Assembly: GCA_022606425.2 (NCBI GenBank) | Contig: JAHDVF020000494.1 | Span: forward strand, 124,001-188,000 | DNA from: Lepidostoma basale | Taxonomy: Eukaryota; Arthropoda; Insecta; Trichoptera; Lepidostomatidae | Direction: 5' to 3' | Length of the DNA stretch: 64,000 nt | Shown: in pieces, positions 1 through 64,000 of the stretch | How positions within the stretch are numbered: the first letter of the stretch is position 1 | Layout: every line of letters starts with the position of its first letter | The notes under the pieces: generated by a model | What the model saw: only the letters and a program-made list of their open reading frames with translations | Told to the model about the DNA's origin: nothing | Databases searched by the model: none | Translations under genes and position numbers: made by a program

Positions 1-235
1 TCCCCGCGGGAGACGCGGTGTGATGGGTTGCGAACCTCATCGCCACCTATAAGCATCTCCCGCGCACACTTCGATCGTCCAACACCCACAAAATAAATCT
101 AAAACAAATAATATAAAATACAATGATATAAAATAAAATATCAAAATAATAATTTAACACAAAATTTTCTTTTTAGATGGTGCACATATTGTCTAATTAA
201 TTTATGATCCACGTATCCACCGTTTTTTTAATTTA
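1..235 (-). repeat. S1-related SINE, head variant beta, cut by window edge
   Basis: The first ~60 bp, read on the minus strand, match the body of the S1 SINE, including its B-box region (GGTTCGCAACC). Beyond the point where the full S1 copy at 44925 carries its A box, this copy continues into different sequence. That sequence is shared for about 170 bp with the copy at 63600-63845. The two copies therefore define a second, longer 5' head. The 3' end lies outside the window. Confidence 0.6.
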
Positions 236-444
236 GCACATAATGTAATAACACATTATGTTTTTTTCGATGTTGCACATGTTGACATGGACGATCCGGA
301 CTTTTGTGTTTATTTAATTGATGTTAATTAATTATATTATATTTAAAAATCATAATTGCATTTGTGGTCAAATAATATTCTCAGTATGATATACAGCGTT
401 TTATATATATTTTATGTCGGTTTACATATAATATTAAATGTAGG

Positions 445-660
445 TTACGCAACGAGTCGGAGAAAAAAAAAATATATATGATCATAATAAATAAAAATAT
501 GATCAATTTTGACAGAAAGAAGGACTGGTTGTCCGAAACATGTCTGATTTGTTATTTTAATAGTGTTGTATATACAAAGTATATAACAAAAGAAAAAGAC
601 AAATAAAACATCTACAACACAAAGTCTGGCGAACATGGAAGAAAATATGCATATGTTTGT
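445..660 (+). repeat. Palindrome family A, single arm
   Basis: This is one arm of the family A palindrome, which is complete at 24048-24610. It includes the GGACTGGTTGTCC hairpin followed by GAAACATGTC at 521-544. The box before the hairpin reads CAGAAAGA, not CTGAAGA, so the hammerhead core is decayed. The outer arm (AAAGAAAAAGACAAATAAA and following) matches the copies near 24500 and 50900. Confidence 0.6.
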
Positions 661-1160
661 CAATAAGATTTCATTCAATTAAAAAATCAAGCATAAAATT
701 TATTCCGATATGAATTCAATCACATGTGGAAGTAAGACATTTTCTGCTTGACTGGCACATTACTCTTTTCATTTCATGTTATACGCATTATTAACATTTA
801 ACATAATAATAACATCCCAATCAGGTATAAAAACGCACATGTTTTCTTAAAGAGACAAGGCGTATAATAAGCTACGTTTGCTTAACCCGTGATTAGGCAC
901 ACACCAACGTTCATACAAACGTGCTGTTTATTCTCATTATATGAGTTTACTTATATGAATATGTTTCGGAGATTTTTAGTGTTGAAGAACCTACGTTTTC
1001 TATTAAAAACATATTTATCACTACCTTAAAACAGAACATTTCTTTACTCTCTCTAACGTCGTTAACCGTCGAAATAAGACAATAACACAATAACAAAAGA
1101 CAACAAGTGGAGGTAAAAATATCGTTTTATTTAATTATTATTCATGGGAGTGACATTACT
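661..1160. other. AT-rich stretch, nothing recognised
   Basis: I see no coding signal, repeat family or RNA motif that I can support here. Confidence 0.5.
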
Positions 1161-1162
1161 TT

Positions 1163-1615
1163 TGTTTTGTTACCCTGATGTATGGAAGTGAAGCATGGAA
1201 CTGGCAAAAGAAGAATGAAAGTAGAGTAAATGCAGTAGAAATGAGATCTCTAAGACGAATAAGTAATAAATCTGTATATGATAGAGTGTCAATTGCAAAT
1301 ATAAGTAGTGAATGCGGTGCGAATGAAAGGGTTGTGAACAAAATAATTTAAGGGTCGTAAAAATGGTTTGGTATCATGAAAATAATGAGTGAAGACAGAA
1401 TGGTGAAAAGGGTATATGTAAACGATGTGATTGGAGCTAGAAATAGAGGAAGGCCGAAGAAAACTTGGCACGATCAAATCAATTAAATATTACATGTCGG
1501 TCACGTGAGGAGTATGAGAAATCGATGTGCGTGCATGACACGATGTATAAATGTAGAGGACGCGAGAGGTGTATGTCAGGATAGAACAGTGTGGCGATCC
1601 ATTCTATAGTTGTTA
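1163..1615 (+). mobile_element. LINE-T 3' fragment, decayed
   Basis: It encodes the C-terminal part of the LINE-T polyprotein: MYGSEAWNWQ, then RSLRR, WFGHM, GRPRKTW and RRACMTRCMN in degraded form. Stops break the frame, as in the AATTTAAGG stretch near 1345. The normal ending (GETA, stop, TTAG repeats) is missing; the copy runs into a palindrome B/H-like hairpin at about 1613. It is one of the older copies. Confidence 0.8.
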
Positions 1616-1680
1616 CCCTAATAAAGCTCCACTTAGAGCGAAACCGGCTGATAACGGCGAAACCGGCTGTGTTAAAAAAT
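1613..1680 (+). repeat. Hairpin related to palindrome B, hammerhead-like remnant
   Basis: GCTC and GAGC form a 4-bp hairpin followed by GAAACCGG, and a second GGCGAAACCGG lies 20 bp on. The box before the hairpin reads CTAATAA where family B has CTGACGA, so the core is decayed. Confidence 0.4.
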
Positions 1681-1965
1681 AAAATGAAATAGTGATGAAA
1701 CAAAATATTTAAATTTTTAATTCTTTTTTTATCTCACACCACAAATTAACTGCTTTATACGAAAGTATAATATTACAAAAATTATCTTCAGATAAATTTT
1801 CTGTTAATCTGTTTTCTGTCGGCAGTCAAATTTTTTCCCTGTTCTCTCACTCATGTATTTTAATTACTTGGTAGCGTGTTCAGGGTTGTTGCTTATATAA
1901 AAAAAATCTGTAATGACTAATTGTTTTCGCCTCTCATCATCGGCTGTCCTTTAGGGAGCACTTTA

Positions 1966-2414
1966 ACAGGGGGCCCTTGTCTAGGTCAGGCCCTATCTTC
2001 TCCGGTCCCAACCTAATGATTGGTCTGCATCAAGGCGACTCATCTCCTCTTCCACTCCGCTTGGTCCTCGGCAACTCTCTTCAACTCCGCATAACAGGTG
2101 CAGCCCATATCTCGGCAAATCTGGTCTAGGTACTCCTGGCAAGGTCGTCCTTTGCCAATCGATCTCTCGACAATTCCCTCCAACACATCATGCAGGAAAC
2201 ATTCGTGTCGCAACACATGACCAATCCATCTTGCGCGCCTCTCTGCTATGGTGTTCAACATGCGCCTACTTTCTTCAACTCTGCTGAGAACCCCGCCCTA
2301 TACCGTTCGGTTTTAAGTAAGGAGGAACTGATGAACCTTTCCCTGACGGTTAAACCCCCTTTTACTTACTTAAAACCCAACGTTATAGGGCCTGACCTAG
2401 ACGGGGGTCCTCCC
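1966..2414. repeat. Palindrome family G, split by a LINE insertion
   Basis: The arm at 1970-1996 (GGCCCTTGTCTAGGTCAGGC and on) is the reverse complement of 2384-2412. The arm at 2295-2318 is the reverse complement of about 2366-2391. Removing the LINE insertion at 1997-2294 restores one continuous arm of about 45 bp. The loop holds CTGATGA at 2327, then ACC and GGT, then TAAAC, which resembles the hammerhead-like core of other families with G12 lost. Confidence 0.6.
1997..2294 (-). mobile_element. LINE 3' end inserted in palindrome G
   Basis: The minus-strand reading gives a LINE C-terminus: RRARWIGHVLRH, LEGIVE, GKGRP, then a conserved AELKRVAEDQAEWKRR end. The insertion is flanked by the 7-bp duplication GCCCTAT (1990-1996 and 2295-2301). 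The family is not LINE-T; the ending resembles other GAA-tailed LINEs in the window. Confidence 0.75.
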
Positions 2415-2935
2415 CTTATTACTGGACCTGGTCAGTGCGTGTTAAATAAACCAGACGAAGTGTTAAATTTTTAAAATAATGTTTTTGTACACTATATTTT
2501 CACTTTGATCATATTTTCTGAAGTTCATTTCTCGCGGTGTGTTGCAAATAGCGGGTTAAGTATCACGTTTCAATACAAACATCACATAATTTTCCGATTC
2601 GCGTATATTTTCCGCTCAGACTTTTCATTATGCAAGGCCCATTGGGCACGCTACTCGAATGTTCCCCGTATTCGCTCCGCCTTATTAACTCGCGGCTAAT
2701 AGATACGTTTATCGGTAAATATTATATCAGACAAAAGATACAATATCCAGGCCTCGGGCTGTGAAATAATGAACGATTTCGCGTACAAATACAATCTGAA
2801 AATGCTCAAACAAATGCAAGCAATGTTTCGTTATTGTTCCGTTCAATTCTTTGAGATCGCGGATTATTTTGCATTCCAAGTTAACAGAATTCATGTTTTT
2901 TACGAAAGAAAGGAAACAAATTAATATTTAAGTTC
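2415..2935. other. Unique sequence, mixed composition
   Basis: From about 2520 to 2900 the sequence is richer in GC and CpG than its surroundings, has no similarity to repeats in this window and no convincing open frame. It could be non-repetitive host DNA, possibly regulatory. Confidence 0.4.
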
Positions 2936-3465
2936 ATTGAAAGAACTGAAAGGAACAAATGCTGCTAAGATGAGTAATTTGTCTGTGAATTCTCTGCTTT
3001 ACACGGAAGACGCTGTTCTCATTGCGGATATTGCGGACGAATTACAAGTCTTGGTGTCGAGAATGTATGAGGTATGCAAGTCAAACGATCTAATGATGAA
3101 TGTCGGAAAGTCAAAGGTGATATAATTAACGTTTTTAATTTAAATTTCTTGGTAGAAGTTCATTTTAAATAATGAAAACAAAAAAAAAATGTTTTTATTA
3201 TTCAAAGGCGATAGTTTTTGATAGAGCAAATGACCGTTTGTATCATAATTGTGAACGAAGAGAACTTGGAGCAAGCGAGTTAATTTGTGTATTTAGGTAG
3301 CATGTTCACAGCGGATGTACGAACGGATAGTAACGCCGAAAGAAGGGTTGGTGCGGGTAACCAATTGAATGGAGGTTAAAAATAGCTATTGGAAAATAAG
3401 AATTTATCATTGAAAGCGAAAATGGCCGTTCACAATGGGGTTCTGGACTATTCTATTCTCTCCGA
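2936..3465 (+). mobile_element. LINE-T internal fragment (RT motif C to connection)
   Basis: This is the most 5' LINE-T piece in the window. SLLYTEDAVLIADIADELQ contains the reverse-transcriptase motif C with YADD changed to YTED. LMMNVGKSKV follows, then a degraded stretch matching the YLGSMFTTDGRTDSDVERR segment seen at 19560. It ends in the AVHNGVL segment. The frame is interrupted by a 79-bp insertion at 3123-3201. Confidence 0.75.
3123..3201. repeat. 79-bp insertion in LINE-T with 12-bp duplication
   Basis: The LINE sequence TCAAAGGTGATA (3111-3122) is repeated as TCAAAGGCGATA (3202-3213) around AT-rich DNA that is absent from the LINE copy at 49930. Part of the insert (TTTCTTGGTAGAAGTT) recurs near 57235. 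Confidence 0.5.
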
Positions 3466-3905
3466 CATTTTAATTCGTATTAATTATTAAAAAATCTTAC
3501 GGTTTATTGTAATTACGAATTATCAGAAAAATAATATGAAATAGCGGTTTATGATCAATTTAATTCGGCACTGGGACAATTTGTTTTAATTTTAATGTTC
3601 CACAATAAAGATTATTACAAATTGTCATATGTTCATGATTGGTGTTTATCAAGTGAGCATTGCCGTATGACAAATTAACATGTCACAGACTCAACGCCCA
3701 CCCATTAATACTCAGTACTTGATAATGTAACAGCGCGTATGGCTTACTTTAAATGCCAACACTATCACTTCATCATTTTTATCCTTTTATCTTATCTCAT
3801 TCCTCTGATTGTTCAGCTCTTAACGATTTCAGGAATATATTTAACATTCCCATTATTTTTGCATTGTTCCGTTTCTATTATATCTATCTTAAATAAATCA
3901 ATGAA
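3466..3905. other. AT-rich stretch, nothing recognised
   Basis: No supported feature. Confidence 0.4.
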
Positions 3906-3908
3906 ATC

Positions 3909-4360
3909 TTAACTAACTATCTAACTAACCATCACGCCATTTCCCCGTAGGGGTTAGCAGAAAGAATGGACTACCACACTTTTCTTTCCAGACATTTCTC
4001 TAGCTTCCTCAACATTCATACATCGTGTCATGCACGCGCGTCGATTTCTCTGACTCCTCAAGTGGCCGACATTCAATATATGATTTATTTGATCGTGCCA
4101 CGTTTTCCTCGTTTTTCCTCTATTTCTAGTTCCATTTACATCGTTAACATGTAATTTCATTTTCATTCATTCTTTCCATGTGTCCAAATCATCTTAATGA
4201 TCATTTCATTATTTTGTTCACAACACCATCATTCGCACCGCATTCACTTCTTGTATTTTCATTCGACACTCTTATCATATACAGATATCTCATTTCTAAT
4301 GAATTTATTCTACTTTCATCCTTCTTTTGCCAATTTCCATTGTGCACTACCACTATTAAA
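3909..4360 (-). mobile_element. LINE-T 3' fragment
   Basis: It begins at the left with the complement of the TTAG tail (AACTAACTATCTAACTAACC). The minus strand then encodes the usual C-terminus in reverse order: KTWHDQIN, LNVGH, NRRACMTRCMNVEEAREM. The frame is broken in places. Confidence 0.85.
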
Positions 4361-4726
4361 TCTTAGTTTTAAATAATAGATAATATTGCTCCCTTAATAG
4401 AAAACGTAATTTTTAACTATAATATGTTCAAAAATTCAGTAGTTTTTACCAATAGTTAAGAAAATATGTTATTAAACAGGTATCTGAAAAGGGTTCTTAA
4501 TCGCATATTGAACGGACGGAATGCCGCCATTTTGATGTCAGAACCATTCGTTTTTATCGCAAAACTTTGTTGTAATGACTTTTCTTTCCGTTTTTCTTCT
4601 AATACAATCTTATAAATGCTATCAAATTTTAACAGCGAAGAGTTTAACATAATACCCATTGTTTGACTTGAAATTGCTTCGATTCTGTTAACCCTTTCGC
4701 TGACCTTAAATAATATTAATTTATTG
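4361..4726. other. AT-rich stretch, nothing recognised
   Basis: No supported gene or repeat. Confidence 0.4.
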
Positions 4727-4880
4727 ACTGTTAAATTATAAAACTCTGTTTATGGCATTATCACCTATGTTAATTTTAACAGTTAAAAAAAATATTGTAA
4801 CCCCTGATAATGTCAACCTAGGTTGACGAAACAGCTGTCACATTTTTTTTACCATTAACAGAGTTTTATAATTTAACAGT
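4727..4880. repeat. Palindrome family E, copy 1
   Basis: The outer arms ACTGTTAAATTATAAAACTC (from 4727) and its reverse complement (ending 4880) enclose a hammerhead-like core. The flank after the right arm (AGTGTTTCGGCCAAAACAAT, near 4902) recurs next to copy 4 at 14342. Confidence 0.75.
4804..4839 (+). ncRNA. Hammerhead-like core, palindrome E
   Basis: CTGATAA (4804-4810), an extra T, then GTCAAC (4812-4817) pairing with GTTGAC (4822-4827) around the loop CTAG, then GAAA (4828-4831). ACAGCTGT forms a short stem III, ending U16.1 and C17 at 4838-4839. G8 is A, which is expected to abolish cleavage. It is a decayed member of the window-wide motif. Confidence 0.5.
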
Positions 4881-5133
4881 AAATCATGTTCAAATATCAG
4901 AGTGTTTCGGCCAAAACAATGGACTTATATTAGTTTGCCTAAAATAAAATCATAGATTTAACGTTTAATTGTACGTTTATCTGAGTTAGAACGAGAGTAT
5001 AATACCCTTTCTAACAATAATTATTATTATTTAAAACTCCATATTTAAAAAAAATATATAAATGAAAACGTCTGCCTTCTAGGAATTTTTATAATTTTTT
5101 TATGGGATGACATCTTTTGCTCTGAATTTTTTT

Positions 5134-5279
5134 ATGATATCACAATTATTATTATTATTAGCTTTTTGATTGTCGTGACAGATGTTTCGCCTACCGATGT
5201 CGTCGGGTGTTACAAACACCAGTTAGCGAAACAGCTGTCGCGACACGCAAGGAGTGATAATAATAATTGTGATATCATA
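5134..5279. repeat. Palindrome family E, copy 2
   Basis: ATGATATCACAATTATTATT at 5134 is mirrored at 5253-5279. The centre has GCGAAACAGCTGTCGCGAC (5226-5244) in one arm and the complement of GGCGAAACATCTGTCACGAC in the other. The minus strand reads CCGACGA before its hairpin, one change from CTGACGA. Confidence 0.65.
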
Positions 5280-5666
5280 ACTGTGGTTTACATTTTAACA
5301 GTTAACAAATAGTTTATAAAGTGAAAAATCGAAGATACGTAAACGTGAGGGTTAATGATGTCGATTAAAAAATATAGTCTTTTATCGCATTGAAAATGAA
5401 ATTGGTTTAATCCGTCAGCCTTCATTAGCGATGATGGTCCAGATATCCGAAGTTTCACGGACCTAATGGTTCTGATAAGTTCCGTAAAATTTCCCCGGCG
5501 ATTGAACAAAAGGTTTCCCGGCGCGATAAGCCCGTATCGGATGCTGGGCAGATGGCGGACAGGTGCTAGGATCACAACAGAGATCCGCCAGTGCCGCCAC
5601 GAGACACTCGCGATCCTCGATCATATGTTTTTTTTTATTGACTCAAAAAATGTTTTTTTTTGTCAT

Positions 5667-5735
5667 CTTCTTCTTCTTCTTTCTGTGTCTTGTCAGGTCT
5701 CCCTAACGTTGACTATCACCCTTGAGTAGGCCTCA
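5667..5735 (-). mobile_element. LINE 3' end, GAA-tailed (C lineage)
   Basis: CTTCTTCTTCTTTCTGTG followed by TCAGGTCTCCCTAACGTTGA matches the 3' ends at 16822, 52560 and 57966. Only about 70 bp is recognisable. Confidence 0.55.
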
Positions 5736-5850
5736 TGGTGATGACCTGGGGAAAAATATCCAGAGTGGTATCCCCTTGCCTTCTCTGGAGGATTTTGTGT
5801 CATCAACGATACTTATTTTAATTGCGTTGATTTTCACGGTTGGCAGCAAT

Positions 5851-5994
5851 ATGTTTTTTGGGATCTTGGGAAAACCCGTGTAACTCGTCTTTCTGGACAT
5901 TTATAACCACCCTGAAGATGGGTAATGCAACGATCTCCAAAACGTTGTTCCAGATAGACGAGTTACACGGGTTTTCCCAAGATCCAAAAAACAT
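5851..5994. repeat. Palindrome family C with hammerhead-like loop
   Basis: The arms at 5851-5896 and 5950-5994 are near-perfect reverse complements (ATGTTTTTTGGGATCTTGGG and on). In the loop, CACC is followed by CTGAAGA (5912-5918) and T; a weak GG/CC hairpin and then AAAAC stand where GAAAC is expected. Here the palindrome arms would be the hammerhead's stem I. Confidence 0.7.
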
Positions 5995-6122
5995 AATGCT
6001 TATTATATAAATATTTTATTAAAAAAATCACTTTATTCAATTAAATTTAAACTGTTTTTCTTTAAGTTGTTATTTTGTATATATTGAAAAAAATCTTTAC
6101 AACATAATTTTGAAAATATTTA

Positions 6123-6268
6123 TTTTTGTTAAAACCAATCGGTTTTGCCCCCGCCGGAACTTCATCAGGGTTACAAAAGACAATGGTAAGATAAAAGACG
6201 GTCAGCATCTTTTATAACCCCGACGAAGTTCCGGCGGGAGCGAAACCGGTTAATTTTAACAAAAAAAG
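6123..6268. repeat. Palindrome family B, both arms present
   Basis: The left arm (AAAACCAATCGGTTTTGCCC) and the right arm (6220-6262) are reverse complements, and each contains a hammerhead-like core on opposite strands. Minus: CTGATGA (6168 to 6162), a GTTCC/GGGGC hairpin, then AAAAC with G12 lost. Plus: CCGACGA (6220-6226), GTTCC pairing GGAGC, GAAA (6242-6245), then ACCGGTT as a two-base-pair stem III. Each copy has one core substitution. Confidence 0.75.
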
Positions 6269-6435
6269 AAGTGTAAAAACTATTAACATTTTGTTTTTAC
6301 AATTTTTAATAATACCACACCACAAATTAAAAATTATACTTTGTGTTCCATCTTTGTAAGCAAATTGTAAATTGAGTTGTGAAAACTGATTTTATTACTG
6401 TAATTATAAATTCATTGTAAAAACTGATTACAATG

Positions 6436-6900
6436 TTTTTGACAGTTTCTTCGTCTTGGTAACAATCCTGCGGATTGGTCTGCAACACTGCAAGAAGCTT
6501 CACTCGTTCCCTCCACTCAGTTCTGTCTTCAGCTAGTCTTTTCATTTCTGTGTGGCTGTCATAGCTCATGTCTCTCATCACCTGGTCCATTTAGGCGTCC
6601 CTTGGGCGGCCTCTGCAATTTCTACCCTCAATCATTCCCTTTGCTATAGTAATAAGTAGGCCTGGATGGCTAATATTTATGGCCTATCCAGTTTGATCAT
6701 TGTTGGGTAATCCTTTTGAGCATTTGACTCATTTCTTCGGTCCTTCTCATTACCTCGCTGTTTTGGATGTATTCCGATCAATGGACCCCATCATGCGTCT
6801 GTAGCACCACATTCAAAAGCGGCTAGACGTCTGTACTTTGGCAGTTTATCTTTTCTGAATTACGTTATTTGTTTTTAAGAAAGTCGTGTGCATCCATTTT
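6436..6900 (-). mobile_element. LINE 3' fragment
   Basis: The minus strand encodes a LINE C-terminus with MDQVMRDM, EMKRLAEDRTEWRERV and, further 5', a broken region matching the connection domain. It resembles the lineage inserted at 1997-2294. Frames are interrupted. Confidence 0.65.
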
Positions 6901-7436
6901 CCAATTCGTATTCTTCTCTCACATTATAATGTTAACGTAACGCCACTGGTCAAGATCATATCACTGTTTACTCCTTTGAACTGCTTCAGCCCTATGGGAA
7001 TAGTACCGAATTAGCAAAACCGAGGCACTTTGCAGTAAGCCATTAGCGCGGGGAGCTCGCGTCTTTGTGTGTTTACTTTTAAAATAACATTTTTTCCAAC
7101 GTACTAATTACGGTTTCCCGGACGGGAAGTTTGTTTGCTAGAAAGTTTATTTTGTCTTCCACAATCTTACGGCATTACAAGAGCCCCCTCGGAGGAAGTA
7201 CGCTGTTAGAATTTACAGATTACACCTTTGAAAGTCCAAAGTTAAACATTTTTATCTCTTAATAACATAATTATATAAAGTGATAAAGGAATGGACGGAT
7301 AATCGAAATTTTCTTTGTAGTTCTAAGTATTACATAGACAATAATTAATTTTCTCAGTGCTAAACACTTTATTACTTCAAATTAAAATCTTCATTGGTTG
7401 TTTTGATTTTTGTTTTTAGAAAATTATGATATTTGT
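6901..7436. other. No recognised gene; AT-rich with a GC patch
   Basis: The stretch near 6980-7080 is more balanced in composition and unique here. I see no coding or repeat signal. Confidence 0.4.
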
Positions 7437-7573
7437 GAATGAAAGCTAAATCTCAACCATGTTTCACCTTGCAAAAGCACTATCAAATGTTAAACGCACT
7501 TCTAGTTATTGGAAACAAGAATTTATCAATGAAAGCGAAAATAACCGTTCACAATGGAGTTCTGGCCCTAAAC
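7437..7573 (+). mobile_element. Palindrome M scrap plus LINE-T fragment
   Basis: 7459-7495 resembles a palindrome M arm (ATGTTTCACCTTGCAAAAGC). 7498-7573 matches LINE-T (GAAACAAGAATTTATCAATG, then the AVHNGVL segment). It is a mosaic scrap. Confidence 0.55.
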
Positions 7574-7576
7574 CTT

Positions 7577-7805
7577 CTTCTTCTTCTGATTGTAGATCTT
7601 GTGATCTGTTTATGCAGGATATCAACTTTCTTCCTGTGATGAAGACGACCAGCCTTCTCTCCATCTCTTTGGTGGTCGTCCTGGTGGTCGAAGGTCTTCT
7701 GGAGTCTCGTGCATCACGATATTAAGATTTTTTTCTGGATCCATTCTCTCGATGTGGTACCTCCAGAATCGTCTTCTCTGCCTACTCCAACTCACTATGT
7801 CTTAA
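7577..7805 (-). mobile_element. LINE 3' fragment, GAA-tailed
   Basis: It begins with CTTCTTCTTCTTCTG, the complement of a GAA tail. Minus-strand reading gives a degraded RT C-terminal stretch rich in R and W. It abuts the LINE-T scrap. Confidence 0.55.
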
Positions 7806-7912
7806 ATTTTGCAGGATTTGCGAATTTCTTCATGCCCTAACCCGTATGTTGTTAATTCAATTCCAAGGTTATTACAATAGTTAACCTATCTATCAATCAT
7901 GAACTTTAACAT

Positions 7913-8090
7913 TATACACTGTTAAATTAAAAAAATGTTTGTTTTATGTATCACAATTGTATTTTTATATTTCGCGACAGCTGTCAACCTATGTTGACAT
8001 CATCAGGTGTTACAATAAAATAGCAGTCGCGAAAAAGAAAAATTCAATTGTGATACATAAAACTTTTTTTTTTAAATTTAACAGTGTATA
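7913..8090. repeat. Palindrome family E, copy 3
   Basis: The arms TATACACTGTTAAATTAAAA (7913) and its complement ending at 8090 enclose CTGATGA on the minus strand (8006 to 8000), with GTCAAC/GTTGAC as stem II (7983-7998). The GAAAC expected next is cleanly missing: GTTGAC runs straight into AGCTGTC. Confidence 0.75.
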
Positions 8091-8598
8091 TTGTATTTTA
8101 AATTTGTATCCACATTGTAGAGCATGCTAATACTTCCTCGCGAATTTTTCAGTGTGTTTAAGAATGTACATAGTAATTTAGTTTTGATTGTTTTTTCCGT
8201 TCGATTTGGTTTCGATTCTTTCATTTCAAATAATATTATTATTAAAATTTCAATTCCCAACGCTAATACAAAGATAACTGAAAAATGCTCGAACTTTTTG
8301 GTCCTTTGAACCTTTGATATTGACGTAAGTCGTGAGGGTATCTTATAAAATTTAATTTGTGTACACAGGTACAGCTCAGAAGTGGATGGAGCTATCTATT
8401 TTCTTATTAAAGAAGATTGTCCTTTGACCTTTCCGTATGAATAATTTATTATTGACCCTTCCAAGAGATTTTTCAGTTGGATATTGCCATTATTTAAACA
8501 GGTGTCCCTGGCTTAATACGAATATAACATTTATTTACTAAGTACCATGTATACGAATACATACATACATACATCACATACCTACCTATGCGCACATA
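8091..8598. other. AT-rich stretch, short CATA microsatellite
   Basis: Only a short (CATA)n run near 8561-8578 stands out. Confidence 0.4.
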
Positions 8599-9368
8599 TA
8601 GGGTGTATCATTACAGATATCGCATAGTTTATACGGGGTTATTCGTTATTGAATACATTCCTTCTAGGAGGTTGTAGGGGAGGATATTTCCTATGAATTA
8701 TGTCATGTAAAGTATTATGCAAAAGTTAACCATTTATGAGATACAATTTTTTTTTTTTAAATTTATCGAGGTGTTTCAAAAATTCATTAAAAAATAACTG
8801 TTGGTCATAAACCATCTTTTATTATTTTTATTAATTAGTGGACATAACAGCGATTTATAATCAATACAAAAATTAGAACTGTCTGTCCACATTAGGAAAT
8901 ACCAGACGGAAATATTAAACTTTGTAATTATTTCGTGAATCACTTCGTGCAGATTATTTAAAAAAATACGAGTATCTACAACTCTTCAGCTTTCGAACGA
9001 GGTATTTACACTAAACATCGGTTTTAAGATTACAGAGAAATCTCCTAGAAAAGTCCTGTATATTTTTATTGTGATAATATAAATTTCATAACCTTATTAC
9101 CTACATTAGCTGGGAATACACCTCACAGGAGGAACAACCCTCTGGAGAACAGATCACTATAGCAAGGAAGAAGAATAAGAAGATGATTTCATTATCATTG
9201 CTTATCAGATTTGAATAGTTACCTTCTCCTAAAATGATGGCGTCCAATTTACGTGAGTCGTTTCTTGTGATTTTGTCAGTTAATTTTTTTCTGTTATTAC
9301 AAGCATGTTTTATTTAGATTAATAGTTAATTGATATCAGATATTTAATTAATGTGATGATACACCCTG
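8599..9368. mobile_element. Candidate TA-flanked non-autonomous DNA transposon
   Basis: TAGGGTGTATCATTAC at 8599 and CAGGGTGTATCATCAC on the opposite strand at 9368 form 16-bp terminal inverted repeats with two mismatches. TA lies outside both ends. The interior has no transposase and carries a small LINE end. Similarity is limited to the ends, so this call is tentative. Confidence 0.4.
9108..9190 (+). mobile_element. LINE 3' end, GAA-tailed
   Basis: CACCTCACAGGAGGAACAAC and the following AGAAGAATAAGAAGAT closely match the LINE end at 21305-21378. Confidence 0.55.
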
Positions 9369-9654
9369 TATCTTTCATAAATAATACATTTAGTTTGTAA
9401 ACTTAACCCATAAATACCGCAACATTCGGAGTTTAAAATCTCGGTTCAACCGAGTCGGGCGCTTCTTCGTGGAGCATCCCCGACTTATTTAGTGAATTGA
9501 AATGGTAGATGTAAAACCTCGTATCATATTTTAGCCAAACATTTTCGTTGTATAATATAATTAATTATTCATTTAGTTATTGGTAGTGTGATGGAAAAAA
9601 TAGACTCACTCAGACACAATTTTACAGAAGAACAAAAGCAACGTTTTCAAGTTT
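9369..9654. other. No recognised feature
   Basis: There is a short inverted GC patch near 9440-9480 (CGAGTCGGGCGC and TCCCCGACTT), otherwise AT-rich. Confidence 0.35.
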
Positions 9655-9890
9655 TCTTCTTTTTCTTTTTGGTCTGTTCCTGTAGTCAGGCTGGCCTCTT
9701 TTGGAAGGTTGACTCTCAGCTGTCCCTTTGGCGATTTTATGGGGGGAGGGTAGCCAACAGGAATCTGATGCGCCACAACGTGGGGGATTTTGGAGGGATC
9801 CATCCTTTGCACTTATGTTTCTTCTAGTATCTTCTGCCTTGCCTCTCCCATCTTACGATATCTTCCACATTGCAGAGTCAAATGTGTCAG
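9655..9890 (-). mobile_element. LINE 3' fragment, GAA-tailed
   Basis: CTTCTTTTTCTTTTTGGTCT at the left is a diverged GAA tail complement. GGTCTGTTC, the CAGCTGTCC segment and the block that follows parallel the ends at 10428 and 30888 on the same strand. Confidence 0.6.
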
Positions 9891-10124
9891 CTATCATATA
9901 ATACAATTTGTGTTTTAAGTATTAATTTGAATGAAACTGTCTAACCTATGACGGCATGTCACAAGACGATCTTCAAAACGATGGAAGAATAGCTGGCAGT
10001 CCACTTCCAAAGAATAATCTTGACGCTGAGAATAACATGTCGATTGGCCTGAACCACGAAGAAGAAGACCATATCTGTTACATAGAATCTATATAATTAA
10101 TTTTCATTTTTATTTAATTTCACT

Positions 10125-10175
10125 TGATAATTAGGTTCGACCGGGTTCGGCAGCTCGCTGCCATCTTCTGGTAAG
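10125..10175 (-). repeat. Palindrome H half with hammerhead-like core
   Basis: The minus strand reads CAGAAGA, T, GGCAGC pairing with GCTGCC, then GAAC and CCGGTC. C3, G5, A6, G8 and A9 fit; U4 and A15 do not. Related copies lie at 15368, 24610 and 30795. Confidence 0.4.
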
Positions 10176-10202
10176 AGGTTGAAACTTAAAATCAATACGA
10201 AT

Positions 10203-10333
10203 ATAGTACATCTAAATACATATTATATAATTTTTTTTTATAAAAAAAAATATTTTAATTATTTATTATAAATATTAAATACATATTAAATATTTTTTTT
10301 TATAAAAAAAATATTTTCATTATTTATTATACA
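10203..10333. repeat. Two-unit AT-rich tandem repeat
   Basis: Two ~65-bp units start with TAAATACATATTA and end with TTATTTATTATA, with minor differences. Confidence 0.65.
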
Positions 10334-10427
10334 ACTTGTTACATGAATAAGGAGTTAATGGAATTTATATGTTTTTATATATTACTATACGTTACATTTC
10401 CATTTAAAATCTTTTGCCATATAAATG

Positions 10428-10690
10428 TTCTTCTTCTTCCTTGTTGTTGACCTATGTTATGTGGTCTGTTCTCGAAAGGGTTGCTCCTTCCTTGAGGTAG
10501 ATTCCCAGCTGTCCTTCCATCTTTTAAGAGATCTTCGACGAGTCCCGTAGTACAATATAAGGGAGTCTGGTGGTGTCCATTATTTGGAAATGACCATACC
10601 AGTCCCCTTTTCGCTGTCTACTCCATCTAATAATATCCTCAACCTTACATATCTCTATAATTCTGGTGTTTTTCACGCGATCTCTGTGTC
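10428..10690 (-). mobile_element. LINE 3' fragment, GAA-tailed
   Basis: CTTCTTCTTCCTTG, then GGTCTGTTCTCGAAAGGGTT and CAGCTGTCCTTCCATC, are shared with 30888-31165. It is probably the same LINE lineage as the element at 45881. Frames are broken. Confidence 0.65.
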
Positions 10691-10905
10691 TCGATCGCCT
10701 TATAAATTAATAATAATAAAAAAACTATTCGGATATAATATTTACATACACAATTTTTTTTAAATCTAAGTATCCTTATTAGTAAAAGACACATAATTTA
10801 CCACATCAACCATAATTTTTTTTTGAGTTTCATCCAACAAATTTCAAAAATAAAAAAATTAGTAATATTCCATCATCTCTTTCACTACCGATTTATTATA
10901 TAAAG

Positions 10906-11170
10906 TATTATATTATGAATAAAATTATAAATGGTTTGGACATAAAGAATGAATGGTTGAGAAAGTATACGTTATCAATGTAAATGAAATACTGAGTCGA
11001 GGAAGACCGTGGTAAACATGACCAAATGAATCATATTTTAAAAGTCGGCCATATGACAATAGAAATTGAAAGAATCGACGTGCGTTTCTGACTCGCTAGA
11101 TCAATGTGGAGGACCAAGAGAGGTGTCTCAGGATAGAAAAGTGTGGCGGTCCATAATCTCTGCCTTCTTT
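10906..11170 (+). mobile_element. LINE-T 3' fragment, decayed
   Basis: ATGGTTTGGACATAAAGAAT starts the conserved WFGHMER block. GTCGGCCATATGAC and AAGTGTGGCGGTCC follow. The tail is absent and the frame is lost. Confidence 0.75.
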
Positions 11171-11564
11171 ACGGTTTGTTTGTTTAACTTACACAGGGTA
11201 GAATAATGTATTCTAACCAGATGATTAATGTCTATGCGTGTGTAACATTTCGCATCATAATATATTATGATTAGTTGTTTCAAAATGGCACCCACAGGCG
11301 GCTGTCATTTGAAGCTTCACACAAAAAAGTTAATAGTTAACAAGTAACCCTCCCCTCACCTTCTAACAATATCCAATTTCATCTCAAAGAAAGAAATTTC
11401 CAACATGTGGGGGAGCAATAGTCTTCGGGCTGGTACTCCTTAAAAGACAATATCCAAGACAAGGTGATTAATGTATTTTGAATTCGGAACATGTCAAGAC
11501 TTGTTAAATTGCGTAAGTGAATAAAACAATGTTTTTTTAATAATAAATTTAAAATTAAATTATT
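11171..11564. other. No recognised feature
   Basis: No supported gene or repeat. Confidence 0.4.
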
Positions 11565-11950
11565 ATTCTTCTTCTTCTCAGTCATATACCTCATGATTGA
11601 GTTGTGTTCATCCTGTAAACCCTTGACCATGGCACGCCATGCGCTCCTGTCACCCGCCAGTCTTCAGGAAGCAGCTAACGAGATACTAGTTAGCTTCCTG
11701 ATTTGATCAGACTAGGAGCTCGGTGATCGTCCTTGTGGTTGGCTTCCCTCCAATTGGCCCATGATGACGAGCTTTTCAATGTTGTCCTGATCTCTCCGGG
11801 CTATGTATCCAAAATATTTTAACACTCCGAGAGCACATCCACGAGAATCTAAACCTGATATCTAGCAGGTCAATGATCGACTGGTTTGTTCTTCTTGCCG
11901 TCCAGGATATACATTAAACGCAGCATTCGCCGCCAGCACCAAATCTCGAA
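11565..11950 (-). mobile_element. LINE 3' fragment, GAA-tailed
   Basis: It opens with CTTCTTCTTCTCAG. The minus strand encodes a broken LINE C-terminal region, with a duplicated AGCTAAC stretch near 11680. It is older than the LINE-T copies. Confidence 0.6.
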
Positions 11951-12037
11951 AGCATGTTAAAATTTAAATGACAATATTTATAATGATCTGTACTTACAAA
12001 TAAAATAACCAGATTATTATGAACTAATTAAAATAAG

Positions 12038-12520
12038 TAACTAACTAACTAACTAACTAACCATCACGCCGTCTCCCCGAAGGGGTAGGCAGAAATAATG
12101 GACTGCCACACTTTTCTTTCCTGACATATTTCTCTCGCTTCCTCAACATTCACACACCGTGTCATGCACGCGCGTCGATTTCTCTGACTACTCACATGGC
12201 CGACATTCAATATTTGATTTATTTGACCGTGACACGTTTTCCTCGGTCTTCCTCTATTTCTGGTTCCATTTACATCGTTAACATAAATTTTATTACCATT
12301 ATTTCTTTATGCATTCTTTCCATATGTCTAAACCATCTTAATGATCCTTTCATTATTTTGTTCATAACACCATCATTCGCACTGCATTCACTTCTTATAT
12401 ATTCATTCGATCCATACATTCGTCCCAAGAGATCTCATTAATACTGCATTTATTCTACTTTCATCCTTCTTTTGCTATTGCCATGCTTCGCTTTCATACA
12501 TAAGGGTCGGTAGAAGATTG
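12038..12520 (-). mobile_element. LINE-T 3' fragment with long TTAG tail
   Basis: (TAAC)n at 12038-12062 is the complement of a TTAG tail, followed by CATCACGCCGTCTCCCCGAA. The body matches the LINE-T C-terminus as far as the MYGSEAWN segment. Confidence 0.85.
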
Positions 12521-13032
12521 CATTCTTCTTCTATTAAAATAAGTATTCCATGGAAATTTACTTACACGTACATAAATAACTGATAGATTAATTTTTCTTT
12601 AAAATAAACGCTTTTTGAATCTTGCGTTTTGCTTTTTCAAATTAGTAGTTTTATTTATTAAAGCCCACGCGGGCTTTGGTTTCTCACGGCGGGGAAGAGG
12701 GATGTTTGGGATTGGGGTGAGAGGGGGAGTGGTGGTACTGGAATTCACCCTGTTAAATTAATCAGCAATCCGGCCTACAAAGGCTGTAATTAAGGGTTGT
12801 CACACACACCCCACCTGAGAAATTTTTTCTGGATTTTAACGGACAACTCCGTTGACGTATTCGAGCTTTTGACCTTTTTATACATTTGAGTGAAAGTAAT
12901 TATTAGCCACATAGTGGAGCGTGCTTTAGTTATGTTTTAATGATTGGTAAACGTAATAGATGTTGATATATTTTTGATAAACTTAATTCTTTTTATTTAT
13001 TCCTCTCTACTTTGTGATAAAATATTTTTATA
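12521..13032. other. No recognised gene; short GC-rich patch
   Basis: A G-rich stretch at 12690-12740 is unique here. Nothing else is recognised. Confidence 0.4.
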
Positions 13033-14060
13033 TTAGGTCCTTACATATGAAATTGGCGTTTTGTATGGGAGGAACATAAAGTTGATTTTTTTTAAATATA
13101 ATATATTTATTTAATCAAAGTATGTACCATTGCTATCTATGCACTTTTGCCATCTCATAGGTAGTTCATCGATTCCTTTACTAAAAAAAACATTCGGACG
13201 GGAATCAATAAAATCTTTGAAGTCGGTTTGGACTGCGCCATCGGAGTTGAATTTTTCCCTTGCAAGAAGTTTTCCAAATTTCGAAAAAAATAGTAATCTG
13301 TTGGGGCAAGGTCCGGAGAGTACGGTAGATGTCTTAGACATTCCAATTGAAGCTCTTCTAATTTGGTAGCCGTCTGTTGTGCAGTGTGTGGTCTAGCGTT
13401 ATCATGAAGCAGCAGTGGTCTAGAGCGATTAACCAGCCTCGGTTGTTTAGCAGCTAGCTTTTCCATCATGGTTTGCAGTTGCTGACAATAGACATCTGCC
13501 GTAATCGTCTGGCCAGATTTAAGAAAGCTGTAGTGAACGACACCAGCACTAGTCCCAATTTGCTTCAAGTGGATTAAAACAGTTTTATCACTAACACCGC
13601 AGCCTGCAGCTAACTCGGACGTGGTTTGCGATGGATCCGCTTCCACAATAGCCTTCAATTCTTCATTATCAACTTTGGTCTCCGGCCGTCCATGGGGCTT
13701 GTTCTGCAGGTCGAAATTTCCATAACGAAAACGTTGGAACCAAAAACGCACTGTGTTCTCTTTTGCGGCACCGTCGCCATACACATTATTAATCCTTCGA
13801 GCCGTTTCTGCAGCACTGGTGCCACGGTGGAACTCGCACTCGTAAATAACGCGATATTTCAAGTTTTCCATTTTGTAAACTGAGTGACGCAAAGAAAAGA
13901 AACAATTGAGGAAAAAACAAATGAATTATAATTTTCAAAACACAAATACTTGAGTAAATAGCTGTATAAATTTGAATTTGGAATTCCTAACCAAAGAGAA
14001 GATATTTGAGATCAAAGTTGCCAGTACGGCAAAACGCCAATTTCATATGTAAGGACCTAA
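13033..14060 (-). mobile_element. mariner element 1, internally deleted
   Basis: Perfect 31-bp terminal inverted repeats beginning TTAGGTCCTTACATATGAAA lie at both ends, with TA at 13031-13032 and 14061-14062 as target duplication. The element is 1028 bp against 1289 bp for its relative at 28521. Most of the difference is a 258-bp internal deletion. Confidence 0.95.
13111..13892 (-). pseudogene. mariner transposase, defective
   Basis: The N-terminal helix-turn-helix region is present (HRGTSAAETARRI, FWFQRF). So are the second and third catalytic aspartates in HDNARPHTA and YSPDLAPTDYYFF, separated by 34 residues as in mariner D,D34D. The block carrying the first aspartate (TCDEKW in copy 2) and the WVPHEL motif is gone through a deletion of 86 codons at about 13555. 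A one-base loss in a T run near 13250 shifts the frame, so the last ~50 residues are read in another frame. Confidence 0.9.
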
Positions 14061-14089
14061 TATTAATTTATGCTTGAACAATGAAGTAA

Positions 14090-14455
14090 AACTCCATATT
14101 AAAGAATTAATATGAATGAAAACGTCTGTCTTGTTCCTACAAACTCCCGTTTTATTATAAACTGTTAAATTAAAAAAACTTTGTTTAATGTATCACAATT
14201 GTATTTTTATTTTACGCGACAGCTGTTTAGTCAACCTATGTTGAAATTATCAGGTGTTAACACCTATCGCGTAAAATAAAAATACAAATGTGATACAAAA
14301 AACGAAGTTTTTTTTTTTAACAGTTTATAATGTTAAAATCATAGTGTTTCGGCCAAAACAATGGAGTTTAATTATATTTGATAATGCCTTAGAAGGGCCA
14401 GACATCTCATTATGTCTACAAAATAATACAACTCCTAGACGACGAACGTTTTAAT
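14090..14455. repeat. Palindrome M arms around palindrome E copy 4
   Basis: 14100-14150 (TATGAATGAAAACGTCTGTC) and 14381-14455 (TTTGATAATGCCTTAGAAGG) are the outer and right parts of a palindrome M. They enclose a palindrome E, which suggests nesting. Confidence 0.55.
14155..14330. repeat. Palindrome family E, copy 4
   Basis: The arms TTATAAACTGTTAAAT and its complement match copies 1 and 3. The minus-strand core reads CTGATAA, a TTCAAC/GTTGAC hairpin, then TAAAC, so G8 and G12 are both changed. Confidence 0.75.
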
Positions 14456-14459
14456 TATA

Positions 14460-15111
14460 TATATTATTTATTAAAATACAATACTTTATTCAGTTGTATA
14501 CAAACATGTTTCAAACAGCATTCAATCTTCTTCCATGCAAATCTCATAAATATTACTTATTAAATGTTATTATCATTTTAGTCCATCTTTGGTCTTGCAA
14601 CATTCTCCTAATCACATTACCTTATGGCCACCTTATGGCCACCAATTTCCTTTCAGTTCTAGCTCTCTGGAGAATATTTATGTTGTTGACATATCGGTCT
14701 AAGGAATGTGCAAGAACCAGCATAAATGTTACCATTTGCTTCAAACGAATCCATAGGATTGAAACATAGAAGAATAAGCCAGTTAAAATTAGGGTTAAGA
14801 CTATACACGCTTTTCAGCATAAATGGGCGCGGTGAGAGCCCTGCGGTCCATATTTATGGCGGGATATTCGTATGTCGTTATGCATGTAAATAAGCACATT
14901 TTGTGTGCCCCGAAGGACGGGTTTTCATTCCTAGTTATTGTGCGTCCCGCTCGGGCTAGCGGCTAGCCGCCCCTTCCACACTGGTCACTCCCTATTGTCC
15001 GCACTTCACCGCGGATAGTGTTTTGAATTATTCAATTTTCGTTTCAAAATGATTTGAATTTAAACCGGTACATTTCCCAGACTTCACCATTTGAAACTAC
15101 GAAGTACCATA
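14460..15111. other. No recognised gene
   Basis: CCTTATGGCCA is tandemly duplicated at 14622-14641. A GC-richer, unique block lies at 14820-15010. No coding signal is convincing. Confidence 0.4.
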
Positions 15112-15127
15112 TATGTTAATTGTAATA

Positions 15128-15245
15128 AAAGTTTTAATTAGAAGTAGAGGAAGACCGAGAAAAAACTTGGCACGATCAAATCAATCAATATATAATATTA
15201 AATATTGGCCACATAAAGAATCGAACAAATCGACGTGCCCAAATT
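15128..15245 (+). mobile_element. LINE-T scrap
   Basis: AGAAGTAGAGGAAGACCGAG and the following KTWHDQIN codons match LINE-T; the rest is lost. Confidence 0.65.
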
Positions 15246-15367
15246 TCAGAATACCAAAAAAATATTTGTTTGAAAAAACAACTTATAATTCAAACATTAC
15301 TCCATATTATTGTATTTATTAACTTAAATACATTTAAATAATAATTTTAACTACTTCCACCTTTGTC

Positions 15368-15425
15368 TTTATTTCGACGACGACCGGTTTCGCCAGGCTC
15401 GCTGACATCGACAGACTGGTCTGTA
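15368..15425 (-). repeat. Palindrome H-like hammerhead remnant
   Basis: The minus strand reads CTGTCGA, T, GTCAG pairing CTGGC around CGAGC, GAAA, then a CCGG stem III and a GTC triplet. Only A6 is changed (to T) in the core. No stem I complement is evident. Confidence 0.45.
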
Positions 15426-15544
15426 AAAACATCGTTTTATTTAATTATTATTTAAAATGAACTCCCATAAATAGATTTCAGTAAAATCGTTTGATTATCT
15501 TAAATACATTTTCTAGCAATAAACAAAATAAACTAATTTATGTA

Positions 15545-15785
15545 ACAAATATTTTTTGTGAATGTATACTTATACTTGTATACGAATATTGGGTTTCACC
15601 CATGGTGGGTGATTAATTCATGAAATTTAATTGTATCTCAATAGAGACGAAGATGCAAACATCTTTGCAACAAACATTGCAAATAGCTTTGCATCTTCGT
15701 CTCTATTGAAATACAATTAAATTTCATGAATTAATCACCCAACATGGGTGAAATCCGGTATTCGTATTCACAAAAAATATTTGTA
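15545..15785. repeat. Palindrome family F, empty form
   Basis: Arms of about 110 bp (CAAATATTTTTTGTGAA and on, through GGGTTTCACCC, to TAGAGACGAAGATGCAAA) face each other with only a short loop. These arms act as terminal inverted repeats of the longer F elements at 15900, 31385 and 60885. There is no hammerhead-like core. Confidence 0.8.
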
Positions 15786-15899
15786 ATCATTCTGGTCAAT
15801 TCTTTGGCATATAAAATAGGAATAATATTCCAGGCCACTTCTAAAACAATGCGCTAATGGCGATAGCCTTCACATTGTGTTAATAAAGTAGTTTGCTAA

Positions 15900-16235
15900 A
15901 TGCTAAAAATTAATCTCCATAGATGGCGTTAGTGTGTGGATTATATAGATTAATCTTAAAAAGATTAACATATGTAATTAAATCTACATAGATGGCGTAT
16001 TGAAACTGACATGTGAAGTTAAGCATAGATTTGTAACATATATACAACCTTTAAAAAAATTGTCTTACATGGTCATAAAGAAATAGGTGGAATGGGGAAT
16101 GTTGTAATTACATAAAGCGTGCGCTTAACCCAACCAATGACAGGTCATAAGTCCTGTAAACACCTTGATCAACCATATTCAGTTTCCAGTTTGCATCTTC
16201 GTCTCTATTGAGATACAATTAAATTTAATATATGT
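15900..16235. repeat. Palindrome family F, long form, right part
   Basis: The internal segments (ATAGATGGCG; GGAATGGGGAATGTTGTA; AACCCAACCAATGACAGGTC) are shared with 31385-32075 and 60885-61235. They are followed by one F terminal arm (TTTGCATCTTCGTCTCTATT). Confidence 0.7.
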
Positions 16236-16317
16236 AACCATAATTTTTCTATTGCAATTGTAGTGTTTGTCGTTCCCATTTTGGGTTTTTTATAAAACAT
16301 TTGAAACATTATTATTT

Positions 16318-16545
16318 TGTTGAATCGCTCTTTTTACATCATGACAGCATGAGCCAAATCGATGTAAAGGGTATTATAGCTATTATAGTGATTCTCGTGA
16401 CATGTGATTGGAAGGTAATCTATCGGCATTTTATTGTCACGTGAATTCCACACCAGACCAAAGACAGTGTGACAATCACATTGCCCTCGCCGGGAATCGA
16501 ACCCGTAACCTTCGGGGTGGCAGTCAATGCAATGTCGTGTTAATT
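16318..16545 (-). mobile_element. SINE S2, near full length
   Basis: Read on the minus strand: a tRNA-like head with the B box GGTTCGATTCC, a body (GACAATCACACTG in reverse sense), and a 3' end before (AAT)n. It matches copies at 19198, 33042, 51718 and 55255. The A box is not clear. Confidence 0.75.
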
Positions 16546-16595
16546 TATTAATTACATTAATGAAGAATTTATACTTCAGCAATGTGAATAAAACA

Positions 16596-16790
16596 CGAAA
16601 TCGAAGTAGACCGAGGAAAACGTGAAAATCAAATCAAACAAATTTTAAATGTCGGCCATACGAGGGGTCGAAGAAATCGATATGCGTGCAAGATATTATA
16701 CAACATATTATTTTTCCATAAGTTCTGAAAAGTTTCAGGATTGAATATTACGACAGTTCATTCTTACTGTCTGCCCCTTCGGAGAAATGT
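16596..16790 (+). mobile_element. LINE-T 3' fragment, decayed
   Basis: GTAGACCGAGGAAAACGTG and AATGTCGGCCATACGAGG match LINE-T; it ends near TCTGCCCCTTCGGAG. Confidence 0.7.
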
Positions 16791-16819
16791 CAAGATGCCT
16801 AGTTAATCACATACTCGTA

Positions 16820-16945
16820 TATCCTTCTTCTTCTCGTGTCATATCAGGTTTCCCCGACGTTGTCAATCACTTTTGTAGACTTCCCTGTCTTGCGTCGCCC
16901 GGAATAACTCCTCCACGCTTCCTATTCCAGTCCAATCTTTATTTT
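16820..16945 (-). mobile_element. LINE 3' end, GAA-tailed (C lineage)
   Basis: CTTCTTCTTCTCGTG, TCAGGTTTCCCCGACGTTG and ACTCCTCCACGCTTCC correspond to 52560-52700 and 57966-58080. Confidence 0.65.
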
Positions 16946-17319
16946 ATCTGTGAACGTGGTCTTCTCGCAGATCGACGTCTTTCATATTAGTGAAAGTACG
17001 TTCAGAAGGCAAAGGCTCTTAATTCTGGAGAGTATCTTGTCTTTCTTACGTCGAACCAACTCTCTTGCATTTCTGGTAATATACTATACACGTATACACA
17101 ATATATTATTAAACATATTCTCGATAGATGCCTTAAAAAATAATTTTGTAATGTATGTTAATGAAATAAACTCATTTGATTTATTTACTTAAAATAGTAC
17201 AAATGTACATTTGTGTTCTAATGATAAAACTTTTAAACAATTAAAAATCATGCTCTAGATATATATTTATATAAGACATGTTGGTTTCATATTTATTTAA
17301 TTCTACTCTAAATTGGTTC

Positions 17320-17540
17320 ATATCCTTCTCACTTCTGCCATCTTCCGCAATATCTTCATACATTTTCAGTGCTGTATATAAAGGGAATTTCGTTTTTTTT
17401 TCGAGCCTGTTTTATAGGGATGTTCTTTGTTAATTGAGATCTTCCTTAAGAATTCTTGCGATGTGTGCCCATCTTTAATGTTGCACACCGTCAAGTCGTT
17501 TGTCTTTGGTCAGGACCACGTCGTCCCTAATTTATTTTTA
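17320..17540 (-). mobile_element. Possible LINE fragment
   Basis: The minus strand around 17490-17520 reads NDLTVCNI, close to the LINE-T segment MTVCNI. Similarity elsewhere is weak. Confidence 0.35.
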
Positions 17541-17830
17541 CATTAATTAACTCATTTTAAAGCTTTTTATATAACAGCTAACTTATTCCTACCTCAGAGG
17601 GGTATACAAAATTATTAGTTTTTTTAATAATTTATTTATTATTTATTTGACACATTCACGATTGAGTGTTCCGTATCAAGCGAGTAATATATTTATATAC
17701 AAACAATTATTAAATCTTAAAATAACGTAATGTTGAATAAACAAACATTTATCATTGTTACATTGAGGTTATGTACATAATGTTTATGCGGCAAAAATAA
17801 CAAAGAACAAAATTTATACATTATTAAACA

Positions 17831-17960
17831 GTGGTCTAGGGGGTAGAACGCTTGGCTCCTGATCCAGGGGACTTGGGTTCGAGCCTACCAGACGACCTAC
17901 GACCAGTTTCCTTCTTCATAATAATGACCTATTTTCTGCTCTTATTGAAGATTGTGAAAT
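17831..17960 (+). mobile_element. tRNA-derived SINE head (S3)
   Basis: The A-box-like TGGTCTAGGGGG (17832-17843) and the B-box GGTTCGAGCCT (17876-17886) are spaced as in a tRNA gene. A CTTGG/CCAGG anticodon-arm-like stem lies between. The T-arm pairing is poor, so it is a SINE or pseudo-tRNA and not a working tRNA gene. An AT-rich tail follows. Confidence 0.55.
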
Positions 17961-18100
17961 AAATTCTACTATCATTGATTTAAATCTTTCGTATTAGTCT
18001 TTTTTTAAAGTCGTGAAAATACTATAATTTTAGATTACTGACTTATAAAAAATGATTCAATGAGATAAATGCATATTTTGATTATGATGAAAATAATGGA

Positions 18101-18204
18101 GGAGAAAAAGAGTAGGACAGAGTGCCGTATCGGTTAAAATGTGGCAGTCCATTCTTTCTACCTACCCCTACGGGGAGACGGCGTGATGGTAAGTTAGTTA
18201 GTTT
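18101..18204 (+). mobile_element. SINE S1, 5'-truncated
   Basis: AGTGCCGTATCGG and the shared tail CTACGGGGAGACGGCGTGAT followed by TTAG repeats match S1 at 44925 and LINE-T. Confidence 0.75.
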
Positions 18205-18349
18205 TATGACAATAATACTTAATCAGTTAGTTAGTTTTATGACAATAATAATCAACAGTGATGGGAATTCTTTTTTAATGGTTTGGCATTTCGCATATAT
18301 AATATAATTAATTACTGATAAACTCAAGGCGTTGAACATATTATGTATA

Positions 18350-18570
18350 GGGTGTTTTTTTTAGAGGTTTGGTTTTTAAGCTAGAAACATTGTTTCTACA
18401 GACTGTCAATTTGACAGTTGATAGTTGATTTGTAGTCGGTACGTTTTGCCATTTTGCCCAGTTACTCGATAAAGTTGTCGAAAATTGGACTTCACGATTG
18501 CGCTTCATTCGAGCTAGCCGTGGCGCTCAAATGTCCGAAATCATATTTAAACAATAATGGCATAAAATAA
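18350..18570 (+). mobile_element. TA-flanked DNA transposon, left end and transposase remnant
   Basis: The terminus GGGTGTTTTTTTTAGAGGTT follows a TA and matches both ends of 25202-25598. Inside, a short open frame (18451-18546) reads VENWTSRLRF, IRASRGAQMSEI, IFKQ, stop, which resembles the C-terminus of an IS630/Tc1/mariner-type transposase. The right end is missing. Confidence 0.6.
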
Positions 18571-18985
18571 CGTTTTTTTCCACCATTGAGTTAAAAATAA
18601 ACTCAAAAGTGTATGAAACAGTGTCTTAATTAATTTAATATTATAAATAATTAATGAAAACAAAAACAACCTTAACTTTTCCATTTTGTGAATCGAGCGT
18701 ATTCTATTTTCAAAAAAATTCGAAAGCTTTATACATATAAAGCGTGCCTCGGACAGTTCTCGGTGGTGGTACCTACGCGATATTATGTACGTGTACCGAG
18801 CTAGAGCGCAGATGGCAGTGTTATTAAATTATTCGCCTTCGCAAGAGTCGTCATTTCTCCCGGGACCTGGCTCCCGGCTTGACTCGGATCAGTTGTTATG
18901 TAACAACCCTGACATACATGAGAGGACATTCCACAACGAAAGCATCGAGGGATATTGTAAGCAGGATAAACATACGAGTATATAT
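18571..18985. other. No recognised feature
   Basis: 18730-18960 is more GC-rich and unique in this window. No coding or repeat signal is convincing. Confidence 0.35.
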
Positions 18986-18989
18986 ATTA

Positions 18990-19500
18990 TCAATGCTCAT
19001 AAAATGTCTGATTCCTTCTTAATATTTTTTCAAATGGTGATGAATAACATGAAACAAAGATTTAGTAAAAATAATTTAAAACACTTGTATGTATTGTTTT
19101 TACGCAAATTTATTCTTTTTTAGAACCAACCGATTTCGCTTCCACCGGGAAATCGTCAGTTATAGTTTTTTTTTTTACAATTACTGTATCCAATTTGTTT
19201 CTAGCTGATATATTGATTCTCGTGACATGTGATAGGTACCTAATCTATCGCCATTTTATTGTCACAAGAATTCTACACCAGACCAAAGACAGTGTGACAA
19301 TCACACTGCCATCGCCGGGAATCGAACCCGGAACATTCGGTATTATATTCGTTAAACTCATTGAATGTGTGATTCCTTCTTATTTTCAAATGGTAGGGAA
19401 TACCATAAAATAAATATTTAGTTAAAATTATTCCAATTATTTTTTAGAACTAACTGGTTTCGCACCAACATACAGTGGGAATTTTTTTGTCACAGTAACA
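18990..19500. repeat. Two direct palindrome-B-like units with S2 between
   Basis: Unit 1 (about 18990-19165) and unit 2 (about 19355-19500) share TGTCTGATTCCTTCTT-like starts, TTTCAAATGGT, and TTTTTTAGAAC followed by a B core on the minus strand. Both have the same orientation. The minus core of unit 1 reads CTGACGA (19159 to 19153), T, a hairpin, then GAAA (19137 to 19134). Unit 2 is more decayed. Confidence 0.5.
19198..19345 (-). mobile_element. SINE S2, partial
   Basis: CATCGCCGGGAATCGAACCC is the complement of the S2 B-box region, preceded by the body AGACAGTGTGACAATCACAC. The 3' end is missing. It sits between two direct B-like units. Confidence 0.75.
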
Positions 19501-19554
19501 AAACAGTTTGTATGGATGAATAAAAGTTTTCGGAAGAGACCTATATCCTGCAGT

Positions 19555-19760
19555 GGGAAGATCGAGGCTGAGACCAACCCTTCTTTCGACGTCACTATCC
19601 GTTCGGCCATCTGTTGTGAACATGCTACCTAAATACACAAATTCCCTCACCTGTTCCAAGTTCTCTTCGTTTACACTTATATTACAAACTGTCATTTGCT
19701 CTTCCGACATTCATCATTAAATCATTTGTTTTGCATACCTCATACATTCTCGACACCAAG
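19555..19760 (-). mobile_element. LINE-T connection segment
   Basis: The minus strand encodes MTVCNISVNEENLEQVREF, then VYLGSMFTTDGRTDSDVERR. This is the RT connection region that is missing from most copies and has few frame breaks. Confidence 0.8.
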
Positions 19761-20697
19761 ATTTATAATTTTCAGTTAATAAATTATTTATTTTTCTTCC
19801 TTACGATATCTTTTCTTTCTAAAAGAGCGCTCGTGTACGGGGCCCTAGAGAAGGCAGCCGCTATATTAGTATCAGAGACAAGACTGACGCATAATTAAAC
19901 AATAAATTACTAAAGATGCCGATGTACCCGATGTGCCGAGTACACCGCACGCCTGGCCAATATTTCGTCCCCATCGCTGCCCGTGACACGTGTTGCCCCT
20001 AAGCTCAGTGGTCGGCAAACTCATTTGTTAACCTTTCCCTTATGGTGCTAAAATAAAAACGTGCGTTCCGGTGTAGGGTAGTCAGTACGCGTTAAAAAAA
20101 ATAGCGATTTTAAATCGGAAAAATAGGAACATTCATAGCTAATCCTATTATATAATTATAATTGAAGTCAAAAATTATAATAATTGAGATTTAATTGCTA
20201 AAAACATCTGGCAACGCTCGCGGAACGGGCATAGACCCGCTCTGGTTGGAAGCCCGAAAGCGACTGCCGGCGGCGGCGGGATGGCCGAGAGTGAGAACAT
20301 TGAGCTAGAACATATACAAGAGTGAGATGCGAATATAGTGTCGCGTACTCAGCGCTACGAATTTTGTTTCCGATGTTCACAAAATACCTCCGATGTACCC
20401 GATGAATTCTGATTATTATTAATATTATTTTTTTATTCAATGCGTAAATACATTATGGAGGAATACCTAAAATCTTTACCTTGTATTTATTAAATGTACA
20501 GAGATATTGATGATTATTAGAAGCAACGTGTAGAAGATACCCATCACAGGGAAGGGAGGGTTAAAAGAGCCCAATATGAGCGAACACGAGCACAATATAT
20601 GTAGCAGTACAAAGATCCAAATTTCTTTGCAAGAACCCTGATTTTTTAAACGCGATTAAAACTAGTTTCACTGAATAAAACTATTAATTCTTTGTAT
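19761..20697. other. No recognised gene; hAT-like terminus inside
   Basis: CAGTGGTCGGCAAACTC at 20010-20026 resembles a hAT terminal repeat. 20210-20300 is GC-rich with GGCGGCGGCGGG. No open frame with a recognisable product. Confidence 0.4.
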
Positions 20698-20912
20698 GAT
20701 GAAAAGTGGACAAGAAGACTGCTGACTTGAAGACCGTGGACGGCAAAGAGAAGTGCAGGGCGACCGCAACTACAGTGGAAGGATGATCTGAACAGGCACG
20801 TCGGAATAACCTGGATGCAGTCTGCACAGGACAGAGTGACATGGAAGCGAATGGAGGAGGCCTTTGTCCAGGAGTGGACGGGAATAGGCTGAGGAAGAAG
20901 AAGAAGAATAAT
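20698..20912 (+). mobile_element. LINE 3' end, GAA-tailed
   Basis: The plus strand encodes GRPQLQWKDDL, ITWMQSAQDRVTWKRMEEA and FVQEWTGIG, a typical LINE C-terminus, then GAAGAAGAAGAAGAA. No 5' part remains. Confidence 0.75.
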
Positions 20913-21038
20913 TCTTTGTAATAATCTTATTCATATTTTTTTTTACATTTTATAATTAAATTTTGAACATTGTCATGTTTAATGTGATCAGAAGACTTTT
21001 TGATTGGACATTGGAAAAACAGGTATGATTGTTAAAAC

Positions 21039-21195
21039 GAATAAAAAGTTCTCTTTTTAAGAAATTTTATTATATTTTATGGGAATGACATGTTTCGTCT
21101 TATTTAGGCATTATCAAATGTTTTGGATATAATTTGACAAAGCCCTGATAATGCCACTCCAATGAAATATAATAAAACGTCTAGAAAACAGACAT
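21039..21195. repeat. Palindrome family M
   Basis: TTTTATTATATTTTATGGGA with GACATGTTTCG (21079-21101) faces CCCTGATAATGCCACTCCAA and ATATAATAAAACG on the right. The right-hand core box reads CTGATAA and the GAAAC is degraded. Confidence 0.7.
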
Positions 21196-21202
21196 TTGTC
21201 AT

Positions 21203-21378
21203 GAATGGACAAGACCAGACTCCCCTATATCGCATTGCATAATCAGCCTTATGGGCCTCGTCCTCGTGGAAGACTTTCTAAAAGAAAGAAGAACAGCTGG
21301 GAGTCTACCTCACAGGAGGAGCAACACTTTGGAGAACAGACCACATATGTAGGTCTACAACCAGGAAGAAGAAGATTT
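21203..21378 (+). mobile_element. LINE 3' end, GAA-tailed
   Basis: Codons for YIALHNQPYGPRPRG and LSKRKKNSWEST lead to a GAAGAAGAAGAT tail. It matches the 9108 copy and is probably related to the LINE at 45881. Confidence 0.65.
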
Positions 21379-21539
21379 AATATGGAGTTCCACATCAGTA
21401 TTTAAGAAACAATAAATATGATTGTTGTGTTTTTTTTAATGACATGCACGAATCCAGGTTCTCACTAATATGACTGATTAATTGTTGTATTTTAATATAT
21501 TCAATTTTGATAAAATTGAAATTTTATGTTTTTTAAACA

Positions 21540-22320
21540 TAACTAACTAACTAACTAACCATCACGCCGTCTCCCAGAAGGGGTAGGCAGAAAGAATGGA
21601 CTGCCATACTTTTCTTTCCTGACATATTTCTCTCGCTTCCTCAACATTCATACATCGTGTCATGCACGCGCGTCGATTTCTCTGACTCCTCACATGGCCG
21701 ACATTCAATATTTTATTTATTTGATCGTGCCACGTTTTCCTCGGTCTTCCTCCTATTTCTGGTTCCATTTACATCATTAACATGTAATTTTTTTACCATT
21801 CTTTCTTCATTCATTCTTTCCATATGTCCAAACCATCTTAATGATCCTTTCATTATTTTGTTCATGACACCATCATTCGCACCGCATTCACTTCTTATAT
21901 TTTCATTCGACACTCTATCATACACAGAGTATCTAAACATTCGTCTAAGAGATCTCATTTCTACTGCATTTATTCTACTTTCATCCTTCTTTTGCAAGTT
22001 CCATGCTTCGCTTCCATACATAAGGGTCGGTAGAAGAACACCATTGTGCACTGCCATTCTAGCTTTTTTGGATAGGTTTTTGTTTGCGATGACAACTTTA
22101 AGTGCACCATTAACTTGTTGCCTGCCCCAACCTTTCTTTCAATATCCCTCTCCGCCCATCTCTTGTAAACATACTACCTAAATACACGAACCCAACTACT
22201 TGCTCTAATTTTTCACCATTCATGCTAATGTTGCAGACTATCATGGTTTCTTCCTTTTCAAAAATCATTACCTGGACTTATTAACATTCATCATCAGATC
22301 ATTTCGCATGCATACATCAT
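21540..22320 (-). mobile_element. LINE-T, long 3' copy
   Basis: It starts with the complement of the TTAG tail and the coding end (GETA reads WETA here). Two overlapping open stretches carry AVHNGVLLPTLMYGSEAWN, SLRRMF, WFGHMER and NRRACMTRCMN; a frameshift near 21750 separates them. It extends to the connection region near 22320. Confidence 0.9.
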
Positions 22321-22454
22321 AAATATGATTGTTGTGTTTTTTTAATGACATGCATGAATCAAGGTTCTCACCAATACGATTGATTGATTGTTGTGTTTTA
22401 ATATGTTCAATTATGATAAAGTTAAAATTTAATGTTTTTTAAACATACTTTTTG

Positions 22455-22515
22455 AAATTGCCGCATTCTAATAGCCAAAGAGCCGCCTTTGGCTCGCGAG
22501 CCCCTGTTATCCAAC
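22455..22515 (-). mobile_element. hAT-like end fragment
   Basis: AGCCAAAGAGCCGCCTTTGG and CTCGCGAGCC resemble the sub-terminal repeat of hAT elements. The expected terminal bases are absent. With 20010 it could be the remains of one element split by later insertions. Confidence 0.4.
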
Positions 22516-22519
22516 CTCT

Positions 22520-23017
22520 ACCCTTGCTGAAAAGCATAAAACTATGTTAATGTTGAATCTTTGACCCGCGCCCATTTATCTTTGATCGAAAATAAAATAC
22601 ATAATCCATTTCCCCGTGTCATTTTTTTGCACGAAATCGAAATTCGATACACTGGAAAAGAAAATGGTCCATGATACTCGGATAAATATGAATCTCCGCC
22701 ATTTTGCATATCTGTTTTTCTCTTTTGTTGCGTTTCTTTCTAACTCGAAGAAAAATATAACTCCATTTGAATCGTTATACGAGTATCTATGAATTTGCTT
22801 TGATAAAATGGAGAATAACATTTTGGAGTGGTTAGAAATAGAATATCAAAATTTCATCATTGCGCAGTTTGCTTTGTGTTGAATCAATATATGTTGTATA
22901 TGCTCCCATGTTATGTTAATAAATACACAAAATTCTTATAATGCTTTATGCGAGTATATCAAATATTATTTGTATTAGATTGATATGCTGATTGAAGTTT
23001 GCAAGAAGTTTAGCTTA
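22520..23017. other. Unique sequence
   Basis: 22540-22800 has little similarity to other parts of the window and no convincing gene. It is possible host DNA. Confidence 0.4.
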
Positions 23018-23019
23018 TA

Positions 23020-23263
23020 GGGTAAGGTAAGGTAATTTGGCAGTATATGTTTTAACATGACTCGCACATCAATGTTTTGTACTAGCGGAGGCGCGTGTGA
23101 TAACTGTGTTTTGAAGTTTATTCGTCTAATTCTAGATATTTTGTCATCTATTGGTGAGTTTTCGAAGCTTACATAGCGATAAGTTATTCAGTACGATTGT
23201 GTTTCAGAAAGTACTGCCAAATTATTGTAGGTACATATACTGCCAAATTACCTTTACTTACCC
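23020..23263. mobile_element. MITE with TA target duplication
   Basis: GGGTAAGGTAAGGTAATTTG at 23020 and the complement of GGGTAAGTAAAGGTAATTTG at 23263 are 31-bp inverted ends with about two mismatches. TA flanks both (23018-23019, 23264-23265). The 244-bp interior has no coding capacity. The size and TA site fit a Tc1/mariner-type MITE. Confidence 0.8.
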
Positions 23264-23327
23264 TATTGTTCAATAATCATTTTAAAATATGTAAGCAATG
23301 TTCATATTATAACTTTGTAAACAACAC

Positions 23328-23850
23328 TAACTAACTAATTAACTAACTAATCATCACGCCGTCTTCCCGAAGGAGTAGACAGAAATAATGGACTGCCACA
23401 CTTTTCTTTCCTTACGTTTTTCTCTCGCTTCCTCAACATTCATACATCGTGTCATGCACGCGCGTCGATTGCTCTGACTCCTCACATGACCGACATTCAA
23501 TATTTGATTTATTTGATCGTGCCACGTTTTCCTCGGTCTTCCTCTATTTCCGGTTCCATTTACATCGTTAACATATAATTTTTTTACCTTTCTTTCTTCA
23601 TTCATTCTTTCCATGTGTCCAAACCATCTTAGTGATCCTTTCATTATTTTGTTCATAACACCATCATTCACACCGCATTCACTTCTTCTTCTTATATTTT
23701 TAATCGACACTCTATCATACACAGAGTATCCACACATTCGTCTAAGAGATCTCATTTCTACTGCATTTATTCTACTTTCATCCTTCTTTTGCCAGTTCCA
23801 TGTTTCGCTTCCATACATAAGAGTCGGTAGAAGAACACCATTGTTTAGTT
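23328..23850 (-). mobile_element. LINE-T 3' copy with long open frame
   Basis: A 154-codon open frame (23818 to 23354) carries MYGSETWNWQKKDESRINA, SLRRMCGYSVYD, WFGHMERMNEERK, the KTWHDQIN block, RRACMTRCMNVEEAREKRKE and ends in GKTA, stop. It is among the best preserved LINE-T ends. It interrupts a palindrome N arm. Confidence 0.9.
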
Positions 23851-24030
23851 TAACTTATATTGTTCAATAATAAAAATATGTGAACAATGTTTATAACTTT
23901 ATAAACAACGCTAACTTTATTAAAAAATAAAATTAAAATACAAGCATGTTTCGGACACACAAGCCCATCGTCAGTGTTTTGTGAAGATGAAAAAACACTG
24001 ATGAAGAGCTCCTGTGTCTTGTTTTTTTTT
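23851..24030. repeat. Palindrome family N
   Basis: GTTTATAACTTTATAAACAA and the following arm recur at 23290-23325 and 24540-24570. Two oppositely oriented hammerhead-like cores face each other: minus at 23940-23977 and a decayed plus one at 23996 (CTGATGA, then no GAAAC). Confidence 0.55.
23940..23977 (-). ncRNA. Hammerhead-like core, palindrome N
   Basis: Minus-strand order: ACA (stem I), CTGACGA (23974 to 23968), extra T, GGGC pairing GTCC around TTGTGT, GAAA (23952 to 23949), CATG, then CT, and TGT completing stem I. U16.1 is C, the only core substitution that I see. Confidence 0.5.
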
Positions 24031-24154
24031 TCTTAAATAATGTTAGTGTTTCTTCTATGTTCGCCATACTTTGTGTTGTAGATGTATTATTTGTCTTTTT
24101 CTTTTTTATTTACTTTTTATACATAACACTAACTTAAAAAAAATTAAAAATACA

Positions 24155-24195
24155 TATCAGACATGTTTCGGATAACCGGTCCTTCTTCAGTGATA
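24155..24195 (-). ncRNA. Type I hammerhead ribozyme candidate
   Basis: Minus strand: TATCA (24195 to 24191), CTGAAGA (24190 to 24184), extra A, GGAC and ATCC around CGGTT, GAAA (24169 to 24166), C, AT, G, then U16.1 and C17 (24161, 24160), and TGATA (24159 to 24155) completing a 5-bp stem I. All catalytic core bases are present. Stem II has one mismatch. Departures from the canonical fold are the extra A after A9 and a stem III of two pairs. Confidence 0.6.
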
Positions 24196-24202
24196 CATAT
24201 TA

Positions 24203-24330
24203 TAACTAACTAACTAACCATCACGCCGTCTCCCCGAAAGGGTAGGCAGAAAGAATGGACTGTCACACTTTTACTGATGCGGCACTCCATCCTTCTCTTT
24301 TCGCCCCGCGGGAGACGCGGTGTGATGGGT
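24203..24330 (-). mobile_element. SINE S1, 5'-truncated
   Basis: It begins with the complement of the TTAG tail and the shared LINE-T end, then the S1 body (GCGGCACTCCATCCTTCTC, CGGGAGACGCGGTGTGATGG). It stops before the B box. Confidence 0.85.
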
Positions 24331-24411
24331 TTAATATGATTGGTATAAATATACATATTTAAAATATTATAAAATCTGATCATGTTTGTAAACAATTATC
24401 TTTTTAATATG

Positions 24412-24452
24412 TATCACTGAAGAAGGACCGGTTGTCCGAAACATGTCTGATA
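24412..24452 (+). ncRNA. Type I hammerhead ribozyme candidate, best copy
   Basis: TATCA (24412-24416), CTGAAGA (24417-24423), extra A, GGAC/GTCC (24425-24428, 24434-24437) with loop CGGTT, GAAA (24438-24441), then C-AT-G as a two-base-pair stem III with the A15.1-U16.1 pair, GTC cleavage triplet (24445-24447), and TGATA (24448-24452). Every conserved hammerhead base is in place, stem II is perfect, and stem I is perfect over 5 bp. The predicted cut is after 24447. The single unpaired A before stem II is atypical. Confidence 0.65.
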
Positions 24453-24609
24453 GGTAATTTTGATTTTTTTAAAGTTAGTGTACATACAAAGTCGAGTACG
24501 AGTATATAAAAAAGAAAAAGACAAATAAAGTTAGTGTTGTTTACAAAGTTATTAACATTGTTCAATGAATCCGCATCACAAAGTTGAATATAGAATAAAT
24601 TAAAATGTG

Positions 24610-24650
24610 TTTTATTGCCGACCGGTTTCGATATCATACGTATCTTCTAT
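24610..24650 (-). repeat. Hammerhead-like remnant, palindrome H type
   Basis: The minus strand reads TAGAAGA, T, a weak hairpin ending ATATC, GAAA, CCGG and TC. Both C3 and U4 are changed. Confidence 0.35.
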
Positions 24651-24720
24651 ATTGAAGTAAATATTGGGATTATATAATTAATTTAAGGAATCATCGTGAA
24701 GTTATATACTTTTCTTTATT

Positions 24721-25065
24721 AGAACCTTCTTCTTTGATGGTCTTACAACCCATATCGAGCTTTGGCGTTCATTAATCTTCGCCTCCAATTCCTATCGTCT
24801 GTTACGTCCCTCTAACTTGACATTCGCAGCAATTTCGCTGCATCTCTCCCAATTTTATATTCTCATCGTAGCCTTGGTCATCCAATCTGTCATCTGTCAC
24901 CTGGGTGCCAGAAGACCGATTGGATGACTCTAGCATCCTTTTTGGGGTTCGCAATGACGGCATCTTATGTTCGTGAGCAGCCCATCTAAGTCTGTTCAGT
25001 CTCACGTGTATGGAGAATCTGGGAGCTTTGTAAATATTGTACAGCTTTCTATCGTGCCCCAATCT
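24721..25065 (-). mobile_element. LINE 3' fragment
   Basis: The minus-strand frame carries GHDRKLYNIYKAPRFS, VRLNRLRWAAHEHKM and RTPKRML, a LINE C-terminal arrangement with RLRW in the position of the usual WIGH. The lineage differs from LINE-T. Confidence 0.65.
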
Positions 25066-25201
25066 CCAGGTTTTACCGAATATTAGAACCTTCCGAGAGT
25101 AAAATAAATCAGTGCTGAAAATTAAATAATAAATAAATAAAAAATATTCGTTGTCAAAAATAGGCCCTTAATGATTTTTCAAATTGGAATTTATTTATAT
25201 A

Positions 25202-25598
25202 GGGTGTTTATTTTAGAGGTTTGGTTTTTAAACTGGCAACATTGTTTCCACAGACTGGTAATTTGACAATTGAGATGTGATTTTTAGTCGGTACGTTTTG
25301 CCATTTCACTCAATTGCTCAATAAAGGTGTCGAAAATTGGACTTCACGATTGCGCTTCATTTGAGCTAGCCGTGGCGCTTATTTGCCCAAAATCATATTT
25401 AAACAATAATGGAATAAAATTATCTATTAAATAAAGTCAATATCATAGACATTAACATTATTTTAATGTGTTTTTATTTTATTTTGAATTTGTATACCTC
25501 TAAAAACCACTTTTATATAACAATGTGTCAACTGTGAAATTGACAGTCTGTAGAAACAATGTTGCCAGTTTAAAAACCATACCTCTAAAAAAACACCC
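25202..25598 (+). mobile_element. TA-flanked DNA transposon, deleted internally
   Basis: Inverted ends of more than 50 bp (GGGTGTTTATTTTAGAGGTT at left; complement of GGGTGTTTTTTTAGAGGTAT at right), with TA duplications at 25200-25201 and 25599-25600. Inside, VENWTSRLRFI, stop, ASRGAYLPKI, IFKQ, stop is the same transposase C-terminal remnant as at 18451, with a premature stop. It is a 397-bp deletion derivative. Confidence 0.8.
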
Positions 25599-25886
25599 TA
25601 TTTTTGTACTATATTATTTCTTAATGAATTGATTCTAAATACCATAAATATTTTCACTTTGGAATCTGGAGTTCTAATGGACAATCTAATTAGTAGAAAT
25701 GGGTGGTGTCTAATTGCCGAATGGGTAGTTACAGAACGGAGCTTTATTGGATGGGTTGTCATTAAGGACGAAGTAGCTGGTTCAAATTTGTGTGTCAAAA
25801 TTGAAAATGTCTGACGGGTCTATTTAACACACGTGTTAAACACTCTGTTAAAACGCCCTTTCCAAATACGATTTATTTTAAATGTA

Positions 25887-25994
25887 ATAGCAATGAGATC
25901 TTTTAGACGAATGTGCGGTATAATGAAGTGTTAAATGCAAATATTAGAAGTGAATGCAGTGCGACTGAAAGTGTTATAAAAATAATATAAGAGT
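25887..25994 (+). mobile_element. LINE-T fragment interrupted by palindrome D
   Basis: AATGAGATCTTTTAGACGAA and GTGAATGCAGTGCGACTGAA match LINE-T. The match breaks at 25994 and resumes at 26717-26765 after the foldback insertion. Confidence 0.75.
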
Positions 25995-26100
25995 TAATGA
26001 ACCCTAAGGCATTATGGAATGTGGAATTCCATAGTAATATACTTAGGAATTCAAAAATAACTTTGTTTAATCCACTAATTATTAAAAAAATATTAAAAAA

Positions 26101-26139
26101 ACACGACATGTTTCGGAGGACACCCCCATTTTCAGGTGT
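26101..26139 (-). ncRNA. Hammerhead-like core, palindrome D left arm
   Basis: Minus strand: ACAC, CTGAAAA (26135 to 26129), extra T, GGGGG pairing CCTCC with one G-U around TGT, GAAA (26114 to 26111), CATG, TC, GTGT completing stem I. The only core defect is G8 changed to A. Confidence 0.55.
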
Positions 26140-26620
26140 AAAAATATAATAAAAACTAAACAAAGAAAGACAAATACAAAAACGCATTTAAAATTCGATA
26201 CAATAATTCAAATTTAAAAATTAACCTGGGCTATTTGTTATAAGTACTAATTAATATATTCGTATTATTTTTTGTCAGTAAGAACTAATAAATTATAATA
26301 ATACATGATGATAATAAAAAAAATATATAAAAATTGTAATTTAGAAAAAACATACATTTGAAAAGACATAATTTATATGAAATGAATAAAATGATTAATT
26401 TGCATTTGATTGGGATTGGGAATGTCATTAATTCGTTAATTAATTCACCATGTATTATTATTATTATTTAATATTATTCATTAGTTCTTACTGTTAAAAA
26501 AATTAATAGTTTGTACTTATAACAAATAGCTCAGGTTAATTTTTAAATTTGAATTATTGTATCGAATTTTAAATGCGTTATTATATTAGTCTTTCTTTGT
26601 TTAGTTTTCATTATATTTTT

Positions 26621-26658
26621 AGACCTGAAGATGGAGGTATACTCCGAAATTGTCGTGT
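26621..26658 (+). ncRNA. Hammerhead-like core, palindrome D right arm
   Basis: CTGAAGA (26625-26631) is intact, then T, GGAG pairing CTCC around GTATA, GAAA (26646-26649) and a shortened stem III ending GTC (26652-26654). One base is missing in the stem III loop and stem I has a mismatch. Confidence 0.5.
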
Positions 26659-26765
26659 TTTTTTAAATATTTATTTTAATAATTAGTGGATTAAACAAAA
26701 TTATTTTTCATTTCCTAAATAATATAAGAGTCTTTAAGATATTTCTTTAAGAGAGGTACAGTTAC

Positions 26766-27703
26766 TCATTGTCCCGATGCGCCATTGATTATCTTGTCTC
26801 ACGGGTTCACGAATTTTTCGTAATATTTTTATTAAGTTTATACAAGTCTGCCTAGTAAACTCAAATATAATTGTTATGGAAAAATCGTTTTATTTTAGAT
26901 ACATACGTTTTGAAGATTTTTCGAGTGCCGAATATATAACACTTATTTTACTACGAAATAAAATATGAAACAATATATAAACGTAGTAACTAAATCACGT
27001 GTAATTTATGTGCCACGATTCGTACGTGATCTTTCCCTGAAGCTGGGATGACAGGCCAAGAATTTATTATCTTTTTATTTCACTTTTGAGTTATACTGCG
27101 TCATGATTTGTGGCCTATATAAATAGCAGTTCCGGATCCCCGGTTAATCCTTCTAATATCTTTTGAGATCCTCTATCATCCACGGTAATATGGTTAACCC
27201 ACATTTTTTACCATGATAAATCCACCGTTTTTGACAGTGGCGGCCTGTTAAAATAATTGATTTATTTAACTGTTAGAATGTTTAATTTTAATAAGATTTT
27301 TGTTAAATTAATAATTTAAACGTACAGCGGTGTTTCGTTTGTGAAAACTTTACAAAAATAACTTTAAAACTTGTCTGCAGAAAACTGTGTTCAGAATTGT
27401 TAATCAATAAAAACTCTAATATTTCTCTAATATAATAATATACGTTTTCATTCCTATTTATCAGTTTCATAGTCTTAAATTCTTAATTTCCTTTATATTT
27501 TATTCACAGATGTCATTCTTCAATGTAAAAACGTCTAACGCACCGTCTTAAATTTATCAGAAATAAAACCTTTATAGAATATGTCTTATTTGTTATATTT
27601 ATTTCTTTGTAGTTATTAATTAAATAATTAGCAAGTCCTCGTGTATTTCGTTATTTTTTATTAATTGTGTTTTTATATTCGTATTTAAAAAATCAAATAT
27701 TCA
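26766..27703. other. No recognised gene
   Basis: 26990-27240 is unique and less AT-rich; the remainder is AT-rich without recognised repeats. Confidence 0.4.
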
Positions 27704-28062
27704 AAATCTGTTGGCCCCAAACAGTGTCAAATGCCGTTCTCTGGACCATGGCAGGCGAAAAGCCAATTAGAGAACAAGTCGCTAGACGCAAATGGCAGTG
27801 GATCGGTCACACTCTGAGACGGAACCCAGCCTGCATCGCTTAGGGTGCACTAGACTGGTCCCCTATGGGGGGAAAGAGAAAGCGAGGCAGACCTAGAGCC
27901 ACCTGGAGAAGAACCCTGCAGGACGAGGTTAAGGCAGCAGGCCTCACTTGGGATGATGTTAGGCATCAGGCATGCGATAGAGTCGGGTGGAGAAGATTCC
28001 TTGAGGCCCTATGCACCACGGAGGTGTGACAGGACAAAAAGAAGAGAAGAAGAAGAAGATTA
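27704..28062 (+). mobile_element. LINE 3' end, GAA-tailed
   Basis: The plus strand encodes RRKWQWIGHTLRRNPACIA, stop, then GGKRKRGRPRATWRRTL, VKAAGLTWDDVRHQACDRVG and WRRFLEALC before AGAAGAAGAAGAAG. This is a standard LINE C-terminus of a lineage distinct from LINE-T, with one in-frame stop. Confidence 0.85.
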
Positions 28063-28520
28063 AAAAATTACAAATTAAATTTTTGTAATATATTAATCTC
28101 GTTTTGCAATCCCCATTTAGGGGGATTGCAAAAACGTGACGAGACTTCACTGCGAAACTCGTGTTATGTAGATTGTTTGATAAATGCTTTCTGTTAACGC
28201 TTGTCTTGATCTCTTCGTATGATGTCTTTATAAGCCCCCGGGGCCTGGCGCCTCCGTTCTAGTCCCAGCCCCGGTACGGAACATTCGGTTGCCTTTCCGA
28301 GTGACCTGTCTCCCACGGGAACATCCCTACAAGGGGCTATTCTTCATTACTGAAACTACGCTATTTCAGCTGGTACATGGGTGTATTACATCATTGGAGT
28401 TATTATTTAATTATCCTATTTTGTTCTAGCTTAGGGTTACTTCTGGAATAACGAGTTCTAACGAAATGCGGTGTGATTTTAATACTTATTATAAAAGTAC
28501 AATTTTTTTCAAACGTTATA
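28063..28520. other. No recognised gene; GC-rich patch
   Basis: 28215-28340 is GC-rich (CCCCCGGGGCC) and unique in the window. Confidence 0.35.
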
Positions 28521-29809
28521 TTAGGTCCTTACATATGAAATTGGCGTTTTGTATGGGAGGAACATTAAGTTGATTTTTTAAAAATATAATATATTTATTT
28601 AATCAAAGTATGTACCATTGCTATCTATGCACTTTTGCCATCTCATAGGTAGTTCATCGATCCCTTTACTAAAAAAAAACATTCGGACGGGAATCAATAA
28701 AATTATTGAAGTCGGTTTGGACTGCCCCATCGGAGTTGAATTTTTTCCCTTGCAAAAAGTTATCCAAATTTCGAAAAAAATAGTAATCTGTTAGGGCAAG
28801 GCCCGGAGAGTACGGTGGATGTCTTAGACATTCCAATTGAAGCTCTTCTAATTTGGTAGCCGTCTGTTGTGCAGTATGTGGTCCAGCGTTATCGTGAAGC
28901 AGCAGTGGCCTAGAGCGATTAACCAGCCTCGGTTGTTTAGCAGCTAGCTTTTCCATCATGGTTTGCAGTTGCTGACAAAAGACATCTGCCGTAATCGTCT
29001 GGCCAGATTTAAGAAAGCTCTAGTGAACGACACCAGCACTAGTCCACCAAACGCTCACAAGTAACTTTTTTGGAGTCAATTTTCGCTTGGGGCATGGTTT
29101 GGCTGGTTCGGCAGGGTTCAGCCATTGCGATGAGCGCTTCCGATTATCATACAGGATCCACTTTTCATCACAGGTAATGATTCGATTCAAAATCCCTTTA
29201 TTATTGTGCCGGTTGAGTAATGCAACGCAGCAGTCAACGCGCGTTTGTTGATTTGCTTCACTCAATTCGTGAGGTACCCACCTTTCAAGCTTTTTCACCT
29301 TCCCAATTTGCTTCAAGTGGATTAAAACAGTTTTATCACTAACACCGCAGCCTGCAGCTAACTCGGACGTGGTTTGCGATGGATCCGCTTCCACAATAGC
29401 CTTCAATTCTTCATTATCAACTTTGGTCTCCGGCCGTCCACGGGGCTTGTTCTGCAGGTCGAAATTTCCAGAACGAAAACGTTGGAACCAAAAACGCACT
29501 GTGTTTTCTTTTGCGGCACCGTCGCCATAAACATCATTAATCCTTCGAGCCGTTTCTGCAGCACTGGTGCCACGGTGGAACTCGTACTCGTAAGTAACGC
29601 GATATTTCAAGTTTTCCAATTTTGTAAACTGAGTGACGCAAAGAAAAAAAACAATTGAGGAAAAAACAAATGAATTATAATTTTCGAAACACAAATACTT
29701 GAGTAAATAGCTGTATAAATTTGAATTTGGAATTCCTAACCAAAGAGAAGATATTTGAGATCAAAGTTGCCAGTACGGCAAAACGCCAATTTCATATGTA
29801 AGGACCTAA
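28521..29809 (-). mobile_element. mariner element 2, near full length
   Basis: It has the same 31-bp inverted repeats as element 1, with TA duplications at 28519-28520 and 29810-29811. At 1289 bp it is the normal size for a mariner. It lies ~15 kb from its deleted relative, in the same orientation. Confidence 0.95.
28640..29694 (-). pseudogene. mariner transposase, nonsense and frameshift mutated
   Basis: One frame covers the DNA-binding region (HRGTSAAETARRI), WVPHEL, the first aspartate block TCDEKW and, after an in-frame TAG at 29020-29022, HDNAGPHTA and TDYYFF. YSPDLAP has become YSPGLAL. The usual start ATG before ENLKYRV is lost to a one-base insertion, and an extra A in a run at 28671-28679 shifts the frame near the C-terminus. 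Confidence 0.9.
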
Positions 29810-29904
29810 TATATAAATAGTAAGCTTTAATAAAATTTAAAATCCATTGTATTGAATATGAATCTTCTTGTATAACCTGTAATACCAATATTTAAATTCA
29901 GTAA

Positions 29905-30212
29905 ATTTACTTCCACACTTTTGTTTGCTGACATATTTATCTCGCTTCCTCAAAATTCAAACATCGTGTCATGCACGCGCGTTGATTTTTCTCCTCACGT
30001 GTCACGTTTTCCTCAGTCTTTCTCTATTTCTAGTTCCATTTACATTGATAACTGTCTATATATTCTTTTTACCATTCATTTTTTTCCGTGTGTCCAAACC
30101 ATCTTAATGATCCTTTCATTGTTTTGTTCATAACACCATCATTCGCACCGCTTTCACTTCTTATATTTTCTTTCGACACTCCTATCATACACAGAGTATC
30201 CACATATTCATT
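29905..30212 (-). mobile_element. LINE-T fragment without tail
   Basis: GTCATGCACGCGCGTTGATT and the blocks following it are the complement of the LINE-T C-terminus. Small deletions break the frame. Confidence 0.75.
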
Positions 30213-30790
30213 TTTATATTATAAATAGGCGTTGACAAAGGAGCTCTGTAACACATATTTATTCAAATACAAGAACTCTATACCATTACAAAAAAAGTAT
30301 ACGTTTTTAAAGGTTTTTTGTTCCCTGTTATATCTTACAATATAAATCAGAACGTTGTATACAACCTCTGTTTCGCGCACATTTCATCACAGTATTTCAT
30401 GATAAAATGTATTTTTTGGTATTCCTCTCCTAGGCGGAGAAATTCAAATTTCCTTAACGATTTTGTGACTCCTAATTCCGATAAACTTGTACTTCCTCAA
30501 AAGTTCTGCAAAACTCACCCCATAACTTGTGAAAACTTGTGCCAAATGACTGTTACTGTTACCTTTGAAAACGTTTTCCATTTCAAATGGAAAATCAACT
30601 TGTGAAAAACGCGAACTGATGTAGGAAATCTAATGGACCTTAAAGGCGGAATTGTTATTCTTCTTAAAATTGCATACAAAAGTATTTCTAATATCTATGT
30701 TGCTGAAATTTCTTGGAAGAAGTTCATTGCAATTAATCAAATACAAAAATGAAAATATACTTGGTATAAATATTGAACATTATTCATTCT
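30213..30790. other. No recognised feature
   Basis: No supported gene or repeat. Confidence 0.4.
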
Positions 30791-30794
30791 ACTT

Positions 30795-30860
30795 ACTTTT
30801 CTAGTTTTGGTCGGTTTTAGAAGCTCGCTGCCATCTACTGATCATCCAGACAGACGGTTG
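30795..30860 (-). repeat. Palindrome H half
   Basis: GAAGCTCGCTGCCATCTACT corresponds to 10150-10169. The hammerhead-like core is degraded (minus strand CAGTAGA and TAAAAC). Confidence 0.4.
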
Positions 30861-30887
30861 ACGACACTATTAATCTAGTATTTCGTT

Positions 30888-31165
30888 TATCTTCTTCTTT
30901 CTTGCTATAGACTTGTGATGTTATAAATTTTGTTCCTCCTGTGAAGTGGGTTCGAAGCTGTTCTTCCATCTCTTAGGAGGTCTTCCACGAGTACTAGTCT
31001 CGTGAGGCTGATTATGCAGTGCAATATAGGTGAATCTGGTGGTGTCTATTATTTATACATGATCGTGCCAGTTCTCCTTTGTTGTCGTTCTTCGTTCTTC
31101 GTCATGTACTTCATCATATAATAACCCCAGTGTCTTGCCTGCTATCATCCTCAGTATTTTTATCT
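30888..31165 (-). mobile_element. LINE 3' fragment, GAA-tailed
   Basis: CTTCTTCTTTCTTGC, GTTCCTCCTGTGAAGTGGGT, TTCTTCCATCTCTTAGGAGG and the downstream block parallel 10428-10690. Confidence 0.65.
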
Positions 31166-31384
31166 TTAAAGTCTTCAAAATTTGTTTGTAAGAACGGTGG
31201 TCAAACGGTCAAGAGACGGTGTCTGCTTGAGCGTTAACGCCATTTGTTGTTGGGCTTACGCATACTTTATAGATTCTCATCTTACGATAAATGGCCATGT
31301 CTTTATTTTTTCATTTTCGGATTTTTAGATCACGCTAGAGATTGCAGCTGTCTTGTTGATTTGTTTTATTCAACATTTTGTTTT

Positions 31385-32075
31385 TTAAATGTAGACAAAT
31401 ACTGGATTTTACCCATTGCGGGTTAATCATTTTTTAAGGATTTTAGTATCTCAATAGAGACGAAGATGTAAATTGTTTTTTTGGAAACAGATTACATCTA
31501 ATCTTAATAGATGGCGGTAGTGTAGATTGAACTAAAAAATGTGAAGTGTTTCTCAACATAGTAGCCATCTTAATGAAAGTGATTTTTAAAAAATGGTTGG
31601 AGCAACCCTTCGGGGCGAATGAAACTAGTTACTCTACATTTTCTTTTCTTGTCTTTTTCTTTTTTTACATTTTAAAATTGTATTTCATCTTAAATTATTC
31701 ATTATTACTAGTACTACTAGTTTTCTCTTTAACTTATCAAAGGGTTACTTTATTCTTCTTATATATTTAACCTTATGTCGGTTGTTATATAATATTTGTG
31801 GTAGCATGTAATTGGCCTTGTTTTGTTGTCTCTGTGTGTTTATATTCATATCCTGTATTTGCTGTTTGTTACCCTCAATATTAATAAAAAAAAAGTAATA
31901 AAAAAAAAATAAATAAAAAAAATAAAAAATATCTATTCTTTCAAAAATTTGTCAAACGTGGTGGTCGTAAGAAGGGCGGAATGGGGAATGTTGTATTACA
32001 TAAAGCGATCGCTTAACCCAACCAATGGCAGGTAATAAGTCCTGTAAACGCCTCGACCACCATATTCTGTTTTTC
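31385..32075. mobile_element. Palindrome F long element, left arm and interior
   Basis: The left arm (AAATACTGGATTTTACCCAT to GAGACGAAGATGTAA) is followed by interior segment X (TAGATGGCGGTAGTGTAGAT) and, after about 350 bp of A/T-rich DNA, segment Y (GGGCGGAATGGGGAATGTTG to CGACCACCATATTC). Copy 60885 carries X and Y as reverse complement. Confidence 0.7.
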
Positions 32076-32758
32076 ATAAACTTCATTTTAAGTTATCTAA
32101 TCAATATTTTAAGCTTAGTATATTCTGGTCCCTTATTTCAATTACGCGTAGAAGAGACTTTTAATTAGAATTGGAAATGTATTTCTGAGCGCTCATTAAT
32201 ATCGTTCGTACGCTGACGATCGCAGCATTACACAACCTTCCATTGTACCATTTGACAACAAAAGATTTAACCTGGACATGCGCCATTGTTCCAATTATGA
32301 AACAACCGTTTTGTTAACAAAGAAATTATTTTCTCAATGGATGTAATCCACTAATAAGAACGTGGCACATAAAGCATATTCCGAACAAGAGATCTCTATA
32401 TAATATTTTGATTACGCTGGAATCGTGGGTATTCAATTTATATAATAATACGTAATAAAATATGAAACAGTTCTAAGTAATTCTAAGATACGAGTATATA
32501 ACTTATAAGCTCCCATTATTATTTTTGTTGGTGGTTTTTCAAAGGAGAGAAACATTTTTCATAAAGATTGTCGTACACTGGAGAAGAGAGTTTTCTTGTT
32601 GTAGGACATTTATTTTTTCGTATAATGATCAGAGCGTTTTTATTATCTTCGTGGAATAACTGAAAATGTATACTGCCTTTTATATTCTACAAAATTTATA
32701 TAATTTTTATTGTTTCTTGAACAGTGATTTATTACTTCATATTAAATCATCAATACGT
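32076..32758. other. No recognised gene
   Basis: 32150-32360 is unique with mixed composition; the rest is AT-rich. Confidence 0.4.
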
Positions 32759-32835
32759 CTGTTTTCTAGAAGCTATAGTAAAATTTATGGGAATGCCATG
32801 TTTCGCCTTGCTAAGGCACTATAAAATATAATGTT
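32759..32835 (+). repeat. Palindrome M left arm
   Basis: TCTGTTTTCTAGAAGCTATA, TTATGGGAATGCCATG and TTTCGCCTTGCTAAGGCACT match the left arm of 45127 and 57889. Confidence 0.65.
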
Positions 32836-33041
32836 ACTTCTTTATGCGCCCATAAGGTGATTACATCACAAAAACGGCACCTTAATATAAGAATATTATT
32901 ATTATTCTATTGTAGAAAATGTACGTTTTAATAATTTATGTTACATTTATTTATCTAAACTGTATTGGAAATAAACAGTATTTTTTATTCGATCAATATT
33001 TGATATTGAATCTAATCAAATGTATTTTAAGAGATTTATTG

Positions 33042-33195
33042 TATATATATGGTAGAAGAAGGTCCAAAACTCCCGGGTTCGATTCCCGGCGATGGCAGTG
33101 TGATTGTCATACTCTCTATGGTCTGGTGTAGATTTCACGCGACATTAAAATGGCGATAGATTAGCTTCCTATCACATGTCATAAGAATCAATAGT
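33042..33195 (+). mobile_element. SINE S2
   Basis: B box GGTTCGATTCC at 33076-33086, then GGCAGTGTGATTGTCATACT and the body TGGCGATAGATTAGCTTCCT. The 3' end and AAT tail are missing. Confidence 0.8.
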
Positions 33196-33825
33196 TAAAA
33201 AGCGATATATATTGTAATTGGGTTCAAATAGCTAGCTGAATACAATTGTGGAAAGCAACGAGAAACTGTCACATTAAAAAGGCCCAAGTGGCATCCTAAG
33301 AACCAGAAAGATGTTAATAAACTTTGCTGCAAACAAATTCCTATGATTAAAACTAAAAAAAAGCAGAAGAAAGTAAATTAATAACTCTATTGTATTTATG
33401 ATTTTAATTTATAAATTTGTATGTTTCTTTATCTTACATTGATTCTTGTTTTGCCTGACGGTACAAGACAGTTGAAATGCCAATGTTATGTACTTGGTGT
33501 GCACATCAAACTGTTTTAATATATATTTTTATTACCTATTATTACTGTATATTAGATGCTCTGTTTGTGTACCAACAATAAATAAATAAATAAATTCATT
33601 ATGAGGATATAATGTAACAAATCATCATTTTATTCTTATCGGGAAAGAACCATCTTGTTCTAAGAAAGTAACAAAAAATGTGCTCGTATGAATCAAGTTA
33701 TCTGAATGGAGTAGTGAAGCAAGCATTACATTGAGTCAGACCTCTCTAGATAGAAGGGGCTATTAACTTCTGAATCGAAATAATTCTCTTGTGTCTTGAT
33801 TGATGATTTAAGATCCAAATTCAAC
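33196..33825. other. No recognised gene; (AATA)n microsatellite
   Basis: AATAAATAAATAAATAAA near 33580-33597. Otherwise nothing recognised. Confidence 0.4.
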
Positions 33826-34215
33826 GTTTTCCTTTGGAAATCATCCCTTTAGCGGCGCGAGTGGGAAAACTTGACCATGCGTCAACGCGATCTATTCGTG
33901 TAATAAATATATTTTGTTTTAATTATTTAATGCTGAAGGATTTACGTGAATCCGACTTTTATGCCTTCTTATTGCGGACACGGCGATAAATTACGCTGGG
34001 CATTCTTCCATAGTAAATCGCCAACCTTGAACGATAAAGGCAATATTCGCGCCGCGGCCGCTGGGCTGTCATTAACGCCGGCCCTATCAAGATTGTTCGG
34101 AGGTTCAAGGGAATACCGCCCTTAATAATGCCTGCGTGCCGCCAAGGCTTCGTCCGAAATCGTTAAGTAACTCGAATATCGGCGAAACCCCCTTGTAAAA
34201 ATTACGCAATTACAA
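33826..34215. other. GC-richer unique block
   Basis: 33840-34190 has many CpGs (CGCGCCGCGGCCGC at 34050) against an AT-rich background. It has no repeat match within the window and no convincing open frame. It is a candidate for non-repetitive, possibly constrained host DNA. Confidence 0.4.
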
Positions 34216-34591
34216 TTGGATCGTGTCTATTGTATTTCAGAAAAATGGGATCAAACTTTTATCGTTAACCAATTTCTTCTCTCTTTAGAAGAAAGTGAAT
34301 GGTTGGAGTAAAATAGGTACTTAGTACATAAAAACTAAGTACTAATGTTTTGTTCTAATATTTCTTATTAAAGAAAACTGCAAACTTAGTTATTTTATGA
34401 TAAGTTGTCTATTTTTTTTTTACTTCAACCATTCAAATGTTCTTACATATGTTACAGGGAGATGATAAAAACGGAGATTCAATTAAATCTCTATGGTAGA
34501 TGATTCACGGAAGTTATTAAAATTATAACTGTGTGGGGTGATTTCCCTAAAGAAAGTAAATGATTTAATAAAATCCCTTAAAATTTGTAAA

Positions 34592-34626
34592 TAACCTAAC
34601 CTATCCTAACTCTAACCTAACCTAAG
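34592..34626. repeat. Interstitial telomere-type array
   Basis: A run of CCTAA units with variants (CCTAT, CTCTAA) covers about 35 bp. CCTAA is the complement of the TTAGG telomere repeat used by most insects. Confidence 0.55.
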
Positions 34627-34699
34627 TTTGCGTAAGATTGCAGGGACATTATCCTTAATTGGGGGTCAAGTATTTAAATAGTGTTTCTGCGAACAATCC

Positions 34700-35348
34700 A
34701 AAATACAATGTTCAATGACCAAGAGTATGGTATTCTCTCGAACTCAGGTGGGATGTATCGTGTCTGTGGGGGGTGTTTTAGTGGAACAGGTGATTTTTTT
34801 TAGATATCTGGGTGTGAACTTGTGTGGGAAAACGGATCTACTGTGTGAAGTGAAGGGGCAAGTAAACAAGGCTGCGGTAATTTCAGGATGCTTGAAGAAT
34901 TCAATTTGGAAAAATCCTGACATGAAGATCAGTTGTAAAGTGAGAATTTATAAGACTTGTGTGCGACTTATCATGAAATATGAGATCGAGTTTAGGGCGG
35001 ATACCACAATCACAAAAAAACGCGCTCAGAGTGTCAGAAATGAAGACGCTCAGAATTGACATTGACAGACATTGCAATAGAGAATAAGGAATACACGGAT
35101 AAGGGAGATATGCGAGGTCGAGGATGTTGTGAGGTGGGGAAGACAAAAGAGAAGATACTGATATGCACACGCGAGGAGAATGGATTCATCCAGACTTCCC
35201 TTCATTGTGTCGCACGACCAGCCCCAAGGTAGACGACCTCCGGGCAGACCACCAAAGAGATGGATCGACAGCTGGGTGTCGACTTCGCAGGAGGCCAATT
35301 CCTCTTAAGAAACAGGCCATTAGGCCTACACTAAGAATAAGAAGAGAA
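34700..35348 (+). mobile_element. LINE-G 3' copy
   Basis: 34715-35059 encodes RYLGVNLCGKTDL, VNKAAVISGCLKN, WKNPDMKI and KVRIYKTCVR, collinear with the C-terminal half of the LINE at 45881. The later part (GRRPPGRPPKRW) is out of frame. It ends in AAGAATAAGAAGAGAAG. Confidence 0.85.
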
Positions 35349-35516
35349 GGTTTGAGTTAAGATGTTCTAATAACTAATTAATATCACTTAAAATTTAGTG
35401 TTCCATGCATTTTCCCCTATAGACAGTGAACTATCTTATCGCCGTCTCTTATCGAATTTGCATAATTCTTTGCGTCCTTTTAAATAACCTGTCTGTAGTA
35501 TTATAAAGTTTCTCAA
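35349..35516. other. Flank of the LTR element
   Basis: Unique sequence; 35517-35520 is the CTAG target site. Confidence 0.4.
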
Positions 35517-35520
35517 CTAG

Positions 35521-36553
35521 TGTAATGGGTGTCTCCCTACCTCGGCTAGCGCAGAGAGCGGGCCCTTAGATCTCCGGTTTTCTCGTGAGATACTTTCCGG
35601 CTTGTCATTCGAATAGGGAAAGGTGTAAATAAATACATATGACGGAATACATGAGGGTTTATTATAACACAAAAAAATAGTTACAATAGTTATCTAGGGG
35701 CTAGAGATGTCGTACGTATAAAAAAAAAGAGGCACATGGTGAAATAATGAAGAGGCTGTTTGCGGCGATTCCTCGACGGCGTGCTCGTCAGGACATCGAC
35801 CGGCGACGTCGTCCGTAGACGTTATCAGCGACGCTGACCAGAAGATGGTGGGTCAGCAAATCAATATGTAGAGCGTCACCTGGCAGACACGAGGTTCCCT
35901 AACCTGTTGGTGCTGTCTGAAGCGGCGTGAAGTGGTCCTCGCAGTTCCGCATGGTGGTGAGGTCAACCACGTTGTCGGGGCATGATGTGCGACAACACGT
36001 GGGCGGCAATTTCGGGAGCAGAGGATGGCTCGGACCGTGGCGGAGGGAATCAACCGCAGCAAGGTCGGGCTTGACAAACGGCCTGGGAGCGGATATGCAC
36101 TTTTGGCATCGCCATAGCGCAGGACAAGTTGGCAGAAAACCTGAAATAATGCCACAGATTTTATGGGCACGATGGCAAGTACCGCAAATACCTTGCTCGA
36201 AGTTATTCCATGGCGGATGAGGCTAGATGGAAACGGATTATCCCATCGGGAAAATCGCGGGTCGAAACGGCGATCCTCCAATCGATGCCGCGAAGTTGAC
36301 AGCTCAAAACGAAGTGAAGTCGGGCCGAATCGGCTGCGCAGAATGAGTTGCGCAGAAGGGGCTGAGAGTGAACTGCAGAGGGCGCACACATCGGGGTGAA
36401 TTTAGCGCCAAATCCGAGAAGCGCGCGGGAACAAGAGTTTAAAGTAGCACTCTGGTGGTAAAAACGGGAACTAGGGGTTTGAATGGGGTCTAGAGCTAAA
36501 CACTGAATATTAAGATAACCGAAAATAAATAAGAAATAGTAACTTACGTTACA
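35521..36553 (-). repeat. 3' LTR
   Basis: 1033 bp, starting TGTAATGGG and ending GTTACA on the plus strand. It differs from the 5' LTR by two substitutions (35871 and about 36376), one A in a homopolymer, and 27 extra bases at about 36331-36357. That extra stretch contains a repeated GCGCAGAA. Confidence 0.95.
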
Positions 36554-38457
36554 CTCGCTCTTATGTGGAATAAAAAAAAATAATAAAAAAAAAGCTCCTT
36601 CAGTGAATGGCATACAAAAGTTACACGTGGATTAAATCCTAGAAGGTGACAGTTTGGACAATTGAGAAATACAAAGACAGTTTATTTCAAAGTACAAATT
36701 AGATTCACAAGTTTAAAAAATGTATCATTATACACATGGGAGAGGTTTATATCCTAAAAGGTAGCAGTTAGTTTGACATATTACAAATTGTTAAGTTTAG
36801 TTTAAAAATACAAACTATAGTCACAAGTTCAGAAAATTAAGGATCATTAAACACAATAAAAACAGGTTTAAATCCTAGGTTACAGTTAGTTAAACATTTT
36901 ACAAACAAAATTTATTTTAAAAAAAACAAATCATAGTTTAATTCTGAATATTAATGATCATTAAACACAGAGAAAGCAGGTTTAAGTCTTAGGTTAGCAG
37001 TTAGTTTGACATATTACAAATTGTTAAGTTTAAAAAAAAAATACAAATTATAGTTCAGGTAAAAACACAAACACAGTTAAGTTATAAATACAAAAATTAT
37101 CATTGTTTTAAAGTTTCCACAGCACAAAAGAGACAATTGTTTTTTTTTTCCTTTGCAGGTAAATAGCACTCACTGATTCTAAAAGGAGAAGGGGTTAGGG
37201 TCTTGAGGTAAATTATTGTTGGACATCTCTAGCCTAGATGATAGATTATAAAGAAAAACAGTTACAACAATATTATGTGTTCAGTCACCAGTAAAAACAA
37301 AAATTTAAATTACATACAGCAGAGGCATGTCCGTTTACATATTATGAGGCTGTATACCTATAGTGTTGCTTTGTATTAGGGTCTAGCTCCCTTTCGCCTC
37401 GGATAATAAGGCACATCTACATATTCTAAGGCTGTATACCTATAGCGTTGCTTTTTATTAGGGTCTGGCTCCCTTTCGCCTCGGAAAATAAGGCACATCT
37501 ACATATTCTAAGGCTGTATACCTATAGCGTTCTGACTCCTTCTATTCTCAACAAAAACAAACTCTACAGGTGACTGAAACAACATATAAACCTACAACAT
37601 TTTAAAACATATAATGGACGTTATTGTTCAGGTGAATCGGAGAAGTGAACTCAATCGTAAAAGTGATTGCCAATCCAATATGCAACACCTTTAACTGACT
37701 CACGACCCAACACACACATGAACATATATAACAATAAATAAGAAGTAAAAAAAAACAAGTTTATAAAGAAATTGGTGTTACAATAGTTATAAATTTAGAC
37801 AATTTGCACATACAAAAATGATATGTCAATAAAATTTCTGTTCAGGTGAGATGGAAAAGTTCATAATATTATAAGTGATGGACAATCTTGTATTCCACAC
37901 AAATAAAAGAAGTTTTTAAACCATCCAGAACACACAAGAACATGGAACACTCAAGTAGGAAGGGAAAATATAACCAAACCATAATACAAATGCATCTGTA
38001 GGTCTACCAAGTGTCTCTAGCGTTCGGGAAATTTACAATTATTCATGCATTCGATGGATACAGGCATCTTCTCTTAGAGCGCTCCTAACACAACTAGATC
38101 AAGTGGTGAATGGGGGCAGTTTATTCTTCATCAGGCGCTTATTCATACATACCATAACACAATAGACACTACAAATGCAAGTAAGATAGAAATTGGCACA
38201 AGGAAGGGGGCAATCATAGTGGGGATAGGATGCATAATGAGGAAGGAAACAAGGTTAGATTGAAGGACACTACTGCTATGGGGGAAAGTATGCTAGGAAT
38301 AGCAGTAATGGCTAGGGTCCCGGGGTCGCTTACCCGTCCTCGCGAAATGATGGAAATTATGCGAGTCCCTTGAGAACAAAAATACATATTAAGACAAAGG
38401 TTTGAGTCATAGGTTAATATATTTGGGCGCCACTAAGTTTTAAGTTTAACTTAGAAA
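36554..38457 (-). other. Non-coding 3' region of the LTR element
   Basis: No open frame follows pol. Imperfect repeats of about 110-120 bp (AGGTTAGCAGTTAGTTTGAC-like) occur at 36640-37040, and two and a half ~88-bp repeats at 37337-37530. The base run next to the 3' LTR is only weakly purine-rich in element sense (AAGAGCGAG), so the polypurine tract is not clear. Confidence 0.7.
37337..37530. repeat. Tandem repeat, ~88-bp unit
   Basis: AGGCTGTATACCTATAG occurs three times with the block TTAGGGTCTGGCTCCCTTTC between; the last unit is partial. Confidence 0.85.
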
Positions 38458-41400
38458 CTATTCCTGTTTGACTAAGTCCTTGATGTGAAATGTACCGATA
38501 CTTTTTCCAGCCATATCAGACAGTTCATATATGGTATCTGAAATTCTTTTGAGTATCCTGCACTTGATAAATCTGGGACACAGTTTGGCAGATATGTACC
38601 TTGAAGCGTCAGATTGAAGGAAGGCACGGCGCCAGACCAGTTGTCCGACATGCAAGGTACAAGATTTACGCCTTAGATTATACCGAGTAGCGTTCCGTTG
38701 GAAGGCTTGGAGTAGTGCGGAAGAAACTTCTTCATAGACATTTTCCATTCTAAGTAGGCCAGATGCGTAGTCCGAGGTGATGTCAGATGGATTATGGGAG
38801 TTTGATTCACGAACAAATTTATTGTGAAATGAACCGTGGGGAGCAGTTTCAAAGCCGTGCAAAAGAAAGAACGGGGTATATCCTGTAGCAATACTGACAG
38901 TATTATTTAAGCAAGATGAGATCTGTGGAAGCTTTGAACACCAAGTCCGTTGATTATTCCCTACCAGAATTGCCAGTGCGGTAATGATGTTTGCATTATG
39001 ACGTTCGCTTACATTGTTCTGAGGATGATAGCGGGCGTTGTAGTACAAGTCTTGTATTCCATAGGTTTCAGTGAACTTACGGAACTCCTTGGAGACAAAT
39101 TGACTTCCGTTGTCGATAATAAGCGTACGGGGAACAGAGTAAGGCAGAAATATTTTCTCCTCGAGTAATTTAATTACAGTTTTGGAGTTGGCTGTCCTAA
39201 GGGGAAACGCCCAAACAAATTTTGAAAAGTTGTCTACTACTGTCAGAATGTGACAGAAGCGATGATTGGACATCGGGAGTGGCCCTACGAGGTCTGCAGA
39301 CAAGGAGACGAGGGGTTTAGAAAGGCGTTTAGGCACCGTCATTAAACCTAAAGGGGACTGCGTGCTATGCTTATAGGCCTTGCAGGTGTCGCAAGTTTTT
39401 ATGAATTGTTTGATAGTGCGACGCATATTGCTCCAATAAAATGTTTGCGAGAGGGTTCTAAATGTTTTTTCAATCCCGGGATGACAGAAGTTGTTATGAA
39501 AGTCAGATATAACATGGGGGATTTCATTAGCGGGTACAACAACCTTCCAGAGGTAGCTGCTGGAGTCAGGGCGCGAGGAGTTTCCTGATTTCGAATAACG
39601 GTACAGGTGTTTGTTATTGATAAGATAGTTGGCTGTCGACTGCGGGTTATCCTTACATGCCGAATATAGATTTAGATAGGTTTGATCAGTCACGTTAGTG
39701 AAGGGCGGAGGGAAGGTCAGGGAGGACACTTCGATGCGACTTAGGGCATCAGCTAAATTGTTTTCGCAACCTTTTTTATATACAAAATCGAAACTATATT
39801 GTGATAGACGGCAAGCCCATCTGGCGAGTCTGCCTCCTGGCGATGACAGATTGTTCAAATATTTGAGACAGCCATGATCACTTTGGACCGTAAAGTGTGT
39901 GCCATCCAGGTAACTCCTGAAATGATGTACCGAATCCACAATAGACAATAGTTCGCGTTCAGTGGTAGAATAGGAACGTTCAGGAGCAGTCAGTTTTCGG
40001 GAAAAATACGCTATAGCATGCTCGGAACCGTCAGGCATTTTTTGGGCAAGGAAGCTACCAATACTAATACCACTGGCATCACAAGTAAGAATGTAGGGTA
40101 CAGAATAATCAGGGGGTTTCAACACAGGGGCGGTAGTCATAATATTTTTTAGGGCAACAAATGATTGTTCAGCCTCTTCGTTCCATTGGAAGGAAGTGCC
40201 TTTAAGCTTTATACTTGTTAAACGGCATAAAGGGGCAGCAATTTCGGCAAAATGTGCAATGAATTTACGATAGTAACTGGCACAGCCTAAGAAGGATTTA
40301 ACTTCTTTGGTAGATGTGGGACGGGGGAAATCAATCATTACCTTAATCTTATCTGGGTCAGTTCTTATTCCTTCACGATCAATCACATGGCCTAAGTACT
40401 TCAGTGAAGATTTGCAGAATTCTGATTTGCCTAGACGAATAGTGAGGTTGGCCTCGCGCAGACGTTCGTAAACCAGGGCGAGTGTGCTGACGTGAGATTC
40501 AAAATCTGGACTGCAAATAAGAATGTCATCGAGATAACAAAAAACATGGTCACCGAGATCACAAAATAGAGCATCCATTAACCTTTGCAACTGGCTCGGT
40601 ATATTGGCGATCCCGAATGGAGTAACTTTGAAACAAAACTGACCCCTACCCTCAATAAAGAATGCGGTTTTAATCATTGATTCTCTAGTCAGGGGCATCT
40701 GCCAGAACCCCATGCTTAAATCAAGGGCAGTAAGGTATTTAGTGTCACGCAGGTTGCTTAGAATTCGGTCAATGTTCGGTAAGCGATAACAGTCGGCTTT
40801 GGTAATCGAATTTAGTTTTCGCGGATCCAGAACGAATCGTGCAGAACCATCCTTTTTGGGGACAATAAATACATTATTTAGCCACGGGCTCTTGCAGGGT
40901 TCAACTACGTCCAGCGAGATCATTCTCTCTAGTTCCTCTATTAATTGTTGGCGGCGAACATGGGATTGGGGGAATGTTTTCTGTTTAACCGGCGGATGGT
41001 TACCCGTGTCGATCTCGTGATTAACAAGGTGGGTCCTGCCCAGACCTATCTTTTCGAAAGAAATTTGTTCGAACAAGTTTTTAATTCGGTCCAAGTCCTT
41101 GGACTGAGCAGGATTCAATTCTTCGGCAGGGACGAGACAAGATGGCGAGGGATTCACTGAGTACACGGGTTGAGTATTTGACTGTTTGGCTGGTTTGTTA
41201 TCCAGATGTCCAGGAAATAGCCTGGGAGTGAGTCCAGATGATTCAAGAAAAGGGACTCCAAGGATGAAACAGTCGTTTAGGGAAGGGACTAGGACGAATG
41301 ATACCCAGGTGGTGGTATTGTCATAACGAATGGGCAAGGTAACGGTTCCGATACTACGGTGGGAGGTATTATCGACCGTGTGAATTGAACAATTACCAGG

Positions 41401-41658
41401 GGTGATTTTATAATTGAGATTAATAAAGGATTGGTACAGATTTCCGCCTAAGATGTTGATGGCTGCACCGGAATCAAGCAGACCGCGAAAGGGGACACTG
41501 TGGATTTTAAAATTCAAGTATGGGCGATTGTCACGGGCATTTGTAATTTTTACCGCATGGAGATACCAGGTTTCGTGGAATAATTTTACAGAAGCCAGCC
41601 AGTCTAACCACTCCGCTGAGCGCGGGATTACGGGAGACTGGCTAGCTGCTAGTTTTTT
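38458..41658 (-). CDS. pol: Pol polyprotein (protease, RT, RNase H, integrase)
   Basis: The frame is open from the frameshift site to the stop at 38458, about 1067 residues, and has no start codon of its own. Protease active site LLDSGAA lies about 60 residues in. RT motif YLDD is at plus positions 40527-40538 with the LDLSMGFWQMPL block before it. RNase H has TCDASG. Integrase has the HHCC zinc finger (CHPG to CDTCKAYK) and the D, D, E motifs in SADLVGP, IIDNGSQF and NNVSERHN. A GPY/F-like end follows (LCPRFIKCRILKR). All catalytic residues that I can check are present. It copies the element RNA and inserts the cDNA. Confidence 0.93.
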   Translation of the reverse strand, partial: KKLAASQSPVIPRSAEWLDWLASVKLFHETWYLHAVKITNARDNRPYLNFKIHSVPFRGLLDSGAAINILGGNLYQSFINLNYKITPGNCSIHTVDNTSHRSIGTVTLPIRYDNTTTWVSFVLVPSLNDCFILGVPFLESSGLTPRLFPGHLDNKPAKQSNTQPVYSVNPSPSCLVPAEELNPAQSKDLDRIKNLFEQISFEKIGLGRTHLVNHEIDTGNHPPVKQKTFPQSHVRRQQLIEELERMISLDVVEPCKSPWLNNVFIVPKKDGSARFVLDPRKLNSITKADCYRLPNIDRILSNLRDTKYLTALDLSMGFWQMPLTRESMIKTAFFIEGRGQFCFKVTPFGIANIPSQLQRLMDALFCDLGDHVFCYLDDILICSPDFESHVSTLALVYERLREANLTIRLGKSEFCKSSLKYLGHVIDREGIRTDPDKIKVMIDFPRPTSTKEVKSFLGCASYYRKFIAHFAEIAAPLCRLTSIKLKGTSFQWNEEAEQSFVALKNIMTTAPVLKPPDYSVPYILTCDASGISIGSFLAQKMPDGSEHAIAYFSRKLTAPERSYSTTERELLSIVDSVHHFRSYLDGTHFTVQSDHGCLKYLNNLSSPGGRLARWACRLSQYSFDFVYKKGCENNLADALSRIEVSSLTFPPPFTNVTDQTYLNLYSACKDNPQSTANYLINNKHLYRYSKSGNSSRPDSSSYLWKVVVPANEIPHVISDFHNNFCHPGIEKTFRTLSQTFYWSNMRRTIKQFIKTCDTCKAYKHSTQSPLGLMTVPKRLSKPLVSLSADLVGPLPMSNHRFCHILTVVDNFSKFVWAFPLRTANSKTVIKLLEEKIFLPYSVPRTLIIDNGSQFVSKEFRKFTETYGIQDLYYNARYHPQNNVSERHNANIITALAILVGNNQRTWCSKLPQISSCLNNTVSIATGYTPFFLLHGFETAPHGSFHNKFVRESNSHNPSDITSDYASGLLRMENVYEEVSSALLQAFQRNATRYNLRRKSCTLHVGQLVWRRAFLQSDASRYISAKLCPRFIKCRILKRISDTIYELSDMAGKSIGTFHIKDLVKQE
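41594..41646 (-). promoter_or_regulatory. Frameshift-stimulating stem-loop
   Basis: In element sense GCTAGCCAGTC (41646 to 41636) pairs over 11 positions, one of them G-U, with GACTGGCTGGC (41604 to 41594). The 31-nt loop has a small CCGC/GCGG hairpin. It starts 5 nt after the slippery site, the usual spacing for a -1 frameshift stimulator. Confidence 0.75.
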
Positions 41659-42593
41659 GTTGCGAAAAAACTGGGGGGTGGTCTAGAGGTGTCAGGAAGG
41701 TTTTTTTTTCTGCAATTCTTGGCGATATGGCCCAGGTTTTTGCAGGAGAAACATCTTAGGGGGCTCTTGGGAGGCACACGAACGGCAGCTAGGGATTTCT
41801 GGACGTAGGGGCCGGATTTAGGTTCAGAGCGGCTGGGGTGGTCCGACGCACCAATCAATCTTTCGTAGGTCTGGCATGCTCTCTCCAGTTCCACGACGGA
41901 GGAGAAGTTGGCTGAAATTATTACGGGGGCTAATTTGGGCGAAAGTCCCTTCCTTAATACCTTGAGGATCTCCTGGTCAGAGAGACCGTCCTCCCCAATG
42001 GTATTATTGGTGCTCACTACCCGGGCGAAGTAGTCTGCCGCTAATTCATTTTGAGACTGGCGCGAGGACCATATCTCCAGCTTCTTTGAGATGACATAAT
42101 CGTCATCCTCGAAACGCTGCAGGAACTGTGACTTAAGGAGCAACCAGTCACTGGAGGTCGTACAATACGCTCTATAGTGTGTCAGAGCGCGGCCTTTGAG
42201 GAATTCGGGAAGTACAGATGGCAACAATTGGGAGTCGAAGCGTCTAGATTTGGCGATTTCTTCTAGACGGGTGAAAAATTCGCGCACATCTTCCGCGCCG
42301 GTGAAATGTTGCACAGGCCACGATGCGAAATCAACATTCAAGGGCTGAAGCTCTACAGGGGGTCGTGTTAGAGAAACCGATGAAGAGGACACGATTGAAA
42401 GGGGGGCGGAGGTCGGCAGGTCAGCGACGGTGGGGGGTATGGTGAGTGGAACGACATCACTCGTCCGTGAGTTGAATTCCTCAGCCTGAACACGGACTTC
42501 CACGAGGGTATTCTTTGGCAATATTCCGCGATCCTTCAACGCCTTGCAAAGGGTTTTGAAATGGGCCCCGGGAACATTTACTATTTGTTCCAT
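41649..42593 (-). CDS. gag: Gag, nucleocapsid-type
   Basis: 314 codons from the ATG at 42593. The C-terminal zinc knuckle CFSCKNLGHIAKNC is a CCHC box of the CX2CX4HX4C type. The central part (WPVQHFTGAEDVREFFTRLE, then LPEFLKGRALTHYRAY) resembles capsid regions of Gypsy elements. It forms the particle that packages element RNA. The stop TAG (41651-41649) directly follows the slippery heptamer. Upstream in-frame codons to 42602 lack an ATG. Confidence 0.93.
   Translation of the reverse strand: MEQIVNVPGAHFKTLCKALKDRGILPKNTLVEVRVQAEEFNSRTSDVVPLTIPPTVADLPTSAPLSIVSSSSVSLTRPPVELQPLNVDFASWPVQHFTGAEDVREFFTRLEEIAKSRRFDSQLLPSVLPEFLKGRALTHYRAYCTTSSDWLLLKSQFLQRFEDDDYVISKKLEIWSSRQSQNELAADYFARVVSTNNTIGEDGLSDQEILKVLRKGLSPKLAPVIISANFSSVVELERACQTYERLIGASDHPSRSEPKSGPYVQKSLAAVRVPPKSPLRCFSCKNLGHIAKNCRKKNLPDTSRPPPSFFATKN
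41652..41658 (-). promoter_or_regulatory. -1 ribosomal frameshift heptamer AAAAAAC
   Basis: Read in the gag frame as A AAA AAC followed at once by TAG. A slip of one base back enters the pol frame (K K L A A S), which stays open for over 1000 codons. It matches the X XXY YYZ rule exactly. Confidence 0.85.
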
Positions 42594-42702
42594 TATAAAC
42601 AATTAATCACAAACTACCAATTCGACAATAAACAGTTAACAATCAATATACGACATATGTTTAGCCCACACAAGTCCTTCATCGAATGACAACGCCAGAA
42701 CG

Positions 42703-42720
42703 CCACACGTTTGGGCGCCA
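42703..42720 (-). promoter_or_regulatory. Primer binding site, tRNA-Lys type
   Basis: One base inside the 5' LTR, the element reads TGGCGCCCAAACGTGTGG. The 3' end of arthropod tRNA-Lys(CUU) would call for TGGCGCCCAACGTGGGG, so the first nine bases match and the rest fit with one extra A and one mismatch. Confidence 0.7.
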
Positions 42721-42721
42721 G

Positions 42722-43726
42722 TGTAATGGGTGTCTCCCTACCTCGGCTAGCGCAGAGAGCGGGCCCTTAGATCTCCGGTTTTCTCGTGAGATACTTTCCG
42801 GCTTGTCATTCGAATAGGGAAAGGTGTAAATAAATACATATGACGGAATACATGAGGGTTTATTATAACACAAAAAAATAGTTACAATAGTTATCTAGGG
42901 GCTAGAGATGTCGTACGTATAAAAAAAAGAGGCACATGGTGAAATAATGAAGAGGCTGTTTGCGGCGATTCCTCGACGGCGTGCTCGTCAGGACATCGAC
43001 CGGCGACGTCGTCCGTAGACGTTATCAGCGACGCTGACCAGAAGATGGTGGGTCAGCAAATCAATATGTAAAGCGTCACCTGGCAGACACGAGGTTCCCT
43101 AACCTGTTGGTGCTGTCTGAAGCGGCGTGAAGTGGTCCTCGCAGTTCCGCATGGTGGTGAGGTCAACCACGTTGTCGGGGCATGATGTGCGACAACACGT
43201 GGGCGGCAATTTCGGGAGCAGAGGATGGCTCGGACCGTGGCGGAGGGAATCAACCGCAGCAAGGTCGGGCTTGACAAACGGCCTGGGAGCGGATATGCAC
43301 TTTTGGCATCGCCATAGCGCAGGACAAGTTGGCAGAAAACCTGAAATAATGCCACAGATTTTATGGGCACGATGGCAAGTACCGCAAATACCTTGCTCGA
43401 AGTTATTCCATGGCGGATGAGGCTAGATGGAAACGGATTATCCCATCGGGAAAATCGCGGGTCGAAACGGCGATCCTCCAATCGATGCCGCGAAGTTGAC
43501 AGCTCAAAACGAAGTGAAGTCGGGCCGAATGGGGCTGAGAGTGAACTGCCGAGGGCGCACACATCGGGGTGAATTTAGCGCCAAATCCGAGAAGCGCGCG
43601 GGAACAAGAGTTTAAAGTAGCACTCTGGTGGTAAAAACGGGAACTAGGGGTTTGAATGGGGTCTAGAGCTAAACACTGAATATTAAGATAACCGAAAATA
43701 AATAAGAAATAGTAACTTACGTTACA
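42722..43726 (-). repeat. 5' LTR
   Basis: 1005 bp, TGTAATGGG to GTTACA on the plus strand. It contains the element's promoter by position; I see no diagnostic TATA box that I can defend. Confidence 0.95.
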
Positions 43727-43730
43727 CTAG

Positions 43731-44080
43731 GAGAGTTTTCTTTGTTCCGTATTCTCTTTCATTCTATTTTGACTTAAAGCTGGGAAGATATTCTCTTGCG
43801 TAGTGCTGACGTTATTTCTTAAGAAAATTAATTATAATTTTGTAAGTCAAATCAACATGTTATGTTTATTTAATTGTCCTTAAATTTTTAAAGGTTTAGC
43901 TTAAGTGTACGCAACAATTCATGGAAAAACATATGCTTGCTGTGAGTTCAAGAGACCGATTAATTTATAAAATGAATATAAGACATTGAACTGGAGTTAT
44001 CAACATTATGATCGTACAAGGATATTCATGTGACAATCTGCAGGATAAAGAAAGAATAGAATGAGATACAGCGAAGCATG
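43731..44080. other. No recognised feature
   Basis: Unique, AT-rich flank of the LTR element. Confidence 0.4.
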
Positions 44081-44084
44081 ATAA

Positions 44085-44275
44085 CGATAGATGGACACTC
44101 AAATTAATCTAATGGAGACTATGATAAAACAGAAGGGCTGTCTAAAGGCTGCAGAACAGATGGGACGACGACGTAACCTCAATAGTAGTGAGAATGACGA
44201 AGGACGGGAAGGAGTGGAAAGGAGTGAAATATATCCAACAGTGGAGAGAACGAGGCTAAAGAAGAAAAATAATGC
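44085..44275 (+). mobile_element. Probable LINE 3' end
   Basis: A purine-rich coding-like stretch (RDDDVTS, MTKDGKEWKGVKYIQQWRE-type reading) ends in GAGGCTAAAGAAGAAAAATA, like other GAA-tailed LINE ends. The family is unassigned. Confidence 0.4.
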
Positions 44276-44356
44276 TGTCAACTTTAATTTATAATAGTAA
44301 GTACGATTGTTTTAGTGGTTTTACTTTGTTATGTATGGAAGTATATATATGTATAT

Positions 44357-44833
44357 AATATGTATGGAAGCGAAGCATGGAACTGGCAAAAGAAGGATGA
44401 AAGTAGAATAAATGCAGTAGAAATGAGATCTCTTAGACGAATGTGTGGATACTCTTTGTATGATAGGAGGTCGAATGAAAATATAAGAAGTGAATGCGGT
44501 GCGAATGATGGTGTTATGAACAAAATAATGAAAGGATCATTAAGATGGTTTGGACATATGGAAAGAATGAATGAAGAAAGAATGGTAAACAATTATATGT
44601 TAACGATGTAAATGGAACTAGAAATAGAGGAAGACCGAGGAAAACGTGGCACGATCAAATAAATCAAATATTGAATGTCGGCCATGTGAGGAGTCGGAGA
44701 AATCGACGCGCGTGCATGACACGATGTATGAATGTTGAGGAAGCGAGAGATATATGTCAGGAAAGAAAAGTGTGGCAGTCCATTATTTCTGCCTACCCCT
44801 TCGGGGAGACGGCGTGATGGTTAGTTAGTTAGT
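44357..44833 (+). mobile_element. LINE-T 3' copy, well preserved
   Basis: Blocks MYGSEAWNWQKKDESRINA, SLRRMCGYSLYD, SECGANDGVMNK, WFGHMERMNEERM, GRPRKTWHDQIN and RRACMTRCMNVEEAR are present. One base is missing in the A run near 44588, shifting the frame. It ends GETA, TGA, TTAG repeats. Confidence 0.9.
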
Positions 44834-44881
44834 TTTTTTCAATACAATATATTTAAATTGTTGGTGTTCTTGTGCGGACCG

Positions 44882-44922
44882 TTATGTATGGAAGTGAAAT
44901 TATAAACTGGCAAAAAAGTATA
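44882..44922 (+). mobile_element. LINE-T scrap beside S1
   Basis: TTATGTATGGAAGTGAAAT and AACTGGCAAAAAAGTA match the MYGSEAWNWQ segment; S1 starts where the match stops. Confidence 0.65.
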
Positions 44923-44924
44923 AA

Positions 44925-45125
44925 AGCCTTTGTGGCCTAGTAGTAAGTACTTGTTAATCGGGAGATGCCTATTGGTGGCGATGAGGTTCGCAACCCATCA
45001 CACCGCGTCTCCCGCGGGGCGAAAAGAGAAGGATGGAGTGCCGCATCAGTAAAAGTGTGACAGTTCATTCTTTCTGCCTACCCTTTCGGGAAGACGGCGT
45101 GATGGTTAGTTAGTTAGTTAGTTAG
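44925..45125 (+). mobile_element. SINE S1, full length
   Basis: tRNA-like head with A box TGGCCTAGTAGT (44933-44944) and B box GGTTCGCAACC (44985-44995). A body follows (CACCGCGTCTCCCGCGGGGC), and the last ~60 bp (AGTGTGACAGTTCATTCTTT to ACGGCGTGATGG) plus (TTAG)n are nearly identical to the LINE-T 3' end. RNA polymerase III transcription is expected from the A and B boxes, and mobilisation by LINE-T from the shared tail. Confidence 0.85.
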
Positions 45126-45126
45126 T

Positions 45127-45325
45127 TAATTAATATGAATGAAAACGTCAGTTTTCTAGAAGTTTTATTATGTTTTATGACAATGACATGTTTCGCCCTT
45201 CGAAGGCATTATTAAATGACAAAAGACATTTGATTATGCCTTAGAAGGGCGAAACATGTCATTCTCATTAAAATATAATAAAACCCATAGAAAACGGACG
45301 TTTTCATTCGTATTAATAAATTTAA
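45127..45325. repeat. Palindrome family M, complete
   Basis: The arms AATATGAATGAAAACGTC and its complement enclose TTTTCTAGAAGTTTTATTAT and, nearer the centre, GACATGTTTCGCCCTTCG facing GAAGGGCGAAACATGTC. The plus-strand core reads TTGATTA, T, GCCTT with a GGGC partner, GAAAC, ATGTC: the hammerhead pattern with a degraded first box. Confidence 0.8.
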
Positions 45326-45383
45326 TTTTGTATTAATAAGGAATTTTACATCATTGTTCAAGGAACAATAAATATATAAATTG

Positions 45384-45690
45384 TGAAAGGATCATTAAGA
45401 TGGTTTGGACACATGGAAAGAATGAGTGAAGATATTATAGAATTGTAAAAACATATATGTTAACGATGTAAATGGAACTAGAAATAGAGGAAACCCGAGG
45501 AAAATGTGGCACGATCAAATTAATCAAATATTGAATGTCGGAGGACAACGTGAGGAGTTAGAGAAATCGACGCGCGTGCATGACACGAAGAATGAATGTT
45601 GAGAAAGCGAGAGAAATGTCAGGAAAGAAAAGCGTGGCAGTCCATTCTTTCTGCCTACCACTTCGGGGAGACGGCGTGATGGTTAGTTAG
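45384..45690 (+). mobile_element. LINE-T 3' copy
   Basis: From GTGAAAGGATCATTAAGATG to GGCGTGATGGTTAGTTAGTT. Small indels break the frame, as at GTCGGAGGACAACGTGAGG. Confidence 0.85.
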
Positions 45691-45698
45691 TTAGTTTT

Positions 45699-45798
45699 AT
45701 AAACTGTGACAAATATGTTTCGTCTTGCGAGGGCATTCCCAAACAAAGCAGTTTGAGAATGCCCTCGCAAGGCGAAACAAATTTGTCACAATTTATAT
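45699..45798. repeat. Short palindrome, M-like
   Basis: ATAAACTGTGACAAATATGT is mirrored by the end at 45798. The inner arms TTGCGAGGGCATTC face GAATGCCCTCGCAA, followed by GGCGAAAC. Confidence 0.75.
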
Positions 45799-45880
45799 AA
45801 TTTATATAAATTAAATCCAAGTTAAACCACTAAACAATCGTATTTACTATTATAATTAATTTATTTAATGGAGTCTTACA

Positions 45881-47899
45881 TTTTATTGAAAAATATATTG
45901 AATCATTGGAAGACGAGAGTACAAAACATCTTTTCAGAAATCGAATATTACAGAAAATTAAAGATAATCGCATAGGAGAACATGATACTTTGGAACAGGC
46001 ATGGGAGAAAATTAAAACCAACATTAACGACGCCGCCTCGGAAGCACTGGGGAAAAGAAATATTAACATTAATTCAATGACCAAACCCAAACCATGGTTT
46101 ACTGAAGAAGTTAAAACCCTTGCCAAAGAAAAAAGACAAAGCTACTTAATATATAAGAGCAACCCCACACCAGAAGAATACCGCAAATATAAGAATACAA
46201 GAAACAGAGTCAACGCGGAAATCAAGAAAATAAAAACAGAATATTGGGCCAAATTTTCTAAAGATATGGAATATGACCTTTATGGTGCCCAAAAAAAAGT
46301 GTGGAAACTACTTAAAAACCAAAGAAAGCCTATCAATGAATACACTCAGACAACAAAAATTCCAATTGACGAATGGGAAAGGTACTTCAAACAGCTCTAC
46401 TCTATGGACCCGGGGCACGGATACCCGACAATTAAAGCTACTGTAGAAGAAACATTCAGTGAAATAGAGAAACTGACACATATTAAGAAGCTGAAAAATA
46501 GGAAGGCTCCCGGAATCGATAACATCCCCAATGAATTAATTAATTACTCTGGCTTAGAATGTATAAAAGAGATCCAAAACATATTTAACAGGATATTGGC
46601 CGCTGGAACTATACCACAGGAATGGAGAATAAGTATAACAACACCTGTATTTAAGAAAGGGCAAAAGAAAAACCTAGAGAACTACAGAGGTATCTCCTTA
46701 TTATGCACAATGCTTAAGCTATTTACAAGTATTCTGAAAACGAAACTTGAGCAAAAGATAACTAATAGGGAAGAACAGCAGGGTTTTCGACGAAATCGCT
46801 CCACAACAGATGCAATCTTCATTCTGAGGCAACTGAAAGAGAAAGCAATTGAATATAATAAAGTAGCCTATATATGTTTTGTCGATCTGACTAAGGCATT
46901 TGACAGGGTGTTGTTAAGAGATATTGTAAGAAAATTACAGGAAGGAGGAATATTGAAGACTGTCCAAGATATACCAATTGCAAAACGAAAATTAAGGTTG
47001 ACAATGAACTATCTAGGGAAATTCGTGCAAGCAATGGTATAAGACAGGGAGATAGTTTGAGTCCCTTTCTGTTCAATCTTATTATGGACGAAATTATAGA
47101 AGAGGTAGCTGGCCTGGGACTAGGTTATAAAATGGGCAGTAAAACTGTGAATGTCATTTGCTATGCGGACGATGCCGCATTAATAGCAGAGTCTGAAGAT
47201 GACCTGCAAAGAATGTTTTACAAATTCCACACAGTATCCCAAAGGCTAAATATGGCTATATCAGTCAACAAAACAAAAAGTCTCACTATATCTAGGCAAC
47301 CCGCAAGATGTAAACTGACTGTTCATGATATACCTGTGGAGCAGGTGATGAGTTTCAGGTATTTGGGAGTGGAGATCTGCAGCCAAAGTGACCTTTATAC
47401 CGAAGTACGTGAACAAGTCAGTAAAGCCTCTGCCGCGTCAGGATGCCTGAAGAATCTGGTCTGGAAAAACAAGCACATGCGTATCGACAGCAAGATCAGA
47501 ATCTACAAAACATGCGTGCGACCCATCATGACGTACGCTGTAGAGACGCGGGCTGACACTGTGCGAACCAAGGGACTACTAAGAACATCGGAGATGAAGG
47601 TCCTAAGATCAATTACTGGAAAAACCCTCCGAGATCGTGTCCGCAACGCAGACATAAGAAAAACCTGCGAAATAGAGGATATCGTTCAGTGGAGTAGATC
47701 CAGAAGAAGATACTGGAGGGACCATGTAGCCCGAATGGATGGTGACAGACTCGCATATACAGCCGCCTATGAAATCCCTTCCGGACACCGCCCACCTGGA
47801 AGACCGCCTAAGAGATGGAGGGACAGCTGGATCTCATCATCCGACGAGATATGATTTCTGTGTCACAGATCGTCAGATCTATCAAAAGAAGTAGAAGAA
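45881..47899 (+). mobile_element. LINE-G, 5'-truncated, longest LINE copy
   Basis: The body lies between GAGTCTTACA (45871-45880) and GAGTTTTACA (47900-47909), a possible 10-bp target duplication with one mismatch. It lacks the endonuclease and starts between endonuclease and RT. It ends in AGAAGTAGAAGAAG. Copies of its 3' half lie at 34700 and 59105. Confidence 0.85.
45906..47854 (+). pseudogene. LINE-G reverse transcriptase, frameshifted
   Basis: The first frame (45906-47042) holds the RT fingers/palm start: RKAPGIDNIPNELI, NYRGISLL, QQGFRRNRSTTDAIF and motif A FVDLTKAFDRV. Near 46975 the frame shifts, and the second frame (ending 47854) continues with motif B GIRQGDSLSP, motif C CYADDAALIAES, RYLGVEICSQSDLYTEV, KTCVRPIMTYAVE and PPGRPPKRWRDSW. 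YADD is intact. One indel appears to be the only disabling lesion in the RT region. The clade is RTE-like or close to it; I cannot place it firmly. Confidence 0.9.
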
Positions 47900-47909
47900 G
47901 AGTTTTACA

Positions 47910-48990
47910 AAATTAAAACCTCGATCAAGCTGTCAACTTTACTTTGTTCTTCTAAAATATATCAAACATAATGTCCTATTTCAAATATTTATTTTTAAAT
48001 TTAAAGAACCCCATTTTTTTCCATTCATATATGTAGGTACACAAAAGAACTAAGATTTTTATTAAGCAACCAAGAATTTATATAGTATTTTAGTGTGTTT
48101 ATTTTTAATCAAATATATATTCCTTGTATGAATTACACCCATATTAAAGTTAATATTTGTATAATATTATACCTACGTAATTCAAAGAGATGCGCACATG
48201 GAAGTATTTACGCTTCAGCAATATACAATATAACGCAAAAACTTTTTATGATTTTCGTTTGTTCAACTTTTCAGCGCCTTAACGTATACAAATTCCTTTC
48301 AAATAAATACAAACATAACTATCTGTTTTCTAAATCTATTTTTTGACGAAACAAACTTTACCCATATAGCGAGCTTTCCTCCTTCCGCGAACACTTCTCG
48401 TATTACGAAAATTTCTGCCTATTCCGTTATCTTATCCGATAATGTCCTAGTTTATGAAATAAAAACTTTTCGAAACAAAAGAAAAATAAAGCCCGAACAT
48501 TGTTCTTAAGCCCATCCCTGCCACGTCGAACTTTTACAACTTACATCGTCATGTGAAGAGCGACATCTGAACAGTATGCTGTATTGTATTGTAAAAAAAA
48601 GTATAAAACAAATGTTTTCTTTTTAAATATATATGAGACAAAACACACAGTTCTTAAAGATTGTGGCCTGAAAATGCTTCACGAAAATTCTCCGGGTCTA
48701 AAATTAGATAAGTTTACCATAATCTACCCTTAATTAATAATCAAACTAATCTTTCCCATAGTCCCATTCTAGCAATGTTCCCCATTTAACTATTTTATAT
48801 ATTCCCATAAAAATAAAATATAAAATTGAACTCCTATGCCCGCCACTAAAATCTGAATTAGAAATTCTCCATAATTTTTCCCTAATGAGCATGACTCACC
48901 GTCTTAACAGTCTATCCGTCCTCGCACCCACTTTCTCCTACCTCCACACTTTATATTTGTTTCTTCATAGGTTGTTCTCTGATTTTATAT
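47910..48990. other. No recognised gene
   Basis: AT-rich with no repeat match inside the window; short open frames lack recognisable content. Confidence 0.4.
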
Positions 48991-49004
48991 TTAGTTAATT
49001 CTCT

Positions 49005-49044
49005 CACCCTGACGAAGCTCCGGCGGGAGCGAAACTGGTTGGTG
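49005..49044 (+). ncRNA. Hammerhead ribozyme candidate, family B
   Basis: CACC (49005-49008), CTGACGA (49009-49015), extra A, GCTCC/GGAGC (49017-49021, 49026-49030) around GGCG, GAAA (49031-49034), C-TG-G stem III, U16.1 and U17 (49039-49040), GGTG (49041-49044) completing stem I. All conserved bases are present and both stem I (4 bp) and stem II (5 bp) are perfect. The triplet is GTT. The sequence of the helices differs from the family A copies. Confidence 0.6.
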
Positions 49045-49339
49045 TTACCAAATGAAGTGATGTTAATACATATTACTAAAAGTGTATTATTATTTTATTT
49101 ATTATAAAATAAATTCTCTATTATATATCTAGCCTCAGTGAACAGCACTGACGTTTCTATACTAAGCATCTATTCTGTATAAGAATTACTGATCATGGTT
49201 TGACGATATTCATCCTTTGACGATATTTTAAATTCAATTAGTTTTAGAAATAAGTTTTCATATCGATTAACGCCATTCGAATCATTTGCTTTTTTGTGTA
49301 TTTTATCTCAATGTAGAAGAAGCGCGATAGTTATGAAAT

Positions 49340-49402
49340 AATATAATAGTGTGGCGGGCTATCCTCTCTGCCCACCTATTCAGAGAAACGGCGTGATAGT
49401 TA
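49340..49402 (+). mobile_element. LINE-T or S1 extreme 3' end
   Basis: GTGTGGCGGGCTATCC and GGCGTGATAGTTAAG match the shared LINE-T/S1 end only. Confidence 0.55.
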
Positions 49403-49840
49403 AGAATAATTTTATATCATATCTCTGTAAGTGTCAGTATTTTTTCTTCCACATTGCGTAAAATCCTGTGGCGCGTCCCATCACACACAGTAATACGTTT
49501 TAAAATGTGAAATTCGAACTGAAATAAATGTGTTAGACTTCCATTAGCGGCGCTATTTAGATTATCTCGATCAAGCTGATTGCGTTAAGGCCCGACCAAC
49601 GTGGGGGGCGCAAATTCCCTAGTCGTTGTTATTAAATTTCTTTTCAATTTTAAGTCCCGAGCGCCATATCGCTGTTGTGCTCCAGATCCCGAGTATTCCG
49701 GATCCGGCTCTGTTCCTGCTTCCCTGTGTTTCGGATGTCATTTCTATACACTGTGTACTACAGGGACAGGAGCGTACCGAAAAACTAAATGATCGGACAA
49801 TATCAAGAAAAAATGAATATCGAGTCAAATTTTATTGTGG
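49403..49840. other. No recognised gene
   Basis: 49560-49780 is GC-richer (GCCCGACCAACGTGGGG) and unique; it could be part of an unrecognised repeat. Confidence 0.35.
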
Positions 49841-49844
49841 ACTA

Positions 49845-50575
49845 TAGTGCAGACGAATTAGAAGTCTTAGTGGCGAAAATGTATGAGGTATACAAGGCAA
49901 ACCGTTTAATGATGAATGTCCGGAAGTCAAAGGTGATGGTTTTTGAAAGGGAAGAGGATATGACTGTTTGTAACATACTTATGTTACAAACAGTCATATC
50001 CTGTGTGAATAAAGAGAACCTGGAGCTGGTGTGTATTTAGGTAGCATGTTCACGGCGGATGGCCGAACGGATAGTGACGAAGGGTTGGTGCGGGTAGCAA
50101 GGGAAATGTAGCTCTAAAACGGTTATTAGAAACAAGAATTTATCAATGAAAGCAAAAATGGTTAGATCTAGTTCCAAAAATGGTTTGTTTATGCAGAAAG
50201 AAAATGGATGAGAGCAGAATATGTGCGGTAGAGATGAAATCCCTTAAACGTATTTGTGTTCTAACTGCTGATATCAGGAAGGTATGTAGAGCGAAGAAAG
50301 TATAATAAACAAAATTATGAAAGGATCACTGCGTTGGTTTGGACACATAGAACGCATGGATGAAGAAAGAATAGTATAAGTATACGTTTACGATTTGAAT
50401 GAAGTACGGAGTCGAGGAAAACGGAGGAAAACATGACATAACCAAATTAATCAAATTTTGAAGGTCGGCTATGTTAGGAGTCGGAAGAACGGGGTGCGTG
50501 TATGAATGTGGAGGAAGCTAGAGAGGTATATTAGGATAGAGTAGTATGGCTGTCTATTCTCTCTGCCTACCCTTC
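49845..50575 (+). mobile_element. LINE-T copy with inverted duplication
   Basis: Starts DELEVLVAKMYEVYKANRL, MMNVRKSKVMVFER, then MTVCNI. Downstream blocks (FTADGRTDSD-like, INKIMKGSLRWFGHIERMDE) are broken. A perfect 21-bp inverted repeat (49956-49976 and 49981-50001) sits in the MTVCNI codons. Confidence 0.8.
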
Positions 50576-50689
50576 CGGGTAATATTATTTTACGGGGAAG
50601 TTTTTTATTATGTCCATAAATTTAATGTTCATAGTTCTTTTATACAGGTTAGTGTGTTTAAAAGCACTATAAAATTATAATATAGTTTA

Positions 50690-50950
50690 TTTCCCTTTTT
50701 CTTTTTTATATACTTATGTTAAACACTTATATTTAAAAAAAATACATAGACATGTTTCGGACAACCAGTCTATTGCTTACATGATTTGACAGATGTTATA
50801 TGAGAAAGGACTGGTTGTCCGAAACAAGTCTATGTAATTTTATGATTATAATATAAGTGTTGTACATATAATATATACAAAGTACATAAAAAAGAAAAAA
50901 GGAAATAAAGCATCATAACAATACAAAGTATGGCGAATATAGAAGAAACT
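50690..50950. repeat. Palindrome family A, copy 3
   Basis: The left arm (TATATACTTATGTTAAACAC to GACATGTTTCGGACAACCAG) faces the right arm (GGACTGGTTGTCCGAAACAA to ATAGAAGAAACTAC). The first hammerhead boxes are lost in both arms (GAGAAAGG on plus), so only stem II and GAAAC survive. Confidence 0.75.
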
Positions 50951-51717
50951 ACAATATAGTAATGAAATAAGTACTAATTTACAGATGTGTACAGATCGTA
51001 TTATATAAATAATGTACAGATCGTCTTATATAATTCAATCAAATAGTTTATTCGATTATCAAATGTCTGTTTTTGGCACGCCTATGGTCGTGGCACAATG
51101 AAATTTAGTATCATTTCACGACGTCACTAGTGTACGAGTATGTACACGTATTGATGTCAAAATGCTATTCATTGTGCGTTTGTATAAAGGGAAAAAACAA
51201 TTTTTGTATACTCGTACGTTTTATTCTAACACACGGCAAGAGTTCGCGCTTCAAAACACCCTTGCATCCTTTGATAGACGTTTTTGTTTGCCCCTGTGAT
51301 TTCCTTAAAAGAATTTCTATTGCCGTGCTTCCTTTACTCATATATCTATCTTCTTCCTGTTTTATATTATGTATTTATTTTCCTAAATGTATGAATGTAA
51401 CCTTTTTTACAATATGTATTTAATTTAGACATTTCGTAAAGTACATGTATTTTTATTATAAACTTTCACATTGTGGTCATGAATGGAAACATTTTACCCT
51501 ATCTGGTCTTATTTCGCGTCACAATTGATATTGATTTTTATTCTCGCGGATATGTTAAGTGTTGCAAGACACAAAATCATAATATATACTACAACATTTT
51601 AGGGTTTTATCAATATGTACAATTTAACAAATTTAAATTGTTTTTTTTTAATATTAGAAACTAGCTAATTATGTTTATGATATGAGAATCTCACAAAATG
51701 AACTACACATACAAGAA
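50951..51717. other. No recognised gene
   Basis: AT-rich; GTACAGATCGTATTATATAA is tandemly repeated at about 50991-51035. Otherwise nothing. Confidence 0.4.
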
Positions 51718-51905
51718 GAGTGCAGCGTGATTGTCACACTGTTTTGGTCTGGTGTAGAATTCACGTGACAATAAAATGGCGATAGATTAGCTACCTATTA
51801 CGTGTCACGAGAATCTTATGATAGCTATAATACCCTTTACATCGATTTGGCTCATGCTGTCATGATGTAAAGAGCGATTCAACAAAATAATAATAATAAT
51901 AAAAG
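51718..51905 (+). mobile_element. SINE S2 with AAT tail
   Basis: Body GCAGCGTGATTGTCACACTG to ACAATAAAATGGCGATAGAT, 3' domain CTTTACATCGATTTGGCTCA, and a terminal (AAT)n run. The tRNA head is largely missing in this copy, so it complements 33042, which has the head but no tail. Confidence 0.8.
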
Positions 51906-52558
51906 TTTTTAATGTACTATATACTAATGGTAAATAAGCTGTAATTTGGTTTTTCATAACATTCAATTTACATTTCTTTGCTTTTGAATTTTATTTATTT
52001 AACAGTTTATATAGTTAATTTTAATAATATGGTTTAACAAGATATTGCTAGTACGTATTTAATGCAACATTTTACTATCGTCTAAGTATTGCAAATACTG
52101 ATTAACTTAATTCAATGATATTTTATACGTGTAAATATACCCTCATCTCCAGCATCGCAATAGCGGGTAGTCAACCCACCGCCTTCCCCCGTCTCGCCGA
52201 GAAATGTCACAAACAGACGTTATTCTAACATACAAAAGTGATGGCCAACTACGCATCTATTCAACCGCACAAATATGGGACAAGTTAACTAAATAACGCA
52301 CAAAAAAGTGTGCCGCTGTACGCAAATACGGCCCGAAAAAAGAGAAATATCACCCGAACAATGCGACCGTCTTCTGCGTTGTCAAAACTTTACGAAACTC
52401 GTGTTATAACAAATTTTTAGAGCCCCGAGTAACTGGATCACGGGAATTATGCGACAGTTTATTCTCGGGGCTATTTTCGGTAGGTACCAGAGTAATTTAA
52501 CTTAATTAGGACAGACGCGTAAAAAATGCCTTTTCAAACAGATATATTTCTAATATAT
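51906..52558. other. Unique sequence
   Basis: 52140-52500 is GC-richer and unique here, without a convincing gene. Confidence 0.4.
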
Positions 52559-52559
52559 T

Positions 52560-52790
52560 CTTCTTCTTCTTCAAATGCCCTGTCGGGTCCCCCTAACGTT
52601 GGTGATCACCTCGGCGAACTTATCCCTGTCATGCGCCGCTCGGAACAGCTCCTCCACACTTCGGATGCCGGTTCATTCCCTCACGTTTCTGAGCCAGGAC
52701 ATTTGTCTCCTACCGGGCCCTCGACGTCCCTCAATTTTCCCCTCCAATATCAGTTGGAGAAGGTGGTACTTATCCCCACGCAGTATATGA
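52560..52790 (-). mobile_element. LINE 3' end, GAA-tailed (C lineage)
   Basis: TTCTTCTTCTTCTTCAAATG then CCTGTCGGGTCCCCCTAACG and the blocks that follow correspond to 57966-58180 on the same strand. The minus-strand coding end is RDKFAEVITNVRGTR-like. Confidence 0.75.
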
Positions 52791-52905
52791 AACATTTATT
52801 TATTTTACTTTCATCATTATTTTGCCAGTTACATGCTTTACTTCCATACATAAGAACTGGCACAAGAACACCATTGTGCACTGCCATCTTTGGTTTTTTT
52901 ATGAT
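52791..52905 (-). mobile_element. LINE-T fragment
   Basis: TACTTTCATCATTATTTTGC, CTTCCATACATAAGAACTGG and CACCATTGTGCACTGCCATC are the complement of the AVHNGVL to NWQKKDES segment. It directly abuts the preceding LINE end, forming a chimaera. Confidence 0.75.
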
Positions 52906-53424
52906 ACGGGACAATTATCGGGCAAGAGTAAAAATCTTTTCCGTAATTGTGTTACGTTTACTGGAAATAAATTTCTTTTATGTTTGCCCTCGGAGCAATA
53001 AGTTAAAAATACGCAGCAACACGCAGCGAAATAAGCTTCGGCGTCTAGAATAAAAGGCTATGGACGAGTAGCGGCAAAGCGGTTCAGCGAAGAGACATTT
53101 TATAACTCAATTCTTTTGGAGTATTTTCTTTTCCTCTCCGGAGCCACTCCTCCATTGTTATGTTATTATGATGATACATCTAAAAATACGCAATAATCGT
53201 ATTTTCTCAACCTTTATAGGTACAGAAAATGCGGTCTTTGTGTTGGAATCCCGCACAAAAGGTATGTTAAATGTTAAAAAAATAAAGTTCGTTTACCGGG
53301 TTTTTGATATTGTTTTAAACGATTTATTTGCTGTGGTAAAGGGATAACAATATTTAAAGAAATATATTTGATTCATTGATTGTTTTTTGAACAATGACGT
53401 AAAACTCTGTATTAAATTATTAAT
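52906..53424. other. No recognised feature
   Basis: No supported gene or repeat. Confidence 0.4.
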
Positions 53425-53620
53425 ACGAATGAAAAAGTCCGTTTTATAAAAGTTTTATTATGTTTTATGTGAATGATATTTTTTTCATGTTTTAATGCAT
53501 TATCAAATGTTTGTTTTTCTTAATCAACACCATTTGATAAGATTGCCTTAGAAAGGCGAAACATGTCGTTCCCATAAAATATAAATTAACTTCTAGAAAA
53601 AATACGTTTTCATTCGTATT
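53425..53620. repeat. Palindrome family M
   Basis: TACGAATGAAAAAGTCCG to AAAGTTTTATTATG at left faces AATATACGTTTTCATTCGTA-type sequence at right. The right arm has GCCTTAGAAAGGCGAAACAT, that is stem II plus GAAAC, after a degraded TTGATAA box. Confidence 0.75.
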
Positions 53621-53639
53621 AATGATAGTGTATTTGATT

Positions 53640-53900
53640 CACTTATAGTTTTATATTACAGGAGGTATCCTGAAGATGGAGGTATCCTCCGAAACGTGTT
53701 TTAATATTTTTTATTAAATAGTGGATTAAACAAAGTTTGTCAATTTAGTAAGGAATTCCACTGTGTGAATGCCTTAACCTTCAATAAACATCTAGAATAA
53801 TTTCGTTTCTAATGTGTGTTGTTGCTAGAAAAATTCTATAAATTTATTGAAAGTTAAGGCATTTACACTATGGAATTCCATTATTAAATACTTTGGATAT
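53640..53900. repeat. Palindrome family D, copy 2
   Basis: It shares GTGGATTAAACAAAG and TAAGGAATTCCACTG with 26040-26700. The inverted arms GGAATTCCACTGTGTGAATG (53743) and its partner near 53885 form the outer hairpin. Confidence 0.65.
53666..53700 (+). ncRNA. Hammerhead-like core, palindrome D copy 2
   Basis: CTGAAGA (53670-53676), extra T, GGAGG/CCTCC (53678-53682, 53686-53690) around TAT, GAAA (53691-53694), C-GT-G, U16.1 and U17 (53699-53700). The core is complete; no matching stem I is visible because the upstream side carries a duplicated GGAGGTATCC. Confidence 0.5.
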
Positions 53901-54059
53901 TGAAAAAAAAAACGTGTGTAATTTTTTATTAATAAATACGAAACATGTTGTGATTTTTTATATTTTAGTGGATAATTAACAACATTGTTTTTCAATTCCC
54001 AAAGTGTTTAACAATTATATAAATTTCAATAATTAATATTTAACATCTTATAAAACGTA

Positions 54060-54150
54060 CGTTTCGCCTTATTTCATAGTTGATTAAATCCAAATACGGT
54101 GAAACATGTTTTTTTTAAAATATAAAACGTTAGAAAGTTTAAAAAAAACG
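54060..54150. repeat. Decayed palindrome, M-like
   Basis: ACGTACGTTTCGCCTTATTT faces AATACGGTGAAACATG; arms are short and diverged. Confidence 0.4.
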
Positions 54151-55254
54151 TACTTTTTCTCGCATATTAATTTCACTTCAACGCGATGTATTCTGGTAGA
54201 AGGCTAAGGTTAAACTCATATTAATCTAAAGCGCATTAATTTAAGCTATTCGATGGAACCCAAATAACCAATTATAATTGTGATCTTCTAATATAATTCG
54301 AGGAGATTGTGTGAAGACTATACCAATTGTCTTATAATTGGGCCACAATCAATGCGAATTAATATGATGGAGAGTTCCTACTTAATTTTCAATTATATTC
54401 CCCCACACCCTTGCCATGTTCCCACCCCGGACCGCCGATAAGAGATTAAAGGCAATAGTTGGTACAAGTGATTAACGAAGTGCCGAAATAGATTTATTCT
54501 GTTCAACCACTGGGTTATAAATTATCCCATTTGTTTGCGGAAATTCCGCTAAGCCTCGACTAGAATCCCCGAGACCTTAGTTTACAATCTGTTATCTGAA
54601 TTCAGTACTTAGCCAAGTGAGGATTTCAAGTCTCTTCACGTAAAACCGCCTTTTCCCGTTGGTTTCTAACAAGGAAGTGAAAAATCTTCAGGTAAAATTT
54701 ATCCTTATAATTAAAATTAATTAAATTTTGTAACTTTGTTCCTTTGGTGGCTTACTTTGCGGTACAGTATCATTGTTTCCAGATGCCATTTTAAGTTCAA
54801 ATGTCACGGTGCTCTTACATAATTTCTGCCAGTAAAGGAAAATATAATTGTTGATTTTACATTAAATTTAATGTTTAATGTCAAATTACATTATTTAAAA
54901 ACAGAAACACAAGAACCTAATGTCTTAGACAGGAGAAACATGTCATTCACAGAAAATATAATAATAATTCTAGAAAAGGTTTTCCTTCTTCTTTTTTTAC
55001 ATCATTATTCAAGAAACAATAAATAAATTAAAACCTAATATATATCTTAGTATAATCATCGATTCATCGTCATTGGTTGTCCCTCGTGTCCGAAGAAGAG
55101 TGTCCTTTACGGTTGTGGGTCCGCATGTGACTGAAGAGCCCGATCCTGGACCCACACGTTCATAGATTACCAGTTGCGTAAATCCCATATAAATCATCAG
55201 CTACACAAAACTATCAGTGTGAGAACTACTTTTTATGTTTTTTAGAAATTATTA
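54151..55254. other. Unique sequence
   Basis: 54200-54680 has mixed composition with AATTA and GATAAG-type motifs and no repeat match. 54930-54975 is an M scrap (GGAGAAACATGTCATTCAC). No gene seen. Confidence 0.4.
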
Positions 55255-55325
55255 TTATTATTATTATTTTGTTGAAATAAGTCTTTACATCATTACAGCG
55301 CGTGCCAAATCGATGTTAAGGGCAA
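55255..55325 (-). mobile_element. SINE S2, 3' end only
   Basis: (TTA)n followed by TTTGTTGAAATAAGTCTTTA and GCCAAATCGATGTTAAGGGC matches the complement of the S2 3' domain. Confidence 0.65.
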
Positions 55326-55329
55326 AAAA

Positions 55330-55765
55330 GAATATCAAAGGAAATAAACATACAACCATATGAACAGGAATATGCCAGTTAATTTCTTGTTGCCCTTACC
55401 GTAAGGGTATTTACGAATTCGCCATAATTGCATCCAAAGAGGTCTATCTCTTTTGCAACCTCATTTAAAAGACGAATCGCTTTCAATACAGGAGAACTTC
55501 GAAGGGCCTCTGTGCGGCAATTTGGGGCATAACATAATATATGCCCCCCTGCTCTGCTATAGCTATGGGGAACATGTAGATTTAGTTCTCTCTAATAGTT
55601 TAAAAAATGCTTACATAGAAAGATCATTCGACGAGTTTCAAGAGTGTTGAATTCCAACATTCCTGTGAGAAATAGTGAGGGGTACAAAAGGATAGTATTA
55701 TACTCCCTGAGGTATAAATAATTCTCTCTATATGTAATTAATTGCTAAATATTATTTTTTCAAAA
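55330..55765. other. No recognised gene
   Basis: A 65-codon open frame at 55453-55650 has balanced codon use but no motif that I know; it is not supported as a gene. Confidence 0.35.
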
Positions 55766-55918
55766 AACTAACTAACTAACTAACTATCACGCCGTTTCGC
55801 AGAAAGAATGGACTGTCACACTTTAACCGATGCGGCACTCCATCCTTCTCTTTTCGCCCCGCGGGAGACGCAGTGTGATGGGTTGCGAACCTCATCGCCA
55901 CCAATATGCATCAATTTT
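55766..55918 (-). mobile_element. SINE S1, 5'-truncated
   Basis: Complement of the TTAG tail, a 3' end shortened by about 18 bp (GCCGTTTCGCAGAAAG), then the body through the B box (GGGTTGCGAACCTCATCGCC). It stops at CATC where head variants alpha and beta part. Confidence 0.85.
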
Positions 55919-56044
55919 TTCATAGCAAATTTTTCATCAATTAATTATAATCCATTAATGCATTAATGTTTATTGTTTATCATTGGTCAAGCGTAGTATT
56001 GTATATTTACTGTTTTTTATTAATATAAATATTCATGTATTATA

Positions 56045-56460
56045 TGAGGCCAATAGGACAAGAGTGGTCTAACCAACATTTTTTGAAAAATTGAGTTACT
56101 GGTCTAACCCATACCTATTTGTGACCTACTTTAAAAGAAAAATTAATCTTACCACCATTTCCAAGTGGAAACATAGATATCGCCATAAATACTTCTTTTG
56201 CTCTGACAAAAAATCAAAATATATGGAGTCAAATGTGGTCTATTATAAGTAACCATCAAAAAATATCCTTAAACTTTATATTTCCCAATATTTCAATTAC
56301 TATTCTAAAGACATTCACCAAACAAACAAGGTTTATCACTAAAGAAGACCCTAACCCATATAGTTTAAAAAAAAAATGGGAAAAAAACGTCAAATTTTCA
56401 ATCGCATTTATCTCCATTGTCTAAATTTGGGGTTACACCACTCTTGCCCTGGCGGCCTCA
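56045..56460. mobile_element. TA-flanked non-autonomous DNA transposon
   Basis: Ends TGAGGCCAATAGGACAAGAG and the complement of TGAGGCCGCCAGGGCAAGAG form ~30-bp imperfect inverted repeats (also TAACC further in). TA lies at 56043-56044 and 56461-56462. The 416-bp element has no transposase motif that I recognise. Confidence 0.7.
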
Positions 56461-56462
56461 TA

Positions 56463-57539
56463 CGAGTGCCTCGTATATATGGTTTAAGTGTTAGGTACTG
56501 CATACGAATACAACTGTAATTGTCAGTGAACAAGAACTATTTTTTTCTGAAGCTGATTTCCACCGAGGTAAAAAAGAATTTCCCCCCTAGCTATCTAACC
56601 AACTACCGAGCCTTTTAAAATATTTTTTCATTTTCTTTATACGCGAGCATTATTAATAATTTGTTGTTATATTTTTCACCAAACTAGGCTAAGTGTTGCT
56701 TTGAAAACGGCCACAAAACATTTTTAATGTTGCTTGTAAGAAATTTCATCCAAAAATAAATTTAAAGTATTCTATTTCAACAATGGTTTTTAAAATGTAT
56801 CTAAAGACGAACAATGCGAGTATTTACTTAGATAAAATCCCCCGAGATGTGTTAGCGGGAAAGCAAATTCCTAAAATATGTAATAAAACAGTATGTTACG
56901 TTTCACAAAATGTTCACAATGGTTTTATGAGAGATTATGGCGGGCTTTTATATTATAAAGGAAAGCTTTCTCCATTCACGCGCTATTTACTTTCTCCCCT
57001 GAACAGATTGGAACGGTCTTGAGGTGTATTACGGTCCCTGGCCAGAGGCTGCCCACTTCCCAAGAGTAAGGTAGACGCTTATTTTTAGGCGTGATACACG
57101 AAAAAGATGATGCTGCATTAATGACCAAAATGATTATTTTATTGAATTATTTATACAACAGATTATACAAGGTAAAATAAACGGAAGAAGAAGAAAATCT
57201 TGCCAAAAAAAAAAATTAATGTTGTTATTTGAAATTTCTTGGTAGAAGTTTATTGTAAATAATGCATTATTTTTTTATTATTTTTCTTACTAATTTATAA
57301 TTTATACATTATTTAGTTAAATTCTACTTATGTTTAAGGCTTGAAGCTTGATCAAAGCCAAACAAATAAAGTGGGATTTAACTAAATACATATAATATAA
57401 TATATTTTTTAAAGTATACACTTATATTTTTTTAAAGTATACACTCGTATATACTTTAAAAAAATACATTATAATTTTATTTTCATTATCTGCTCAGAAA
57501 ACCTTCGCGAATGGTTTATTTGCAATTCAACATACCTGT
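56463..57539. other. No recognised gene; AT hairpin near 57440
   Basis: TTTAAAGTATACACT is repeated at 57409 and 57435 and inverted at 57449. Nothing else is supported. The open frame at 56783-57022 has no known motif. Confidence 0.4.
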
Positions 57540-57621
57540 TTGGAGCTGCTTAATCACCATTGAAAATAACCATGATTTTGTCCAACCTCCGGTAGGAGAA
57601 GAAGAAGAAGAAGAAGAAGAT
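57540..57621 (+). mobile_element. Probable LINE 3' end with long GAA tail
   Basis: CCAACCTCCGGTAGGA runs into seven or more GAA units. Only the tail identifies it. Confidence 0.35.
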
Positions 57622-57888
57622 ACAAATAGTTGGTTGGATAGAATTTGATTTACAGCAAAAGTGATGGAAATTTGTATGAATATTTTAAGTTATTCTTTGA
57701 ACCATAACAGTACTAATTCCAACACGTATAATATATGGAAATTTAGACTAATTAATTGTAATGTGAAATAGACTTTGACGCTGTTCGAGGTCATTGTCAA
57801 GGTCATTTGGCTTTATAGTGTACTAAATTGTATGCATGAACATAATCTTACTTAACCCAAGATATTTACTACATTGTTAATCTATGTG

Positions 57889-58480
57889 AATGAAAAGGTC
57901 TGTTTACTAGAACTTTTATTATATTTTATGGGAATGACATGATCCACCTTGCTAAGGCATTATCTTCTTCTTCTTAAAGTGCCCTGTCAGGTCCCCCCGA
58001 CGTTGGCGATCACTCTGGTAAACTCTTCCCTATCCTGCGCTCTCTGGAATAGCTCCTCCACAGTTCCGATTCCCGTCCATTCCCTCACATTGCGCAGCCA
58101 AGAGATCTGCCTTCTCCCTGCCCCCCTGCGGCCCTCTATTTTTCCCTTCAAAATTAGATGCAGCAGGTGATATTTTTCTCCTCGTAGAACGTGACCCAGA
58201 TATGAAATCTTGCTACTTTGATCAATGTCAGCAGCTCTCGATTTACTCCTGCACGATTCAGGACTTTTGTGTTCGTCACTCTGTCTGTCCATGGGATCCT
58301 GAACATTCTTCGGTGAAGCCACATTTCAAATGCCTCTAACCGGTTCATTGTATTTACTTTTAATGTCCATGTCTCACACCCATATAACAGAACAGACCAC
58401 ACATAACACCTTAACATCCTCTGTCTTAGTCAGTTTTAAGATGACAAGTTAATGCATTATCTAACATTTGATAATAAGTA
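57889..58480. repeat. Palindrome M split by a LINE insertion
   Basis: The left arm GTGAATGAAAAGGTCTGTTT to CTTGCTAAGGCATTAT (57885-57963) resumes as GCATTATCTAACATTTGATA at 58454. The LINE between is flanked by GCATTATCT on both sides. Confidence 0.75.
57966..58453 (-). mobile_element. LINE 3' end (C lineage), 9-bp target duplication
   Basis: The minus strand encodes SVLLYGCETWTLKV, RLEAFEMWLHRRMFRI, SYLGHVLRGEKYHLL and RRGAGRRQISWLRNVREWTG, then a GAA-tail complement. A frameshift near 58170 splits it. TSD GCATTATCT at 57957-57965 and 58454-58462. Confidence 0.9.
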
Positions 58481-58484
58481 CTGC

Positions 58485-58720
58485 AGGGAATGACGAAAGA
58501 AAGATGAATTATGACCGTGAAATGCAAGAAATTTGAATACTTTGGGCAAGTTATGAGAAACGAGAAAACGAAGTATCGGAAGAAGAAGCAAATACTGGCT
58601 AAAAAACATTTAAAAATGGTTCAATGGAAAAGCTGCCGCATCCAAAGTAAAAATAGCTATCTTATTGGCTAACCAACCATATGGGAGGAACGAGAAGAAT
58701 GAATAATTATTTTTATACAT
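58485..58720 (+). mobile_element. LINE 3' fragment, family unassigned
   Basis: Codons such as KKFEYFGQVMRNEKTKYR fit the WFGHV-type block of LINE C-termini; LLANQPYGRN-like codons follow. No tail is clear. Confidence 0.5.
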
Positions 58721-59104
58721 TGATGAAGGATGTAGGTCAAACAAAACATATTTGTGATAATAGTAAGGCGTGTTAATACAACAATTTTAATTAAATTCAA
58801 ATACAACTATCAATTCACATAAAAAACTATTAATATTCGTTTAGGATATTTCCAGTCATTTGTAAAAGTGTCACCATTCCATAGAAAGGAAGTAAATTGC
58901 TTCATTATAACAGATATAGTAATGGAGAATATGCGTTCATTATTTTGTCGTTAGGGATAATTTTATTCATAGAATTTTTAAGTATTTTGATTAAGATAAT
59001 TACTAATGTACACCAACATTGGTTTTGTTTTGTGTATGTGGAAATGATATTTATTTGTTTTTGCTTAAACAAACTTATGAAAGTTATAATAATAATGTGT
59101 ATGA
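58721..59104. other. No recognised feature
   Basis: AT-rich. Confidence 0.4.
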
Positions 59105-59730
59105 GTGTATGACAGTTTCAACACAGCCAACCACCTGCGAATTGATACTTGATAGTGAACCCATAGAACAGGTCCAAAATTTCAAATACTTGGGCATAGA
59201 TCTATCATATCAAACGGATCTCTATAATGAAGTTCGCGAGCAAACCACCAAAGCGGCTGCAATATCTGGATGCCTGAAAGATTTTGTGTAGGAAAACAAG
59301 CATATGCGAGTGGAAAGCAAAATGCAAATGAGACATGCGTCAGACGCATAATGACTTATGGTATAGAATCGAGGGCTGACACAAATAGAACCAAAGTACT
59401 ATTACGAACCGCCGAAATGAAGACACTCCGCGCTATTCTGGGCAAAACACCGAGGGACAGAATCAGAAACAGTAATACGTGAGACCTGCGAAACCGAAGA
59501 TATTGTCAGATGGGGCAGGAAAAGAAGACGCTTCTGGCGCGACCACGTAGAACAAATGAGCGACGATAGACTCTCCTAAGCAGCCGCAAACAACGTGCCA
59601 ATGGGAACTCGCGAACCCGGAAGACCTGCGAAGAGATGGTGAAACAGTTAGTTCTGTATCCCAGGAGAGCTCGACGCCATAAAAACAGATCCACAGATCT
59701 ATTAATATAGGAAGAAGAAGAAGAAGAAGA
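59105..59730 (+). mobile_element. LINE-G 3' copy
   Basis: KYLGIDLSYQTDLYNEVRE, TTKAAAISGCLKD, CVRRIMTYGIESRADT and LLRTAEMKTLRAILGKT are collinear with 47350-47640. Two frameshifts are evident (near 59288 and 59478). Ends GAAGAAGAAGAAGAAGAT. Confidence 0.85.
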
Positions 59731-59781
59731 TAAATCGATTCCTTAACGATGAAGTTAAACTCCAAATTCAATAATAAACAT

Positions 59782-59955
59782 AAATAAAAGCGTCTTGTTG
59801 TCTAGAAGTTTTATTATATTTGATGGAAGTGATTAGTTTCGCCTTGCCAAGGCATCAAATGGTATTTGATAACGTCTAAGTATATTTGATGATGCCTGAG
59901 CAAGGCAGTATATATCATTTCCATAAAATATTATAATGTTTTGAATATAGACGTT
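59782..59955. repeat. Palindrome family M, decayed
   Basis: TCTAGAAGTTTTATTATATT at left. At right, TTGATGA, T, GCCT pairing AGGC, and then AGTAT in place of GAAAC. Confidence 0.65.
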
Positions 59956-60059
59956 TTCTTTAAATATTTTGTTTTAACACCATTTTATATTTTCTTATTC
60001 AGGCATTTAAAAACTCCACAATAAATATTTAATATTGTTGAAAACGATTGATTTTTTTA

Positions 60060-60235
60060 TTTTTAAAAAATATTTAATTGGAATGACATGTTTCGCCAAA
60101 TTTTTTAATGCCTCACAAACCCAAAACACGACAATCTCTTAAAATAAAATAAAACATCTATAAAACTGATCATTATTTTTAACCCCACCAGTCTATCTCC
60201 TTCCGTAAATTTATCAGGGTGACAAAATACATAGT
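60060..60235. repeat. Decayed palindromes M and B
   Basis: GGAATGACATGTTTCGCCAA (60081) is an M left arm. At 60180-60235 the minus strand reads CACC, CTGATAA and later CTGGTGGGG, like a degraded B core. Confidence 0.45.
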
Positions 60236-60884
60236 TGAAACAATTGAATTAACCAATCATGCTCAAATTGAAACAAAACCTTTTGGTACTATTTAAAAAA
60301 AAAATACATTGGTGTTTAAACAAAATATTGTTTAATTTATCTTTAAAAAATTTACGCTTTAATTTTTAGCGTAAGTATTCCATATGTAAGTTAACACGTA
60401 CAACTACAGATTTATTAAAAAAATCCCTGGAAAAAATACGTTTTCTGAATGTTTTATGTTATTATACGAGATTGATAGGTTTCGCCTTGGGGTTTATCAA
60501 AAAAATTACATTAAATTCACAAATTTTACTTATATGTAATGGCATACAAGAATATGTTAAGGGCATCCATTGTACCCGAGACTTCTAGGACGCAGCGGGG
60601 CCCTTTCGTTAGCCTCGCTCGTTCAGTTTCTAGGCCCTTCCCCCGTCTATCTAGGACTGACATTAACAAATCAAAAGCGACATCAGGTCTCATTTAATCT
60701 ATTATTTTTTGTAATACAACCATTTTTATGCTACAATACTAGCAAGATGAAACATTATATCATAAAACTTCTCGATATTTCATAGCGAATATTTTTAATT
60801 ATTATTTCAATGCTACAGCCATGACCTAGGCATTTAAACTTACCCCCCAACATTATTTTATATGACATTTTGAATGTATACAAA
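60236..60884. other. No recognised gene; M scrap near 60475
   Basis: GAGATTGATAGGTTTCGCCT at 60469 resembles an M arm. 60560-60640 is a GC-rich patch, unique here. Confidence 0.35.
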
Positions 60885-61235
60885 TACTTGTAGACAAATA
60901 CTGGATTTAACCCATTGCGGGTTAGTCATTTTTAAGGAATAATTGCATCTCAATAGAGACGAAGATGTAATTTTTTTTTTGGAAACAATATGGTGGTCGA
61001 GGCGCTTACAGGACTTATGACTTGTCATTGGTTGGGTTAAGCGATCGCTTTATGTTAACAACATTCCCCATTCCGCCCTTCTTACGACCACCACGTCTGA
61101 CAATTTTTTGGAAGATGTATATATGTCGCCATGTTGAGAAACACTTCACATTTTTTAGTTCAATCTACACTAGCGCCATCCATTATTTTATATGGACCGG
61201 TGCGCCAGTAGACGATTCATATGATTATGTTTATC
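60885..61235. mobile_element. Palindrome F long element, interior reversed
   Basis: Terminal arm AAATACTGGATTTAACCCAT to GAGACGAAGATGTAA, then the reverse complements of segment Y (ATGGTGGTCGAGGCG to GTCTGACAATTTTT) and segment X (CACTTCACATTTTTTAGTTC). The far arm is missing. Confidence 0.7.
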
Positions 61236-62195
61236 CAAGATAAATTCTCCATATATTAACAATTATATTTTTAAACAACTCTTTGATTGTGAAATATAAA
61301 GTGCCAAATACCGAATGCTCTTGAATGTAATAATCTTCCTCGAAGAAAGACTATTCAGAGTTCATCGCAAAATGCCTCAAATGACCCCTAGTTTTCCATT
61401 TGCACAGGGAATTTCCTCTTTCGAATGGCACAACTGGAGGGCGATACGCGATAACATTTATTTTCCCGCCGTTAAGTGGTTTTTCACAATAAGGCACCAA
61501 CTGTTGCGTTTTGCAATAAATGCTCGACGTTAAAAGTTTCAAGATGGAAATTTTTCGACTATGAATTTTAATAAACTTTCTTTGTGTTTTCAACATTCAA
61601 TTTTTATATTTTATTTTTGCTATAAATACATTACATATTAATAATAAAATAATAACTCCGAAGCGATCGTGTTCATTTTGATTGCTCTCCCCACCGGCAT
61701 CAATTGAGGAAGGCTGCTTCTGCATGTTGGGTGATAAAACAGTCTCTGCTGACGCTGTCATAGGTAACCATCCCGAGCATAAATATGGATACCCACCAAG
61801 ATGACGGATTTCTCAAAGAATCCACTAATAAGTCTGAAGAATAGGTTAGTGTGAACCCATCGCTCATTTTCTGTATACTTTTGGTCTCCAGCATGCCCAA
61901 GAGGATTTCGGTGGAATAAAGCCACGGATAGCTACCAAAATCTCTCATGTAGAGTTATCTCAGAAATCTTTTCTGAACCCACTCTAATATTATGCTAGAT
62001 TTTACATACAAAAACTGAAGCAGTATGAAAACTCTGTACTATGTTCCGAAGACGAACGTTTTTGCCTTTATAAACTTCCTAACATATTGATATAAATAAT
62101 CCCAAATGTACAAAAACAATGTTTATTTTTATTACGTATTGTTTAATATTATTTCTTGAACATTGATGGAACACTTCATAATTAATAATTAAAAC
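61236..62195. other. No recognised gene
   Basis: 61320-61600 and 61680-61970 are less AT-rich and unique, with short open frames on both strands but no motif that I know. Confidence 0.35.
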
Positions 62196-62198
62196 TAC

Positions 62199-62670
62199 GG
62201 ACATGGAACTGGCAAAAGAAGGATGAAAGTAGAATAAATGCAGTAGAAATGAGATCTCTTAGACGAATGTGTGGATACTCTGTGTATGATAGAGTTTCGA
62301 ATGAAAATATAAGAAGTGAATGCGGTGCGAATGATGGTGTCATGAACAAAATAATGAAAGGATCATTAAGATGGTTTGGACATATGGAAAGAATGAATGA
62401 AGAAAGAATGGTAAAAAAATTATATGTTAATGATGTAAATGGAACCCGAAATAGAGGAAGACCGAGGAAAACGTGGCACGATCAAATAAATCAAATATTG
62501 AATGTCGGCCATGTGAGGAGTCAGAGAAATCGACGCGCGTGCATGACACGATGTATTAATGTTGAGGAAGCGAGAGAAATATGTCAGGAAAGAAAAGTGT
62601 GGCAGTCCATTCTTTCTGTCTACCCCTTCGGGGAGACGGCGTGATGGTTAGTTAGTTAGGTAGTTAGTTA
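62199..62670 (+). mobile_element. LINE-T 3' copy, intact reading frame
   Basis: An unbroken frame of 131 codons from 62249 to the stop at 62644, with the upstream NWQKKDES codons also in frame. Blocks SLRRMCGYSVYD, SECGANDGVMNK, WFGHMERMNEERM, GRPRKTWHDQIN, RRACMTRCINVEEAR and YPFGETA end at TGA inside GGCGTGATGG, then TTAG repeats. It is the best preserved LINE-T end and probably recent. Confidence 0.9.
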
Positions 62671-62687
62671 ACTACGGAATACGTTTG

Positions 62688-62815
62688 TTTCTTCTATATT
62701 CGCCATAACTTTGTGTTGCGGATGATTCATGTTTCTTTTTTATATACTTTGTATACAACACACACTTAATTTAAAAAAACATGTTTCGAACACACAAGCC
62801 CTTCATCAGTGATAT
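62688..62815. repeat. Palindrome A/N left arm
   Basis: GTTTCTTCTATATTCGCCAT and TTTTTTATATACTTTGTATA match the left arm at 24048. It leads to a minus-strand hammerhead-like core. Confidence 0.65.
62778..62809 (-). ncRNA. Hammerhead-like core
   Basis: Minus strand: CTGATGA (62809 to 62803), extra A, GGGC and GTTC pairing with G-U pairs around TTGTGT, GAAA (62787 to 62784), CATG, TT. The core is complete with the GTT triplet, but TATCA upstream has no TGATA partner downstream. Confidence 0.5.
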
Positions 62816-62889
62816 ATTACATAAATATAAAAAAAAAATTGAAAAGTGTGTTGTATACAAAGTACCTACTCGTATATAAAAAAATTTGT

Positions 62890-62965
62890 ACGTTTGTTTT
62901 TATGGAAGTTTTTTATGGGAATGCCACGTTTCGTCTTGCTAAGGCGTTTTTTAATGCCCTAGCAA
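62890..62965. repeat. Palindrome M arm
   Basis: TTTTATGGGAATGCCACG, TTTCGTCTTGCTAAGGCG and the partial right side TGCCCTAGCAA. Confidence 0.55.
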
Positions 62966-63352
62966 ATTATTCTCGTCAAAGCGTTTTAATTCATAAAATA
63001 GTTTCTGATTCATTTGTTCTGAATTGACTTCCTTAACTACTCGTATTTGTATATCCAATGAAAAATAGCAGCTCTCAATAATAATGATATGTTATAGTAT
63101 TAGACTCGTTCATGCGCGCCGAATTAGCACATTTCAACAATCATTTCTCAACGTTTTCTGTTTCCACGGTATAATTTTTCTTCCCCCTCAGAGATGTGAG
63201 TAAAGCGAGTAAGGAATGACTGCCGATCGATCAATTCCCAAAACACACCATCTTTCTGAATCCCCACTTTCCCGCACATATTATATATTGTATTATAGCA
63301 AAAGAAGGCTCAGAACTTGGGTTTTATTTGAACTTCTTAACACATCACTTAT
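62966..63352. other. No recognised gene
   Basis: 63100-63300 is unique with mixed composition. Confidence 0.35.
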
Positions 63353-63455
63353 GATTGAATTAATGAATTTTAACCATTAAAATTCATTAATTCATACACT
63401 GTGAAGAAGGAAAGTCTGTGTCCCGAAACATGTTTGAGGAAGTTGCAAAAAAGTC
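63353..63455 (+). repeat. Hammerhead-like unit, direct copy 1
   Basis: ATTAATGAATTTTAACCATT is part of a near-perfect 16-bp-arm inverted repeat (63357-63391). It is followed by TGTGAAGAAGG, a hairpin region, and CCCGAAACATGTTTG. The same unit recurs directly at 63912. Confidence 0.55.
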
Positions 63456-63500
63456 TTGTGAAAATACAATGTTTGTAAAAAGTTATTCAAAATATTCATA

Positions 63501-63845
63501 ACTAAATAACTAACTAACCATCACGCCGTCTCCCCGAAAGGGTAGGCAGAAAGAATGGACTGTCACACTTTAACGGATGCGGCACTCTATCCTTCTCTTT
63601 TCGCCTCGCGGGAGATGCGTTGTGATGGGTTGCGAACCTCATCGCCACTAATAGGCATCTCCCGCGCACACTTCGATCGTCCAACATCCACAAAAAAATC
63701 TAAAACAAATAATTAACAATACAATGATATAAAATAAAATAACAAAATAAAAATAATTTAACACAAAATGTTATTTTTAGATGGTGCACATATTGTCTAT
63801 TTAATTTATGATCCACGTTATCCACAGTTTTTTTTAATTAGCAGT
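63501..63845 (-). mobile_element. SINE S1, head variant beta
   Basis: Tail complement (AACTAACTAACC), shared LINE-T end, S1 body and B box, then the beta head shared with 1-235 (ACACTTCGATCGTCCAACAT and on). It is the only copy of this variant with both ends inside the window. Confidence 0.8.
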
Positions 63846-63911
63846 AATAAGGCACTTAAAATAAACCAACACCAGCAAGAACTTTAAAGTAATATTAAGA
63901 AATTATAATTT

Positions 63912-64000
63912 ATTATTATTTAACCATTAAAATTCATTAATTCATACACTTTTAAGAAGGAATGTCTGTGTCCCGAAACATGTTTGTGGAAATTGCAAAA
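63912..64000 (+). repeat. Hammerhead-like unit, direct copy 2, cut by window edge
   Basis: TTTAACCATTAAAATTCATT, TTTTAAGAAGGAATGTCTGT and GTCCCGAAACATGTTTG repeat 63375-63445 in the same orientation ~545 bp on. Here the left inverted arm is missing. Confidence 0.55.

Follow-up and report, generated by a model that had tools for sequence, protein, structure and literature searches.

What are the palindromes of several sequence families that lie scattered through this stretch of Lepidostoma basale DNA (64,000 nucleotides; hereafter the window), and why does one motif recur in them? Their common architecture is that of a minimal type I hammerhead: CTGANGA, an extra A or T, stem II, GAAA, a self-complementary stem III, and UH. 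Seven matches to CTGANGA-(5-35)-GAAAC were found in the window against 0.74 expected, and none of 100 shuffles reached seven, which bears out the shared core proposed in an earlier note on this DNA; at least one of the seven (54662, reverse strand) is without hammerhead features. An exact core combined with a stem II of at least four pairs occurred six times, compared with a shuffle mean of 0.055 (200 shuffles). The full descriptor (core with at most one mismatch, at least four pairs in stem II, NUH, and at least four pairs in stem I) gave three matches against a shuffle mean of 0.010, all three with one extra base and none without.

The stem II pairs named in the earlier note were recovered, namely GGAC/GTCC (family A), GCTCC/GGAGC (E), GGAGG/CCTCC (D), GTCAAC/GTTGAC (M), and GCCTT/AAGGC (N); its family B perhaps corresponds to GGGC/GTCC at 23952 and 62787. 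Covariation was measured in an alignment of 18 of the 23 listed copies, omitting A1, A5, M2, N3, and N5 (copies A4, A8, A9, and E5 stand outside the list). Copies had been selected partly on stem II, and stems I and III were unused in selection. In stem II, 86.7% of cells were paired versus 53.2% after shuffling, and in stem I 58.3% versus 38.2% (0 of 500 in each case). Swapping of 3' strands between seven families, one copy each, gave P values of 0.0016 for stem I and <0.0001 for stem II, and a larger stem I test with 27 rows from eight families gave a P value of 0.0003. Covariation and strand swapping thus support the proposed compensatory change between families in stem II, and in stem I too, as well as the view that a hammerhead-type RNA has been under selection.

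Across 20 window copies, A9 was conserved in 20/20 and A13, A14, and A15.1 in 19/19, N7 was the most variable position, and the predicted cleavage site retained U16.1 in 18/20 and H17 in 20/20. The extra base was A in 7 and T in 13 of these copies, never C or G, which supports the fixed extra A/T of the earlier note. Individual window copies are frequently broken in the core (G8 in 11/20). Family N deviates at positions 3 and 8 (U3-A8; family core UUGAUAA), and family F deviates at position 6 (U6 in young F copies; family core CUGUCGA).

Stem III, absent from the earlier note, is in several sequences a self-complementary run of six to ten bases (ACATGT, ACCGGT, ACAGCTGT, and ACAAATTTGT), a self-complementarity that suits dimeric ribozymes. 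A self-complementary stem III with UH accompanied 12 of 23 GAAAC sites having a stem II of at least four pairs, compared with 43 of 2,209 control AAC sites. The stem I pairing of families M and N is weak, and family M has no continuous stem I; in the commonest A subtype among the genome matches listed (5' ATGTATCA, 3' TATGTAAT), it pairs only with a bulged C. Folding of single copies was no better than that of shuffles in the five copies tested, and the computed energy of a double hammerhead fell below that of two monomers in four of eight copies and above it in four. A search of the window against Rfam returned no hammerhead, either at the gathering threshold or at an E value of 10; the best matches were microRNA-like, lay on the palindromes, and were under the cut-off.

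Inverted pairs within the window were picked out by eye. One family A pair stands head-to-head, with A2 as the left arm (24150-24200, reverse strand; CTGAAGA-A-GGAC..ATCC-GAAACATGTC, stem I of at least eight pairs, stem II of three) and A3 as the right arm (24407-24457, forward strand; intact core, stem I of five pairs, stem II of four, stem III ACATGT). A7 (23933-23984, reverse strand) repeats A2 in the same orientation at a distance of about 217 nt downstream. Outward of A2, an ORF start, ATGGCGAACATAGAAGAAAC (MANIEET), occupies 24048-24067 on the reverse strand and recurs at 50930 (forward) and 62706 (reverse); genome matches to the A-type ORF start lie 90 to 120 nt behind GAAACATGTC in 44 cases, including one behind an N-type unit. 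Another family A head-to-head palindrome (50686-50909) holds decayed hammerheads at 50758 (reverse) and 50821 (forward), the core of A1 (503-554, forward) is decayed, and A6 (62768-62819, reverse) reads CTGATGA-A-GGGC..GTTC. The family D head-to-head palindrome (26040-26721) matches the GIY-YIG locus L036 at 85% over 386 bp; it contains hammerheads D1 (26095-26145, reverse; stem I ACAC/GTGT, G8A) and, in the right arm, D2 (26615-26665, forward). D3 (53660-53710, forward) is a single copy.

The family E head-to-head palindrome (6061-6331) comprises E1 (6127-6178, reverse) and E2 (6210-6261, forward; stem III ACCGGT). E3 (48999-49050, forward) has an intact core and a CACC/GGTG stem I, and its centroid fold consists of stems I and II; a relative, E5 (1608-1659, forward), has the core CTAATAA. 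Family M is represented by M1 (4794-4847, forward; stem III ACAGCTGT, no stem I), M2 (7968-8016, reverse; GAAAC deleted), and M3 (14210-14263, reverse). F1 (15372-15424, reverse; core CTGTCGA) resembles the hammerhead of the family F Penelope-like elements described below (loci L053 to L059). One family N palindrome (45126-45320) holds N1 (45175-45225, reverse; TTAATAA) and N2 (45220-45270, forward; TTGATTA), with an extra T; an N-like palindrome (45695-45800) holds N6 (45743-45793, forward; stem III ACAAATTTGT) and N7 (45702-45752, reverse); and a further N palindrome (53416-53626) has arms at 53510 (reverse) and 53558 (forward). Direct repeats at 63369-63450 and 63919-64000 are 94% identical. 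The window also contains a Gypsy pol, for which a Plutella xylostella protein (44% identity) was the only named match near the top of the best 120 listed in a protein search.

The strict A/D core has 14,023 matches in the 769-Mb L. basale genome, compared with 0 + 1 for the reversed control. A clear stem II was present in 81 of 100 matches listed, and in 80 of these 81, A9 was separated from stem II by exactly one extra base (A, 43; T, 36; C, 1; G, 0). The insertion is fixed across families here. Judged from sequence, the copies are predicted minimal hammerheads of the type known from Penelope-like retrotransposons (PLEs).

Loci in the same genome reveal what the arms belong to. Family F has a 758-amino-acid ORF with RVT_1 (E value, 1.4e-13) and GIY-YIG (6.6e-5) matches, the reverse transcriptase search having covered F only. 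In L053 and L054, this ORF is followed on its 3' side by an F hammerhead of the same strand, and a second, inverted hammerhead lies at its 5' side; in L055, two ORF pieces stand head-to-head with hammerheads pointing outward, and outward pairs also occur in L056 to L059 and L061. The inverted arms in nine loci (L040, L053 to L059, and L061) range from 241 bp (L040, 91.7%) to 1,433 bp (L055, 99.8%), and the palindromes of L056 and L059 total 2,283 and 2,046 bp. F insertions have fixed outer ends and variable centres. All six F loci tested carry target duplications of 10 to 13 nt around the whole pair, with six different sequences (0 to 4 of 200 random controls were as long). F insertions are thus two 5'-truncated copies placed head-to-head inside one 10- to 13-bp target duplication, which matches the published Penelope layout. 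Among 23 rows with the F ORF start, 21 place it 66 nt from the predicted cleavage site, and 20 reach codon 14 of MNFHQEISVKSFDY before the flanks diverge (2 with one residue changed; 19 distinct places). In L055, L057, L058, L059, and L061, only one of the two ends reaches into the ORF start, the other ending short of it.

D-type hammerheads share a strand with the GIY-YIG match in L026, L033, L036, L038, L039, and L040; the D-type hammerhead of L037 and three other listed matches lie on the opposite strand. The units extend into the first ORF codons, 14 of them in F, MANIEET in A, and MVNIED in one D locus. The families had been called unrelated in the earlier note; this does not hold for A and D, whose ORFs begin alike (three A copies read MANIEE and one D locus reads MVNIED). 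Nor is there support for a hitherto unnamed superfamily of fold-back elements that carry hammerheads, since the same-genome loci show such arms to be the ends of PLEs. The putative PLE assignment of family A rests on its D-like ORF start, and that of E, M, and N rests on the shared architecture, since no ORF was found beside these three families. A candidate N ORF start, xEFYIIVQETI, was matched three times next to a cleavage motif, each time lacking ATG, and is a weak hint. Flank similarity between families (133 pairs, uncorrected) stood at 0/200 for A2/D1, and likewise for A3/E2 and D3/E5; as a signal of kinship it was considered unconvincing in AT-rich sequence.

Other origins for the palindromes were weighed. 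The inverted repeats in the window are short and symmetric, and outer ends are alike in several N copies, as would be seen in MITE-like DNA transposons with terminal inverted repeats, the motif then being a transposase-binding or DNA-hairpin signal. This interpretation was taken up first and was dropped for F and D: inverted F arms reach 1.4 kb and contain PLE ORF, centres vary between fixed outer ends, and the F duplications measure 10 to 13 nt. The self-complementary stem III and the invariance of A9, A13, A14, and A15.1 beside a highly variable N7 also speak against it, and we regard it as very improbable overall, though N and M may still be elements of this kind.

We give equally little credence to non-autonomous animal retrozymes, in which tandem type I hammerhead repeats spread via small circular RNAs. 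Some repeats are indeed direct (A2 and A7; 63369-63450 and 63919-64000), but among the 100 genome places listed, neighbours within 1.5 kb were divergent in 13 of 17 cases, direct in 3, and convergent in 1, a poor fit to the tandem units of about 170 to 400 nt that characterise retrozymes; moreover, F and D units adjoin PLE ORFs, and F units hold the ORF start. Finally, hairpins noticed while palindromes were being read might match CTGANGA by luck, a concern to which selection partly on stem II and the unremarkable folding of single copies lend some weight. The genome count against its reversed control excludes this explanation, and we assign it next to no probability: stems I and III played no part in choosing copies, and three similar patterns gave only 14 matches in 2.9 million viral contigs, 3 with a stem II of at least four pairs and none with more than two pairs in stem I. 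Searches for related copies in viral contigs, genome contigs, and phages returned nothing, or matches without stem I.

Collectively, these findings make it highly probable that every palindrome is what remains of a single PLE insertion. The unit that recurs would be the PLE 3' end (pseudo-LTR, or pLTR), consisting of a minimal type I hammerhead, a spacer from predicted cut to ATG of 66 nt in F or about 90 to 107 nt in A, and the first ORF codons. Reverse transcription may begin on the two strands of a target break, in each case within the region of the ORF start; the two cDNAs would extend to different lengths and be joined 5' end to 5' end, and from copies stopping early only hammerhead arms resembling fold-back elements would remain. 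The hammerhead would cut multi-copy transcripts as a dimer, with stem III common to two copies, which suits tandem copies. Within a palindrome the ribozyme would be trapped by the second arm, which is antisense; the fold-back arrangement is therefore more plausibly an incidental product than something designed.

Published work on PLEs already documents both the head-to-head pairing of inverted copies and the presence of minimal hammerheads in pLTRs, and a viroid hammerhead is known to carry the extra base. Reviews (PMC7761336, PMC6155905) describe PLE hammerheads (Cervera & de la Pena 2014; Lunse et al. 2017) as minimal type I ribozymes in pLTRs, and the present copies resemble them in core type, tiny stem III, likely dimeric cleavage, pLTR location, and dispersal in thousands of copies through animal genomes. 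They differ from PLE hammerheads as reviewed there in the extra A/U after A9 (80/81 sampled copies), a stem III of six to ten bases, and the altered N and F cores. Less ordinary than the Penelope layout are the fixation of the insertion across the families here and the altered cores of two of them. As summarised in PMC3705267, the CChMVd (+) viroid hammerhead tolerates an extra A10 at the identical place, U10 being faster and C or G harmful (de la Pena & Flores 2001), a tolerance that agrees with the genome counts here; that ribozyme, however, is a single viroid sequence and no retrotransposon. The Penelope elements of Adineta vaga, as described in PMC3846280, likewise have inverted head-to-head pLTRs, junction palindromes, a tail on one inverted pLTR, and 5' truncation, with a pLTR holding the first 12 ORF codons and target duplications of 8 to 10 bp or none; their copy number is low, whereas it is very high here, and the main text of that paper does not use the word hammerhead. 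PAc of Anolis carolinensis, according to PMC11167929, is a PLE with reverse transcriptase and GIY-YIG and a hammerhead by the ORF start. In line with the scheme proposed above, its reverse transcription initiates inside the element, and both strands of the target are cleaved and extended. The PAc ORF starts at stem II and is cut internally, whereas the predicted cuts here precede the ATG. The same source reports that hammerhead mutants of a published PLE had no effect on insertion in vitro, and the role of hammerheads in PLEs is called unknown in PMC7761336.

One further idea, which we offer as speculative and on balance doubtful, is that the A/U inserted at position 10 of the core is ancestral to, and fixed in, a whole clade of PLE hammerheads in this genome, and that the core was afterwards altered in two or more lineages (U3-A8 for C3-G8 in N; U6 in F, retained by near-identical young copies). 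The fold might then serve a job other than fast cleavage, for example as an RNA dimerisation signal, in which the palindromic stem III would bring a pair of PLE RNAs to both strands of one break and so yield head-to-head insertions. This genome, with its roughly 14,000 core matches, its several divergent families, an insertion at a position whose biochemistry has been described, and young F copies in which the core has changed, offers natural variants that let one ask whether selection acts on cleavage, on dimerisation, or on the fold alone. It also serves as a warning that elements annotated as "fold-back" or "MITE" may be truncated head-to-head PLEs.

Seven matches to the CTGANGA-gap-GAAAC pattern were found in the window, where 0.74 were expected. 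The exact core with a stem II of four or more pairs occurred six times (0.055 in 200 dinucleotide shuffles), and a core with at most one mismatch together with stem I and a UH site occurred three times (0.010 in 200 dinucleotide shuffles); all three of the latter have a single extra base after A9, ahead of stem II, and none lacks it. The architecture that an earlier note had claimed to be shared among families was upheld, as were the compensatory changes that it described in stem II. In an alignment of 18 of the 23 copies from the window list, whose selection used stem II in part and stem I not at all, paired cells made up 86.7% of stem II (53.2% shuffled) and 58.3% of stem I (38.2% shuffled), with 0/500 shuffles reaching either value. 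Because kinship among copies inflates covariation counts, 3' strands were also exchanged between families, with one copy per family. For seven families, this gave P values of 0.0016 for stem I and below 0.0001 for stem II; for eight families, including genome copies, the stem I P value was 0.0003. Family M lacks a continuous stem I, most N copies have one of two pairs, and in the commonest A subtype among the genome matches listed, stem I pairs only with a bulged C.

A self-complementary stretch, overlooked by the earlier note, follows GAAA and ends in U, followed by C or U. It reads ACATGT in families A, D, and N; ACCGGT in E and F; ACAGCTGT in M; ACAAATTTGT in the single copy N6; and ACGTACGT in a copy without stem II at 54065 on the minus strand. 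Such a stretch is a requirement of hammerheads whose stem III spans two copies. Among 178 GAAAC examined, both the stretch and UH came next in 12/23 whose stem II had 4 or more pairs and in 14/155 without such a stem, 11 of these 14 belonging by eye to the same families; control AAC gave 43/2209. Several of the remaining 11 with stem II (E3, A5, A7, D3, and E5) are one base off. Core positions A9, A13, A14, and A15.1 are invariant and N7 is the most variable, while positions 3-8 are C-G in 11/20 copies, U-A in 4/20 (all N or N-like), C-A in 4/20, and U-U in 1/20. The core CTGTCGA, with U6 for A6, is common to F copies (loci L053-L059); a published hammerhead with A6C is slow (PMC3088659; this and the other reports cited were available as excerpts). 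At 24540-24680 on the minus strand, a hairpin with a poor upstream core precedes GAAACCGGTC (24629, minus strand) and is perhaps another family.

The 769-Mb assembly G000, in which the window lies on contig C1101, contained 14,023 matches to the strict A/D core pattern and 1 to the reversed pattern. Stem II had 3 or more pairs in 81 of the first 100 matches listed; exactly one extra base was present in 80 of these 81 (A, 43; T, 36; C, 1) and none in one, in agreement with the fixed A/T noted earlier. Cleavage of a viroid hammerhead is moderately slower with an extra A at the same place, faster with U, and impaired by C or G (excerpt of PMC3705267). The literature listings and excerpts examined showed no extra base in hammerheads of Penelope-like retrotransposons (PLEs), and we make no claim that it is unreported.

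When the genome was searched for the GIY-YIG endonuclease, at least 62 matches were obtained, with 150 of the 542 candidates scored. Two of the top three, L023 (G000:C102) and L025 (G000:C729), have ORFs of ~600 aa that look bacterial UvrC-like by eye, and the assembly thus seems to contain bacterial contigs, perhaps from symbionts. Twelve longer loci were fetched, chosen by long frames or inverted neighbours. L053 and L054 each hold a 758-aa ORF, which in L054 carries reverse transcriptase and GIY-YIG; each of the two loci has an F hammerhead 3' of the ORF, in the orientation of the ORF, and a second, inverted F hammerhead on the 5' side. A search for the F ORF start returned 23 rows from 19 places. 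The ORF starts 66 nt past the predicted cleavage site in 21 of these rows, and 20, including 2 that differ at a single residue, reach codon 14 of MNFHQEISVKSFDY, beyond which the flanks differ.

Around 30 GIY-YIG places there were 59 hammerhead-model matches, of which 17 were inspected: 13 shared a strand with the GIY-YIG match and 4 lay on the opposite strand. D-type hammerheads were on the GIY-YIG strand in six loci and on the opposite strand in one (L037). Over 386 bp, the window D palindrome and D locus L036 share 85% identity, and in D locus L026 MVNIED was seen by eye 97 nt after the predicted cleavage site. In family A, MANIEET follows the hammerhead; of its 44 matches in the genome, one lies behind an N-type unit. 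Window A, E, M, and N matches in the fetched loci are mostly separate insertions and give no evidence on their ORFs; no ORF adjoined E, M, or N in the loci examined.

The window also holds a Gypsy-type gag-pol (38458-42602) flanked by 97% identical direct repeats (35519-36555 and 42720-43728), to judge from which it is a fairly young LTR retrotransposon; two mariner-type transposase regions (13028-14097 and 28516-29847; 96% identical); and a short (TTAGG)n-like tract (34592-34625), TTAGG being the insect telomere repeat. Repeats together with a single named protein match suggest that the DNA comes from an insect.

PLE pseudo-LTRs (pLTRs) are reported to carry minimal type I hammerheads that lack a real helix III, and such hammerheads are also reported dispersed in animal genomes (PMC7761336 and PMC6155905, in excerpt). 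The kind is therefore already known, and the earlier proposal of an unnamed superfamily is not supported; the present copies are putative hammerheads as to cleavage. All 12 inverted hammerhead pairs recognised by eye in the window are divergent, as were 13 of 17 neighbours within 1.5 kb in the genome sample (3 direct, 1 convergent). Family A units at 63369-63450 and 63919-64000, ~550 bp apart and running past the window end, form a direct repeat, possibly a tandem copy. Outward-facing F pairs occur in L055 to L059 and L061; in L055, L057, L058, L059, and L061, the ORF-start tail is present at one end, and the opposite end stops short of it. The shortest inverted arms measure 241 bp (L040, family D) and the longest 1,433 bp (L055), and whole palindromes span 2,283 bp (L056) and 2,046 bp (L059). 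At six loci tested, target duplications of 10, 11, 12, 12, 13, and 13 nt, six different sequences, were common to both flanks; each inverted pair is therefore one insertion. The available text of PMC3846280 describes inverted pLTRs arranged head-to-head, junction palindromes, a pLTR that includes the first 12 codons, a tail on one inverted pLTR, and target duplications that measure 8-10 bp or are absent; self-priming was the mechanism its authors favoured. According to an excerpt of PMC11167929, a PLE protein cuts and extends both target strands, starting inside the element. We infer a sequence in which both target strands would be primed and two 5'-truncated cDNAs then joined, which would leave the outer ends fixed and the centres variable within a single target duplication.
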